Below are positions 1 through 64,000 of a stretch of 64,000 nt of DNA, one piece after another; within the stretch, counting starts at the first letter, position 1, and the number at the start of each line of letters is the position of its first letter. Source of the DNA: Cytospora piceicola (Eukaryota > Ascomycota > Sordariomycetes > Diaporthales > Cytosporaceae); assembly GCA_023375675.1 (NCBI GenBank), contig JALQBC010000008.1, forward strand, positions 1,240,001 through 1,304,000, read 5' to 3'. The translations under genes were made by a program, and so were the position numbers. A model generated the notes under the pieces. It made no database searches and was not told the origin of the DNA. It saw only the letters and a program-made list of their open reading frames with translations.

Positions 1-542
1 ATTGGGCTTTCTTAAATAGATGCATCAGCGGGTACTCTGAAAGGCTCTTAGGTTTAAACGATATAAGAGGGCCTTCTATGCCTTGCTCGAATCACATTAG
101 CGTTGAACTGTCAATCGGATGGGCATTGATTACCATGGCGATAATCTTAGTGTTGCATTAGAGATCTAAGGTATTGAAATGTGCCTCAGCCCCTAACTGT
201 AAACGCGATTTCTGGATAATGCTAAACGATATCAACCGCAAGTGAGAGACAAGGGAGATTGAGATTGAGCTTGAGGAGCTACGTAAATATAGTATTAGTA
301 CCGTATTCGGACTTGTGGAGCCGCGGGTCGGCACGAGTAACAATGACCTTCGTTGTAGCGCATCATCGTGCTTGATCTTGAGCGGCAGGCAACTTTTTTC
401 GTGATGATCATCGTCGACCGTAGAAATTAACCAAAGCTTAAGCTAAACTCAATTCACTAGGTCCTGCTAAATCTAGTACGAATGCTATCAGGCTTGATGG
501 GCGCATAAGGTCGCGCAACATCTGCGCATAATTTGCTGCGAT
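1..542. other. Intergenic, no gene seen
   Basis: No supported coding region. The stretch leads to the ATG of the rhomboid gene at 543 and probably holds its promoter and 5' UTR. I saw no RNA gene, repeat or clear regulatory motif. Confidence 0.5.
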
Positions 543-2249
543 ATGAGCACCTTTCTTGGTGTGCATTGCCTTCGGTCCAGCCGGAGTTTGCAAGGCACTC
601 TGAGTGCTAGAATACGCATAGCATGTGGTGAATCCACGACGGCCGCCCTTCTCGAACCCTCTGCCCGATCGTCACGATGCTTTTCCTCGGTTTCGAAGCT
701 GTCGAAGTCCCATGACGACAATATATCCTCCGAAGTCCGGGGGCGAGCCTTGATACACAGCCAAAGGCGCAATGCGATACGTTTTATCGAGCAGCAGAGG
801 CGGACATTCTTCGGCTCTCGAGGCGTTACAACAAACTACGTCGACCTACCTCCCACTTACAAAGATGAAGAAGGCCTCCCGTTCCGGAAAGGTAGCGAGT
901 TAGACCTGGCGGAAACGGTCACCATATTCCGAGGCTTCGCCGACATGACACCATGGCGGGCAAACAAGCTACTTAAGATCCTACACGGCCGCAGGGTCGC
1001 CGGCACACTGGAAGACCCCGAGCTGCAGGTCAACACCGAAACGTTCACCCAACGCGAGGTTGAGCGGGCGTTGGAGTACCTGCGGAAGACGGTGCCCGTG
1101 GACGAGATCACCAATGCCGGACTAAGAGCAGAGGATGAGCTTCGAGCGCTGGAGGAGGAAACAAGCGTCCAGGAAGCCGAAGGGAAGGACGCTCCCCAGA
1201 AAGATGGCGAGCGCCGCTCCTCCGGCGGCTGGATATACAAGGAGACTGGCAACCAGAACGTCTATGGCGAGGGTGTACTCGACAAGATCCGCGCGCGCAA
1301 CATCGCGAGGCGCGAGGCCGAGGAGAAGGCCCTGGAGGAGAAGCGCAAGCTGGAGGAGGAGTCCGGCCAGCAGAACTGGGGCGGCCTCGCGGCGTACCAG
1401 CCTGGCGGCGCCCGCCCGCTCCAGGTGATGAGCGCCAAGGAGGAGGAGTACCGCGCCGAAGCGACTTCCGACCTCGAGGCGCCGCCCGAAGTCCCGAGGT
1501 GGAGGCTCCTGCTGCCTGCGACGCTGTTCGTGGCCACATTGATGCCTCTTCTCTGGTGGGCGTCGGAGTATTATTCACCCCTGGGAGAAGACAAGCGGCT
1601 CATGCCGTGGGCAAGCGAGAGCAGCGCGACCATCTACGGGCTCCTCCTGCTCAACCTGGCCGTCTTCGTCGCCTGGAGGCGCATGAGCCTGTGGAAGTTC
1701 ATGAACAAGTGGCTCATCATGGACATGGCCATCCCCAAGCCCATCGGCACAATCACCGCCATCTTCTCGCACCAGACGCCCACGCACCTCCTCGAGAACA
1801 TGTTCTTCCTCTGGCTGCTCGGCGGCCTCCTCCACGGGGAGGTCAACCGGGCCGAGTACCTGACCATCTTCCTCTCGTGCGGCGCCACGGGCTTCCTCGC
1901 CTCGCTGTACAAGTGCGTGCTCTCGCGCCACCTGACCTACGGGCTGGGCGCCTCGAGCGCCACCTTCGGCGTCATCTGCTCCTACTTCTGGCTGTACAAG
2001 TTCGAGGGCTTCAAGATCCTGGGCCTGCCGCCTGATCCGTACAACGGCGTGCAGGGGCTGGGCGTCATTGGGTTGATCGTGGGTATGAACCTTATCCCGG
2101 CCTTTAGGGGCCTGCCGGGCCAGAAGGATTGGATGTCCCACCTGGCGGGCATTGCGACCGGTATTGGGTTTGCGGAGCTGATTGAGAGGAGGCGGAAGGA
2201 CAAGGAGGGTGGGGAGAAATTGGCAGTGGAGGGAGAGCATGGGAAATAG
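543..2249 (+). CDS. PCP1: Mitochondrial rhomboid serine protease (Pcp1/PARL type)
   Basis: Single-exon frame of 568 residues. The first 90 residues are rich in Arg and Ser with few acids, as expected of a mitochondrial presequence. Residues 90-310 form a soluble region with a Glu/Lys-rich, probably coiled-coil stretch near 245-275. Membrane segments start near 325. The rhomboid core is clear: HLLEN (H415, N419), the serine-loop GASS (S471 as nucleophile after GLGAS) and SHLAG with the partner His533. The family usually has GASG; here the residue after the nucleophile is Ser, which many homologues tolerate. Pcp1-type enzymes cleave inner-membrane substrates such as dynamin-like GTPases and cytochrome c peroxidase; that role is inferred from family. 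At 568 residues it is longer than the yeast protein, as usual in filamentous fungi. Orthology to Pcp1 rather than another rhomboid is likely but untested. Confidence 0.88.
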   Translation: MSTFLGVHCLRSSRSLQGTLSARIRIACGESTTAALLEPSARSSRCFSSVSKLSKSHDDNISSEVRGRALIHSQRRNAIRFIEQQRRTFFGSRGVTTNYVDLPPTYKDEEGLPFRKGSELDLAETVTIFRGFADMTPWRANKLLKILHGRRVAGTLEDPELQVNTETFTQREVERALEYLRKTVPVDEITNAGLRAEDELRALEEETSVQEAEGKDAPQKDGERRSSGGWIYKETGNQNVYGEGVLDKIRARNIARREAEEKALEEKRKLEEESGQQNWGGLAAYQPGGARPLQVMSAKEEEYRAEATSDLEAPPEVPRWRLLLPATLFVATLMPLLWWASEYYSPLGEDKRLMPWASESSATIYGLLLLNLAVFVAWRRMSLWKFMNKWLIMDMAIPKPIGTITAIFSHQTPTHLLENMFFLWLLGGLLHGEVNRAEYLTIFLSCGATGFLASLYKCVLSRHLTYGLGASSATFGVICSYFWLYKFEGFKILGLPPDPYNGVQGLGVIGLIVGMNLIPAFRGLPGQKDWMSHLAGIATGIGFAELIERRRKDKEGGEKLAVEGEHGK

Positions 2250-3871
2250 TTAAGAGGTGCAAGTAGACACCAGCAGATTTAGACTTCATGCTCTGGATGA
2301 CAATGCCCATAGAGCGAAAAAGCTCCCAATTTGGGTATATGTATAAAGTCTAGAAGCTATGTGATGAATACACTCCCATCAATATAGGCCGGGGTCTTCA
2401 GTGAAGACCTGCGTGGCACTGCCATGGACTCGTTAACTTGTGTTGAGCCCTCTGTCCCATTGTAGAACTCACAAGGGCCGTATAACCGAGACAAGGGAGA
2501 TGAACACCTGGGCTGTCGGTCCGAAGCCCCTGAGCTCGCAGGTTGCCGCGGAGGCTGGTTTTGGTGGTTTTAATGAACAACAGAGCAACCTTTTGAGCCA
2601 ACCTTTTCATGTATTTTCCAACAGTCACATCACCGGAGGCTTGTGGGTTTGTTACGTGCTTTGCGGGAGCCAAGTGTGCTTGTGGCAGTCCAGCACTTCC
2701 GGTCTTACATATGGAGACCCGAGTCGCCATTGTTTCAAATCTGCTGCTTGAACAATACAGATATAATGACTGTGGCAGCTTCATCAACAATCGTCTGTGT
2801 CGGATATGTACAGGCTGTTGTTGACAATCTGTGGCTGTCAGGGCAACAATCTTTCTCAGTGCAGATGTCGAGCACATGGGCCAGTTGGATGGCGTCGACA
2901 AGTACATGCCCCAGGGATTTGGTCCGAGCCATACAAATACGAGCTTGTAGAAGAATGAAGGTCCCGGTTGAATGCTGTGGCAGTCGAAAAATTCCAAGAT
3001 TGCACCAGCAATACTACTTTTAAGTGGAAAATTATATAGCCGGACAACTACCAACACGATTAATTGGCTCTACGTCCTCGAGGGCCTCAGAAGAGTAGTT
3101 CGGTCATCCGAGGGCTACATCAGAGACTCTGTTTTCTTTGAAAGAGCGCCGACATATGCATTAGTCTTTTAGTAGGTATCCTTTATCTACTTGTCATATC
3201 CTCCATTGCTTCCCTGGCCAGAAGCCGTATAAGCTTTGATCGTACCAAGCAAGCTTTCGGCCTCTTGATCTCCTGGCTCTGCTACTACTTATCGTGTAAA
3301 CATTCTCGAGTATTGATTGCTTGAGCCATGACTAGGCCGACATGGTAGCGGCTGCCATGTTTATCAAAGTCTTGTCGTCGCCCGGGTTCGTCAAGGTACC
3401 AAGGCCATGCACTTGAATCCTGTAGGCCTCCCCTCGACGGCTGTTCAGACATCCATCCACATCCATCATTGCAACTGATTGATGCTGCGTATCCCAGCTG
3501 AGGAGTTGCTGATGTCAAGCGCTGCGTGACGGCACTACCAGTCGTCGCCCACCCATGAGAGACAACATTTGCTTGGACCACAAGGATAGGCAAGCTGGAA
3601 GACCTCATCCCACTCGGCGGGAGTTCACGAAGCCCTCCAAAGTCGTCAGGGTGTCTCAGTAGACACATCCAGATAGGGCTTGCATCCATGCCAGAACGCT
3701 CAGGCAGCCGTACTCATGAGACTAAAGGCTTGCCGGAGGGCACTAAAGGATGGCGGAATAGAGGGCGCCGAATGCCTTTGGTCTCTCGGTAGCTTTTCCT
3801 TCTGAAGTCTGCCGTCGCTGTCGCTGCTGCTCTGATAGTGAATTTTTCAACTTCAAACGCGGGCCCCTTCC
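2250..3871. other. Intergenic, convergent 3' ends, no supported gene
   Basis: Lies between the rhomboid stop and the TAF3 stop. Open frames of up to 219 codons occur on the minus strand but lack an ATG at the expected place, show no recognisable domain and have no coding-like base composition, so I do not call them. It probably holds two 3' UTRs and spacer DNA. Confidence 0.5.
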
Positions 3872-4522
3872 CTACGACAGGTCCATATCCGCCATGCTGC
3901 CAACAGAACTGAGTCCACTAGACGGAGGTCTGGATTCGATGTCGGGTGACTGTGACTTCCTAGTTCCGCGCCGCTTCTCCATCCAGGTTTGGATGCTGTC
4001 GATCTCGCCGCCGCCTTCTACCACCACAAGACCGTGGTCATGCGCATTGCCCAGCAGTGTGCCGGCGTATTTGGAGTCGTCGGCAGTTTTGCTATGCCTC
4101 ATCTTCAGCGCAGCCAGGTAGTCTGTAGCGCCCTCCTCATCCCCGTCCAGTGCGATCCTCCTGATGTTTTCGTTGCGAGGACCGGTGGCCCACCCGATGA
4201 ACTCGTCAACGCCCCTCGTGTCCTCTTTCTCTGCAAAGTCCTGCTCCTCAAAGTCGCGCTCGGGCATGAAGGCCCCTACATCCTGCAGCGCGAGCCGTAT
4301 ATCCACGATGGTCGGCGTGACCGTGCCGGTGTAGTCGAACTCTCCAGTGTTGGCGCTGGCGTGACGTGAGGTCTCCTCGCACAGAATCTCGAGATACCGG
4401 GCTGCGAGGTCGGTGAGGCTGTCGACCACGGCGGGCCTGGCGGAGTGGAAACCTGTCGCGCGGAGGATCTGGATGATGGAGGGGCGCAAGAGCGCGTGAA
4501 AGACGGCCTGGGGAGGTGTCAT
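3872..4522 (-). CDS. TAF3: TFIID subunit TAF3 (bromodomain-associated histone fold)
   Basis: Frame of 216 residues starting ATGACACCTCCCC on the minus strand. Residues 5-85 match the bromodomain-associated (BTP) histone fold of fungal TAF3: an alpha-helical start around FHALLRPSIIQILRATG, then a helix with DSLTDLAARYLEILCEE, then a segment ending DIRLALQDVGAF. TAF3 pairs with TAF10 through this fold inside TFIID, the general factor that recognises core promoters for RNA polymerase II. The middle is acidic and the C-terminus is Ser/Pro-rich. No PHD finger is present, as in fungal but not animal TAF3. It is divergently placed with TAF7, another TFIID subunit, about 920 bp away. Single exon as read. 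Confidence 0.85.
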   Translation of the reverse strand: MTPPQAVFHALLRPSIIQILRATGFHSARPAVVDSLTDLAARYLEILCEETSRHASANTGEFDYTGTVTPTIVDIRLALQDVGAFMPERDFEEQDFAEKEDTRGVDEFIGWATGPRNENIRRIALDGDEEGATDYLAALKMRHSKTADDSKYAGTLLGNAHDHGLVVVEGGGEIDSIQTWMEKRRGTRKSQSPDIESRPPSSGLSSVGSMADMDLS

Positions 4523-5443
4523 TTTCGTAGGGGTAGAGGCCTCGGTAAGAAGGGCGTGATGAGTAGATTGATGAGAAGGGTGATGGATGTTCTCAGCTTT
4601 CGATCGTAGGGTTCATTATCGGTAGAAGCGTTGTTTTGGTCACTACGCAACAAAGAAAGACTTAGAAAAGCGGAGGGCGTATCCTTGGTGAAGGCTGCTG
4701 AAATACCCGAATACCTACCTACTTTAGGTATCTATGTAGTAAAGCGAACTGCCACAAGGAAAGATAGAGAATACAGACTAAGTACGTACTTCGGTACCTA
4801 GATACCTAGGTACCTGGGTTGACCGGTAGGAGCTACCGGGCTGCCAGAAGCTTAGACCCACAGATGCGCTAACTAATCAATAGCGGCTCAATTCCGGCTT
4901 TGCAGGGATTAGATTGTGCAGTGCACAGGCCACTCAAGCCGCCCCACCCAGCTATCACTTCGCACGATGGTACGTGCGTTACCCCAGTCAGTTTGGTGTC
5001 CGGGTGGAGATCAATGCCTGCCGCACTGACAGCGACAGTGACGACCCTGGGCTCGAACTTCCTACACGCCGTTTAACTTCCTTTCCTTCCTACACCTCGA
5101 TCGAGTTTCTGATTTCCTTTCCCAACACATCGTATGCTCTCGAGGGGCATTCCTTCTAATTTCCATCAATCTATCCAAAAGACGACTTCCTCTGGTATGA
5201 ATGTCCTCTCTCGTCACTTCCTGAACTCGTCAAACCACCTGGCGCATCCTGTTTCTCATCCTCATCGCAGGAGTTCAAGTTGAACTCTGAAATCCAAGAA
5301 GACTAGAAAGCGCGCCAACGCGCCAACGCGACATCGCTCGTCTGGCCGCGCATATCTAGACCACTCGAACCACGTTAGACTCTCGAAAGCGGCCCTCGAA
5401 AAGGCTCTTGCCGTCGCCATTGTCGCGACCTGTCGAAAGCAAA
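4523..5443. promoter_or_regulatory. Shared divergent promoter region of TAF3 and TAF7
   Basis: About 920 bp between two outward-facing TFIID genes. The middle (about 4,715-4,830) has repeated TACCTA/GGTACC motifs, including the palindromic TACCTAGGTACC, a common low-complexity feature in Sordariomycete intergenic DNA. A short open frame at 4,914-5,159 has no recognisable domain and is not called. The 200 bp before the TAF7 ATG look like a pyrimidine-rich leader. Confidence 0.5.
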
Positions 5444-7177
5444 ATGGAGGGAACCAAGAAGACCCTTAAGTTGAAGATCAGGACTCCGTCCATGTCCAGC
5501 AATGGCCCTGGATCTGCCAACCCTTCGTCATCCGTGACCTCTCCTCACAATGTCTCGAACCCATCCAAAATGTCACCTCCTGCAGGGCCGCCAGCGCAAT
5601 CGTCAGAAATGTCGCCGCCTGCCACCCGCCCAGGAGCTCAAGCCGTAAACTCGGCGGTTATGCCGCCACCCGCGGTACCGCCGACACCGACTGAAAAGAA
5701 ACACACAATCAAGCTGTCTTGGAACAGGTCTGGGAGCCAACCATCTACACCGATCACCGAAGAGGCACCAATCAGGAAACCCCTGCCCACAAACAGCAGA
5801 AATCCTCTGCCGGCCACCCCGGCCCTTGCCGACTCTCCTTCAGTTCCCCTTACTATGACGAAGGCCGGACGAACGTCGAAGCCAACTGCGAAGAAGCGCG
5901 CCAAGGCCGACGTTGAGAGCGACGACGAAGCAGAGATGGATGGAAACACATCAGAACATGCGAGGAAAAAGCTGAAGACCATCAAGTTGAAGTCCGACGA
6001 TCCTAGGAAAACCGGATCTTTTCGAATAGCTATAAAAGATTCGCATAAGCAGATTTTCACCAGAGATGCTGGCTCAGGCTATGACTCGGAAATGGAGGAT
6101 GCCGAGCAGGACCCCATAGTAGAAGAACAAATTGTCTTGCGTATGATGGAAGGTCCGGAGTGCGACTACATCAACTCATGTCTGGATTCCAAGAAATTCC
6201 CCTCTGGCGGCATGGACTTCAAGTTGAGATGGTTAGATGAGCGGAGAGCAATTGTGATGGTCCAAGGCCGCTATTACGCAGCTGCCCTTGTTGATATGCC
6301 GACCATCACAGAGGGCATGAAGACATGGGACAAGAAATTGATGGTCAAATCCGCCGATATCTCTCAGATGCTCCTCGTGTTTGCCAGAGTCAACGATGAA
6401 CACTCGGCAAGAACGGCAGAGCTACCCAAAGTCATCGTTGATGGCCACAGATGGCCACACGGTCTGACTCCACCTATGCACGATGCAATTCATCGCAGAT
6501 TCCGGAAGCGCCTCACAAAGAGTGAGATCCTCAACAAAGAGCAAGAAGTTCAGAGACTCCTCGACGCAGATAAGAACGCACTCAGCACCAGGTGGGAATG
6601 GATCGATGAACGGAGGGGCACCATGCAGGGCGGCACGCCTGACGTCGACATGCAGGATGCAGAAGGCGATGAGGATGCTGAGGGTGAACTTGATGACCTC
6701 TTCAACCATGGGGATGAAATGCTGGATGCCGACCTCGAAGCCCAGCTTATGGCGGAATTCCGAGAAGCCTCAGAAGATGGCGAGACCCAGACTGCAGACG
6801 CAACAGCTCAAGCAGCCAACACGCTCGGAGCTCTTGCTCCTGAGATCTCGGCTTCTGGATCTGGGGCCGCAGCGAATCACGGCGGGGATGACCTCTTCGG
6901 GGAAGGCGAGAGTGCCGGAGAATACGATGACGATGATGACTCTGATGACGACTTGAGTCCGGAAGAGAGAGAACAGCGGGACCTTGTGAGAGGTGTGCGA
7001 GAGGATGTCAGGGAGATGGAGAGGGCGATCGCGGTACTTCAGGTACAAATCGCAAGTCAGTCCAACATGATCCTCAAGAAGCGGTTGCAAGGGAGAGTCA
7101 AGAGTCTCGAAGAAGATAGGCGGCTCAGGCTGGCATCTATTGGCGAGGTGCCACCGGAGGATGACGACCAGGAATAA
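5444..7177 (+). CDS. TAF7: TFIID subunit TAF7 (TAFII55)
   Basis: 577 residues, single exon. I chose the ATG at 5,444 (context gcaaaATGg, MEGTKKTLKLKIRTPS) because the frame upstream has no ATG. Residues 1-200 are Pro/Ser/Lys-rich and disordered. The TAFII55 N-terminal domain runs from about residue 222 (IVEEQIVLRM) to about 365, with LDERRAIVMVQGRYYAAALV and GHRWPHGLTPPMHDAIHRRF as landmarks. An acidic run (EYDDDDDSDDDLSPEE) near residue 495 is followed by a probable coiled coil to the end. TAF7 binds TAF1 and restrains its activities during preinitiation-complex assembly; that comes from the family. The head-to-head arrangement with TAF3 suggests, but does not prove, co-expression. Confidence 0.93.
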   Translation: MEGTKKTLKLKIRTPSMSSNGPGSANPSSSVTSPHNVSNPSKMSPPAGPPAQSSEMSPPATRPGAQAVNSAVMPPPAVPPTPTEKKHTIKLSWNRSGSQPSTPITEEAPIRKPLPTNSRNPLPATPALADSPSVPLTMTKAGRTSKPTAKKRAKADVESDDEAEMDGNTSEHARKKLKTIKLKSDDPRKTGSFRIAIKDSHKQIFTRDAGSGYDSEMEDAEQDPIVEEQIVLRMMEGPECDYINSCLDSKKFPSGGMDFKLRWLDERRAIVMVQGRYYAAALVDMPTITEGMKTWDKKLMVKSADISQMLLVFARVNDEHSARTAELPKVIVDGHRWPHGLTPPMHDAIHRRFRKRLTKSEILNKEQEVQRLLDADKNALSTRWEWIDERRGTMQGGTPDVDMQDAEGDEDAEGELDDLFNHGDEMLDADLEAQLMAEFREASEDGETQTADATAQAANTLGALAPEISASGSGAAANHGGDDLFGEGESAGEYDDDDDSDDDLSPEEREQRDLVRGVREDVREMERAIAVLQVQIASQSNMILKKRLQGRVKSLEEDRRLRLASIGEVPPEDDDQE

Positions 7178-7638
7178 AATTTACAAGCACGAAAGCATAT
7201 ACCAGACAAGCCGGCCCTTTATGCTTTCCATTGCATAATGTTGGAAGGAATTGGGCCAGACATAGTCCAGCAGCGGAGAATTGAATTTTCTAGTATTTAG
7301 GGCTCATGGTCACAGATAGCCGACCGACCACGTTCATCAGTTTGGAAGGCCTTTGTCTCACTAGGTATCAGTTATAGCCTGAGTGAGTCAATGGAAACAA
7401 CACAAATGAACATGGCAATTCCTTCAACTACATATGCAAATCATTGAGTAAAGTCATGCAAATCATTGAGCGTGAAGTCATAGTATAGGTTGCGAGACTC
7501 CATAGGCTGTATATCCATACAACCAATAATATACAAATATTTGGTATGACACACGGACTACCAGGTCCAAGGCACGAATTCCGTATGCCTTGCTCCATTT
7601 TGTGACGCAGCCGTGACCTTCTATTTCCTCCCTCGTCT
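7178..7638. other. Convergent intergenic region
   Basis: Holds the 3' ends of TAF7 (+) and mL54 (-). A near-duplicate of atgcaaatcattgag occurs twice around 7,432-7,470. No gene seen. Confidence 0.5.
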
Positions 7639-8334
7639 TTACATGGACTTGAGGTAGTTGGCCTCCTTGATCTTGGCCTTCCTCTCCTTCCTCATCGCCT
7701 TCCTCAGCTCCTCTCTCTTCTCCACGGCCATCACTGCGTCCTCCACGTTGCCGCTCTCGGAGCCGGGCAGGTTGATGGACTGCTGCTGCAGCGGTATCTT
7801 GGGGGCGAGCGCCTCGAGGTTGCCGGTCGCCAGCATCTTGGCCTCGATATCGCGCTGCCGCTTGGCGGCTAATCTTCGCTGTTTCTTGGATTTGGCTTTT
7901 GGGGGGTGAGATTGTCAGTAACAACGCCAAGGAGCGATAAGTAGAGGTGGTATAGCAGCATAGAAGAACGTACAGAACTCGTCACCGGCAGCTTCATCCT
8001 CCTCGGCGTCCGCCTTCTTCTGCACGTCCAGGCATGTCCAAAGCCACTCGGGGTACTCGTTGTCGGGCAGCGCGACGGGGTCCGTCTTTCCCTTGAAGTA
8101 GTTCAGGCCGTTGAGGACGGTACCCGGCGGGCACGAGGACCGCGACGTGGCCTCTTCTAGGGATGTCGCATCGCCTGCTGGCGTTGGATCGGCGGGCGCC
8201 GCTGCTGCTGCTGGGGCGGCGGCGGCTGCTTGTCTGGGCGCTATGGTGCTGAAGAAAGTCCGTCGTATGGGCGCCTTTGGTATTACGGATTGCCGACCGA
8301 GGGCCGTGGCCCGTAAACAACTCCTGCAAATCAT
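7639..8334 (-). CDS. MRPL37: Mitochondrial large ribosomal subunit protein mL54
   Basis: Two exons: 7,974-8,334 and 7,639-7,895, joined across a 78-bp intron (7,896-7,973, GTACGT...CCAAAAG). The spliced frame has 206 codons including the stop. The start ATGATTTGCAGG at 8,334 gives an Arg-rich presequence (MICRSCLRATALGRQ). After an Ala/Pro-rich linker, the mL54 core follows: SSCPPGTVLNGLNYFKGK, then LPDNEYPEWLWTCLD. The second exon supplies the basic SKSKKQRRLAAKRQRDIEAK and the tail ending NYLKSM. mL54 is a structural protein of the mitochondrial 54S/39S subunit, orthologous to yeast Mrpl37. The frame is open upstream of the chosen ATG, but those residues are not presequence-like and I do not include them. 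It lies 447 bp downstream of NDUFB10 on the same strand. Confidence 0.88.
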
Positions 8335-8781
8335 TTTGTTTGCGACACGGTGGAGTATGCCGATTGAGGTCGTCGTGTGGTTGCAAGTGCGGCGTTGAAA
8401 GGTCGAGCTCCCAAAAATTTCTCGGCAGGCAAGGCTGGAAATCCCATTACACATACGGATCCGTAGTCGAAGCGGGTATCAGGCTAGCCGTGTAAGCCGC
8501 CTATTGTCTACGGGCCTACGCCTATACGACGCGTTTACTTGTATAGATGTAGAAGAAACATTGGAAAAGCGACGGAGATTCAGAAAATCGATTTGACTTT
8601 TCACAGCCCGTCTGTCTCCTTGATGTACATGTTGGAAACTCCGAGGCTTCCAATTGACCGATTGATTCTATCGGCTCCGCTGTCATATGGCATCCCTTCA
8701 TCACCTCCGGACTTCGAGTTGTCAGCCCAAACACCGCAGGCCTCAATCATTACTCGTATATCTCCACCAATTTGTCCCAAC
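8335..8781. other. Spacer between NDUFB10 and mL54 (same strand)
   Basis: Probably the 3' UTR of NDUFB10 and the promoter and 5' UTR of mL54. Nothing else seen. Confidence 0.5.
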
Positions 8782-9232
8782 TCAAGAGCTCGCTGACTTG
8801 TTCTTCTCCAGATAGTTCTTCTGCTCAAACATATAACCCCTGACCTTGTGTTTCTCAAGCATCTGGAGGTATCGCTCTGTTCATTCGGATTAGCCATTGC
8901 CCTACAGGGTCCAAATGTCGTTGTGTAATCAGCTTGTCCCAGGGAAGCCAATGGTCTGATATATATGATTTTTGTATATAGTCCTCTTCAGATAAACGGC
9001 ACTGACCTCGTAGGTGACCGCACTTCTCCAGGTGGTTGACACCCTCGCGGTAGTAGCACTTGCTCAGCTCCTCCCGGACGAGACGCCCCATCATAACCTG
9101 CACCCATTGCTCCCGAACGATAGCGTCCTGGGCCTGCTTCAGACGCTTATTGTCATCGTAGTCGACGCCGTCGAAGGTGGGGGGGACGGTTGGCTTCTTG
9201 GCCAGGAACGCCGCGGATTCGGGAGTCGGCAT
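8782..9232 (-). CDS. NDUFB10: Complex I accessory subunit NDUFB10 (12 kDa)
   Basis: Two exons: 9,007-9,232 and 8,782-8,876, with a 130-bp intron (8,877-9,006, GTCAGTG...AACAG). The spliced protein is 106 residues. Family landmarks are YYREGVNHLEKCGHLRERY, where the intron falls inside LRE, and GYMFEQKNYLEKNK at the C-terminus, both characteristic of the NDUFB10 family in fungi. It is an accessory subunit of the membrane arm of respiratory complex I in the mitochondrial inner membrane. The Cys in KCGHL belongs to the conserved pattern, while animal NDUFB10 has further disulphide cysteines not seen here. Reading through the intron would give an unrelated tail, which supports splicing. Confidence 0.88.
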
Positions 9233-9762
9233 TGTCAGTAGCGGGTCACTGGACGTAGATGGAACTGGCTGAAGTTTGATCTGGTCGGCTTAAAGAACGG
9301 AGAACTGGTAACATATGGTCGTCAATATCGTTCGTGATGATACCTCGGGATATGTTGACGACAAATGGAGTGGCTTGGATTATCCAATGTAAGTGAAGCT
9401 GGGGGGCTCCAAGTAACAAGGTTGCCCCCCCGGGAACTCATGTGGCACGTGCACCGGGGTGGTACGTACCCCAGCCTGCCGAGCGTTATCACAGTGGGGT
9501 ATCGAAGCGGACAGGGCCCACATACGCTGTTCGCCGCCTAAATTTTGAATTTTCTGCCGCTGAAACTTTTGATTTCAAGGGTCCAGCCATGCTTCTGCCC
9601 TGGTCAACAAAACCCGTCGTATTTCTCCAACCTTCCTTCTAAACTTTTCTCTCCTCTCCATCCACCCTTCTTCCAAATCTTTATCCCATCAATCCTACCA
9701 TCCTTTACTTACACATTTGGTCTCTTCCTCTTTTACAATCACATCAACCAGACCAATTCATC
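9233..9762. promoter_or_regulatory. Divergent promoter region of NDUFB10 and the nucleolin-like gene
   Basis: About 530 bp. A perfect E-box CACGTG lies at 9,446-9,451 inside a GC-rich patch with a run of Cs and CCGGGG. The last 120 bp before the nucleolin ATG are pyrimidine-rich, typical of highly expressed fungal genes. Regulatory roles are inferred only. Confidence 0.4.
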
Positions 9763-11450
9763 ATGGGTAAATCCAAGGACACCAAGACCAGCAAGGTCAA
9801 GGCCGAGAAGCCTGTGGCTTCCAAGGCTGCTGTCACCAAGCCTGTCGAGGTCGTGAAGTCCAAGGCCAAGGCCGCTGCTAAGGAGGTTTCCAAGAAGGTT
9901 TCTTCCAAGAAGTCCAAGAAGCAGGAGTCTTCCTCCGAGAGCTCCAGCGACTCTGAGGATTCCGACTCCTCTGCTTCCTCCGACTCCGACTCCGAGTCTG
10001 AGGACGAGAAGAAGGTTGTGCCCAAGACCAACGGAAAGGCCAAGGCCGCCGAGTCCTCCGACTCTTCTGACTCCTCCGACTCCAGCGAGAGCGAGGATGA
10101 GAAGCCTGCTGTCGCCGCCAAGAAGGTCGCCGCCAAGGCCGCTGAGACTTCCGAGTCCTCTGACTCTAGCGATGACAGCGAGAGCGAGGACGAGAAGCCC
10201 GTTGTTGCCGCCAAGGTTGCCGAGCCAAGCGTAAGCTCTTCAACTGCCTACCACCATACTTATTACTTTTGGCTAATCACTATATATACAGTCCGACTCT
10301 GACGACAGCGACGACTCCTCCGACTCCGATGAGGAGGAGAAGCCCAAGGTTGCCGCTGCCGCTAAGGCCAGCGTAAGTACTACACTATATACGGAGACGC
10401 TTTAACTGAACCTGAAACTAATTGTATAACTTCTAGTCCGACGACTCTGACTCCGACTCCGACTCCGACTCTGACGACTCTGAGACCGAGTCTGCCGAGA
10501 AGGAGGAGGCCGAGGTCGAGGCACCATACGCCGCCAAGCGCAAGGCTGCTGAGGAGGCTGATGCCCCCGCCAAGCGCGCCAAGACTGAGGACGATGCTGG
10601 TGAGGAGAGCTCCACTCTCTTCGTTGGCAACCTGAGCTGGAACGTCGATGACAACCTCCTCTACGAGGAGTTCAAGGAGAGCACGGGTGTCACCAACGCT
10701 CGCATTATCACCAACCGTGAGGATGGACGTCCCCGTGGATTCGGTTACGTCGACTTCGACACCACCGAGAACGCCAAGGCCGCTCTTGAGGCTAAGCAGG
10801 GAGGCTTCCTTGATGGCCGTGACATGCGTCTGGATCTTTCCTCCGGAAAGCCCAAGGACAACTCTGCTGCCCGTGCCGGCGACCGTGCCAAGAAGTTCAA
10901 CGACGAGATGAGCCCCGAGAGCGACACCCTGTTCGTCGGCAACCTGTCTTTCCAGGTCGACGAGGAGTCTGTTTCTGCCTTCTTCAACGAGGTTGCCCCC
11001 GTCAAGAGCCTCCGTCTTCCTACCGAGCAGTAAGTACTACCGACATCCATATCGTGCCAAGTGCATTGCTGACCATTATACAGGGAGACTGGACGCTTCA
11101 AGGGTTTCGGTTACATCACCTTCAACTCTGTCGAGGAGGCCAAGTCTGCCGTTGAGCAGCTGCAGGGTGCTGACCTGATGGGTCGTGGTATCCGTCTCGA
11201 CTACGCCTCTGGCCGTCCCGACAACGGCGGCGGTGGCCGTGGTGGTGGTGGCTTCGGTGGTGGCCGCGGAGGTGGTCGCGGCGGTGGCCGTGGTGGCTTC
11301 GGCGACCGTGGTGGCCGTGGTGGCGGTCGCGGTGGCTTCGGCGACCGTGGCGGCCGTGGCGGTGGCCGTGGTGGCTTCGGTGACCGTGGTGGACGTGGCG
11401 GCGGTCGTGGCGGCAGCGGCGGCTTCCAGGGAAAGAAGATCACCTTTTAA
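9763..11450 (+). CDS. NSR1: Nucleolin-like rRNA-processing protein (NSR1/gar2)
   Basis: Four exons: 9,763-10,230, 10,292-10,372, 10,437-11,029 and 11,084-11,450, with introns of 61, 64 and 54 bp, all GT-AG. The spliced protein is 502 residues. Domain order is that of nucleolin: a Lys-rich start, alternating Ser/Asp/Glu acidic blocks that are probable CK2 sites, a Lys/Arg nuclear signal (AAKRKAAEEADAPAKRAK), two RNA-recognition motifs (first RNP2 STLFVGNLSW and RNP1 RGFGYVDF; second DTLFVGNLSF and KGFGYITF), and a Gly/Arg-rich RGG tail with repeats of GFGDRGGRGGGRG. Such proteins act in the nucleolus in pre-rRNA processing and 40S assembly. Introns 1 and 2 interrupt the acidic Ser blocks between codons. 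Codon use is strongly biased to C-ending codons, consistent with high expression. Confidence 0.94.
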
Positions 11451-11577
11451 AGATACCCATTGATTTTCGTCCCTGAGGCGCGCTGAGGCCGGGCAGGAAG
11501 CAGGAAGGCAAGTCAAGCGAGGAGGAGAAGCAGGAGGCCGCCTTGTGAGGCGACCAGCCGCACATGAGGGTTCTGAG

Positions 11578-11770
11578 GGCTCTTGTGGCATTTCAGTGGG
11601 CTTTGTGGGTTGTCGGCACCGATACCTGTGGGCTTGTTCCTGATCTGTGGGCTCGTGTGTTTCACACACTCTCTCTTGACACTTAAAAGTGTCTGCTCTA
11701 TGCTCTTGAGGGCATCACTCAGATGATAGGTTCCTGCTTGATCCTGTGGGCTTCTGTGGGCTTGATGGAG
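11578..11770 (+). repeat. Dispersed CTGTGGGCTT / TGAGGGCT motif cluster
   Basis: Seven or more near-copies of (c)TGTGGGCT and GAGGGC lie just downstream of the nucleolin stop, several spaced 15-40 bp apart; similar GAGGG words continue to about 11,930. They are in the predicted 3' UTR. Function unknown. Confidence 0.5.
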
Positions 11771-13189
11771 ATGAGATGTCTTGACGAGCGTCTCACTAAG
11801 TCTCCTGAAAGGGGACCGGTTATAACTGAGGGCTATTGGCGTTTGAGGGTTTTAAAAAAAGTTTTTGCATTTCAGGTCGGACATCTCGACCACCCAGCAC
11901 ATCCAATACTGAGGGTTTCCGAGGGCTTCTACTTTCGTAAAGCTAGCTGGCGATGCAAATCTTCTTGACAACTCCAGTTGACTTTGTTTAGCCGGTAAGT
12001 ATTTCCCAGATATTGAGATCCCCTACACGCTTTTTCCATACCTGGATCCTGGTCACCATTTAGCTGTAAGATACATAGAACAGAGCAAGGGCACAAAATA
12101 ATTTCAAAACGAGTTTCGACTTCATAAAATATTCCTATCCTGATCGATGTGGAGAGAAAGTGATTCGTAAAGTGCACTCTACGCAATGGCTATGACCGAA
12201 AAAGGAGGTATTGCGGATTAGACCCTAAAGTCTGGCGGTCTGGCACCTAACCGGAACCAAGGTAACCGGGTCGTATCACCGGCAGATGTCCGTTACTCTC
12301 TTACAGATACATAGTAAGACAAAAGTGGCAGATATATCAGGCTATTTTCTAGGGAAATGGATATCGCGTTATTGCCCCTTTGAAGGGTTTGGGCTTGTGT
12401 TGTTGCCCGCATGTGACGCCGCAGCCTACCAGTCATTGATTACCTAGGTAGTCATGAGGACAAATGGGCTGAGATAGGTAGACTCATATATGTTTTGGGG
12501 GGTGCCGTGTTTGATCAGCCTGTCAGCCTGATCTCAAGGCCACTTGACTGTCTGATTGTTTGGCTGGACTGTATGACAAGGAGATCCATGCCAATCCGGT
12601 TCCAGTCTCCCCCCCACGCTCCTCTTCCCGCGCTTCACATATTCATCTGTTAATGGTATCTATCTACCACAGTACTACGATGTCATACCTGCCCCGCCGC
12701 CTAGGTAGGTAATAGCATCAAATTAATATATAGTTCTATATGCTAAACCCGACCGCTGGCGACGGCGGGTGCAAGTTTCGAGTCGCTTGGGCACTTCCTG
12801 CTTTGTACTGTGGTACTGGCAATTAGATCGTTCCCTTATTAAGCCAAGCAGCAAATGTTAGGAAACCCCTTTGAAGTTGAAACCTTGGGGGAAAGAAAAA
12901 ACAAAGAGAGACAAGAATGAGGCATGTCCCCTTTCTCCCTGTTCCTGCTTCCACTTTTCAGATAGAAAAGTCTCCATCTTCTGACAGTCGATCTTGCACC
13001 ATTATCTCCTCATCCTCAGGTCTGCATTGCATCCCGGTTGTCATCCATTCATGTGCATGTGCATCTTGCCTGCATGTGCAGTCTTAATGCTCCTCTTCCA
13101 AGGTTATCGGTTGCCGATTCATGGGTCTTATTGATAAAGGCGCTGATCCACTAGATCCACCCGGCTGACTGCTGTGGGCCGTGGGATCT

Positions 13190-13225
13190 GGGGGGTTCTT
13201 GGGGGGGTTTGGGGGGGTTTGGGGG
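13190..13225 (+). other. Strong potential G-quadruplex
   Basis: Four G runs of 6, 7, 7 and 5 separated by short T-rich loops (ttctt, ttt, ttt), the textbook pattern for a stable G-quadruplex, about 560 bp upstream of the next ATG. A further long G run follows near 13,364-13,374. Confidence 0.7.
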
Positions 13226-13659
13226 CTTCCTGCAGCGGCCAAGGAGACAGAGCGGAGGTTGATTTGATAGTGACAGGAGCACCTGGGGCAAGGGGATCCC
13301 GGTCTACTGCACTCTCCGTTACGCATTTGGCAGTCAGTCAGGCAGTACATACGGTTTACCATTAGGGGGGGGGGGACCAAGTACAATACATAGATATCTA
13401 GACTACATAGAACATAGAGGGATTGGGGGCCTTCTCGTGCTTCCTTCTCTCCCTTCAACGAAAACAGCGGATATCTGGACTGACAACCTTGGAACCTTGG
13501 AACCTTGGATTACAACATACACAGCCAACCACGACCACGACCACACTGCCGTTGCAACATCAATAAACATCGTGCAACCAAACACCACCTTTCTTTCTTC
13601 TTGTTGCTGCTCTCTCCTCACCCCCTCACGGTCTACAACTCCTCAGGCCGTTTCTTCTC

Positions 13660-13730
13660 CCCTCTTTCTCCTCCCCTCTCCTCTTCTCTTCTCTTCTCTT
13701 CTCTTCTTCTCTTCTCTTCGCTTTTCCTAT
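13660..13730 (+). repeat. CT-rich (CTCTT)n leader tract
   Basis: A pyr-rich microsatellite with repeated ctcttctctt units, 50-120 bp before the ATG at 13,781. Such tracts are common in fungal promoters and leaders and probably lie around the transcription start. Confidence 0.6.
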
Positions 13731-13780
13731 CCAACCCTCCCCTTACCTCTCCTGCCCGCTCCTTAACCTCAGCGCCTGTC

Positions 13781-15279
13781 ATGGCCTCCTCCCAGCAGGG
13801 TCGTCTGGGCGCCAGCCGCCGGTCTCCTTTTATCGATTCTGGCAGGGATTCGGAGAACATTGCGCCATCGGATGCAACATCAGCAGCAACGAGAGCGACG
13901 CCACAGTCGTCCCGACACAATTACGACGGTAAGTGAACCACCAGATGCAGCATACATGCAGCGTACTCTCCGGTCCCCCCTGGTGGAACAGCACATGTAG
14001 GCAGTCGGAACTGACAAGCTTAGTAGATTCCTGGGTCGAGGTCGCCTCCCAGCCATCTTCCTCTTCGCTCTCCTCCATCGGAGACGAGATCGTCACAACT
14101 GGTCTGCAGGTCGGCAACCAGTCATACCCTCCCCGAAGGAGGCGGACGCAACGTCAGCACAATCAAAAGCAGTCCGAGCAACGACACACCATGCCCCCGT
14201 CCTATATCGTGAGCCATGCTGCTGCGCAGGCAGGCACAAGCAGCCAAGAGGAGTACGACGAGACTGAGAGCGAGGAAGATCACGTTATGACTTCATCTGC
14301 GGAGAATATCGACCCACGGCCACCTACTGGTACTCCTGGTCTGCCACGTTCGCAGACTGCCCTCGGCCTTAGTACCGACTCCGAATCAGAGGACGACGAC
14401 GACGACGGGACTGCCCTGGGCAGGCCGACAGGCTTCCGCCCGCAACCTAACGCCTTCTCGCACCCACCCGCTCACCTCAGCCAACGCAGCCACTCTACCA
14501 ACTCGGCCATACCCGCGCACCACCCCGGTGTTAGGCAATCCACATATGCTCACAGGTCACACAACCGTCCCCGCAGCGACTTCACGTCTCCCGCCTACCA
14601 AGCCGACCACGACGCTGCACTGCGCGCATCGCTCACCACCCTCCTCTCATGCGCCGCGGCTGCTAAGAACCTGCCCGGGAGACGCAGCACCGCCCTGGGG
14701 CCATCGCCAGGGGAGCCGGTCCTGGGCGCCGGCGTCGGGCAGAGCTCCCAGCCCATGGAGCTCAGGCTTGTTCCCGAGTCCGAGATGGAGGCCGGGGCCT
14801 CTCCAGCCCTCGGGTCTGCTGCGGCCAAGTCGTCGCCCCGGGCGCGCCAGGCCACAACCCGGACGACGTCAAACTCCAGCGCGCAGAGCGTACCCGCCTC
14901 AACCTCCTCCGAGGAGAAGGGGAAGAGGACCGCGTATGCTAGCCAGCCTAGACCCCAACGGGCGACCAAGAAGAAGAGGGCATCTGCCGCCGCCGTGGAC
15001 GACAACACCGTGACCTGGATCAGCCCCGCGACCCTGACCTGGGTCCTGGGGACCGGGGTCGTGCTGTTGGTTTCTGTCGTGGGCTTTGGCGCCGGTTTCG
15101 TCGTCGGCCGCGAAGTCGGCCGGCAGGATATCCTGGGCTCCATGAGCGGCGGGAGCCCTGCCGCAGGTGCGGGGGTGAACGCTTCGTCCTGTGGCGGCGA
15201 GGTGATACGCAGCACGAGCAGCGGCACGCTGAGAAGGTGGAGGTGGGGCAGCGGGATGACGAGGCTCGTGAGTGCCTAG
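13781..15279 (+). CDS. Tail-anchored protein of unknown function with WVEV motif
   Basis: Two exons, 13,781-13,928 and 14,027-15,279, with a 98-bp intron (GTAAGTG...TTAGTAG). The spliced protein is 466 residues. Exon 1 is Ser/Arg-rich. The junction creates YDDSWVEVASQPSSSS, a Trp-x-x-Val preceded by two Asp, which fits the Atg8-interacting motif pattern, followed by LSSIGDEIVTTGL. Residues 80-350 are low-complexity and disordered with acidic Ser patches. One hydrophobic segment, TLTWVLGTGVVLLVSVVGFG, lies about 75 residues from the end and is followed by GAGFVVGREVGRQ, so one C-terminal membrane span is likely. I recognise it as a conserved Pezizomycotina hypothetical protein type but know no function. 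An autophagy-receptor role is only an inference. A GTGAGTG near 15,268 could be an unused splice donor, so the last residues are less certain. Confidence 0.72.
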
Positions 15280-16302
15280 AGGGCGGAGGTGGCCGGGCCG
15301 ATGCCTGCGTGGAGGATGAATTTCTCCACCAGGTGAACGTGGTTGTGCGAGTACAGCGGGAGCGAGGACGAGCACCGTCGGCAATGAGACTGTCCGGAAC
15401 GAGGCGCTGCAACTGATCCCGCTCGAATGAGACGAGCAAGGCACAACTCACTCACGCTTTCCTTTTGTTTCGTTACTACAGTCTGGATGGTGTACGGGAT
15501 TTTGGGTTTTGCATATATGTTGGAATTGACTGCTTCGAGAATGGGAGATACCACGTCCGTTTTGTCGCCGCGATTATTTTGGCCTTACACAGTAACTGTT
15601 AATCACCATAAGGCCATGGCGGTGACGGGTTTTGAATGAGCACACGCGGAGAGGGAGACACAAGGGACACGCACGCGCGACAATCGAGTGTCATGGTTGG
15701 GCAGATAGCATTGGCTTCTCTCAGATTTAATACGATTAGCATATATCATTATGGAGTGTTGAGTTTCCGTAGTCTGCAGACTGTTGTGTAATCTGGAAGA
15801 GATAGGTTCCTGTGTAGTGGTTTCCTCCCTCTCAGGTCAACTCCCTCACAACAACAATTTGCCCAGGTGCTATTCATAAGTCTTTGGTTCCTAATAGAAC
15901 TTCTAGTTTGCGCTAAGGGAGCAAGGTGTTCTTGAGCAGATTTGTAGCGTCCTTTTGGGATTGCCCACTGCTGGCGTTCATGAAGGTCAGAAGCCTTGAT
16001 AGAAAATATCGATTTCTTTACTGCCTATATCTCTAGTCTCAGGTGGTATCTAGATTGCGTGAGCATCTCCTATTAAGTTCCCCAACTTTATACATAAACG
16101 TCCGACCCAGTATCAGATTCAGTAATGACATTATGTTATGAGCAACACCGGCGACGGGCCAGATGGGCAGGCTTGCCCGGCACTCACAACGCCTCTTCGC
16201 CCTCGGTATATGATACTAAGATATCCCTCGTACTTGCTCTATGCTCTATCCGGTGGCACCTTTGGATTGGAACCCGCTTATGTTCACATCACGTATATCC
16301 TA
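15280..16302. other. Convergent intergenic region
   Basis: Holds the 3' ends of the tail-anchored gene (+) and the GH15 gene (-). Short open frames without domains are not called. No RNA gene or repeat seen. Confidence 0.5.
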
Positions 16303-18505
16303 TCAGCGGTGGAATTCGGACACGCGGTCCAGGCTACAATTCATCAGTACCGGATATGTCACCCAGGGTAGTCCCGAACGGAAGAGGGCTTACTTGAATG
16401 CCGCGCTGATCAACGCGAGGTGGCTGAAAGCCTGTGGCGTGTTTCCGAGCTGCTCGCCACTGCGGGAGATTTCCTCGGAAAACATGCTCAGATCTGTCCG
16501 ATATTTTCAGTCAGTATTGGCCTTATGAAATGCAATGTCAAAGGAGCCCGGCCTGCGAGCCGTATCACAAGACTCCGGAGGGGCAGAGCGCCTGGAAACA
16601 CAACTCCAGAGGCAAATCACAAAAAAGAACACCCGAGGGGTAGAACAGCACGTACGGTTGCTGAAGCTCAGCATGTTCTCAAACATGTTGACAGCGCGGA
16701 TGAGGTACTTGGGCTCGTAGACACTGGCCCTCGTCATGGCCTCGACGAGCCAGAAGGTGCACATGGAGAAGGCGCCCTCGCGGCCGCCGATGCCGTCCTC
16801 GGACAGCTCCGTGTCGTAGCGGTACACCAGCCCCGTGGAGGTCAGGCCGCCCTTCTCGGGGGGCAGGAGGATCCGGTCCAGGGTGTTGAGGAAGCGGGGC
16901 TCGTTGGGCGTGAGGAAGAAGACCAGCGGCGCGATGAGGATGGACGAGTCGAGCATCGTCCTGTTCTCGTAGCTCTGGATGAAGCTCTTCATCTCGGGGT
17001 TGTAGCCTGGAGGGGGTCTGTCAGCTGTTTTTGAGGCCGAGTAGAAGCCGAAGAGGGGAGTGCTCACCCTTCTCCATGATCTCTTCGTAAAGGGCGTCTT
17101 TGGCTGCTAGCCACTTGGCCCTGTTCGGACAGGGGAAATTCCTCTTTTCTGCTAGTCGGAGGCCTCTGTCGAATGCCACCCAGAGCATGATTTTAGAATA
17201 CACAAAGTGTTGTTTGTGGTTGCGAACTTCCCAGATTGACATATCAGGCCGGTCCGTTAATGTCAACACATAATCTGCACCGATGGTCAGCTCCCGATTT
17301 TCACACATTTAAGAGAGGTCCGGTGGACTACAACACACCAAGCAGCTGTCGAACAGATACCCACGTATCCCAAGTAACTGGCTTCCCGTACTTGTTGTTG
17401 AGATAGACGGCATCCATCAACTCGCCATAAATGTCAAACTGCTGGTGGAAAGCCGCCCCGTTCCCGATCCGCACAGGTTTCGAGCCCCTATAGCCCTCGA
17501 GGTGGTCCAGCTCGACCTCGGGGATCTCGGTGTCGCCCCTGATGGTGAACATGATGGGCAGGCCCCCGTCCGGAGTCCGCGACTTGAGGATCCGCTCGCT
17601 GATGAACTCCATGTACTTGTCGGCCTCCTCTATGAAGCCCATGCGCAGCAGGATGTAGACGGTGAAGCTCGAGTCCCTCACCCACGAGTACCGGTAGTCC
17701 CAGTTCCGGGGGCCCGAGATCTCCTCGGGCACGGAGAAGGTCGGCGCGGCGACGATGGCCCCCGTGGGCTCGTAGGTGAGCAGCTTGAGGATCATCAGGC
17801 TGCGCGTGACCACCTCCCGCCACCGGCCCTTGTACTTGCACCTGGAGATCCAGTTGTACCAGTACGTCTGGGTGTCGTGCTGCTGCTTGTCCAGGTCGGC
17901 CGTCGTGATGTCGCCCGTGACGTGGCTGTCCAGGTCGTCCCGCAGGGTGAACGAGACGGCCTGGCCCTCCTGCAAGGTAATGTGCGCGACGACGCCCTCG
18001 CTGAGCATACCTGTGTGGTCCGTGTTAATCGTGACAGTTCGAGACAACATGACAGGGGGGTCGGTTTTCTAAGGAAAATGGTAATCTATATACCCTCCCT
18101 GGTGACCTTGCTAAACTCCACCACGGGGCAGGCCCCCGCGCTCTCGTCGTCCTTGTCGATGGTGACGTCGAGCTGCAGCCGCGCGCCGCCCTCCTCGACG
18201 CTGTGGAAGGTGACGACCTTGGACGGCACGCCGGGGGCGTGGAAGGCGCGCAGCACCCTCGTCTCGTGCCGCTCGCGCGCGTACCCCAGGGCCGGGAAGA
18301 TCTCGACGTCGAGCGAGAGCCGGCCGCGGACGCACTCGACGCGGCGGACGAGCCAGCGCTTGAGCTCCTCCTGGACGGCGTGGACCTCGCGGAAGGCGTT
18401 CTGGCGGCCGCCGGCGCCGGCGGCGCCCCGCCCCACCGGCGTGAAGGACATCTTGGGCCGCGGGAAGAAGTCGACGAGGTCGACGACGCCGTCCTTGTGG
18501 ATGTC
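16303..18505 (-). pseudogene. GH15 glycoside hydrolase, 3' part (separated by the insertion)
   Basis: This is the 3' four-fifths of a GH15 (glucoamylase/trehalase-like) gene. Exons: 18,094-18,505, 17,339-18,010, 17,068-17,274, 16,656-17,006, 16,394-16,493 and 16,303-16,333. Introns (83, 64, 61, 162 and 60 bp) are GT-AG and each rejoins a conserved motif: EGMLSEGV, QLLDYV...[38 protein letters not shown] and AAFNLDRV. Family signatures include DGVVDLVDFFPRPK, GPRNWDYRYSWVRDSSFT, FDIYGELMDAVY and the catalytic-base region HLSMFSEE. The family acts on alpha-linked glucosides such as trehalose. The exons have no internal stops, so the insertion looks recent relative to exon decay, but this fragment has no promoter or start of its own and cannot encode the full enzyme. 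Confidence 0.9.
18500..18505. repeat. Target-site duplication, left copy (GATGTC)
   Basis: GATGTC here and at 63,371-63,376 flank the 44.9-kb element. Counting the sequence once restores the GH15 frame exactly, as a transposition duplication should. Confidence 0.85.
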
Positions 18506-18515
18506 CCTGTTAAGC
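18506..18515. other. 10-bp unmatched junction sequence CCTGTTAAGC
   Basis: Lies between the left target duplication and the first base (GAGAG) that aligns with the right terminal repeat. It has no counterpart at the right end. It may be filler DNA from integration or a terminus lost on the right. Confidence 0.6.
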
Positions 18516-19450
18516 GAGAGTAAATTTTCTCTATTTTCGGCAGGTCTTGACTCCTAAGACACTGTCTAATATATGTTTCTAAAGTACATCTCGAGTCTAA
18601 TATATGTTTTTAGAGTGTATCTTCGAGTCTAGTATATGTTTTTAGAGTGTATTTAAAGCTGATATATATATCGTAAGGTTTACTTCGACCTTCGAGGCTA
18701 GCCTTCGAGTTTAATCGTAGCTATCTTAAATTTAATCGTAGCTATCTTTATCGCCCTCGACCTTCGACCTTTAAATCTAATTATAGCTATCTCTGTCGCC
18801 CTCGATCTTTGTCTTTCGAATCTAATCGTAGCTATCTGTCTCTATATCGCCCTCGAGCCTTAGTTAATAGTTTTCTGTTTATCTGACCGTAGCTATATAG
18901 GTAATGTTTCTAGTATATCTTATAGTCGGTCCGCCCTGGAAAATCTACGTACGATACCTTTTACGGCCGGTCTGTTATAGTCGGCTTAGGCTATACCGAG
19001 TAGGAAAGGCGATACGGGAGGCTATAATACCTTTTATAGTTAGTCTGCTACGAAAGATTTACGATAGTTACGATACTTTTTATAGTCGGTCTGCTACAGA
19101 ATATATAACGTATAGCTATAATACCTTTAATAGTCGGTTCGCCCCGGAAAATTTATAATAGCTACGATACCTTTTATAGTCGGTCCGTTACGGAATATGT
19201 AACGTATAGCTATAATACCTTTTACGGTCGGCTTAAGCTACGCCGGGTAGGAAAGGCGATATTAAGCTACGATACCTTTTATAGTCGGTTTATTACAGAA
19301 TACAGAAAATATAACGTATAGCTATAATGCCTTTTATAGTCGGTCTGTTATAAAATATATAACGTATAGCTACGATACCTTTTATAGTCGGTCCGCCCCG
19401 GAAGATCTACGATAGCTATAAGGTTTTTTACGGTCGGTTTACCGCGGATA
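18516..19450 (+). repeat. Left terminal inverted repeat with iterated motifs
   Basis: Aligns in inverted orientation with 62,935-63,370. Matching landmarks in order: GAGAG terminus, aggtct..actcctaagacactgt, tctaaagtacat.ctcgagtctaat, a tatatatatcgtaag block, gaccttcgaggctagccttcgag, and agtatatcttatagtcgg. It is modular: three 31-bp units with gtctaatatatgttt (18,562-18,656), four units of about 45-60 bp with taatcgtagctatct (18,715-18,890), and about eleven units of roughly 45-60 bp with tatagtcggtccgc (18,920-19,450). The left copy is longer because it has more of the last unit. Iterated subterminal motifs usually bind a transposase; that is an inference here. Confidence 0.85.
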
Positions 19451-19739
19451 CGTAAATATTATAAGGTTAGTTAGTTACTTTAACAGGCACTTTATAGTAT
19501 AAAGCTAAATCTATTTAGTTTATCTCGATTTATATAAAAAGATATCGTATACCGTTATATACGATAAATACCTATTAAAAAATTATTATTTAAAAAGATA
19601 CCCCGCTATATATAATAAATACTTACTAAAAAATTATTATTTAAAAAGACACCCTACTAGCGTAATACTTATAAGTATATATATAAGCTACTTTAATATT
19701 ACAGCTTACGTAGCTTTACGTAGCTTTTATACCGTATTT
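19451..19739. other. AT-rich element interior, no frame followed
   Basis: Contains a short direct repeat (aaaaaattattatttaaaaaga twice, about 19,577-19,650). No coding remnant recognised. Confidence 0.5.
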
Positions 19740-20795
19740 TTAAAGGTTATATCGGATCGGATACTCTAGCTAAGGGTAATAAAGTCCGCGGTAAAGATTT
19801 ACTTTTTTAAACGATAGTTATAGCAAGGGTTATAAGGCTATAGATTTAAGTCGTCCGGCTTAAAGCTATTTAGTTTTTAGTACTTCTCTTAGTATAAGGT
19901 TAACGTAAAGCTATTAAAAGTGTTTAAGATAATCTTTACGCCGGCCTTACCGTAAAAGTAAGTAGTAAACCTATAGGTTATATTATAAGCGCTATAGTCG
20001 TAATACCGGCTACATGCTATATAACCGGTTAAAACCGAGTAAGAATTTTAGGAATTAAACGGTAGTATCTATCCTTTAAACGTGTTTAAGTAGCTAAAGT
20101 AGTTATTATCGTTAGTATAGACTGTTATAAAGAAGTCCGTTTAAGGTATATCGGTAATATTTATATACTTAAAAGTAAAGTAGCTATAGATAATAAACAG
20201 GGAGGAGCTTAAAGCGAAGACGATAAGGTTTACCGAGGTATCGAAGGACCGGATAACCGAAGAAGGGAAAAAGACCCGGCTAACGCGGTAATAGACGATT
20301 ATATTAAATCTTCCGAAGGCGATATAGAAGTTTATCTTCTAAGCTATACGGATCGTACGCTTAAAGCCGTATAGCGATAGCGACTAGATCTCTTAGCTAA
20401 AAGAGCTAACGTAGCTATAAAAGCCTATAAGGAAATAAAGGATAAAGCCTTACGTCGTATTATAGCAGGCGTTATAAAGCGACGACCTAGTATATCGTTT
20501 AAAGTAAAGGCGGTAATAGTTTAAGCAGACGTAGTATATATCGGGTATATTACGTTCGAGTTTAACAATAAGCTGTTTAACCTTAGCTTTTCCTAGTTAG
20601 CGCTATTAAATATATAAGGCCTTATCGAACTTTTAGCCTTAATTAAAAGAGCGCTCGGTATTAAAGTAGTTTTTTTAGTCGGGATCCTTTTCGTAAGCCG
20701 ATTAAAAGGTTTTATTAATAAGGAAGAGGCAAATACGGTTAACTAGATTTATTATCCTTATAACCTTATAAATTAACTCGAAAGAGAGTTAAGTT
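19740..20795 (+). pseudogene. RIP-degraded unknown gene A
   Basis: With TAA/TAG read as former Gln/Trp, one frame stays open for about 350 codons; the second half from about 20,150 is the clearest. Readable stretches include LLSYTDRTLKAV, NVAIKAYKEIKDKALRR and FEFNNKLFNLSFS, ending near QLERELS. The first half could be untranslated. I recognise no domain. It is the first gene-like unit inside the left terminal repeat and is read inward. Confidence 0.45.
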
Positions 20796-21242
20796 AAAAT
20801 TAAGGTTATTATAACGAACTACGTAGTATTAAGTATATAATATAGTATATTCTGTAGTAAACGAAATAAAATTAGTATAGTATCGATATAATAATATAAA
20901 GTTATTATAAGAATAAAACTAGGTAGACTTACTAGCTTAATATAGCTTAAAAGTTCTTTAAGACCTATTTGTTAATTTCTCTTTAATAAACTTTAAAGTC
21001 TGTTTCCGTCTGCTTATATATTATATTTAGTTACTATTTAAATAGTTTCGAATAAGATAGTGTTTAAAATATATATAATAGGCCGGTATAACTATTAGGT
21101 CGCTATATATATCCGAACGTTCTTTATACTACTAGTTTTAGAATTCGCTTTACTACGTTATTACTTCTTTTAATATACTAAAGTCGTAGGCGTTTAAAGA
21201 TATCTAGGTTAAACCTTTCCCTTATTAAATCTAATCTCACTC

Positions 21243-22090
21243 TTTATCACGATAAATTCCGACCGGGTTTTCGATATTACTTATATTATAACGTAGTAGT
21301 ATAGCTCGAGGTATCTTAACTAGCCCTACCCTATATCGGATACCTAGTTTAATCGACTCTACAACCGCGTATACTACTAAATAGACCTGCTTTTATATTA
21401 TAACGCCGAGCAGGTAAAGGAGTTGTTAACTATAGTACTAGTATATCTTTTACTACTATAACAGGTATAATATTATATACTAACTAGCTAGTATTACGAT
21501 ATAGTATATAATAAGCTCTATAGTACTACGGTTATATAGCAGTATACGATACGTCTTCGAAATAATATCGATTTCGGTAATTTTAATATAACGGATAATA
21601 AATATTTTCGGAAACAGCCTTTCGCAGCTAATAAAAGAAAGATATTAATCGTAACTAGTATTATAAACGAGTTTAATATACTTTCTTAAAGACTAAAGGA
21701 TACTACTACTATTTCCTATAGTAATACGCCTATATCGAATACCGCCGCTTATTCGAAAGGCTATACCGGATATATAAAAGGTAAAAGCTCGGAAAATAAA
21801 GGCTCGGAGGATAAAAGCTTAAAAACTATAAGCCGGTAAGAAAGTATAAAACTTAGTATACCGCCTGTTTTACCTCGGGAGGCCCTACTATATACGGCTA
21901 GATATTAGTTTTAAGACGTTCTAGTAAACTACTTAGCTTAAGTAGAATAACGTAGTCTCTAATTATATATCTTCGGGTATTTAGGTATTATAATTAAGAG
22001 TAGCGTATAGTAATATACTAACTACTTCGGATTAGGCTATCGATATACTTCTTCTTTATACCTACTATAAACTATAACCTATAACTAAAG
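21243..22090 (+). pseudogene. RIP-degraded unknown gene B
   Basis: One frame runs about 280 codons with only TAA/TAG interruptions. Readable stretches: RYLNWPYPISDTWFNRLYNR, LRNNIDFGNFNITDNKYFR and PPVLPREALLYTARY, with a Ser/Lys/Gly-rich linker between. The first part is rich in Trp, Tyr and Arg. No family recognised. The frame probably extends upstream of 21,243. Confidence 0.5.
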
Positions 22091-22649
22091 GTATAAGTAA
22101 AAGTAAAAATATTACTATTTTAGATAGAAGACTACGAATTAAACTTAATAGATACAACCGCTAGCTACTATAATTAATAAATAAACAATATTTTATAAAG
22201 GTACCTAAAGGTAGTTAAAAGTAGCCTCCTTACTTAAATATAGGTAAGAAGGTTATATATTTTAATATACTATATAGCTATAGCGTAAAGTAAAGTTAGC
22301 TACCTTTTAAAGCTATATCGCTTAATATAATTAAGTAATAAAATAGTTATTAACTTTTAGTAACTAGTTTATTAACCGGTAATGTTTATTAATTATTCTA
22401 GATACCGGGTAATATTTCTACTTTAATAAAATTATATATTAATTTACTACTTTTATAGTTTTATCTATCTTTATCTACCTTTTATCTGTTTTTTCTAAGC
22501 CGAGGTAGCCGACAAAGTTTATTACTATACTCGTTAACTATCTGCTACTAAAGCTTTTTCGGCTTTTACTTTTACCTTTTAGTATTATCTTTATATTTAA
22601 ACGTAAAAGTGTTATAAGCTCGAGGTACTTAGTATCGCCTATACTAATA

Positions 22650-25600
22650 AGACAACTCGGTTATACTAAACCTAAATATAAGATAAACTGTATAGTAAAT
22701 ATAAGAGCTATTATAATCGAGGCTTCTAGTTTAACTTAAGTAGTTATACCGTATCTATATCTATATCTGCTTCCGAGTATTTTAAACTTATTAACTGTTT
22801 ACCGTAGTCGGTCTATAACAGACTTAATTATAAACACATAGGTAATATCATTATAGGTTTAAGTTAATTCGTCGTTTTATATTAAATATAATAACAGAAG
22901 GGGTTTATAATTAAATATTTTCTTTTAGGCTTATTACTAAGTAAATAGTAACCCGGTATACGGTTAGATTAATAATTAAAGTTTAACCTTTTATAGTTAT
23001 AAAAAGACTAAGTATATTAATAAGCTATCCTGTTTTTTATCTATATATATATTTCTAAAGCTATAACTAAGCTAGGTATTCTCTTACCTTTTACTCGGCT
23101 AAACTAATATATATAAAAGACCTACCGGAAACAGAAAAGATAACGTCTTTTACTCCGATAACGACACCGCTAAGATATATCTTCTAAATAGAGATTACGT
23201 TATAAGCTAAAGGCTATAAACGATTCGAGCGACCGTTTCCTTTACTTTTATAGTCTTATAGCTAAACTCCTTTATTAAGTTACCTTTTTCTGTAAGCTTA
23301 ATAAAGTTTACCTTTATCTTTTACCTTTACCTATATACCCTTCCTACCGCCTATACCTTTTTCGATAAGGTAGGCGAGAGCTTTATAAATTAGATGTTGT
23401 TTATACGTTAGATATTAAACCCTTTTATAGCGATAAACGTAATAGCGATAAGGACTTTATTAAGGCTGTCTATAGTATATACTGTATTTATCTCCTTTAC
23501 GATTTTAGCCCGGTCTTTATTATTACTTTTAAAGTATAAAAGTAGCGGCTTAATATTTTAGAACTCGCGGTCGTATAATAAAAGGACGTAAGTTAGAATA
23601 GCGTTTATAAGCTAGTTATAGAAGATAATAGTATAACGTTTACCTAACCTATCTAATAACGCAGTTATTTTATCTTAGTCCGCGACTATTTAACGGATTA
23701 GCCTTTTTACGTATTAAAACTTAGCCGAGTTTTTCTCGAGTATGTTTAGGTAAGGAAAGAAGTCTTATTTAGTTAACTTCTCTTAAGTAGGGCTAAAAGG
23801 CTTTCCCTTAAAAATCGATTTTTAATACCTGTAGGCGGCGTTTTAATAAGTTCCCGCCTCGAACAGCTTACTACCTATAGAACTTAATAAGACCGCTATA
23901 TATAAGTATATCGAGGCGCGCTATAGGCTATAAAAGGATACGTTTTAAGTCTTTTACTTACTATTTACTAACTTTATAATTAGAAATACTATTATAAGCT
24001 CGGGCTTTATTCTATTATTAGTAGCTTACTCGGCCTGCCTTAGCTTAAGCTTAGTTTAAATAAAGGTATAAACGCCTGTTAATATAGACTTAAACGCAGT
24101 AGTTATATTGTCTTTTATAATAAGGTCGAGTTACTTATAGTTTTCTTAGTACGGTAAGAAAGCGTTAATCGTCTTACCGTAGTAGAGCTAGCTAAGCTAA
24201 AGGCTTTATATTAAGGGCTTAAAGAAGTCGATAATTAGGCGGGTATACGGTTTAATTTTTATAGGTGTTTTTCGCCGGTCGGCGATAAGGCGTATAGAAA
24301 AGAGGTATAGCCGTCGAGCTTTTAAAAACCTAGCTACTATTATAAAGAACCTGTCGTTACTAAGTTAGTATTATAGCTTTCGTATTAACTCGAACTTAGC
24401 CTACTATTTATCGAAGTACTCGATCGGGGTTTACTATACGGATAAGCCTTCCTCGAAGGTAGTTTTATAGAACGTAAAAAGCGTAATAAGATAATACGCC
24501 GTACCGTTAATTTAACGTAGAGCTGTAAACGGGATTATCTCAGAACCTTTTATAGCGCCTTTATATTAGTAATGCTTGTTTATAATAACTACGTTTATAA
24601 TAAAGTATATAGTCCCGGTGCTTTTTACTTTAAAGTATTTACTTTATAGCTAAACAACCGACTTCGAGCTTACTAAAAAAACGTTTATAGCCTTACCTTT
24701 ACTGCTTTTAATAAATAACCTTATTTTTTTATCTTTATCCTCTTTACTTATATTAACCTTAATAACCTTACTAGATATATTATCGATAACTGTTTTTAAA
24801 CGTTTCGGCCTTATAGTTATACTTATATCGTCTTTTAACCTTAAGACGTACAAATAAAAATCTATAAACCTAATAGTCTTCTCCGTACTTTATTTATCCG
24901 TATATATACTATACTTTTTATCTAACTAGTTATATAATAAGCCAGGGGAGATAACGATTAATATAGGCGAGTTTATAAGGTAAGTTAAATAGATAGCGCG
25001 GAAGTCAGAGAATATAATATATAGGCATTTAACTACGTACTTATATTAAGATAGATATTAAGTACTGCGTGCTTAACCTTATAAAGGGAGGTATTACCGG
25101 CCGGTCGCTTTATAGTCCTTTTACTCTTTTTAAATATAGTTTTAAAGATCGATAAGTTTAGCCCGAACGTAAAGGTATAAAAGTACTAGTATAGTTTTTC
25201 CGAACCCGACGCTTTAGCTTACTAAGGCGTTATTAATCCCGGTCTTAATAAGCGATAATAAGAGACTATACGTTATATACAACTAGTATATATAGATAGG
25301 TTATACGATACTTTCGATAGTATACTTATTATTAGAGCGTTCGGCTATTTAAAAGAATCGGTACGCTCGAACGATTAACCTTAAGGTAAATTTATCGAGG
25401 CCGGTGTCGGCGTCCGGCTGTTTATTAGTATCGTTTTCGTTAGCAGTTAGGTTAATAAAGGTATATAGGGTGCTAATTATAGAGCCGGCGGAGCTATCCG
25501 GTTAGTAAGGAATATTAAAGGTACTTTTATTTTCTTTTATTATAGTAGTATCGTCTTTAACAGCGCTTATAGAAATAAGCAGATACAGGGTGCTATAAAA

Positions 25601-26575
25601 AAGGCCGGTAATAGTGTCGGGTTAATCGATAATATTAAAGGTATACTTCTCTTCTTTAATAATAACGATTTTATCGCCTTTAATAGCAGTAATACCCGGA
25701 TTTAAGTTACTATCGATAAGGCTGTCGGTAGTATCTAGTTAGTAACTAGTATCGAAAGTAATAATAAAAGTACCGTTTTTTTATCTTATTATAATAGATT
25801 CGCTTTAAATAGCGCCTATATCTATAAGCGGCTATAAGGTGTTAAAGAAAGAACCGTACTTAAGCGGGCGTTATAAATAGCTAACCTCGAACTCGTTAGC
25901 TTCGGTCTTCTTTATAGTAGCGTTTATAATCGAAAGCGTAACGTATAGCGTTATAGCCGTTAGCTAATTATAATAGTACTAAAGTTCGAGATCGTAGCTA
26001 TAGTCGAAGAATAAAGATACTATAAAAGTACCGAAAGTATTGTTTTAAATAACGCTTATATTATAAAACGGTAGAAAGGTAGTAAAGAAAGAGCCGTTTT
26101 TAAGCCGGCGCGGTATATAGCTAAAGTCGGGTTCGACTTTATTTTCGGCCCTTTCTGCGGTAGCGTCTTCGATAGAAATTATAATATATAGCGGCGAGCT
26201 TAATAGCTTATTAAGGCAGAGCTATATCTTAAAAAAGTAGCCGATATTATCGTTAAAAGGTATTATAACAAAGCTATTTCTAATTATCCTTAGTAGGTTA
26301 ACGAAAGACTACTTATCGCGAATATAATAAGTATAGTAGTTATCGTTATTTTCCGGTTTAGGTAAGACGATGTTTACGGCTGTATTTTAAAGGATATCGG
26401 CGGTTTTTTAAAGCTACTTATAAAGCTTACTATACTAATAGTAATAAGTATAGCGTAGTTTACCGCCGGTTAGGCCGGGCTTAATAAAGATATTTAAAGC
26501 TATAATCGATATCTTTTAACCGATAACGTATACGAAGGTAATTTAGTCGAAATTAAACTATATATTTTGTTTTTA
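22650..26575 (-). pseudogene. RIP-degraded SNF2-type helicase with N-terminal tandem repeats
   Basis: One minus-strand frame of about 1,300 codons, broken by RIP-type stops and missense changes. It opens near 26,570 with a segment reading WFNFDQITFVYVIG. Residues about 200-450 (25,380-26,200) hold four tandem copies of a unit of about 75 residues (TFNI.DQPD..TGLFYSTLYL). Then come SNF2 motifs in order: Walker A VSQSVGFGKTI (about 25,190-25,240), motif Ia LIVISPGLLYNWL (about 24,930-24,970), a degraded DExH segment (about 24,570-24,610), and motifs V-VI (23,300-23,420) with FIAIKGFNIQRINNI and AVGRVYRQRQK. Such enzymes remodel nucleoprotein with ATP. Which activity this one had is unknown. It is the only element gene I can assign, and stands head to head with the gene at 26,646. 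Confidence 0.75.
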
Positions 26576-26645
26576 CTGTTTTTTTATAGGCGGCTAACTT
26601 AGGTCTAGACTTACTGTATATAGGCGTTTTACAGTACTAAAAAAA

Positions 26646-27130
26646 AAAGCGACAGACGATAAGAATACCTCGCCTGCTAACGCGATAAAACCGTTATACG
26701 ACTTTATTATAAACGAAGTAGATATAGAGGTTAGTAATTCGTTAAAGGTATTTATCTAAATAGTAGACTATAACGTATTTCTACCGCGAAGTATTAATAG
26801 CTTAAATAGGTGTTCGCGGTTTATAGAAGGTTTTATAACCGCGATATATACTTAGTAGGTAAGAGAGAAAGTAAAGGCTTATACTTAGCCGGAAAGTAGT
26901 CGGTAGTAATATAAAAGCTGTTAAGGTAAGGCGGGTTAAAGGCGTGTTATACTCGAGATATAAAAACGCGCTAGCTTAAATTTAAAGGCTACCGAAAAGT
27001 ATAAAGACCGGATAGGTTTAAAGACGGTTAAACAGCTACAATAAAGAGATTAAAGCTTATTTACAGGTTATCGTGTATATACGGCCGACTAATTAAGAAG
27101 ATATAAGGTTAATCGGAGCTTAAAAGTAAA
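26646..27130 (+). pseudogene. RIP-degraded small unknown gene C
   Basis: About 160 codons in one frame, starting about 70 bp from the helicase start on the opposite strand. Readable: KATDDKNTSPANAIKPLYD, VFLPRSINSLNRCSRFIEG and LNLKATEKYKDRIGLKTVKQ. Lys/Arg-rich C-terminus running into the hexamer array at 27,124. No family recognised. The shared divergent spacer suggests co-regulation with the helicase. Confidence 0.5.
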
Positions 27131-27210
27131 GGTAAAAGTAAAGGTAGAAGTAAAGGTAAAGGTAAAGGTTAAGGTCGAGGTCGAGGCGGGGGTTAAGGTT
27201 AAGGTAGATT
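27124..27210 (+). repeat. Hexamer array (GTAAAG/GGTTAA type)
   Basis: About 14 tandem hexamers of ggtaaa, ggtaga, ggtcga and ggttaa type. One frame reads as a Gly/Lys/Arg-rich tail, so it may encode a basic C-terminus. The same hexamer family recurs at 42,603-42,740. Confidence 0.6.
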
Positions 27211-27579
27211 TATATATAAAAGGCTTAAGTACTTATCTAAGTAGGTAAGTAATTAAGTTTATATACCTTTAAAATAAATATAATATAGTTCTGCTTTACC
27301 GGTCTTTCTATTAATTAATAACTATCGATAAATATATAAAGAACCTCGAATATACTAGCTAATATATTTCGAAAGTTTTTTAATACCGACTTACAATAAA
27401 TCTACTTAGTTAACCGACTAGCGGTAATAGTTATATAGAACTATTAGCTATTCCGGTTCGAACGTTTATATCGTTACCGTCGCTAGCTATACTATACTAC
27501 CTCTTTAGCGCTAACCTTTTATCGCGCCTTTTAGAGTTTAATATACTTGTTAATAGGCCGTCCTTTTATTCCTCTACCC

Positions 27580-27860
27580 CGAAATAATAAGTACTGTTTA
27601 CCGGTAGGCTGTCTTTTTATTCTTTTACTTCGAAATAGTAAGTACCGCCTACCGGTAAGCCTTCTTTTTATTCCTTTATACCGAAATAGTAAGTACCGTC
27701 TGTCGGTAGACCGCCTTTTTATCTTTTTATTTTAAGATAGTAAGCGTCGTATAGTATATCGCTTTTATACCCCCTAAGTATAGCGTTTACCGCGAGATAT
27801 TAAGTACCGCTTATCGATAAGCCGTCTTTTTATTTTTTTATTTCGAAATAGTAAGTACTA
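27580..27860. repeat. 51-bp coding-like minisatellite
   Basis: At least five copies of a 51-bp (17-codon) unit marked by cgaaatagtaagtaccg and ctttttattcttttactt. On the minus strand it reads as a repeated EQKDGLPV.STYYFEVK-like unit. No intact gene can be drawn around it. Confidence 0.6.
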
Positions 27861-28178
27861 CGCGATATACCGCCGCTTCCTCTTTTTAGCTTTACGTTTA
27901 TTTAAACGTTAACCGGTAGATTTTCCGTACTAACTATATTATAAAGGCTACTACTATACTAACCGCTGCTAATACTATATTAAACTCTTAAGGTAATATT
28001 TATAGAGGTATAGCCGTTTACTTTAATACGTATCTCTACTACTTTCCTCTTTACTATAATCGCTTATACTAATATAAGATAGGTTCTTTTATAGATTATA
28101 GGCCTATCGGCTAGCCCTACCGTTAACGATAAAGCCTTCGAAGTAACTCTTATACGGCTATAAATATAGCTTTTAACT
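27861..28178. other. Element interior, unresolved
   Basis: RIP-degraded DNA upstream of unknown gene D. It may contain its N-terminal part, but I could not fix a frame. Confidence 0.4.
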
Positions 28179-28990
28179 TCCGACTACCTACCGAAGTATA
28201 CCGGTAGTACTAAGAAGGATACTATAATAGTAGGTTTAAATACCGATAATTCTTTACTTAAACGGTTTAGCTTACTTACCCGGTACTTACCTAATACTAT
28301 ACCTTACTTTAAATACTTTTTATATAGCTAAAACGATTATAAGTACGAGTATATTACGGTTATAACATATTTAAACGCCGGTACGTTATTTTACCCCGGC
28401 TACGTTAAGGTATACTAATAGTATTTAATAAAATAAGCTTACTAGTAGTATAAATAAAGTAAGATCGGGTACGAACCTTTCCCCGATAATATAATAGCGG
28501 CGGTAAAGGAGTTTTAAGCTAATAAGGATAATATATTAAAGGATACGTTTAAAAAGACGTATAAGATATTCCGACAGTTAATTTCTTTCGTACCCTTAAT
28601 AACGCGTTAAGGTATCGAGAAACAGATATAAGAAAACCTTTACTTTAAAAGGGTTAGAATAACGTAGGCGTTAAAAGAGCTGTAAGGTATATATAACTTA
28701 GTCGATTCGATAGTATAAAGAGAGGTCCCGGTGTTTCCGAGCTTTACGTAGGCTTTAGTTTTTACGGTATAAAGTAAGCCGACTCGGAGGGATCGCGATA
28801 AGGAAAATATCTCCGAAAAGACTAAATCGCTAAACTAAGAAAATTATCGGTAGTAGTAACGTCTATCGTCGTAGTATTAAAAATAGAATAGTTACTTAAA
28901 GACCTCTTTATTTACTAAAAGAAAGGATAATTAAAGTAGATAATACCGAAATATACTTAGATAACTCGAAGCCGGGTTTTTTTTATAAAA
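28179..28990 (+). pseudogene. RIP-degraded unknown gene D
   Basis: About 270 codons in one frame. Readable: SDYLPKYTGSTKKDT, LLKRFSLLTRYLPNT, YLNAGTLFYPGYVKVYW, KIGYEPFPDNIIAAVKEF and KKTYKIFRQLISFVPLITR. Aromatic-rich throughout with a charged tail. No family recognised. Confidence 0.5.
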
Positions 28991-29359
28991 TATATATACT
29001 GTCTAGTTATACCGTTAGCTGCCGAATATATACTATTATTATTATATTTACTTACTTCCGGTGTAGAAAAATTCTGTAAATGTATGTTAATTAGCGAGAT
29101 TAGGTCCTTTTAAATAGCTAACTTCGCGATACCTTTAATCTATTAGAAAATATTATATAAGGTATATATTTTAGTATTTTATAGTATAGGACGATTTAAA
29201 TTAAATAAGCCGGTTTACAGCTTATAATAAGCGTCTTTTAAAGTAAGAAATATAGTAATAAACCTAAGCCTTATATAGGTAGTATTATTAACACGCGCGT
29301 TAAACGGCTAACTTTACAATACGTTTAACTTAATAAGGAAAATCGTATAAGATATACGG

Positions 29360-30330
29360 CGGTATTATTATATAGCTTAGAATAAGGGGAATCGGGTGAA
29401 TAGGTTTAGTTACTATAAAGTTTTAGTTATTTTACCGAATTTAAGTAAGGCTACTATTTCCGAAAGTATTTTAACTAATCGACGGAAGAAATACGGCCTT
29501 TTTTAAGCTATATTAGGTTAAAAACGAGGTTTCTCGGGTTACTTTAATTAAATCGATCTAGCTTAGTCTTAGTAATAAAGTAAACTTTTTATTCGGTCCG
29601 GTTCGCTCGGAGTAATAAGCGGTAAGCCTGTTTTAAGCCGGTTATCTATCTTTAAAGGGCTCCGGGTTCGAAGTATACCTATAAAGACTCTTTACTACGC
29701 TTTTTTAAGCTAAGCTACTTTTAGTTAATCGTAAAAGATAGATTTACTTATTACCTTATGTTAAATACTTACGGCGTTAACCTTAGTTAAGACCTTTATA
29801 GGCCTTATAAAGAAGTATATAGACTAAAACGAAAAGTAAGCTAATACGGCCGTGCTTTACCGGTATTTTATATTAGACTTTAGCTTAATAATCTGTAATA
29901 TTTACGCCTTTCGACTATCTTTATAGCTATTAGGCTTAAAGTTAGTTTTTTAATATACTAGTCTTATTAAGTTATTAATAAACAAGGCGACGATAAAGTA
30001 GTTATAAAAAGTACTTAAAGCTTAAAGTATTATAGCGGCTAGGCCCTTTTCTATAGTCCGGGGTAGTCGTACTAAAAGAAGCTTTACTAAGATATTACTA
30101 AACGATTTACTTACCTAAAAAGAGCTTTCCGGTCGTTCTAAGATAGTAATTAAACTTAAGCCTTTAAAAGCTATTTATAGGTGCTCGAAGTAAGTAAGCC
30201 TTATATAATACTAACTTATCGTTAGATGTCTTATAGTAGAGCTACTATTTAAGGAATAAGAGCTTAGCTTTCTAAAAGTATCGCCGTCTTTATTCGGTAT
30301 TTAGGATATTATAATGTAAGCTGTTATAGG
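29360..30330 (-). pseudogene. RIP-degraded unknown gene E
   Basis: About 320 codons on the minus strand. Readable from the start: PNKDGDTFRKLLFLKWWLYY, KTSNDKLVLYKAYLLRAP, FQRLKFNYYLRTTGKLFLGK, RKGPSRYNTLSFKYFLQLLY and KIPVKHGRISLLFVLVYIL. Rich in Lys, Leu and Tyr. I considered a tyrosine recombinase but saw no catalytic R...R-Y pattern. Function unknown. Confidence 0.5.
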
Positions 30331-30454
30331 TAAATTTGTTTATAACGTTAAACTCTTTTAGCTTTTAGATATTTATTAAAAGGCGTAAAGTTTTTAGTTT
30401 TTATTGAATAGAACTCTGTCTGCTTAAACGTACTTATTTCTTCTTTTAAAGCGA

Positions 30455-30895
30455 AGAGATTATAGCTTTTACTTAGCCCCTTATACTTTCTTCTATTTTA
30501 AAAGAGCTTTATAAAAATATTATAGCTCCTGCTTAGCCTTTTATATTTTCTTTTATTTTAAAAGAGCTTTATAAAGAGATTATAGCTTTTACTTAACCCT
30601 TTATATTTTCTTTTATTTTAAAAGAGCTTTATAAAAAGATTATAGCTTTTACTTAGCCCTTTATACTTTCTTTTATTTTAAAAGAGCTTTATAAAGAGAT
30701 TATAGCTTTTACTTAACCCTTTATACTTTCTTTTATTTTAAAAGAGCTTTATAAAGAGATTATAACTCTTACTTAACCTTTTATACTTTCTTTTATTTTA
30801 AAAGAGTTTTATAAAGAGATTATAGCTTTTATTTAACCTTTTATATTTTCTTTTATTTTAAAAGAGGTTTATAAAGAGATTATTAATATATCTAT
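30455..30895. repeat. 60-bp minisatellite
   Basis: Seven copies of an almost invariant 60-bp unit (ttatactttcttttatttta / aaagagctttataaagagat / tatagcttttacttaaccct), period exactly 60. A multiple of three, so possibly once coding. Confidence 0.9.
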
Positions 30896-30989
30896 CTTTA
30901 ATAGGTTTTTCGACTTATAACTAAAGCATAGGTTTACCTTACTAGCTATTACGTAGACGAACGGATATTTACAAATACTCTATATAGAT

Positions 30990-31280
30990 ATAGCGAAACC
31001 TTATATGCTATCGGCGGTATCGATGTTTATAGGCGTCGTTAAAGAAGATAAGGCGTTTACGTCTGCGGATTCGGTAGGATAAAATAAGGTATAAATATCT
31101 ATAAGTTAGACTAAAAAAGATAAGACGTTTACGTCTGTAGACTAAGTAAGATAAGATAATATATAGATGTTTATAAGCTAAAATAGAAAAAATAATACGT
31201 TTACGTCTGCGGACTAAGTATTAAGCTAAGATAGAAGAGACGATAGGTTTACGTTTATAGGCTAAACAGAACGAGGTATA
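30990..31280. repeat. Imperfect repeats with gacgtttacgtctgcgga
   Basis: Four degenerate units containing gtttacgtctgcgga spaced about 73, 73 and 50 bp. The core contains the inverted pair gacg...cgtc. Confidence 0.6.
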
Positions 31281-31410
31281 TTAGTGTTAAACGAGATATT
31301 TCTATATAAACTAACTTTATTTAGTATTAAAAGTTAACCTGTCTTAGTTAACTAAAAAGGATATTATTTTAGTTAACCTATTTATAAACTACAATCGGCT
31401 AATAGTTAAG

Positions 31411-31989
31411 AATACGGAGGTAATTAAACGAATCGCTTTATAGTATACTTTACCGGTAACGGAGTAGGCCGGTTACTTAAAGGGTTTACTAAACTTAAAA
31501 GAGGTAATCGTAGTATTTAAGATATTTCCTTTATAGCCGGATAACTACGGTATAATAAAGGATTACGAAATACCGGCTTTTTTACGTATAAAGTTTAACA
31601 CAGAGTAAAAAAGGCTTTTATATAGCTACCGAGCCTATAGTTATCTCGGCACTGTTATATATAACGGTAAGCTTATCTACCTGGGTAACGGTTAAGATAA
31701 ACCTAAGGAGGTTATAATAACGTTTTATAAGTAACTTTATAACCCCGATAACTAGCTTAAAAAGACTAAGAAGCCTGTTATTTATACCTGTAATATTTAG
31801 CTATATATATATCCGAGCCTAATTAAGTTACGTTATAAAGAGGTTTTCTTTTATTAAAGTAACAGCGAGTATAACTAAGGTATATTTCTCGTATAAAGTA
31901 CGAATCCTTTTATATATATTAAGGATTAACTTTACTGTATAGGTTTAATAGGCTAGGCCGGGTTATTTAAAGTAAGGTATAGCGGGTAG
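31411..31989 (+). pseudogene. RIP-degraded unknown gene F
   Basis: About 190 codons in one clear frame. Readable: NTEVIKRIALWYTLPVTEWA, FLRIKFNTEQKRLLYSYRAY, VIYNGKLIYLGNG and LIKLRYKEVFFYQSNSEYN. Compact, aromatic-rich globular composition. No family recognised. Followed at once by the 49-bp repeats. Confidence 0.55.
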
Positions 31990-32115
31990 TAAAAGGCTAG
32001 ATACGATAACTATAAATAAAGTAAGGTATAGTAGGTAGTAAGAGGCTAGATACGATAACTATAAACTAAGTAAGGTATAGCAGATAGTATAAGGCTAGAT
32101 ATAATAACTATAAAA
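31970..32115. repeat. 49-bp tandem repeat, three copies
   Basis: Units of about 49 bp containing agtaaggtatagcgggtagt and aggctagatacgataactat, three copies. Confidence 0.75.
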
Positions 32116-32885
32116 TATATTAAGCTTAACCTGTCTAACCTGTTTTAGGAAAAGTGCTTAAAGACTGTAAAAGGGGTTAGGCCTTAATGCCTTATATAAA
32201 CTAATTAGTTGCTTTTATATCTATACCTTATGTAATTTGTACTAAAACAGCTTATACGTGTAGGGCTATTGTGTAAATAAGAATAATAGCTACGACAACG
32301 TCGTTAGCGGCTACTACTTATAAGACTATTTTAACTTAACAGAAATTAAGCTTACGAAAGTGTTTAATACCGACTTCTGAAATATCTAACTTTAAGATAT
32401 CGTATATAAGTAAACGTAATATCTACGATTTCCCTTCCTTTTCTATCTCGCCCTCTCTTACTTTTCTACTACTACTACTTTATAAGTTACTAGCTATACT
32501 TAAATATTATAATATAAAGCTTACGCCGATCTAGTAACTATTTAAAAGACCGTTTTATAGGTATATCCCGAAGTCGTCGCCGCTTTCCTCTTTTACCTTA
32601 TAAACCTAAAGATTAAGTATTTAGCCGGGCTTTTTACGAAAGAAAGTATTTTAATACTAAATATAGTAGATAAGGGTAAAGGTAAAAAGAAGAAAAAGGT
32701 CGAGCAAGAGTTTAAGCTAAGAAACGTTTTAAACCGACAGAACTAAAACGTTAAGGCTACGTTAGCTTAAGCTATAAGTATCCTTACTTAGTTAGTCTTT
32801 CTTTATACCCGAGTAATTAAAAACCCGGGTAACTAGTAGCTAATAAGAATATAAAATCCTTTACGATAACTATATCGTCGGAAAC

Positions 32886-33705
32886 AGTATTTAAGCGACC
32901 TATAGGTAAACGCTTATTAAAAAGGGTACTTAAAAGGATATATTTTATAAAAGTTACCTGTCTTACTTTTATAATAGTAAAGCGGCGTTTTATAAGTATA
33001 CTTTTATAGCCGCCGCTTCTTCTTAGCTCTCGATAGAAGACTATATTAGGCGGTATATAGCTATAACGGATAGCGAGTTCGGCACAGAAAAGAAAGCGTT
33101 AAAAAAGGCCGAGAAGAGGCGTGCCGCCGCTACTACTACTATTACCAAGCCTTTTAGTTTCCGCTCTTTTACCGAAATTTCGAATAATAGTTATAAAGAG
33201 AAAAAGGAGGTTATAGACTTAAAAAATAAAGATAAGGATAAGGATATAGATTTAAACGAGATATTATTAATAATAAAGAACCTTTAAAGTTAAATAAATA
33301 AGCTTAAAAACCTGTAAGTTACTTATAAAATATAAGTTTATAAAAGACCTTTATTTATCTACCGGCACCTTTATATTCGCGACAGGTTTAATATTAGATA
33401 TACGAACCTTATATTCGTCCGGCTATTATATCTGACTTCGGTTAGCCGTGCCGGAAGACTTTTTTCGGAAAAAGAATATTTACGATAGCTTTTAAAACTT
33501 AAAGTAGTAATAGTAAATTTTCCGGATAGCGCTTAATATATAGCTTATTATACGAAAGCTCGAATAAAGCTTTATAATAGCAGTCGGGTCGTAAGCGGCT
33601 TTATAGGTACTTTCGTATTCTCTGTTAAGATCTACGAGATCTGCGAGATCTACTAAAATCTATAGTTTCCCCGAGATCTTAACGGCTTAAACTTAAAGCT
33701 TTAGG
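32886..33705 (+). pseudogene. RIP-degraded unknown gene G
   Basis: About 270 codons, likely extending upstream to about 32,560. Readable: KAAFYKYTFIAAASSWLSIE, FGTEKKALKKAEKRRAAATT, TKPFSFRSFTEISNNSYKEK, a Lys/Asp-rich linker, MKNLQSQMNKLKNLQVTYK as a probable coiled coil, then RHLYIRDRFNIRYTNLIFVR. No family recognised. Confidence 0.5.
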
Positions 33706-33989
33706 TTTTAAAAGGCCTATACGCCTACTAGTACTACGTCGGGTAAATATAATACCGGTACTCGGGTAGATATATTAACGTCGAGTTATAACTTTTCGAC
33801 GTCGAGTTATAACCTTTCGAATTAGGTTATAACTCGTTATAACGTCACGTATTTATAATAACAGCAATAATCGCGATAGTAATAACAACGATAATTTAAT
33901 ATTTTCTTAAGTCGTTTATAGCTTAATTATTAATTAAAGACTATAGTAGCTATTATATTATCTAATAGTACTAGCCTATACTAATAAGA

Positions 33990-34258
33990 GAGGCTTTCGT
34001 TAACTAAAGATTACGGCTAAAATAGCTTTAAACGCCTTTATAAAGCGGCTTATATAGGTATAGTTAGCTTTTTTACCTTTTTTAGCTAGCTTTAATAAGG
34101 CAGGCCTAAAGCTGTTTTAAAGGAAACTAAGGGTAAGGCCGATAAGGTTACCTTCTTATTAAGACTTAAAGAGTATTAAAACCTCTTTAAACTGCTACTT
34201 ATAGCGGATACCGAAACCGACGATATATTAAGCGATATACTAAATAGTAAGTAAATAA
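33990..34258 (+). pseudogene. RIP-degraded gene fragment H
   Basis: About 85 codons ending at a TAA near 34,255. Readable: NSFKRLYKAAYIGIVSFF, LKETKGKADKVTFLLRLKEY and ADTETDDILSDILNSK. It could be a late exon of gene G. No family recognised. Confidence 0.4.
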
Positions 34259-34464
34259 AAAGCGTTAACTATTTTAATAAATTATTTATAGCTATACTCT
34301 GCCTTTATAATTTTATTTTTATATTATTACTTTTTATAAATAAATACAGCTTGTTAAAATATATACTATCTTTCTATATAACTGCCTTTACCGGCAATTA
34401 AAAGCAGATACGGAACGTACTATAATAGCTATAACTATAGGAGTAATTGAAAATCTAAATTATT

Positions 34465-35170
34465 TTAAATCTAATCGAGCTTATTCGGTATATTCGAACT
34501 TAAATACGTATCTTTAGATTTATTAACGAGCCGATTACTTTAAAGTATTATAGCTCGCTTTACTAACTAGCGATAAAGACTCTATATTAAACCGAAATAT
34601 ACTTTTATTTTAAGAAGGCTGTTAGCTATCTTTTAGAAAAATCTATTAAGGTTAAATTTAAAAAGGTGCTACCTCCTAAATCGCTTTATATCAGCTATAC
34701 TACAGAGTATAGTATAGAAATTTCCTTTATTAACTTACGATAAGTTAATACGTTTATATATTGTAAGCCTGTGTTTAACGAAAACGAAAATAAAAACGAA
34801 AATAAAGACGAAAATAAAAACAAAAATAAAGACGAAGACGAAGACGAAGACGAAGACGACGATAATAATTAAGACGATAATAAAGATAAAGATAAAGACA
34901 AGGATAAGTTAAAACAGATCCTTATAATTATAGTAAAGGTAGATTTTACGTATTAAACAGATAATAAGGAAATTAAATATAAGTTTACCCTTATATATAT
35001 GTTTTATAGTAATGTTAACCTTTAATTATTCTATTAGTTATTTAAGAGTATTACGGAATAGACTTTACTTAAATTCTCCGCTTTAATATCTAGAAGCAGG
35101 TATATTCTTAGCGCTAAGCTAACCTTAAGAAGCTATATTACGTAACTGCCGACTTTATATAAGTTAGTAG
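34465..35170 (+). pseudogene. RIP-degraded unknown gene I with acidic run
   Basis: About 235 codons. Readable: LNLIELIRYIRT, FRFINEPITLKYYSSLY and FKKVLPPKSLYISYTTEYS, then a long Asn/Glu/Lys to Asp/Glu low-complexity run (34,780-34,910), then YKFTLIYMFYSNVN. A second readable piece in another frame (35,260-35,450; FLEVLLDFIQSVSAG, IPYKKLRSAFNKA) may be a further exon. No family recognised. Confidence 0.5.
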
Positions 35171-35957
35171 TTTAAAACTAAACTATTATTTAAAAAAGAA
35201 GATAATCTGCTAAAGAGGTAATAGCGGTAATAGTAATAGTTATAGTAATAGTAATAAAATTAAGAACTACTACGATAAAGAGACGCGGTTCCTCGAAGTA
35301 CTATTAGACTTTATACAGTCGGTCTCGGCGGGGATAACCGTTAAGATCCCTTATAAAAAACTTCGTTCCGCCTTTAATAAGGCCGTTTAAAGCTAAATTA
35401 AGGCCGATCGTCTTCGGAAAGGAGAGGGAGGAGATAGTAGTAAGCGTTCTTAAGGTCTTTATAATAGTTAAGCTGATTTACGAGTAGTATATAAAAATGT
35501 ATAGATACCCGATAATAACTTTTACCTAGCTTTTCCCTGTTTATACCTATATTATACCTTTACTTACCTTTTTAGATCTTATTGCTCGATATACTTTTAG
35601 CTAAACCTAAGCTTTAATACCTGCTATACCTTATTCGCCGTCGAGTTATTTAGTAATAGCTTAAACGATATCTTTAAGTACTACTTTTATTTTACCGCCG
35701 AAGCCCGAACTTCGGCTAGCCGGCTAGCGTTTAATACCTCCGGATAATAAAAGAATATATAGCCTTAGTAGGTAAAGACTTTAGTAAACGACTTAATACT
35801 AGTATAGAAAAGGTAAATAAGCTACAGCCGGTCGAGTTTTACTTAAATCTTCGTTAAGCGGTAAAGGTAATATAGCTCGACGGTAACAGCGACGGCGAGG
35901 CTAAACCTAAACGTGTCGGAATTAAAGGAGACCGGTAGCCTATACTCGAAAGATAAG

Positions 35958-36663
35958 AATGTATACTACTATAGCTGTAAGGCCTTTAGATTTTACGGTA
36001 TCCCTTTCGCCTTTCTTAGTATTTAGATCTAAATTAAAACGCGCTCGAAGGTTATTAAAGCCGCGTGCTGCTATATATTAGTCCCTGTTTACGGATATAC
36101 TCGATACCGGGCCGTTTTACTTAAAAGAGATAAGGTAGTTTATACTTAAAACACGTTAAAGGAATAAGTAGTTTACTCCGCCGAAAAAAGAGGGCATAGT
36201 TATAGTATTTAGTTTTACTTTAGTTCTTATAGTATAGTTCTTAAGTAAGGTAGTTAGGGTTAATATAAAGCGAGTTATAGTACGTATAGCTACCGTTATA
36301 CCTTATAAACAGGCTGTATTCGACAAGGTTATCGAGCTAGATCTCACTTTATAGCTATTACCCGGTTAAGAACTAAGCCTACGCTTTAAAAAGTAAGGTA
36401 ATATAGTCCTCCTTTTTATAAGACTTTATATAATTAGTACCGATACTATTTCCGATACGATAGATAATATACTATATACGGTATAGCTATCTTTAAGTAC
36501 GCCGCCGGCTTAAAACTTTAAGCTAGGTCTTCCGAAGAGATTACTACCTACTCGGATATTAAAAGAATGTATATACTAGAATAGTCGCTTATTACGCTTT
36601 ATAAGTTTATTAGCTATACGACGTATCGGTTTAACCTTTACTTCGCTTCGTACGTTAGCTAAA
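35958..36663 (+). pseudogene. RIP-degraded unknown gene J
   Basis: About 235 codons. Readable: NVYYYSCKAFRFYGIPFAFL, KVIKAACCYILVPVYGYTRY, RGHSYSI, KYAAGLKLQARSSEEITTYS and YKFISYTTYRFNLYFASYVS. Cys-rich near the start, Tyr-rich later. Frame choice in the last third is less sure because the alternative frames also look open. Confidence 0.42.
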
Positions 36664-38314
36664 CGATATCTTTTTATTATCTATAAACCCTGTTCGACTT
36701 TTTAATATCGTAAACAGGTATAACTTCGAAGTAGTTTATATAGTAGTTTTAACGCTTTTTTAAAGTATAAAACTTAAAGTTTATACCTCCGACGATACTA
36801 TCGCCTATAAAAGAGTAGGCTAAAGAGTACTTTAACAGGCTACTAATAAGGATCTATAGGAATTCTTTATTATAATGTTAGTGTCCGGCTAGTAATGCCT
36901 AAAAGTGCCGGATATAAGGTTATAAAAGCTATACTATTAGTAAAAAGGGCTTTTCGCAATACTGTAATATTAAAAGATCGACGGCGATAAAGGTATAGCC
37001 GGCGGCCCTACCGCAGGCCTTTTATTAATATTATATACGTATATAGCGCTATAGGTTTTATAGCTACGAGAACGTCTTTTTATAAGGTATACTATCGAGT
37101 CCTCTTTCGCGATACTAATATATCACGCTTTAACTATCGTTACGTATAGTAACCTCGTATTACTATATGTTTCCTAAATAAACTAAGCTAAAGGCTAGCC
37201 TTTTAACGATACCCGGCGTTATAGCTAGTACTTTTAACTGCAGACGTTTATCAGAACGTTCGAAAGCTTTCGGAATACAGCCTAATAATATTTATAAAGG
37301 TCGAAATATAATAAATAACTAATAAGCTTATCTTTAGATTTAATATAATAATATCGGTTAAAGATATTTCGGGCTGTTAACGTATATTTACAGTAAAGCA
37401 AAACCTATAGTATTAGTATAGTTATCAGGAATTAAGTATTATAAATTCGGGTTTCTCTATAATAAAAAGCGTACTTATTTTTTATATCGGAATATAGTTT
37501 ATAAATAGTATACTAATATATATAAAAAGCGGAAAAGTATAAAAACATTAGTAAAAACGTTAAATAATATCCTTTTTAACTCTTTTACTTACTTAAACAG
37601 AAGTTATTCTTATAGGCGATATTAGCTAATTAATAAAATACAAGGAAAGCTATATATATATATACCTTAAAAGCGGCTTTACTTACTTTATCCGGCCTTA
37701 CCTTTAACTTTTCGGTTTACTTTTAAGATAATTATAATCTCGGATAAGCTAAACGACTATCCTTTATTTATAACGTATAAAAGGTTATAAACTATACAAT
37801 AGCGGTCTTCGGCTTATTCTTTAAGTATATAAAAAGAGATAAGGTTATTAATTATACCGATTTAAAAGCCGGTTAAGCCGGTTAAGTCTTTTATAGTCGT
37901 GCTTTTTAAAGTATCGATAACGTAGGTATAATAAAACTTCCGAATATTATTTTCGTTTCTTTTTAGTTTTTACCAGAAAAGGTTTATAAAGTAATTAACG
38001 TCGAGCTAGTCGAAAGTTATATTTATAACCTGTCTCTTTTCGGTAGCCGAAAGAATAAGCGTGTTTTTTTCGGACTTATTTTACTTCGAGTATAAGATAG
38101 TATAGAATACTTCGGTATCCGGGTATAAAAATTTAATTTAAAACCGTACGGTATTATCGACGTTATTATTACAGAAAAGGTTATCGTCTAATATCGTTAC
38201 GGCTAATACTATAGACAGGACTTACAGTGTTTTAGTATCGGTTTATAAAGGAGGTACGAAAGGTAAGACCTACATAAAGGATACGAGATTTCAGACCGGC
38301 GAAAGCGATATAAG
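36664..38314. other. Element interior, unresolved coding remnants
   Basis: Open frames exist on the plus strand (36,780-37,300) but two frames look equally plausible, so I name none. The rest is AT-rich RIP-degraded DNA. Confidence 0.35.
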
Positions 38315-38482
38315 ATAAAAGGCGACGAGTAAGATACAGGACTTAAAGGCAACGAGATAAAAGGCGACGAGTAAAATACATAACTTAAAGGCGACGAGAT
38401 AAAAGGCGACGAGTAAGATACATAACTTAAGAGCGACGAGATAAAAGGCGACGAGTGAGATATATACCTTAAAGGCGACGAA
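38315..38482. repeat. 42-bp minisatellite
   Basis: Four 42-bp units beginning ataaaaggcgacgagtaaga, with few changes between copies. A multiple of three. Confidence 0.85.
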
Positions 38483-40129
38483 GGTAAAGATATACCGGAG
38501 ATAAGGAGCTGAATAATAGGAATATAAAGGACGTAACTACTTATAAGAAAGTTCTTAACGTATACCTTTATTTATTTTTTTTATTCGTAATACTATAAGT
38601 CTTATACTTCTGTTTATTTATCTAAAAGGGACTAATATTAAAGTAGCTTAAGCGGCTAACTTTAAGATATTTTAATATTAGCCTTTTCGGCAGTTACTAC
38701 TAATCCTACGATCTTACGTTTATTCCTTATAAGGTTATAACTATAAAATAACGGAGTACTACAGGCGGCTAACCTTATAATACTCTACTACTAAGTAATT
38801 ATAATACCTTTAAAGAATAACTATTCCTATACCTTTTTATACTTAAAACGGCTACTTATTCTTACTATAAGCTCCGACCTAAAACCTTTACGTTACGACT
38901 TTAAAAACTACTAGCTTATATTAAGTTTTATAACTAAACGGCTAACTTTAAAAATAAAACTTAATACGTCTTATAATCGTATTATCCGAAAGTATCGGTT
39001 AATCCTCCCTTTTATTTTTTATTCTTAATAGCTTTTATAATATCTTACCGCCTTAATATATTTTATAGTCTAAACTATAATAAGTATACCGAACGTTTAT
39101 CTCGTAAGGATTAATACAGACTTAAGGTTTAATATTTTAGGTAGACGAAACTAAATCTTATATTTTTTTTCCGGTATTAGGCTTAAGCTTTACAGATATA
39201 GCGACTTATCTTATAGTTTATTTATTTAGTGTTTCCGGCTATAATATTACCAGGAGAATTTAGTATTTATAACTATAATCTCGCCGGGTAGTTTATTTAA
39301 CGTTTAAGTATAGCCGTATAGGTATAAAAGAACGGCGTATCTATAGTAATAAGGGCTTCCGCTTATAATTTTACCAGGTAGATAGTAATATCGTCGGATA
39401 AATAATGTTTTACCGGTAAACTAAGGTTAAATCTTCGGGTATTTTATTTAAGGTTCTTTAATATCTAGTTATAACGTTACCGGGTAAACTAAAATTAATA
39501 TTTTAGGTATTTTATTTAATTCCTAAGCTATAATCTTAAAAGTAGAAACGAAAAGCGTGCTTAATAAAGGACTCCGACTTCGACTATAACCTCGAAAGTA
39601 GTAAAGTAGAGTATAGATATAGTTATAATATACTTCGCCGTAGTTTCTGTTTCGCTTTAAACTACCTATATATACCGTTACCTAAAGTATTATTTCTATT
39701 AAATAAGTTTTTATCGGCTAGTCTAAGTCCTTTCTACAAAAACCTATATCTTTATATATAATAAACTAACTTTACTCGGTAAGATAATATTTAAAAGTAT
39801 AGCTATTATAAGAAAGATGTCTAACTCTATAGCCTATACGCTTTATTATGTTTTATAATATGCGATAGATAATAAGTATTGTAAAGATAGCTACGAACGG
39901 TAAGGCCGGCCTTTATAAAAGGCCTTAACAGTATAAGTAAGAAAGACGATATATTTAATCTCTGTTCTAGTATCTCTTGTTTAACTTATTAACGATACCT
40001 TTTAAGACCTTATTATTAGTTATTTATATCCTTTACTATCTTTCTATATAAGTCTCTCTGTCCCTATCTTTTTAAGGTATTGTCGGAACTATTAGGCCGA
40101 TACCCTTTAAGTTTTTAAAAAAAGAAATA
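38483..40129. other. Element interior with dispersed direct repeats
   Basis: Repeated words such as cggctaacttta (38,640-38,960) and a family of ttaccgggtaaactaa..tattttaggtattttattta units (39,120-39,530). No frame could be fixed. Confidence 0.4.
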
Positions 40130-40833
40130 AAGCTTATAGCCTTTTAACTGTTATTAACGACCTTATATATAACCGCTATAACTATATAGCCTTTTAGGCT
40201 ATATATAACTTAAAAGTTTTACGGCCCTTTTATAAAACAGTTTTCTATTTTATCCGTTTTACTATTTCTTTTAAGAAGAATAGTATAGTCGAAGACGTCG
40301 AAGAGCGTCTTAAGGTTAGATATATTAACACAGAGAAAAAAAACGTGCTTTATATTATCGTGTATATTATTACAGACGTAGTTAAGTTATACTATACAGA
40401 CAGGTTTAACGAGTTTAAAAACGGCTTAATCGACGTCGATAACAGAGCTATAAGCGATAAAGCTATAAAAGACAGGGCCGTAAACGATAATTCGACTAAC
40501 CCTTTTAAGAAAACTATAGACGGTAACTCGACTAACGCTTTCGGAATACCTATAAATAGTAACTCGACTAATACTTTTATAACTATAAATAGTAAGTCGA
40601 CTACCTTTAGAATTCTTACGGATAGAAGGCCGACTAATACCTTCGGAATTATAAATAGCGAATCGACTATTTTTAGAATTCCTACGGATAAAAGGCCGAC
40701 TAATACCTTCGGAATTATAAATAGCGAGTCGACTACCTTTAAAAAGCTTATAGATAGAAGGCCGATTAATACCTTCGGAATAGCTATAGATATAAGGCAG
40801 ACTAATACCTTCGATAATACTTTTAGTAGGTAG
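40130..40833 (+). pseudogene. RIP-degraded unknown gene K with 22-residue repeats
   Basis: A frame of about 230 codons, stop-free for its last 162 codons, which is exceptional inside this element. The start of that stretch is GTG, not ATG, so it is a survivor by chance of composition rather than an intact gene. After VLRPFYKTVFYFIRFTIS and VEDVEERLKVRYINTEKK, the C-terminal part is four to five tandem repeats of 22 residues built on RRPTNTFGIINSESTTFRI. Asn/Thr/Ser-rich repeats have few Gln or Trp codons, which explains the lack of stops. Function unknown. Confidence 0.5.
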
Positions 40834-41040
40834 CCCGAACGGCTAGGCTTTTTTAGTATTAATGCCGGATATAGCTTAGCCCTTTTTTCTAATCTCTCGG
40901 CCGAGTTATTTATTAACGTTTATTAGGCTTAGGTAAGTTTTTTTATAGAAGAGTTATAACTTTACTAATATAAAATAGCTTCCGGAGGATTTTCTGCTTA
41001 GCCTCGATAGTAAGGTAAGAGGCTTAAGTATAGATACTAT
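40834..41040. other. Element interior, nothing recognised
   Basis: RIP-degraded DNA between two coding remnants; no repeat or frame identified. Confidence 0.4.
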
Positions 41041-41400
41041 TCGGAAGGGTAAGATACTAAAAGGCTAAGCTACTACTTACGTCGAAGCCGAAAAAGCTAT
41101 TAGAAAAATAGCTTTAGCTAAGACCGACCTCGATACTTTTTACTAAAAACGTATAGTCGAGGCGGTTAAGTCTATTAGTAGGTTTTTCTATATCTTTATA
41201 AAGGCGGCGATAATATTAGTATATCGCTTTTATTTAGTCTTAGGGGCTAAAGCTAATATCGTATAGGACGATAATAATAACAGGTAGAGTAAGGGAGATA
41301 AGGAGGATTTATAAACCGGGTTATACTTTACGTTTACCTTTATAATGCTTTTAACCTATAAAGATAGTCGTAAGAAGTATACGATATTAGTTTTATAACG
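41041..41400 (+). pseudogene. RIP-degraded gene fragment L
   Basis: About 120 codons. Readable: TTYVEAEKAIRKIALAKTDL, QKRIVEAVKSISRFFYIFIK and RWSKGDKEDLQTGLYFTFTF. Helical, charged. It could continue gene K across an unseen intron. No family recognised. Confidence 0.42.
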
Positions 41401-42477
41401 TAAAGCGTAGATAATTTAATCCTTTAACTATTATTAAGTAAAGTGTTCGTTGTCTTTTAGTTTCTGTTAAAGCCTTCGGCTTTAATCTGCTTACTTACTT
41501 ACTTTCCTTATCTCTGTTAAAGCCTTCGGTAATAACCTACTTATTTAATTACTGTTCGAATTCGCTAAGGCCGAGTAATATCTACTATCTTTACGATTTT
41601 AACTTATAGTCTGCTGTAGTATTAGTGCCTGCGGTATCTATTAGCGAGGTTTTCTTTTTAAATACCGATTAGCGTATACCTTAAGTAACTTATTAACTAC
41701 TTTAACCTTTTCTATAGCCGTGTTTACTATACCGGCTATAGTTACTAGTATATTATCGAAAGTCTTATATTTATTAAACTCTTATTATATTTTGCCTATA
41801 AATAGGGCGTTATATTATATAGATATTAGGTAGCTCGGGGAGAGGTACGTACTATATACAGCGAGATTACCTGTCTTTTTTTAGTAGTATTATAAGTCTT
41901 TTATAGCCGCGGAGAGGTGTTACTTAACGTATATAGAATCCTCTGAAAAAGCTTATAGCTACTATAATATGCCTTAACGACTTAATAGCTATATTATACT
42001 AGCTTTATTAAGTATTAAAAACTACGACTAAAGCCTTTTACAGATGTTAATCTAAACGGTACGCTTTCTGTTAACAGACTATCGGGTCTACTACTAGTAT
42101 ATAGTAGTAGACGTCGAGCTATTTCTTTATATATAGGTCGTTTATATTTATAGACGTGTATAACCTTTTTTTTTCTTAGTATTTAAAGTATACCTTAGCC
42201 TTATTCTTCGCGGCTATCTTATTTTAAAGAGGTTATCGATAAGAGGGGCTGTTTCGAGAGCTTACTAATCTGATTATAACAGTATTTACTATAAGAGTCG
42301 TTTAGAATATCTCGGATATACGCCTTAAGGTATTGTATATACGGGATATCTCTCTCGGCGCCTTAAATAGGGACTTACCTGCTCGATATTATATTGTGTA
42401 ATCGTAATAGTTTTTACCGTAGTTTATAGCAGGAAATGTTAAAGTAAACAAAGGTAATTATCGTTTATAGGAATTGC
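41401..42477. other. Element interior, unresolved
   Basis: Contains a direct repeat of ctctgttaaagccttcgg (about 41,465 and 41,514). No frame fixed. Confidence 0.4.
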
Positions 42478-42575
42478 GTTATAGGTTAGCGTGTTGTAGG
42501 TTAGTATGTTATAGGTTAGCGTATCGTAGGTTAGCGTGTTATAAGTTAGCGTGTTATAGGTTAGCGCGCCGTAGG
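42478..42575. repeat. About 19-bp tandem repeat
   Basis: Five to six units of ataggttagcgtgttgt(ag) type, period 18-20 bp. Confidence 0.75.
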
Positions 42576-42602
42576 TGCTTAAGTGGGCCTTTATACCTAG
42601 GT

Positions 42603-42740
42603 AGTTAAGGTTAAGGTTAAAGTTAAGGTTAAGGTTAAGGTTAAGGTTAAGGTTAAGGTTAAGGTTAAGGTTAAGGTTAAGGTTAAGTTAAGGTTAAGTT
42701 AAGGTTAAGGCTAAGGCTAAGGTTACGGTTAAGGTTAAAA
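42603..42740. repeat. TTAAGG hexamer array
   Basis: About 22 tandem GGTTAA units with a few slips (ttaagttaagg, ctaagg). Not the fungal telomere repeat TTAGGG. It lies about 1.7 kb right of the element midpoint. Likely an expanded microsatellite; RIP of TTGAGG to TTAAGG is possible. Confidence 0.9.
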
Positions 42741-43065
42741 ACCTTCTTTATCGGCTATCTATTGCCTTTTACGATCGGTCTGCGCCGGACTAGCTAAGAC
42801 CTAGTAAACGAACTTTAAGTTAATATTAAGGTTATCGGTTCGAAATACTACTAAGAACCGTATATCTCGCTTAAATTAAGTAGGAATAACAGCTACTTTA
42901 TAATAATTAACCCTATTTATTTAAGTTGCCTTATCTCGTACTATATAATACTAAAATTACGCACCTTATACGATTTATCTTTATAAATTAAAGGTATCGT
43001 AAATTTAGCTACTAACCCGATTAACTAACCGCTTATACGCTTATATACGTACAGGCAGTATAACG

Positions 43066-43347
43066 TTGTTATACAGGATATATCTAGTAAGGATTAAATT
43101 ACGACGGGTAAGAGGCTTACTTTTAGATAAAAAACTATATAAGATACTAACAGACGGGTTTACGAATCTGTTATTTAAAACGAAAGTCGTCGCTACGCTT
43201 ATAAAACTTACGAAAATCGAGAAAGCGACTAAAGTAATATCTAAATCGAGGTCGTTAAATAACGCGATTAAAGCTAATATAAGGCGCTATATAATTAAAG
43301 ACGCTATACTATACTTTTATAAGAGAGATATTTATTACTTACCGTAG
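43066..43347 (+). pseudogene. RIP-degraded gene fragment M
   Basis: A 93-codon stop-free stretch with a Lys/Arg/Leu-rich sequence (LVRIKLRRVRGLLLDKK, SRSLNNAIKANIRRYIIKD), continuing past one TAG to about 43,440. The apparent start is not ATG. Could be a decayed DNA-binding protein; unrecognised. Confidence 0.35.
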
Positions 43348-43440
43348 CCGATCTTAATTACTTATTACGATTATTATAAAACGTTAACAGTTATATACGG
43401 CTAACTAAACTAATATCGTACTAAGTACGGTATATATATA

Positions 43441-44250
43441 AAATAATATATACTTTACGAAAGGTATATCGGTAAAAGAAATAAAAATAGTAAGAAAAGA
43501 AATATAACCTTAAGTATAGGCGTAAGTGCTATATCGTTTTAAAGGAGCTTTAAATCTTTAAGCCCGAAAGCTTAGTTATAGTATTATTTAAGTAGCGGTA
43601 TACTAGCGCTAAAGGGTATATTATAGAAGACCTTTACTTTTAATCGAAAGGTAAATTATAGAAGACCTTTACTCTTAATATTATAAATCTTAATTTATTC
43701 TTCTCGGTTCGAAGGTTTTTATTCGAGGTTTTTATTTTAGGTTCGAGGTTCGGTAAGGAAAGGGTCGAGGCTCGGGGTAAAGTTTTTAGTTCGCTTTTCG
43801 GTTTTATTAGCTTATCGAGTTAGTAGTTAGTAGTTAGTTTTTTAGTTTAGTCCGGTTTAAGTCTAGTTTAAAGGTATTTATTAACGACGGAAATAGCGAT
43901 TTATCTCGATATACCTATAAAACAGGCGCTTTATATACTAAATTCTATCGCTAGATAGTATAATACGCTAGATAAGTATATAAACTAGATATAGACAGGG
44001 CGGAAGTACGTATCGTAGCTAAGGTAGACGTTCGAGGCGGCCTGTAAGGTAAAAACGAATAAGTAAGCTAGTATAGGTAAAAGAGCGAGGGTTCTGTAAC
44101 GTAAAGGTATATATTTAAATAATACCTTACAGAAGTTTTTTATACTTAAATTTATTATAGGTAGTATAGGATTATAAACAGTACTATACTACAACTAAGG
44201 CCGGAGACTTTAAAACTTCCTGCCTTTTATCCGGCCGGACTTTAGCCGGA
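43441..44250. other. Element interior, unresolved
   Basis: Includes a locally GC-richer, G-rich stretch (43,690-43,860) with repeated ggttcgaggtt words. No frame fixed. Confidence 0.4.
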
Positions 44251-44251
44251 C

Positions 44252-44415
44252 CGATTAAGAGAGGCTTCGATAGCCCTAATTAGTATATATACCGTATACG
44301 TATAAGGCTAGCCCTATATAATATACCCTCCGGTTAAACCGATTAAAGGAGGCTTCGATAGCTCCGATTAGTATATGTACCGTATATATATAAGGCTAGC
44401 CTCGCGTAATATACT
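44252..44415. repeat. Direct repeat of about 86 bp, two copies
   Basis: Two copies of a unit starting ccgattaa.gaggcttcgata and including attagtatat.taccgtata and aaggctagcc. Confidence 0.75.
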
Positions 44416-45389
44416 CGGTAGGTATTACGACTTTAGGTAACAGACGCGCTAAATAGCCTACTTTATAATACCTTTAATCTATAAATATATTTTAGTTTCG
44501 TTATATAATAGTATTATTCGAAAGCCTTAAGTTAAGAGAATTATATAAAGTAGTTCGTCTGCTATAAATTAACTATTATCTATACGATATACTGTAAACG
44601 TTATATCCGGTAGCTTAAGAAGATAATAGTAGTCCGACCGGGTCGGACTAAAAGCGGTATATAGGCTAAAGGCTACTATAAATAGGCCTACCCGCCTAAT
44701 AACGTCCTTTCCTTATTATCTGTATATATTATAATATTAATATAAGAAAGAACGGCCTTAAAAAGAGTAATATAAACTTTAAAAGGCTTAGCCTACCTTT
44801 TATATTTATTTTTCTTTTTCTAATTATATTTATTCTTTAATTCTTCCCTTAGACCGTTAAATCGATTATTTATAATATAACTATCGTTTTAAGGGTATAA
44901 GGAATAAGTACAGAGATCTTATCTTTTAAAATATTTAACTTATATTAAAAACGCTAATCACGATACTAGATAAAAGCCTTAAGGTAATCGTCTTTCTTTA
45001 AACCTCGCTTACTCCTTTTAAACTGTTTTAATATTAATTATCTATAATAAAAGACGTTAACGTTAATATTACGGTTAAAAGTGTTTAACAGAATAAGTAT
45101 AGCGCTTTAAAGATATTAAACTTACTTTAAAAGCTTTTATTACTATACTAGATAAAAGCCTTAAGGTAATTATACCCTGCCCTTTAAAACCTTATTTAAT
45201 CTAGTAGTATTAATAATATTATAGAATTAATTCTTATAATCGGGCGCGGCTACTTTTTATATCTCGTGTATATATCGGGTTATTACTTAAGATAAAGACT
45301 ATAGCTTTTTTAACCTATAATTACTATAAATCTATACTAAGCTAGCTATTATAGCTAATATCGGAAAACCCGAGCCTGCCGTTTATAGC
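44416..45389. other. Element interior, unresolved
   Basis: AT-rich, with actagataaaagccttaaggtaat occurring twice (about 44,963 and 45,150). No frame fixed. Confidence 0.4.
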
Positions 45390-45790
45390 CGTCTTACCCG
45401 GCTGCCCTATTACCCGGGCTTAATACCCGGCTTAAAGAAAGTATCGTCTGCTAAAGATACTATAGACTTAGCCTGCCCGGCTGTCTTTATTACCTAGGCC
45501 TATTATTTAAGCTTAATACTCGGCTCGGTTTACTAGAGATACCGCAGACTTAGCCTGCCCGGCTACTCTTATTACCTAGGCCTAACACCCGGCTTAAAGA
45601 AAGTATCGTCTGCTAGAGATATTGTAGACCTAGCTTACCCGGCTGCTTTTATTACTTAGGTTTAACACCCGGCTTAAAGAAAGTATCGTTTACTAAAGAT
45701 ACCGTAAACTTAGCTTACCCGGCTGTCTTTATTACTTAAGCTTAATATCCGGCTCGGTCTGCCGGAGATTTCGTAGACTTAGTCTTTTTA
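45390..45790. repeat. 81-bp minisatellite
   Basis: Five units of about 81 bp (27 codons) with cccggctgtctttattac and aagaaagtatcgtctgctaa. GC-richer than its surroundings. Confidence 0.85.
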
Positions 45791-46289
45791 GCCTTCGAAA
45801 GATTATATACTTCTTTTTTTAACTTTTTTACGTAGTATAATAAAAAGTTAAAATACGATACCTTTCGTCGAAGAAATATAAGACCGACTATTATATTTAA
45901 TTCCTCTTTTTCCCTAATATATATTTAATAGTATTTTCGAAGCGCGTATAACTAGTTTAAATAAATACTAGCTATATAAGGATAACTTTATTAGCGACGT
46001 TTTAATCCTTTAAATTAAAACTAACGTGTTTAACGGTAACGACGTCGATAATAAGGAACTTTTCGACTTTAGCCCTGTTATTATATACGAAACCTTTAAG
46101 GCTAAGGTTAAAGCTAATAATACTAATACTATAGACCGTATAAATAATAGCTCCGATAAGAAAGAATAGAACAATACTACCGACGACTTTAATAAAGTTA
46201 TATTATAAATAAAATCGTACGAAAAGATAACCGAGTAAATACTATCGGCTTAAGTCTTATTAAAAAAGACGGCGTGCCTACTCTTATTA

Positions 46290-46520
46290 CTATTAAAAAG
46301 CGTAACCGCTTTTTACTCTCTGCCTTATATATATCGACCTTTATAAAGACTTTTAAGTTTACTAAAAGTAACGCTACTTTTACAGCTAGTAGTAGTTATA
46401 AACGTAAGGCGGTAAACTATACTAACGAGTTTTCTGTTTAGCGTTTTAACTACGTTACTACCGCGGCTAAGCGAATAAAAAGCGACTTTAGACTTATAAT
46501 AGTAATATTAAACTTTAACC
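46290..46520 (+). pseudogene. RIP-degraded gene fragment N
   Basis: About 75 codons: KKRNRFLLSALYISTFIKTF, SYKRKAVNYTNEFSVWRFNY. Part of a larger decayed coding region from about 46,000 with shifting best frame, suggesting lost introns or indels. No family recognised. Confidence 0.38.
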
Positions 46521-46899
46521 TATATATATTTTCTTCTATATTAATAATTTTAAGACTTAAGCGTTAATATATAACGAATAAGTTAAAACTACCTATAATA
46601 AGCTTAGTTATAAGGCGAAAGATAAAGATAAACGTCGGGCGATTATCCGATAAAAAGTACGAGGTAAAAGATATCTTTTTAAAACGATAGTATAAGATTT
46701 ATATATACGGTTACTTTCTTAAAGAAATATAAGGCAAGTAATAAAAAGAAAACTAGTCCCGGCTACTACCGAGAAAACTACCGCCTTATAAAAAGGTAAG
46801 CTTAGTTATAAGCTTAAAGATAATATCGACAAAGTTAAAGTTAAAAATAACTAGCCCGGTAAAAAGTATAAAGTAAAAGATATATTAGATAGCGTCGAT

Positions 46900-47020
46900 T
46901 TAAAACTAAAGAACCTATACTTTAAGTAATAGAAAGGCTATAGTTAAAAAGATAATACCTAAAACTTATACTTTAAGTAGTAGAAAGGCTATAGCTAAAA
47001 AGATAACACCTAAAGCTTAA
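46900..47020. repeat. 57-bp direct repeat, two copies
   Basis: Units with tatactttaagtaatagaaa followed by ggctatagttaaaaagata. Confidence 0.7.
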
Positions 47021-48000
47021 AAAGACCTTATATACATCGTTACTCTTTTAAAGAAAGATAAGGCAAGCAATAATTTAAAGAAAACTACTATTAATAAAAC
47101 TACCGGCTCGAAGGTATATCCTGTTAAAGCTATAAGCTATACTACTTATCGTAGTCCTAACACTATCTTTACCGTTAATACGACAAAGGTATTAATAATA
47201 TCGGATCGGCTTAAACAGAGAATATTAATATTACAGTATACGTTATAGTCTTTATTATAAAAACACTTATCCTCTCTATACTAGAGCTATTATAAACGCT
47301 AAAGATAATAACGGTATTACTTTTATTTAAAGCCTATAAGCAATAACTATTATTACTATAGTCGGGGTATTACTTATAAGTTAAATTAGTAATAAACTAG
47401 CTACTTCCGTTATATAACCGAGGTATATAGACTATCTAGTAAAGCGATAATATGTTAAATATAGAAGGTTATTAAGTAGTAAGATTAATTAAGCCTTTAA
47501 TAACCTTATATCTCTAAATATAAGCTAATTATCTTTTATCCTGTTTAAACTTACAGTATAGTTAAATTCTAATATACCCGAGATATTCTATATCCGACCT
47601 ATCGGAAACGTAAAATATATATATTAAGACTATAACTATTCGTATTAATAAGTTTAGTACTTCGCCTTTTACTTTTATTTTATCTTCCCGTTAGTTTTTA
47701 GTACGTTAATATTATTTTATAGCTAGACCTTATTATTACTAAAGCTCTTTAGTTTATATTCTGCTATACTCTATTTTTAACTCTATATATTCTTACTTTT
47801 TTATTTTTAGTCGGGGATTAAATATACGCTATTTAAAAACTAAGTAAGCATATAAAGTTAGAATCTTAGCTATTATAATTATTAAAAACCGTCTGCTAAT
47901 ATAAGCTTCGTTAGATTTAACTATACTTCGCCGCCCTTTCTAACACTTATACTCGTTTCGACATATACCTTTTAAAATATTCTCCCGGCAAAGCTATATC
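47021..48000. other. Element interior, unresolved
   Basis: RIP-degraded DNA with no frame I could fix and no clear repeat. Confidence 0.4.
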
Positions 48001-49203
48001 GAATCTTTAACTAAAACCTATATTAACTACTAAAGTATTCCCGATATAGTATCGTATTATAAGAACCGTTTATTCCTAAAGCCCGACGCCGACCTGTAGA
48101 AATAGACTAAAAAAGAGCTGCTATTATATACCGCTATATACGATATAAAGATACTATAAAAGCTTTTTAAAACGGCGTATAAAGAGGTAGGAAAAGCTTC
48201 AGACTTAAACCTTAAGCCTATACACTTACTTATTCGGGACTAGTACGGCCTATAGGTTAACAAGAAGGCTATAAAAACACAGATTCTCGAAAGTATTATC
48301 TGTAAGATTACTAAGCGATTATAGCCGGTAGCTCTTTTTATAGCAACCGCTTAAGCTTTTAAAAACAACTCCTCTTACTTTTTCTTTTACCCTTTATAAT
48401 AAGGTAGTATATTTAACATTACTAATATCGCTACCGTCTTACTTACCTATTAAGTAATAACTATATTTAACGCCTTTAAGTCGTTCGCTTTAAACCTTTT
48501 TAGCGACTTTAGCTCTTCGCCGCCGAGCAACTTTAATAATATATCGACTCTTCTCCTAAGCTAACAGACAAGTATATACGTCTCTTAACGTATATCCGAC
48601 GTAACAGATATACCTTTTATCGACTTTACGCTAGACCTTACCTATAGCCGCTCTGTCCTTAATATATCGGAGAAGATAGCTATACGTAGCTTTACACGGC
48701 CTTCAAAGCCTTACAGGCGTAAAAAAGACCTTAAAAGCTTAATGTCTTTTATTTAAAAGAACCTGTTATAAGCTTAAGAGTTATTAGTAGACTTTATCGA
48801 AGTTATCGATATTAAGTATCTTAACGTTACTGTTATCCTAATAAACGACAGAGGAAGCTAAGATATTAAAAAAGCTATATAAGTCCTTCTTTAAAGTATA
48901 ACCGATATTAATAAGCAAGCGTTTATAATAAAAACATACGTTACAGATACTCGGTAAACCGCTTTTAATTAGCTCGACGTCTTTTCTAAAATTATTAAGG
49001 ATACAGACCGGGTTAAGAAAACGATAAATAAGGTAGTTAATAAAATAAGGCGCCTTAATATAACGGTACCCGACGACGATAGCGATAACGGTAAGGCTTC
49101 CGATAACGTTAAATATAAAAGCGCCGGGCGTAAAGGTAGCAGTTAAAGCTACTACGGTAACGTAATAGAAACGTAATACCTTAAGAATAGCTACCGCTAA
49201 GCG
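48001..49203 (+). pseudogene. RIP-degraded unknown gene O
   Basis: About 400 codons in one frame, among the best preserved. Readable: SIPDIVSYYKNRLFLKPDAD, KTAYKEVGKASDLNLKPIHL, WVNKKAIKTQILESIICKI, RPSKPYRRKKDLKSLMSFI, LLVDFIEVIDIKYLNVTVIL and KDTDRVKKTINKVVNKIRRL, then an acidic/basic tail (VPDDDSDNGKASDNVKYKSA). N- and C-terminal parts are helical, the middle Ser/Thr-rich. No family recognised. Confidence 0.55.
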
Positions 49204-52200
49204 ATAAATACAGTTAAAAGCAGCTATATAGATACTATATTTAACTTATTACTAGTTTTATTAAAGCTATAGTAGTACCTTTAATAAGTATAAGTAGCCT
49301 TATACGTATAAAGCTATTAAGTAGTGCTTAAAACCCTATATATATTATACTTATATACTTTTACTATAATCTTTTATCGTTAATTACCTTTATATACTCC
49401 TTACGGATAAGCTGTTTTTTAAAAACCTTCGACTATCTTACTTTAAATTTAAACGTTATATAGTAAAAAGTATCTACTCTTTTTAGCCTTATCCTCGTCG
49501 ACTATAAATAGCGCCTATCGAACGAGCTATCCTTATAATATAATAGGCTAGTAAGTGTTCTTTCCGATTCTCGGTACTTTTAAATATCGCTTTAAAGTAA
49601 AAACCGCTGTTTATCGGGGTTTTTTTCTTAGTTTAGTATATATTAGTTAACGATATATTATCCTCTTATCGGGTTTAAAACTTAAAATACTCGACTATAC
49701 CTTCTCTTTTCCTTATATATACTATAAGCCGTTATTTTTATAAAGTTTACTTAGAATTATATACTATAAATATCTCAAGGTATAGTATAATAGTAACGGG
49801 TTTAATTAGTTAAAATAAAAGAGAAAACAGGTAGTTAAACTAATATTAGGTATAAATATTATATATATATTTAACCCGGGTATTTAAGTACCCGATACTT
49901 ATACTATAGATATTAAGTATAGTATCTGTAGCGTTAATCCCTTTTAGACTTAGCGCGGGCTACCTAAGTATACGGATATATATATATTCCGTATATTTAC
50001 TATAAGTAATACTGCTCTCGAAGCTTTTAATAGTTTTAATAAGTATAGCGATAACTATACGGAATTATTAATAAAAAGCTAAGATAAGAATATAAGTATA
50101 ATTATCTTAAGAAGTATCCCTTATTTTATTTTTCTTAGTCTTAACTCGCTTTACCTATTACTTATTATCTAAACGCGATACTCGTTTCTTTAAACGTTAT
50201 ATATAGCTAATCTTAGCTGCCTATTATAATCTTAAGCAACTTAAGCTATAAAGGGTTATTATTTATTCGGGCGATAGATAGGCGTCGAACTTATTAACTA
50301 AAACTTATAGACCTTCGGCTATTATTAAGCTTAAAGCCGAAGACCTCTTCTCCGGACAGCCTCCCTTTTTCTATTCTACTTAGCTTCTACCTTTTAAATA
50401 GACAGATAGAAAGGATTTTAAAATCTGTAGTTAGTAACTTAGCTATATACAATAGTAGTAGCTAACCCGAGACTGCCGATAGCTTATACGTTATAGCAGA
50501 CAACGGCCCGGATACGCTATAAGCGCTTTCGATAAATATAGGTATATTAAGTCGTAAACATATTAGACTAAAGACCTTTAAATAAGGCTTTATAGAGACT
50601 AACACCTTCGAAACCGATCGTATTAACTAGTTTAACGGTAGTTTTACCTATAGCAGGGATATTAGTAAAGATAATAACGTTTACAGCGACCTACAGCTAT
50701 AAACAGGCTTAGCTTATCCGACTTATAGTAACGTTCTTAAAAAAGACTTAGAACAGATATCGAACAAGCTTACTATAATATCCGAAAAGGTTACTATAAT
50801 AACCGATAATATCGTTATAATAACTAAAACGATAAAAAGCCTACTTATAATAGCCGATACCTAAAAGACTATCTTTTATAAAAGCCGCGATCTTCTTTAA
50901 AGTTAAGTTAAAGAACTAGTAAGTTCCTTTATATTATAGATACTAATCGACTTTCTATTAAGTAATATTACCTTATACCTAGACACTTTCGTTAACAAAA
51001 GCGGTAACTATAGTTAGGACTAAGTACTACCTTTAAACAATTTTAGTCCCTTTTAGTCACTATCTTTTAATACTTTATAAGATATTAACGATTAAAGAGA
51101 GACTGTATAAAGAATAGGGGAAAGGGGATATAATAGCAGATAAGTAAAAAAGAGTTTAAAGTCGTTTTTATATTTTATAACCTATATCGGTCGGTTATAA
51201 CAAGGATAATAAGGAAGCGGCTATTATAATATATATAAGGGCGGTCCGGGGGGGGGGGGGGGTAGAAGGTAAGGTATAAGGTTAACTAACTACTAGTAGA
51301 GGCTAAGTTAATAACAACTAATAAACAGATTTTATTATTATTAACTTACCTTCGATTACGATACTTATAATATTTAATTTAGAAAGTATAACTATACGAA
51401 ATATTTTAAACGAAGATTAATTAGAATTAGATAGTTTTTATAGCAAGGAATAACCGACCCGATAAAGGAAGACAGTATATTAATACTATATTAGATATCT
51501 ACTATAGAATAATGTATATAATAACCTTAGATGTCTGTTATTACTTAAGTAACTATTATATTAATACGCTATACTAATTATACAACCGGTTTACTTAATA
51601 CCTACCGTACTTATACCCCTTAGTTTTAACTAGTTTTAATAGAAATATTAACTAACCTAATACTTTATAATAGTATTAGGTATATACACTTATTTACTCT
51701 TTTTATAGTAAGTATATTTAATTATTTCTAATATCTATTTATTAAAAGTTTATAAATTAATTATTTACTTATTATAACTTCTTCTACTTTTAATACTAAC
51801 GCTACGTAAGCTTAAAGAGTAACGCTTAGTATATTTCTAAACCGTAAGTCTACCTATCTTACCTTCCGACGTTATAATACTAATATAATATCAGAGGCCT
51901 CGGTTCTTTTAAAGTTTACTTAAGACGTAGCTAAAAGAATATACTTAGAGTTAGTAACACGATTTCCGGGTAACCGCCGCCCGACGAACTGTAAAGTCAG
52001 GTAATTAATAAATATTATTATAATTATTACTATAATAGTTATATCCTTTTCCTTTACCTTTTTTTACTAATAATATCGAAGCTCGACTTACCTGCTATAA
52101 ATACAGTCGTTTATAACTTACGATAAAACGCCTGCTTTCGTTTATAGAGTATAGGTAATAGGCAGGGTAGTCGTTAAGTCGAGAACCTTATTACCTTACT

Positions 52201-52897
52201 TACGTAAATTATAGGTATCTACGCCTTCGGTTTTTACCGACGGTATATAAAAGGTAATAGTCCTTTCGTTAGCTACTATACTAACCTAAGGCAGGTAAAT
52301 AGTTTACAGATTAAGTCTTATACTAATAATACCTACGTTAACTATATATATTAAAGAAAGGCTTAATATTATCGGTAGCTTGCTATCCTTTTTAATACGC
52401 TATAGCTAAAGTAGGTTGCTATTTAATAAGTACTTTCTACGCCTGTTTCTTTTACCGTTTTTATAATAGCTTCTATCGCCTTTATAACAGACGACGAGAA
52501 AGGTAAAGACAGAAATAGCTAGCTCGAACCTCTTACGCTTTCTCTTTCTGCTATTCCTATAACAGATAAAAAAGGTAAAGACAGAGATATTTAAAGTATT
52601 TAAAACTAGAATATACTTTATAATAATAAAGTTATTCGGGAGGTTAAAGAAGTTTAGCGGCTAAAAGAGTATTAGCCTTTTAACTTCTAGCTAATCGTTG
52701 CTCTTTAAAGGAGTGATTTTAGCTTTTAGAATATAAATATTAGTAAGGATTAAGGTTTTAAACTAATAAGTACTATATCGGATAAAGCTTTTACTTCCTT
52801 AAAGGCTAAAAAGGACGAGGCTTATACTTTTATTAAAGCCGAAGCTAATATAAACGCTAGTAATAATAATATAAAACGTTTTAATCGTAGTTTAAAA
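49204..52897. other. Element interior, mostly unresolved
   Basis: A possible plus-strand frame at 50,270-50,560 (reading KLKAEDLFSGQPPFFYSTWL) is weak. An uninterrupted run of 15 G lies at 51,248-51,262. The rest is RIP-degraded with no assignable frame or repeat. Confidence 0.35.
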
Positions 52898-53520
52898 TAA
52901 AAACGTCGCCCTTCTCTTATTATAAAAAAGTAAACGTAAATACTTCGGCAACGGATATAATAACTACCTCGTTAACACTTTATAAGACATTTCGAGTACT
53001 TAACGCTTTAACGTAGAAAAGCAGCTTATTTACGCCTTTAGTATAAAAGGATACCGTTATAAAAGTATAATAGTAATATAGATTAGTTATAGGTATAAGA
53101 CCGGTTTAACCTACTACTCGAAAATATTATAACGATATAGCTACTAAAGACCGGGAGATTAATATCTATACTACGATAGTAAAGAGCCTTACAGTAGTAG
53201 CTATATTACCTTAATAGTAATAAGCTTTATTTTTAAACTCTACTACTATATATATAACCTAATAGTAAACCGGCGCGTTTACTATATTCGAGGGTATTAA
53301 ACAGGGCTATTAGATTTACTGCCTTCCGGAAAGCTTAAGTTTATTACTAGGTTGTTATTACGTTCCTTATAAAAACAGATATTTCGTACGTCTTAAATTA
53401 AATTATTTAATTCTCTTTATTTAAAGCTGTCGAATAATACTGTTTTAAAATAAAACTAACGTTTATTTGTAAATTAAAGGTATTATAAAGTAGGCGGCCT
53501 GTTATCTGATTACCCCGCCT
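52898..53520 (+). pseudogene. RIP-degraded unknown gene P
   Basis: About 205 codons. Readable: KSKRKYFGNGYNNYLVNTLQ, FNVEKQLIYAFSIKGYRYKS, RYKTGLTYYSKILQRYSYQ and LLPSGKLKFITRLLLRSL. Tyr-rich. No family recognised. Confidence 0.45.
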
Positions 53521-54235
53521 TATACCTTATACCTTACCTACCTTACTATATATACTAAGAGATACCTAGGTACCTTTTATAATCGGTTTATATATAAACC
53601 GAATAAAAGAGATAAGATTATTATATATTATAAACGAAGGACTATATATATAGAGCTAACAGATTTAAATAATACAGACTCTTCTTATCTTTTTAAAATT
53701 AAATTAGCTTAGCGTAACTTTTTATAATCGGTCTACATAAAGTTCGAACAGGAATAGTTTACTATTTAAAGTTAAAGTAATACAATCTAATTATTTACTT
53801 ACTATTATTATTATATTTATAGTCTAACTTTATAAACATCTACTATATTTAGTTTTATTAAAACTGTTTTACCTTTATAATTATATAAGTTACCTAGTAT
53901 TAATTTATTAAGTATTTGTTTTATATTAATATTTTATTAAAGAAAATAATACTGTTATTTTATTAAAGCCCTTACGTAAAACCTTAAGCTAAGCAGATCC
54001 GACTAGCTTAAATATTAGCCTTAAGCCGATAAAACGTTAATAATATAGCGAGTAAGGCTTAAGCTTTTCGCGATTATTTACGTCGGAACTTAAATAATAC
54101 TTTTAGTATTCTTATTTAATTTATCCGGATTATTTAAGACGGCTACTTTAAGTTTTCTAGTTTTATAAAAAATACTACTATACCGTCTAATATCGAGGCG
54201 TAGCGCTTTAACGACCTTACTTTTTACCTCGCGGA

Positions 54236-54603
54236 TAGAAAGCGGCGCTTTTAAAATCTCGAATTTTATATCGCCGAAAAAGAATATAATATTACTAACT
54301 ATAAAGGTTAGCTCTTTAAAAAAGAGCGTAGTATCGAAGCTAAAAATAAGTAGTTAAACGAGAAAACTTATATCTTTAAGCGGAATAAAGAATATATCGA
54401 GGTATATAATATCGAAGTAACAGAACGGAAACGTTATCTAATAAAGGTTATTAATTTTATTTTAAAAGGCTTAGTAGACGCTAAGTTATAAAGCTCTTAA
54501 GTAGAACGGGATATAGAGGTTACTAATAAAGCGGTTTCGAAGGTAAAGGCTAGGTTATAAAAGGTCTGAAATACTATAAGGAACGTAGTTAGCGTGTTAA
54601 AAT
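54236..54603 (+). pseudogene. RIP-degraded gene fragment Q, coiled-coil-like
   Basis: About 120 codons: NLEFYIAEKEYNITNYKG, FKKERSIEAKNKQLNEKTYI, FKRNKEYIEVYNIEVTERKR and ending ARLQKVWNTIRNVVSVLK. Charged and helical throughout. No family recognised. Confidence 0.45.
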
Positions 54604-54879
54604 ATATTAGTTCGGGGTTAAGTAATAATTAAAAAGGTAACCGGGGGCTTAATATTATTATATTTAAGAGGTAATTATATAATTATATCGGGCGATAAGG
54701 CTATATTTAAGAAGCTTTAAATAATTATAAGGTTTTTAAACTAAACTAAAGAGTTAAATAGGTATTTTTATTACCTTACCTTTTAGTATCTGCTATACCC
54801 TTTACTCTTTACTATAAAGCAGTTTAGCTAATCTACCTTAGCTATAACTTAAGATAAACTATAACCTTTATACGACTTT

Positions 54880-55345
54880 CTGCTTTACCGACTGCTATAC
54901 CTTTAACTTCCGACCGCTATACCTTTTACCGCAATACCTTTCCGATTATTTCTAACCTTTAACTATAATACCTTTAACCGCGATATTTTCCTTTACCGAC
55001 TACTATCCTTCGACCGTAATACCTTTAACCGCAATGCTTTTAACCGCGATACCTTTAACTATAATACCTTCGACCGCGATATCTTTCTTCTTTTACCGAC
55101 TACTATCCTTCGACCGTAATGCCTTTAATCGTAATGCTTTTAACCGCAATGCTTTTAACTATAATACCTTCGACCGTATTACCTTCGACTATAATACTTT
55201 CGACCGCGATGTTTTCTTTCTTCTACCGACCGCTATTCTTTAACCGCGATACTTTCGACTATAATACTTTTAACTGCGTTACCTCCGACCGTGTCGTTTT
55301 CTTATAACGTCTTTCGCAACGCTTTTAACAACGCTTTCCGCGACG
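54880..55345. repeat. 15-bp (pentapeptide-coding) array
   Basis: About 25-30 degenerate 15-bp units of accttcgaccgcaat / gcttttaaccgcaat type. On the minus strand they read as [G/S]-I-[A/T/I]-V-[E/K] pentapeptides. The same type of pentapeptide ends the large gene at 58,650-62,366. Confidence 0.75.
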
Positions 55346-55849
55346 TTTTCTATAATGTTTTTCGACTGTAAGCCCTTTTAGCCGATCGCGATAATATTTA
55401 GTATAGCGAATAAGATATTAAAATACTTTACAACGCAGTAGCGATAGTTTTATACCTAATTTAGCGCTTAAAGATAGCGGTATATATAAAACGGTCTACT
55501 AGCTACGGCTAAATAGTCGCTTTTAGCTTAATTATACCTGTTCTTTAAGCTTTAGTTTTAATCTTTTAAAACTAGGTTAGATCGATTTAATTAAGTCGAA
55601 AAGACTTAAGAAATCTTATTTTCAACCTAGTATAGCCTTAAGAGAAGAGCTATATTTCTCTTTTATTACGCCTTTTTATTTTTAGTCTATTAAAATACTA
55701 TCGGAAATCCCTATATATATACTACGATAAAACAACTAGCCGGAATCTTTATATTATATATTAATAAACGTTAAGATAGAGGTAGATAATTATTCTTATT
55801 TTAATACTTACTTTTCTCGAATAATTAATATATTCTTTTCCGTCCTTTT

Positions 55850-57620
55850 TAGTCTGTTAAATAAAAGTAAAATAAATACTAGTTTTAAAAAATCGCTTTT
55901 AGCCTTTTACTTATTTTAGTTATTATTCTATCGGCTTTATCCTTATACTAATCCCTCTATCTTCTAAATAATTTTTTAAACAATAAGCTTAATAAAAGGC
56001 TCCCTGTTATTATAAAGAAAACTAGTATATAAGACCTAGTACTTACGTCGCGTTTACGCTACTATATTTTAATACTTTCGTCCGAAGTTATCCTTTAAAA
56101 TAGGTAAGACCTTATTATATATCGCTATACCGGGAGAGACGCCTTCGTCGTTTAAGAGAAGCCGCGATATTAGCCTCGCCTTTTCTTTACTCCTTTTCCT
56201 GTCGATTAGATGCGGAATACCTCTTTTATCGAGCTTTTTTTAAAGTTAAGTCGGCGTTTAAGAAAAGACACCTTCTTTTAGCTCTTTTTTCGGCTACAAC
56301 GGCTTAATATTAGTCTTTTAATACGTAAGAAGCGTATATTTTTTTACATAAAAAACGTCTTTTACGGTATTATTTAAAAACTTTTTATCTAAGCTAATAA
56401 AGATAAGGCTTTTAGTAAGTATACCTATTTTTAGTTATTTAATAGAAACGTTTAGTTTTAGCTTTTTATCCGAGCCGATTAAAACGATAGTTATAGCAGG
56501 TATACCTATACTGTTTAACTACTTATCTAGCTTTTATCGTAATTATATAGTAGTGTTCCTTTAAAAAAGCGTTTATTTAAGCGGAATAGCCGTTAAGGCG
56601 ACTTATCGTAGTCGGTTTTTATCCGAATCGGAGATAATATACGCGCCTTTATCTAAAGAGCTTATATTATAAAGTAGCTTTTATTTTAGAAGGATAGCCG
56701 TAAAGATGTCGCTTTATAGCTAGTTTATATAAGAGTCGATAATAGCGTATATTTTTATCTTATTCGAAAAAGGGCGCTTCCCGTTTAACAGAATAACTAT
56801 AGGTACGTCGTTTTGTCCTTATAGTTAGTCTTTTTCTTCGTCGATTATATATTTAGCTATTTTCTTCGAGTAGTCTTCGAGCTATAAAAGCTTACGTTTT
56901 AACGGGATAACTATAAGGATATTTATTAGTAGTCGGCTGCTTTTTAAAGGTATTATTAATATACAGGCTTAAATATATTTATTCGTAGTTTTTAAGAAAG
57001 TCGAACACTTTGCCTTTATATTTCGTATAATTAACTTAGCTAAATCCTTCCGAAATAACTTACCCGAGGCCGACCGTATCTTCCTACGCTCTATATAGGT
57101 ATATAAGCTTTAGTAGTTTATCGCGACTATATTAAAGACCTCGGGTAGTAGTATATAGTACGCTTTAGTATTATATCGTAAGTCGTTAGCTAAAGCGTCG
57201 GCGATTAGCAGATAAGTAATAAAAGGTCTACGCTATTATATTTCTTAGCCTCCGCTTAAGGGGATACGCCGGTCGATAATCTATTAGCGAAGCTTCGGAA
57301 CCGTTATATCGAATAGGCTTTTCGATTTAAATAAGAGCTATATACGTTATATTACGTTAAGCCAGTCTTATTTTTAAAGCTCGAATATAATATAAACCGC
57401 GATAATACCCTTTTTCGTCTAGTACTTAACCTTTTCTGTATAAAAGCAGAAATCTTCGATTATTATATTTATAAAACGTATTAGCTAGTCTACTAGTAGG
57501 TCGTCTTATAGTAGTTTAAACTCTTATATTATAAAAAGGACTATAAGGCGGTTACAGTTTAACTTATTTAAAATCCTTCGCTAATCGGTAAGGCGGCCGA
57601 GGGTATTTTAAGTCGATAAA
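55850..57620 (-). pseudogene. RIP-degraded unknown gene R
   Basis: About 590 codons on the minus strand in one frame. Readable: TDWRRILNKLNCNRLIVLF, FDITVPKLRWQIIDRRIPLS, KLFRKDLAKLIIRNIKAKCS, NDVPIVILLNGKRPFSNKI, KKLDKRGIPHLIDRKRSKEK and LNDEGVSPGIAIYNKVLPIL. The opposite strand also holds a long frame over 56,640-57,500, so strand choice is probable rather than certain. The pentapeptide array at 54,880-55,345, in the same orientation, may be its C-terminus after decay. No family recognised. Confidence 0.42.
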
Positions 57621-57714
57621 GACATTTTTTTAGCCGTTTCTTATACGAAGATATTTCTCGATAGTAACGGCTTTTTTCGGTCTTTCGAGTTTATAATCGC
57701 GTTTATTAAGGATA

Positions 57715-57840
57715 TATAGTTATATCTTTTAAGGTATATAGTTATATTTCTCGAGGTATATAGTCGTGTCTTTTAATATATATAGTTATATTTCTCGAAA
57801 GTATATATTATACCTTTCGAAGGTATAATAAAGTAGCTTA
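57715..57840. repeat. About 30-bp tandem repeat
   Basis: Four to five units with ggtatatagttatatttctcg. Confidence 0.65.
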
Positions 57841-57916
57841 AAAAATAATAAGAACTCGATATAAAAGACCTTAGTATTTAAATTTAAATCTCTCTATATA
57901 AAAGCTTTAATAATAA

Positions 57917-58120
57917 ATTATTAGGCACTTTTATTAAGCACTTCTTAGGCATCTTTATTTCTATATTTTTAAGGCTTTAATTAAAAAGTATATTCCGGTT
58001 TACCTAATAATATAAAATTATCAGGCACCTTTATTAGGTACTTTTATTAGGTATCTTTATTTCTATATTTTTAAGGCACCGACTAAGAAGTATATTCCGG
58101 TTTACTTAATAATATAAAAT
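57917..58120. repeat. 102-bp direct repeat, two copies
   Basis: Two units with aggcacttttatta, ggcatctttatttctatatt and aagtatattccggtttac. Confidence 0.8.
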
Positions 58121-58444
58121 AGCTAATACTATTTTATAAACGCTTTTTTAGTTTCTTAACTTTACCTTATCCTTTACTATTAGATAGATATAATAATAAC
58201 GGAATCTTAGTCTTCTTATCTTATTTATAAACTAACATTTTTACATAAACCTTACTTAAGAAATCTTAGAGATATTTAGATTTTATTAGACTAATTCTTA
58301 TTAGACTAATTTTTATTATATAAGTAACCTTAATCCGATATTAAACCTCCGGCTATTATAAGTAAGCATATAAGTAATATAAGACTTTTTCTTCTCTATC
58401 GCTATTAATAATATTTAAGCTAAACTATCTTTTAATTTTAAAAA

Positions 58445-58462
58445 GTCGGCTTCGAAGCCGAC
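58445..58462. promoter_or_regulatory. Perfect 18-bp palindrome upstream of the large unknown gene
   Basis: GTCGGCTTCGAAGCCGAC is a perfect palindrome, about 200 bp before the likely start of the large frame. It contains CGs but no CpA or TpG, so RIP would spare it. It is followed by two copies of an approximately 49-bp direct repeat (58,475-58,523 and 58,593-58,642) containing tagctaactaatcttatat. Operator or replication-related role is only a guess. Confidence 0.5.
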
Positions 58463-58649
58463 CTTTTAAAAAGAGGACGAAATAGCTAACTAATCTTATA
58501 TAATGCTTAACGAGTTATCGATAGTAAGCTTTTAAGTTTTTATCTCGATTATTTAATACTAACTATATCTAATAAAACCGAACCTTTAAAGAAAGGATAA
58601 AATAGCTAACTAATCTTATATAATGCTTAGTAAGTTATCGATATAAACT

Positions 58650-61600
58650 TATAACTAAGCCGTTACCTTTACTATTACCTCTGCCGTTATCGTCGCCGCT
58701 AAGTAGTCTTTCTATATCCGGGGGGACGATAAGCTAGTCGATAGCCTTTTACGGTTTTAGTAAAAGATAAGGGATAGATTTAAGGTATCTATATAGCTAA
58801 ACTAAACACGTTTCTTTAATAAAGCCCTTAAGTTAATAGACTAACAGGCTTAGCTTAAAAACGACGAAATAAATACGTTATTATAGCTCGCTTAACAAGG
58901 ATACGGTATAAGGTATTTCCTTCTCGAGGTATTCTTATTACTAGTAAGCGTATAGGAAGATATTATTATTTAGTTAAATTAAGAAATAAAAGATATTAAG
59001 TCGGCCTCTGTCCGTGTTACAGTTATAAACCTGTTATCTATCGGCTTATACTAAGCTTTAATCGTCGAGTTTAAAAGAAAGCTTTTATACTTCGACACGA
59101 TATCGGCCTTACGAAAGCTATATATTGCCTTTACCTAAGAACTCTTCGTGCTTATCTTAGTAGCCGCTAGTATCGATATTTAGTTTTTACCTACTACGAT
59201 CGTCGATATACCTTAATAATTAGGCAGGTAGGAGTATAGACTTTTTATTACTAAGATATAGCGTAGGATCGTCTACGAAGGTAACCCGACGGCGGTTACG
59301 AGTTAAAGCGAAAGTATTAAGGAGGTCGTTAAGCTATAGAAGGCCGCGATTGTTTAAAAGCTCGGTAATACTAAGGATAAGAATAGGCCCGAGGGATCGT
59401 TTAAGCCTTACGTTTAAAATAACTATATAATTATCGTTAAAGTATATACCGATTAAAAGGCTAGCGATAAAGTGTTTCCTGTTAGTCTTAAGGATATTTT
59501 TACGTTAAGACTAAAGTTTAAAGACTTTTTAAAGTATTTTTAAGCCGACGAAGTATTTATCCTCGGCTTTTCTTAAAAACAGTATAAAAAACGCTTTAAA
59601 GATATCGTAAATAGCTTCCGGTATAACTTTTATTTAATCCCGTTCGTTAAAATTATATTAGTAAATTTCTCGAACCTATAAGCTCTTAACTTCTTAACTA
59701 GTTAGAATACCTTTTTCCCGGTTTTACTATTTACACTATCCTTAAAGGCGTTTATACCGTTTACTTATCGCTAAGGGGCTTTATACTATTATATAAGAGC
59801 TAATATAGCAGTTATAATAGGCTTTTTAAACTAGGTAAAGGGTTAGACTTAGTTTTTCTTCGACCTTATAATCGGCGTATATTAGTAAAGGGTTTTATAA
59901 GACTTCGAGACTTTTTAAGCTTAACGCCTTCTCGTTCTCTAATAGCTTACCGTAGCTATAAAGAACCTAGTAGTAGCTCGACGTTTACTAAGGTTCTTCG
60001 GGATATATTAGGCTTAGTATAAGTAATAGGCTAAGATAACGAACGAGGACTTTAAAATAGTACTTTAAACCGTTTCGATAGGGAAGAAAATACAAATTAT
60101 AAAGGAAAAGCTTATAAAGGCTAAACGTCCGCCTTTTATACTCTATATCTAAAAGAAAAGATCTTTTAATAACGTATCGGTTTAGGAGGCGTTTCGGATC
60201 TAATAAGGCTGTCTAGCTATTTTTATAAGCTACGGCTTTAGCAAACCGGAGTTTAAAAACTATATACTTCTCGACGGTATAATCTGTCCTTTCTATATCT
60301 TTTACTATAGCTAGCTACGCTCCCTTAGCTATATAATCGGCACTTTATATATTATACTAGTCTTATTAGAGTTTTATATATAATGTAATAAAGCTGTAGT
60401 ACGTTTCGACCTTTACGAGCCTAAACTAAGTGTTTATTAAGAGCGGTTCCTCTTTTAGATTGTTTACAACGTTTTATAACGAGTTGCTTAAGCCGTTTAA
60501 AAGGTTAGTAACCGGCGGCTAAGTAAAGACCATTACTTATTAGATTTTATACTTAAGGTTTAGTAGTCGATTATAAACTGTTAAGGTTTCCCGATCGTAT
60601 TATTTAAGTATAACCCTTTCCGTTACGTGCCTGCTATATAAAGACCTCCGAACTCGGTAATATTCTCGGGGTATTAAAGCGAATCGTTACCGGTAGAAGG
60701 TTTTATTAAGTACCCGGACCTATTCGATCCGGTATAGAGCTTTTAAGATAAGTTTTATAGCGTTGTTTAGGATAATAATATTATTAATAAGGTTATAGGT
60801 ACCTCGGATCTTTTATTTTAGCTAGCTTAGTTTACTTACTTATCGTAGATCCCGATAAGTAAACTATTTTAAAAGCTCGAACCCGAACTTAGTAGAGAGC
60901 GATAGGCTTTAAGGGAACGTTTAGAGATAAAAGCTCCCGATTTATCGTTTATAAACCTTAACCTACCGGACCCTTTATACGCCTAACTTATAGATAGTTA
61001 AAACTAGCTCCTCTCTTTCTAGTATCTTAATTATAATACCGATAACCTCGACGTTAGCTAGCTTTAGTATTACCTTAACCGTTTTTATAGCGAGTAAAGG
61101 TATAGGTATAATAATTACTAAAGGTTATTTTTTAACTAAGAAGCTCTAAAAGCTTATCGGGATATTAACTCTTATCTCGGTATAAAAGGTGTTTTCGACT
61201 AAGCTTACAACTTCTTTTAGAAATACCTCCGTTATAACTATATCGACTATACCGGAAGGCGGAAGAGATTCGGTATAAAATATTACCTCGATTAATACCG
61301 CTAAAGTTATATACCTTTAAAAAAGCGATCGCTTCCGATAATAGTTTATAAATACGGCTTTTATTAGACGAGTATAAAGAGTAATCTTAGTAAGTATTAA
61401 TCTTTTAAATTCTACTAATAATATATAAATAACCGCAGTAAGCTTAACTAAAGGCTATCGAAAACGTTTTAATACTCGGTCTATTATTTCGAAACCTGTA
61501 TATAGTAGTATTAACAGAAATATAAAAACTCGGAAAACTATAAAAAGGTTGTTTTTTACTCTAACCTCTGTTTTAAAGGTAAGATAGATATTATCGATAA

Positions 61601-62366
61601 GGCTGCCGTTTAAACGTAGAAGGCCGTTTAAAAGCCTTCTCTGTTATAGGCACTTTAGGATTCTTAAAACAGATATAAGGCTACGTAAGATCGCGGTTTA
61701 TAAAAGAGTAGCTAAAGCGACGATTAGTAGAAAAAACCTTTTATATATTAGGTTTATAGACTAGGTTTTCGGGATATAACTAATCGCGATTAATATCTTA
61801 AAACTACAGAACACGAATTCCGAAATCCTACCTTTATCCCGTTATTACAGAAGTATCGTTATTAGCTTTACGACTTCGAGACGAATATCCTTTACCGGTC
61901 GAAGAAGTATACCGTAAAGTGTTATCTAGCACTTAAAATCGAGCCGTTAAACCTTATAAGAAAGGTTAAAAACCTCTTTAAAAAGCTTCGAGATATCCTT
62001 TCGAGTAACGACGGTATTCCTACCGATTTAAGGGAATATATATGTCTTAAATACTTCGGTAGTTTTTAATAACTAAAGGACTTTCGAAAATATTACTTAA
62101 CAGGTAGCTACTATATAAACCGAGATACTCTTAAGTTAATCGACGATAACTTTTCGATCGCCTACGTTAAAGTATAAGTATATCTTAAAGGTTAAAAGCC
62201 CGCCGGAAGTAATAGTAGTTAGACTTTATAGCTATTACCTTAAGATAAGGCTTCCGGGAAAAGGAAGACGTTCGGAAAGGGTAAGGCAGGTATTGCTATT
62301 AGAGGTGTTGCTACTAAAGGTGTTACTGTTAAAGGTGTCGTTACTAGAGGTATCGTTATTAGATAA
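58650..62366 (+). pseudogene. RIP-degraded giant unknown gene S beside the right terminal repeat
   Basis: One frame runs about 1,230 codons with only TAA/TAG interruptions, the longest in the element. It starts near AVTFTITSAVIVAAKWSFYI and ends at TAA 62,364-62,366. Readable: RFWQKIRDRFKVSIWLNQTR, NPTAV, RLKFKDFLKYFQADEVFILG, VSVWEAFRIQQGCLAIFI, VVRFDLYEPKLSVYQERFLF, FKYNPFRYVPAIW, ESLPVEGFIKYPDLFDPVW, ELSRERQALRERLEIKAPDL and NLFKKLRDILSSNDGIPTDL. The tail has a basic KASGKRKTFGKGK followed by five pentapeptides (GIAIR, GVATK, GVTVK, GVVTR, GIVIR). No family recognised. Its position and size make it a candidate for the protein that mobilised the element; that is inference. Confidence 0.55.
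62287..62363 (+). repeat. 15-bp pentapeptide repeats at the gene S C-terminus
   Basis: Five in-frame 15-bp units (ggtattgctattaga and variants) ending at the stop. Confidence 0.8.
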
Positions 62367-62934
62367 TAGCCGGTTTCGAATCTAAGGTCGACCTTAAAAC
62401 GCTAGAATTTTAACGATAGTTACTCTTTAGAAAGGTCTTTAAAGCGCTAGTCCCTAAAGGTAAAAGATCTTATAATACGTCGACGATTATTACGGCTAGC
62501 TACCCTTTAGCTAAGATCGAGTAGTATATCGCTACTAGTGTAAGCGGTAACGTTAGACGATATCGTAGATAAGGGTAAGGATAACGCTAGTAGTGTTAAT
62601 AATAACGACGGTAGCGATAGTAGCGATAGTTTTAAGGCTAACTATACCGACGATAATAACGATAGTTTTAAGGGTAAATAATAGTTCTGATAGGTAATAA
62701 CGAAGATAATAACTTTATAATAATTAAGAGTAAGGATATTTAGATTAAAATATATAAATTTTAGGCGTTAAGATATTATACGAACGATTATAACTATTTA
62801 TCGCTTTTATCGCCTTTACTATTTAATTAAATAGCCTCCCCTTTTATCCCTTTTAAGCCGGGGGCCCTTTATAACTAACCTTTAAGCGACGATTCTTACG
62901 TTATCTATATCGTAATCTAATAGCTATCCCTTTA
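62367..62934. other. Element interior between gene S and right terminal repeat
   Basis: Includes a short Ser/Asp/Asn-rich coding-like stretch (62,570-62,680, repeated aacgacggtagcgatag). No gene called. Confidence 0.4.
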
Positions 62935-63370
62935 ATATACGTTACGTCTTTTATAGCGGACCGACTATAAAAAGTATCGTAGCTACGTTACTTATTCTAT
63001 AGCGGACCGAGTATACGTTATACTCCTTCTGTATAGTCTTTTACCCGGTATAGCTTAAGCCGACTATAAGATATACTAGAAATATTACCTATTAGCTTAG
63101 GACTAGAAGGCTAGGGGTCGAGGGCGTGATAGAAGCCAGACGATTAAAACTCGAAGGTCGAGGTCGAGATAGAGATAGTAATAGTTACGATTAAAACCTC
63201 GAAGGCTAGCCTCGAAGGTCGAGGATATACTTTAAAAATATTATCTGAACTTACGATATATATATCACACTCTAAAATACACTCTAGAAACTGTATTAGA
63301 CTCGAGAATGTACTTTAGAAACAGTGTCTTAGGAGTTGAGACCTATTAAAATCGGAAATTATCGCCTCTC
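62935..63370 (-). repeat. Right terminal inverted repeat
   Basis: Inverted match to the left terminal repeat over at least 430 bp, ending at CTCTC next to the target duplication. It carries only about three tatagcggaccga units versus about eleven on the left. Landmarks: cttaggagttgagacct, actcgagaatgtactttaga, and ctcgaaggctagcctcgaagg. Confidence 0.85.
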
Positions 63371-63376
63371 GATGTC
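63371..63376. repeat. Target-site duplication, right copy (GATGTC)
   Basis: Identical to 18,500-18,505. Reads as Asp-Ile (GACATC) in the GH15 frame on the minus strand. Confidence 0.85.
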
Positions 63377-63762
63377 GAGGTAGCGCGTCTGTAGGATGTT
63401 GGACGAAGGGAGGTAGGACTGCTTAATGGTGCAGGGGAGGTCCTGGGGCGGCGAGATGGAGAAGTGGCCCCCTTTGGACTTGTCGAGGAGGCGGCAGAAG
63501 ATGCTCGGGGAGTTAAAGTCGGGCCTTTGGAGGATGTGAGCGATGAGTCGCATGGGGATGGAGGACGGGATGGGTAGCTTCGTTTGCACGGGTCGACTAC
63601 TACTCACCAGCACATAAAATCACAACTGCCGTCCATACCGATCATAGCACATGTTCGCATGTTTCCGATAATCCCGTAGTCCTTAATGGGGAGGTAGCCG
63701 CCGAAGCGGCTCCTCAGGGGGTTGGCACCGATAGGTATGGTCGTGGGGCACTGAGAAGCCAT
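63371..63762 (-). pseudogene. GH15 glycoside hydrolase, 5' part (truncated by the insertion)
   Basis: Exons 63,608-63,762 and 63,371-63,524 with an 83-bp intron (GTGAGTAG...CCAAAG). The ATG at 63,762 gives MASQCPTTIPIGANPLRSRF, then the GH15 N-terminal signature GYLPIKDYGIIGNMRTCAMI and MDGSCDFMCW|PDFNSPSIF across the intron, then GGHFSISPPQDL and SNILQTRYLDI. In the genome the frame runs into the element and stops after four more codons (GAG AGG CGA TAA). Joined to 16,303-18,499 it gives 692 codons in frame, the expected family length. Any transcript from the intact promoter would encode only about 106 residues and lack the catalytic domain. Confidence 0.9.
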
Positions 63763-64000
63763 TTTGAGCCTTTCTCTTGTCCAAGGACGCTATTTACTTG
63801 TGGTGAGAAGCCCTTATAAAGAAGGAGTAGGATCTCAGTGATGTACGTGGTGGACTGTATTTACTTTGGCTATCCGGGAATGCCGTATGTAGATCCTACA
63901 GCAATGCCAATCTGTGCATACGTCACGGTGTCTCTCAGCAGTCGCGATATGCAATGGCTTTAAACTCTGCCTCTCTTTGTTTATAAGCGTTAGCTGTGGC
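63763..64000 (-). promoter_or_regulatory. Promoter region of the interrupted GH15 gene
   Basis: On the minus strand a TATA-like TTTATAAGG lies about 52-60 bp upstream of the ATG (plus-strand 63,814-63,820). No RIP signature here. The rest is unremarkable. Confidence 0.5.

What the first reader, a model, noticed from the sequence alone, without database searches (positions are those of the whole stretch)
18506..63370. Candidate undescribed family of giant TIR element
It combines long terminal inverted repeats (at least 430 bp), a 6-bp target duplication, about 45 kb length, many genes on both strands and a SNF2-type helicase. Polintons share the 6-bp duplication and TIRs but encode a protein-primed polymerase, integrase and packaging ATPase, none seen. 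Starships are as large but lack long TIRs and carry a DUF3435 captain, also not seen.
Basis: partly seen in the sequence, partly recalled or inferred. Interest (0 to 1): 0.9.

Follow-up and report, generated by a model that had tools for sequence, protein, structure and literature searches.

The report
Giant dead transposon family in fungus
This is one of dozens of related mobile DNA elements of roughly 34 to 62 kb that recently spread through a fungus-like genome and were then mutated to death by a RIP-type defence; it matches no giant-transposon family that could be tested here.

Summary
The block is real: one copy of a repeated 45 kb unit with imperfect terminal inverted repeats, inserted in a GH15 gene and ruined by RIP-type mutation. 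Paired ends mark 24 copies of 33-62 kb (0.99 Mb, 2.3% of the genome). Eight copies of the window's type keep five reading frames in the same order; four of them differ by 901-997 transitions but only 0-6 transversions over 6.6 kb. So the unit amplified whole and recently, then was mutated; it is not a pile of nested elements. The claimed 6-bp target duplication is wrong: GATGTC lies in the element's own right terminus, which recurs, exactly or as a close variant, in 20 of 20 copies. The rejoined host genes that can be judged fit no duplication, or at most 1 bp. Six-frame Pfam scans of two members found no DUF3435, integrase, polymerase or transposase, only a weak helicase C-lobe. The best-conserved gene, beside the right end, encodes an unclassified protein with C2H2-like fingers: my candidate mobility protein. 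Best reading: an undescribed kind of giant fungal TIR transposon. Main rivals: a much-diverged Starship, or a known superfamily whose transposase is hidden by the mutations. No fungal genome collection could be searched, so novelty is unproven.

The parts
18505..63380 (.). Whole element (45 kb type, A-end left, B-end right). A T stands just outside each end (18504 and 63381): a possible 1-bp duplication
   Evidence: Termini shared by 20 compared copies; rejoined host genes
18505..19115 (+). A-end inverted repeat with internal tandem repeats (32, 45 and 46-48 bp units)
   Evidence: 116 partial matches in the genome
62936..63380 (-).
   Evidence: 125 partial matches in the genome
23204..26872 (-). 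SNF2-like helicase frame, 1223 codons with 73 TAA/TAG
   Evidence: Helicase_C 18.9 bits; 8 type-2 copies incl. this one, 72-77% in the other seven; 10 others 46-49%; no internal gap in an alignment of 4 copies
35300..37345 (+). Conserved frame g35, no Pfam match
   Evidence: Frame by transversion test; 65 matches in the genome
47419..49407 (+). Conserved frame g47, 663 codons, no Pfam match
   Evidence: 53 candidate places, 57 matches; frame
54440..57355 (-). Conserved frame g54, no Pfam match
   Evidence: Frame by transversion test; 75 matches, 47 of 78 candidates scored
59388..62657 (+). B-gene, 1090 codons with 95 TAA/TAG, C2H2-like finger patterns in the middle; candidate mobility gene
   Evidence: 42 scored places of 53 candidates, 63-80% in the 41 others; un-RIPped relic L062 in the same frame
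17331..18503 (-). Host GH15 gene, downstream half (Glyco_hydro_15), cut by the insertion; upstream half with TREH_N lies right of 63381
   Evidence: Glyco_hydro_15 5e-29 in 17331-18068; TREH_N 1.7e-6 in the rejoined protein

Best explanation
The block is one mutated, dead copy of a family of giant, gene-rich TIR DNA transposons with about four sequence subfamilies. SHOWN: a 45 kb unit with fixed termini sits in unrelated genes; copies of the window's type were nearly identical before RIP-type mutation; no target duplication of 2 bp or more recurs; five large frames are colinear in eight copies of this type. INFERRED: an element-encoded recombinase grips the two unlike ends (CCYTGTYAASC... and CCTCGACAWC...) and joins them to a site preferring C^A(G) or T^R with a 0-1 bp stagger. 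The best candidate is the B-gene product: it lies beside the B terminus, is the best conserved across subfamilies, and has C2H2-like fingers that could bind the sub-terminal repeats. The SNF2-like protein would be a helper that remodels chromatin or DNA, not the core enzyme, because a match to it was found in only two of the four subfamilies and one copy of a third. RIP, triggered by the repeated copies, then killed them. Confidence is for the whole reading; that it is a family of giant mobile units I hold at about 0.95.
For: 24 end pairs 33.5-61.6 kb apart (from, summed). Termini at both ends in 19 of 20 fetched pairs plus the window. Four copies: 901-997 transitions, 0-6 transversions over 6.6 kb, six comparisons. 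Colinear frames in 8 of 8 type-2 copies. B-gene in 42 of 42 scored places, 63-80% in the 41 besides the window's own. Host frames restored by removing 2 bases, with 130 or more codons on both sides: C9, C39, C28, 3 of 3 such cases; HET spans the C9 junction, 2.9e-28. No DUF3435, integrase, polymerase or transposase in six-frame scans of two members.
Against: No catalytic domain was identified; the B-gene's role rests on place and conservation, and its fold prediction failed (mean pLDDT 27.8). The B-gene reads towards the end. The scans are weakened by the mutations: 3 of 4 simulated controls were found, and the simulated damage was milder by the CA/TG index, 0.47-0.53 against 0.12-0.18. By longest frame crossing the junction only 10 of 20 sites favour 2 extra bases, 6 favour 0 and 4 favour 1. 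The 1-bp duplication cannot be told from a fixed terminal base. No fungal comparison was possible.
Confidence: 0.5

Rival explanations
1. A strongly diverged Starship. A tyrosine recombinase too divergent and too damaged to see inserts the element; the 1-bp C or T is what is left of a short direct repeat.
For: Size, fungus-like host and unequal end sequences fit; PMC12257634 (passages) says Starships have asymmetric TIRs and captains sharing as little as 15% identity. Little or no target duplication suits a tyrosine recombinase.
Against: No DUF3435 in the window or C28 scans, while DUF3435 and DUF3723 were found elsewhere in the genome in mutated form. The DUF3435 place on C51 lies outside the stretch homologous to the family. 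No direct repeat of 2 bp or more, while repeats of 5-6 bp are named for Starships in the passages. The B-gene reads towards the end, not inwards. One weak profile comparison with a C51 DUF3435 piece gave probability 0.24 percent.
Confidence: 0.2
2. A very large member of a known TIR transposon superfamily (such as CACTA, Mutator, KDZ, Dada or Academ) whose transposase RIP has hidden.
For: TIRs with sub-terminal repeats are usual there (recalled). Domain detection is weakened: 1 of 4 simulated controls was missed.
Against: Those superfamilies make duplications of 2 bp or more (recalled), not seen here. No transposase domain in six-frame scans of two members.
Confidence: 0.2
3. An integrated DNA virus or Polinton-like element.
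For: Size, TIRs and a helicase-like gene.
Against: No 6-bp duplication; no polymerase, integrase, capsid or packaging family reported in the Pfam scans; PF03175 found nothing in the genome, but its control rang nowhere; two scans of viral contigs with the un-RIPped relics gave no relative. Dozens of near-identical copies in separate genes look like transposition.
Confidence: 0.06
4. Several unrelated elements nested in one another.
For: RIP-mutated regions often hold nested repeats; C90, C22 and C8 carry extra stretches.
Against: Five frames in the same order in 8 of 8 type-2 copies at unrelated sites, and near-identity before mutation.
Confidence: 0.02

Closest known systems
Starships (giant fungal transposons with a DUF3435 captain)
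   Same: Tens of kb, many genes, fungus-like host, unequal inverted ends
   Different: No captain found, no direct repeat of 2 bp or more, long repeat-filled inverted ends, candidate mobility gene reads towards the end
Polintons / Mavericks
   Same: Size, TIRs, several genes
   Different: No 6-bp duplication; no integrase or protein-primed polymerase found (the polymerase test had no positive control)
Helitrons
   Same: No clear target duplication; a small hairpin at the B terminus (18 of 200 shuffles fold as well)
   Different: Long inverted repeats; no Rep or Pif1-type domain found; other target sites
SNF2 helicase family (as protein relative of the 23204-26872 frame)
   Same: Weak Helicase_C match; by eye a GFGKT Walker motif and a C-terminal AVGRVYRxRx motif with stops read as Q
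   Different: The SNF2 domain proper does not reach Pfam; an N-terminal domain without known relatives

Membership tests
Starship | DUF3435 tyrosine-recombinase captain, first gene of the element | tested here: not met
   Six-frame scans of the window element and of C28; PF11917 in the genome only at C51, outside the family's stretch. A highly diverged captain cannot be excluded
Starship | Flanking direct repeats | tested here: not met
   No repeat of 2-8 bp at a fixed offset beyond permuted controls; 1 bp in 19 of 20. The passages call repeats frequent, not universal
Starship | Asymmetric terminal inverted repeats | tested here: met
   A and B ends similar but unequal
Polinton/Maverick | Retrovirus-like integrase | tested here: not met
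   No rve match in Pfam scans of two members
Polinton/Maverick | Protein-primed DNA polymerase B | tested here: inconclusive
   None in the scans; PF03175 found nowhere in the genome, but its control rang nowhere
Polinton/Maverick | 6-bp target duplication | tested here: not met
KDZ, CACTA and other DDE TIR superfamilies | DDE transposase domain | tested here: not met
   No such Pfam family in the scans; sensitivity limited, 3 of 4 simulated controls found
Helitron | Rep/helicase protein and absence of TIRs | tested here: not met
   TIRs present; no such domain
SNF2 helicase | SNF2 N-lobe plus Helicase_C | tested here: inconclusive
   Only Helicase_C, below its cut-off, 18.9 against 23.5 bits; not seen in C28
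RIP-mutated repeat | CpA/TpG depletion and copies differing almost only by transitions | tested here: met

The most novel reading that the evidence does not exclude
An undescribed superfamily of giant fungal DNA transposons with its own conserved gene set, moved by an unknown C2H2-finger recombinase that joins unequal TIR ends to C^AG or T^R sites with a 0-1 bp stagger, helped in some lineages by its own SNF2-like remodeller.
Probability: 0.45. Interest if true: 0.87.

Novelty: new variant of a known kind. Interest (0 to 1): 0.68.

Why it matters
If confirmed, Starships and Polintons would not be the only giant transposons of such genomes, and a recombinase that leaves almost no target duplication would await description. 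Copies that were near-identical before mutation also make a natural experiment on RIP: the same tens of kilobases mutated at many separate sites, with host flanks beside them for comparison.

Tried and rejected
Rejected: the 6-bp duplication; nested unrelated elements; a DUF3435 captain in this family; an early reading of the B-gene as lying on the minus strand, dropped after transversion counts and the un-RIPped relic in the plus frame.

Led nowhere: protein-database searches, 3 of 3 without a hit; PDB by sequence with the SNF2-like frame and with the rejoined GH15 protein; viral contigs, 2 scans; AlphaFold of the B-gene (mean pLDDT 27.8) and of the SNF2-like N-domain (58.0), whose Foldseek search gave 0 matches at E 0.001 or better; a profile comparison of the B-gene with one C51 DUF3435 piece; a tRNA pattern in the genome, 0 matches, and ARAGORN on 40 flank loci, 0 genes. 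Papers: 7 searches, listings only; passages of PMC12257634 and PMC7805220; abstract and outline of PMC12730594.
Full report
THE OBSERVATION. The window lies on contig C79 of an unnamed 43.6 Mb genome in 99 contigs. Between about 18.5 and 63.4 kb GC falls to 0.28-0.34 from 0.50-0.60, and (CA+TG)/(AC+GT) to 0.12-0.18 (20-60 kb) from 1.07-1.31 (1-16 kb). Imperfect inverted ends with internal tandem repeats bound the block. The host looks fungal (RIP signature, HET-domain genes); its name was not determined.

IT IS A FAMILY. The two end sequences gave 116 and 125 partial matches (40 of 90 and 40 of 98 candidates scored). Read by hand as inward-pointing ends they make 24 pairs 33.5-61.6 kb apart (median 40.3 kb; 0.99 Mb, 2.3% of the genome). 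One pair 18.8 kb apart and a number of single ends were left out of that count. I fetched both ends of 20 pairs: a terminus was found at both ends in 19; C43's right terminus was not located. With the window that makes 20 copies. The A-end reads CTTGT or CTTAT in 13 and CCTGT or TCTGT in 7, the window among the 7. The B-end reads CCTCGACATC in 8 and a variant, mostly CCTCGACAAC, in 12.

WHOLE UNITS THAT SPREAD RECENTLY. Around the SNF2-like gene four copies of the window's type differ by 901-997 transitions and 0-6 transversions over about 6.6 kb, in six comparisons: they were almost identical when the mutations struck. Five frames (SNF2-like, g35, g47, g54, B-gene) stand in the same order in 8 of 8 such copies; leaving out C90, which is stretched in two intervals, each spacing agrees within 0.4 kb (coordinates). 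This excludes a chance pile of nested elements.

SUBFAMILIES AND GENES. A second member, C28, aligns with the window in colinear and rearranged blocks of 59-76% identity. The g47 frame gave 57 matches in 53 candidate places; by identity I sort them into type 2 (8 copies with the window, 76-79% in the others), 1a (46-49%), 1b (45-61%) and type 3 (31-42%). The sorting is mine, not a tree. The B-gene was found in 42 of 42 scored places (53 candidates), main matches 63-80% in the 41 others, places that I count as type 3 among them, so it is the best conserved frame tested. The SNF2-like frame was matched in 8 type-2, 9 type-1a and 1 type-1b copies. Every B-gene and g47 match listed carries stop codons, nearly all TAA or TAG. 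Two un-RIPped relics support the frames: L062 holds 201 codons that align at 43-58% to the B-gene of eight copies (stops read as Q), with finger-like C-x2-C...H patterns seen by eye, and next to it a piece like SNF2-gene residues 853-939 (41%); L061 holds an open frame like SNF2-gene residues 64-248 (30%, 2e-22). Pfam knows no domain in either relic above its cut-off.

INSERTION SITES. Over the 20 copies no k-mer of 2-8 bases repeats at a fixed offset more often than with permuted partners; at one offset a single base agrees in 19 of 20, C in one type and T in the other; the miss, C5a, was entered two bases off. The base after the B-end is C then A in 12 of 13 and T then A or G in 6 of 7. Joining flanks: only C9, C39 and C28 give a frame with 130 or more codons on both sides, and all 3 need 2 bases removed (574, 733 and 360 codons). 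By longest crossing frame over all 20 sites, 10 favour 2, 6 favour 0 (the window's left-hand frame among them) and 4 favour 1, most of them unanchored. HET spans the C9 junction (2.9e-28) and lies in the left half of C39 (8.6e-34); the junction codons become Trp, which I recall as conserved there. In the window the two halves belong to one GH15 gene: Glyco_hydro_15 on the left (5e-29), TREH_N on the right; with the 2 bases taken from the A side the TREH_N match runs 4 residues past the junction (1.7e-6). At C22 the joined flanks look to me like a tRNA-Arg(CCT), by eye; ARAGORN called nothing on the separate flanks. So insertion adds no duplication, or at most 1 bp.

WHAT MOVES IT. Six-frame Pfam scans with stops as X covered the window element (36 pieces, E 0.01) and C28 (24 pieces, E 0.05). 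In the window they gave Helicase_C (0.0082), Pentapeptide (2.3e-7) and DHR-2_Lobe_A (1.2e-4), the last two taken for artefacts of repeats; in C28 nothing. Sensitivity: of four host domains damaged by simulated RIP (5-7% stops, 55-62% of residues kept, but a milder CA/TG index of 0.47-0.53), 3 of 4 were found, at 20-27 bits. Real mutated DUF3723 genes with 24-25 stops were found at 129 and 85 bits. So a full-length captain would probably show; a short or distant transposase might not. The one DUF3435 place, on C51, lies beside a type-1b copy, but compared with C9 the homology starts at C51:183579, past the DUF3435 stretch. The B-gene is my candidate by position and conservation, not by fold; its model failed.

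VERDICT. A real, recently mobile, now dead family of giant TIR transposons. It works like a giant DNA transposon but does not meet the tested defining features of Starships (captain, direct repeats) or Polintons (integrase, 6-bp duplication). Whether it is undescribed cannot be settled here: the paper searches list no such element, but preprints, most subscription papers and fungal genome collections were out of reach.

Noticed in passing
G000:C51:181911-182709 and 146323-147192; C23:310485-311366: Mutated DUF3435 and DUF3723 genes, perhaps remains of a Starship; the C51 DUF3435 stretch adjoins and seems to cut short a copy of the present family.
   Followed up: partly
L062 (C79:1102500-1108000), 1656-2689: Un-RIPped relic that puts a B-gene piece with finger patterns next to an SNF2-gene piece, in an order not seen in the element; perhaps an old copy too short for RIP, or a taken-over gene.
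   Followed up: partly
L061 (C80:21500-26000), 1342-2214 minus: Open 290-codon frame related to the N-terminal domain of the SNF2-like protein, without stops.
   Followed up: partly
G000:C26:347930-348232: A right end and a left end of the family lie about 26 bp apart, as if two elements stand back to back.
   Followed up: no
G000:C9 and C39 insertion sites: Two of 20 compared copies sit in HET-domain (heterokaryon incompatibility) genes.
   Followed up: no
window 43278-44188: The stretch most like C28 (76%), lying mid-element here but near the A-end there: an internal rearrangement or a repeated module.
   Followed up: no
window 30454-30883, 45393-45754, 54955-55207: Tandem arrays inside the element (60 bp x 7.2, 80 bp x 4.5, and 100/30 bp units).
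   Followed up: no
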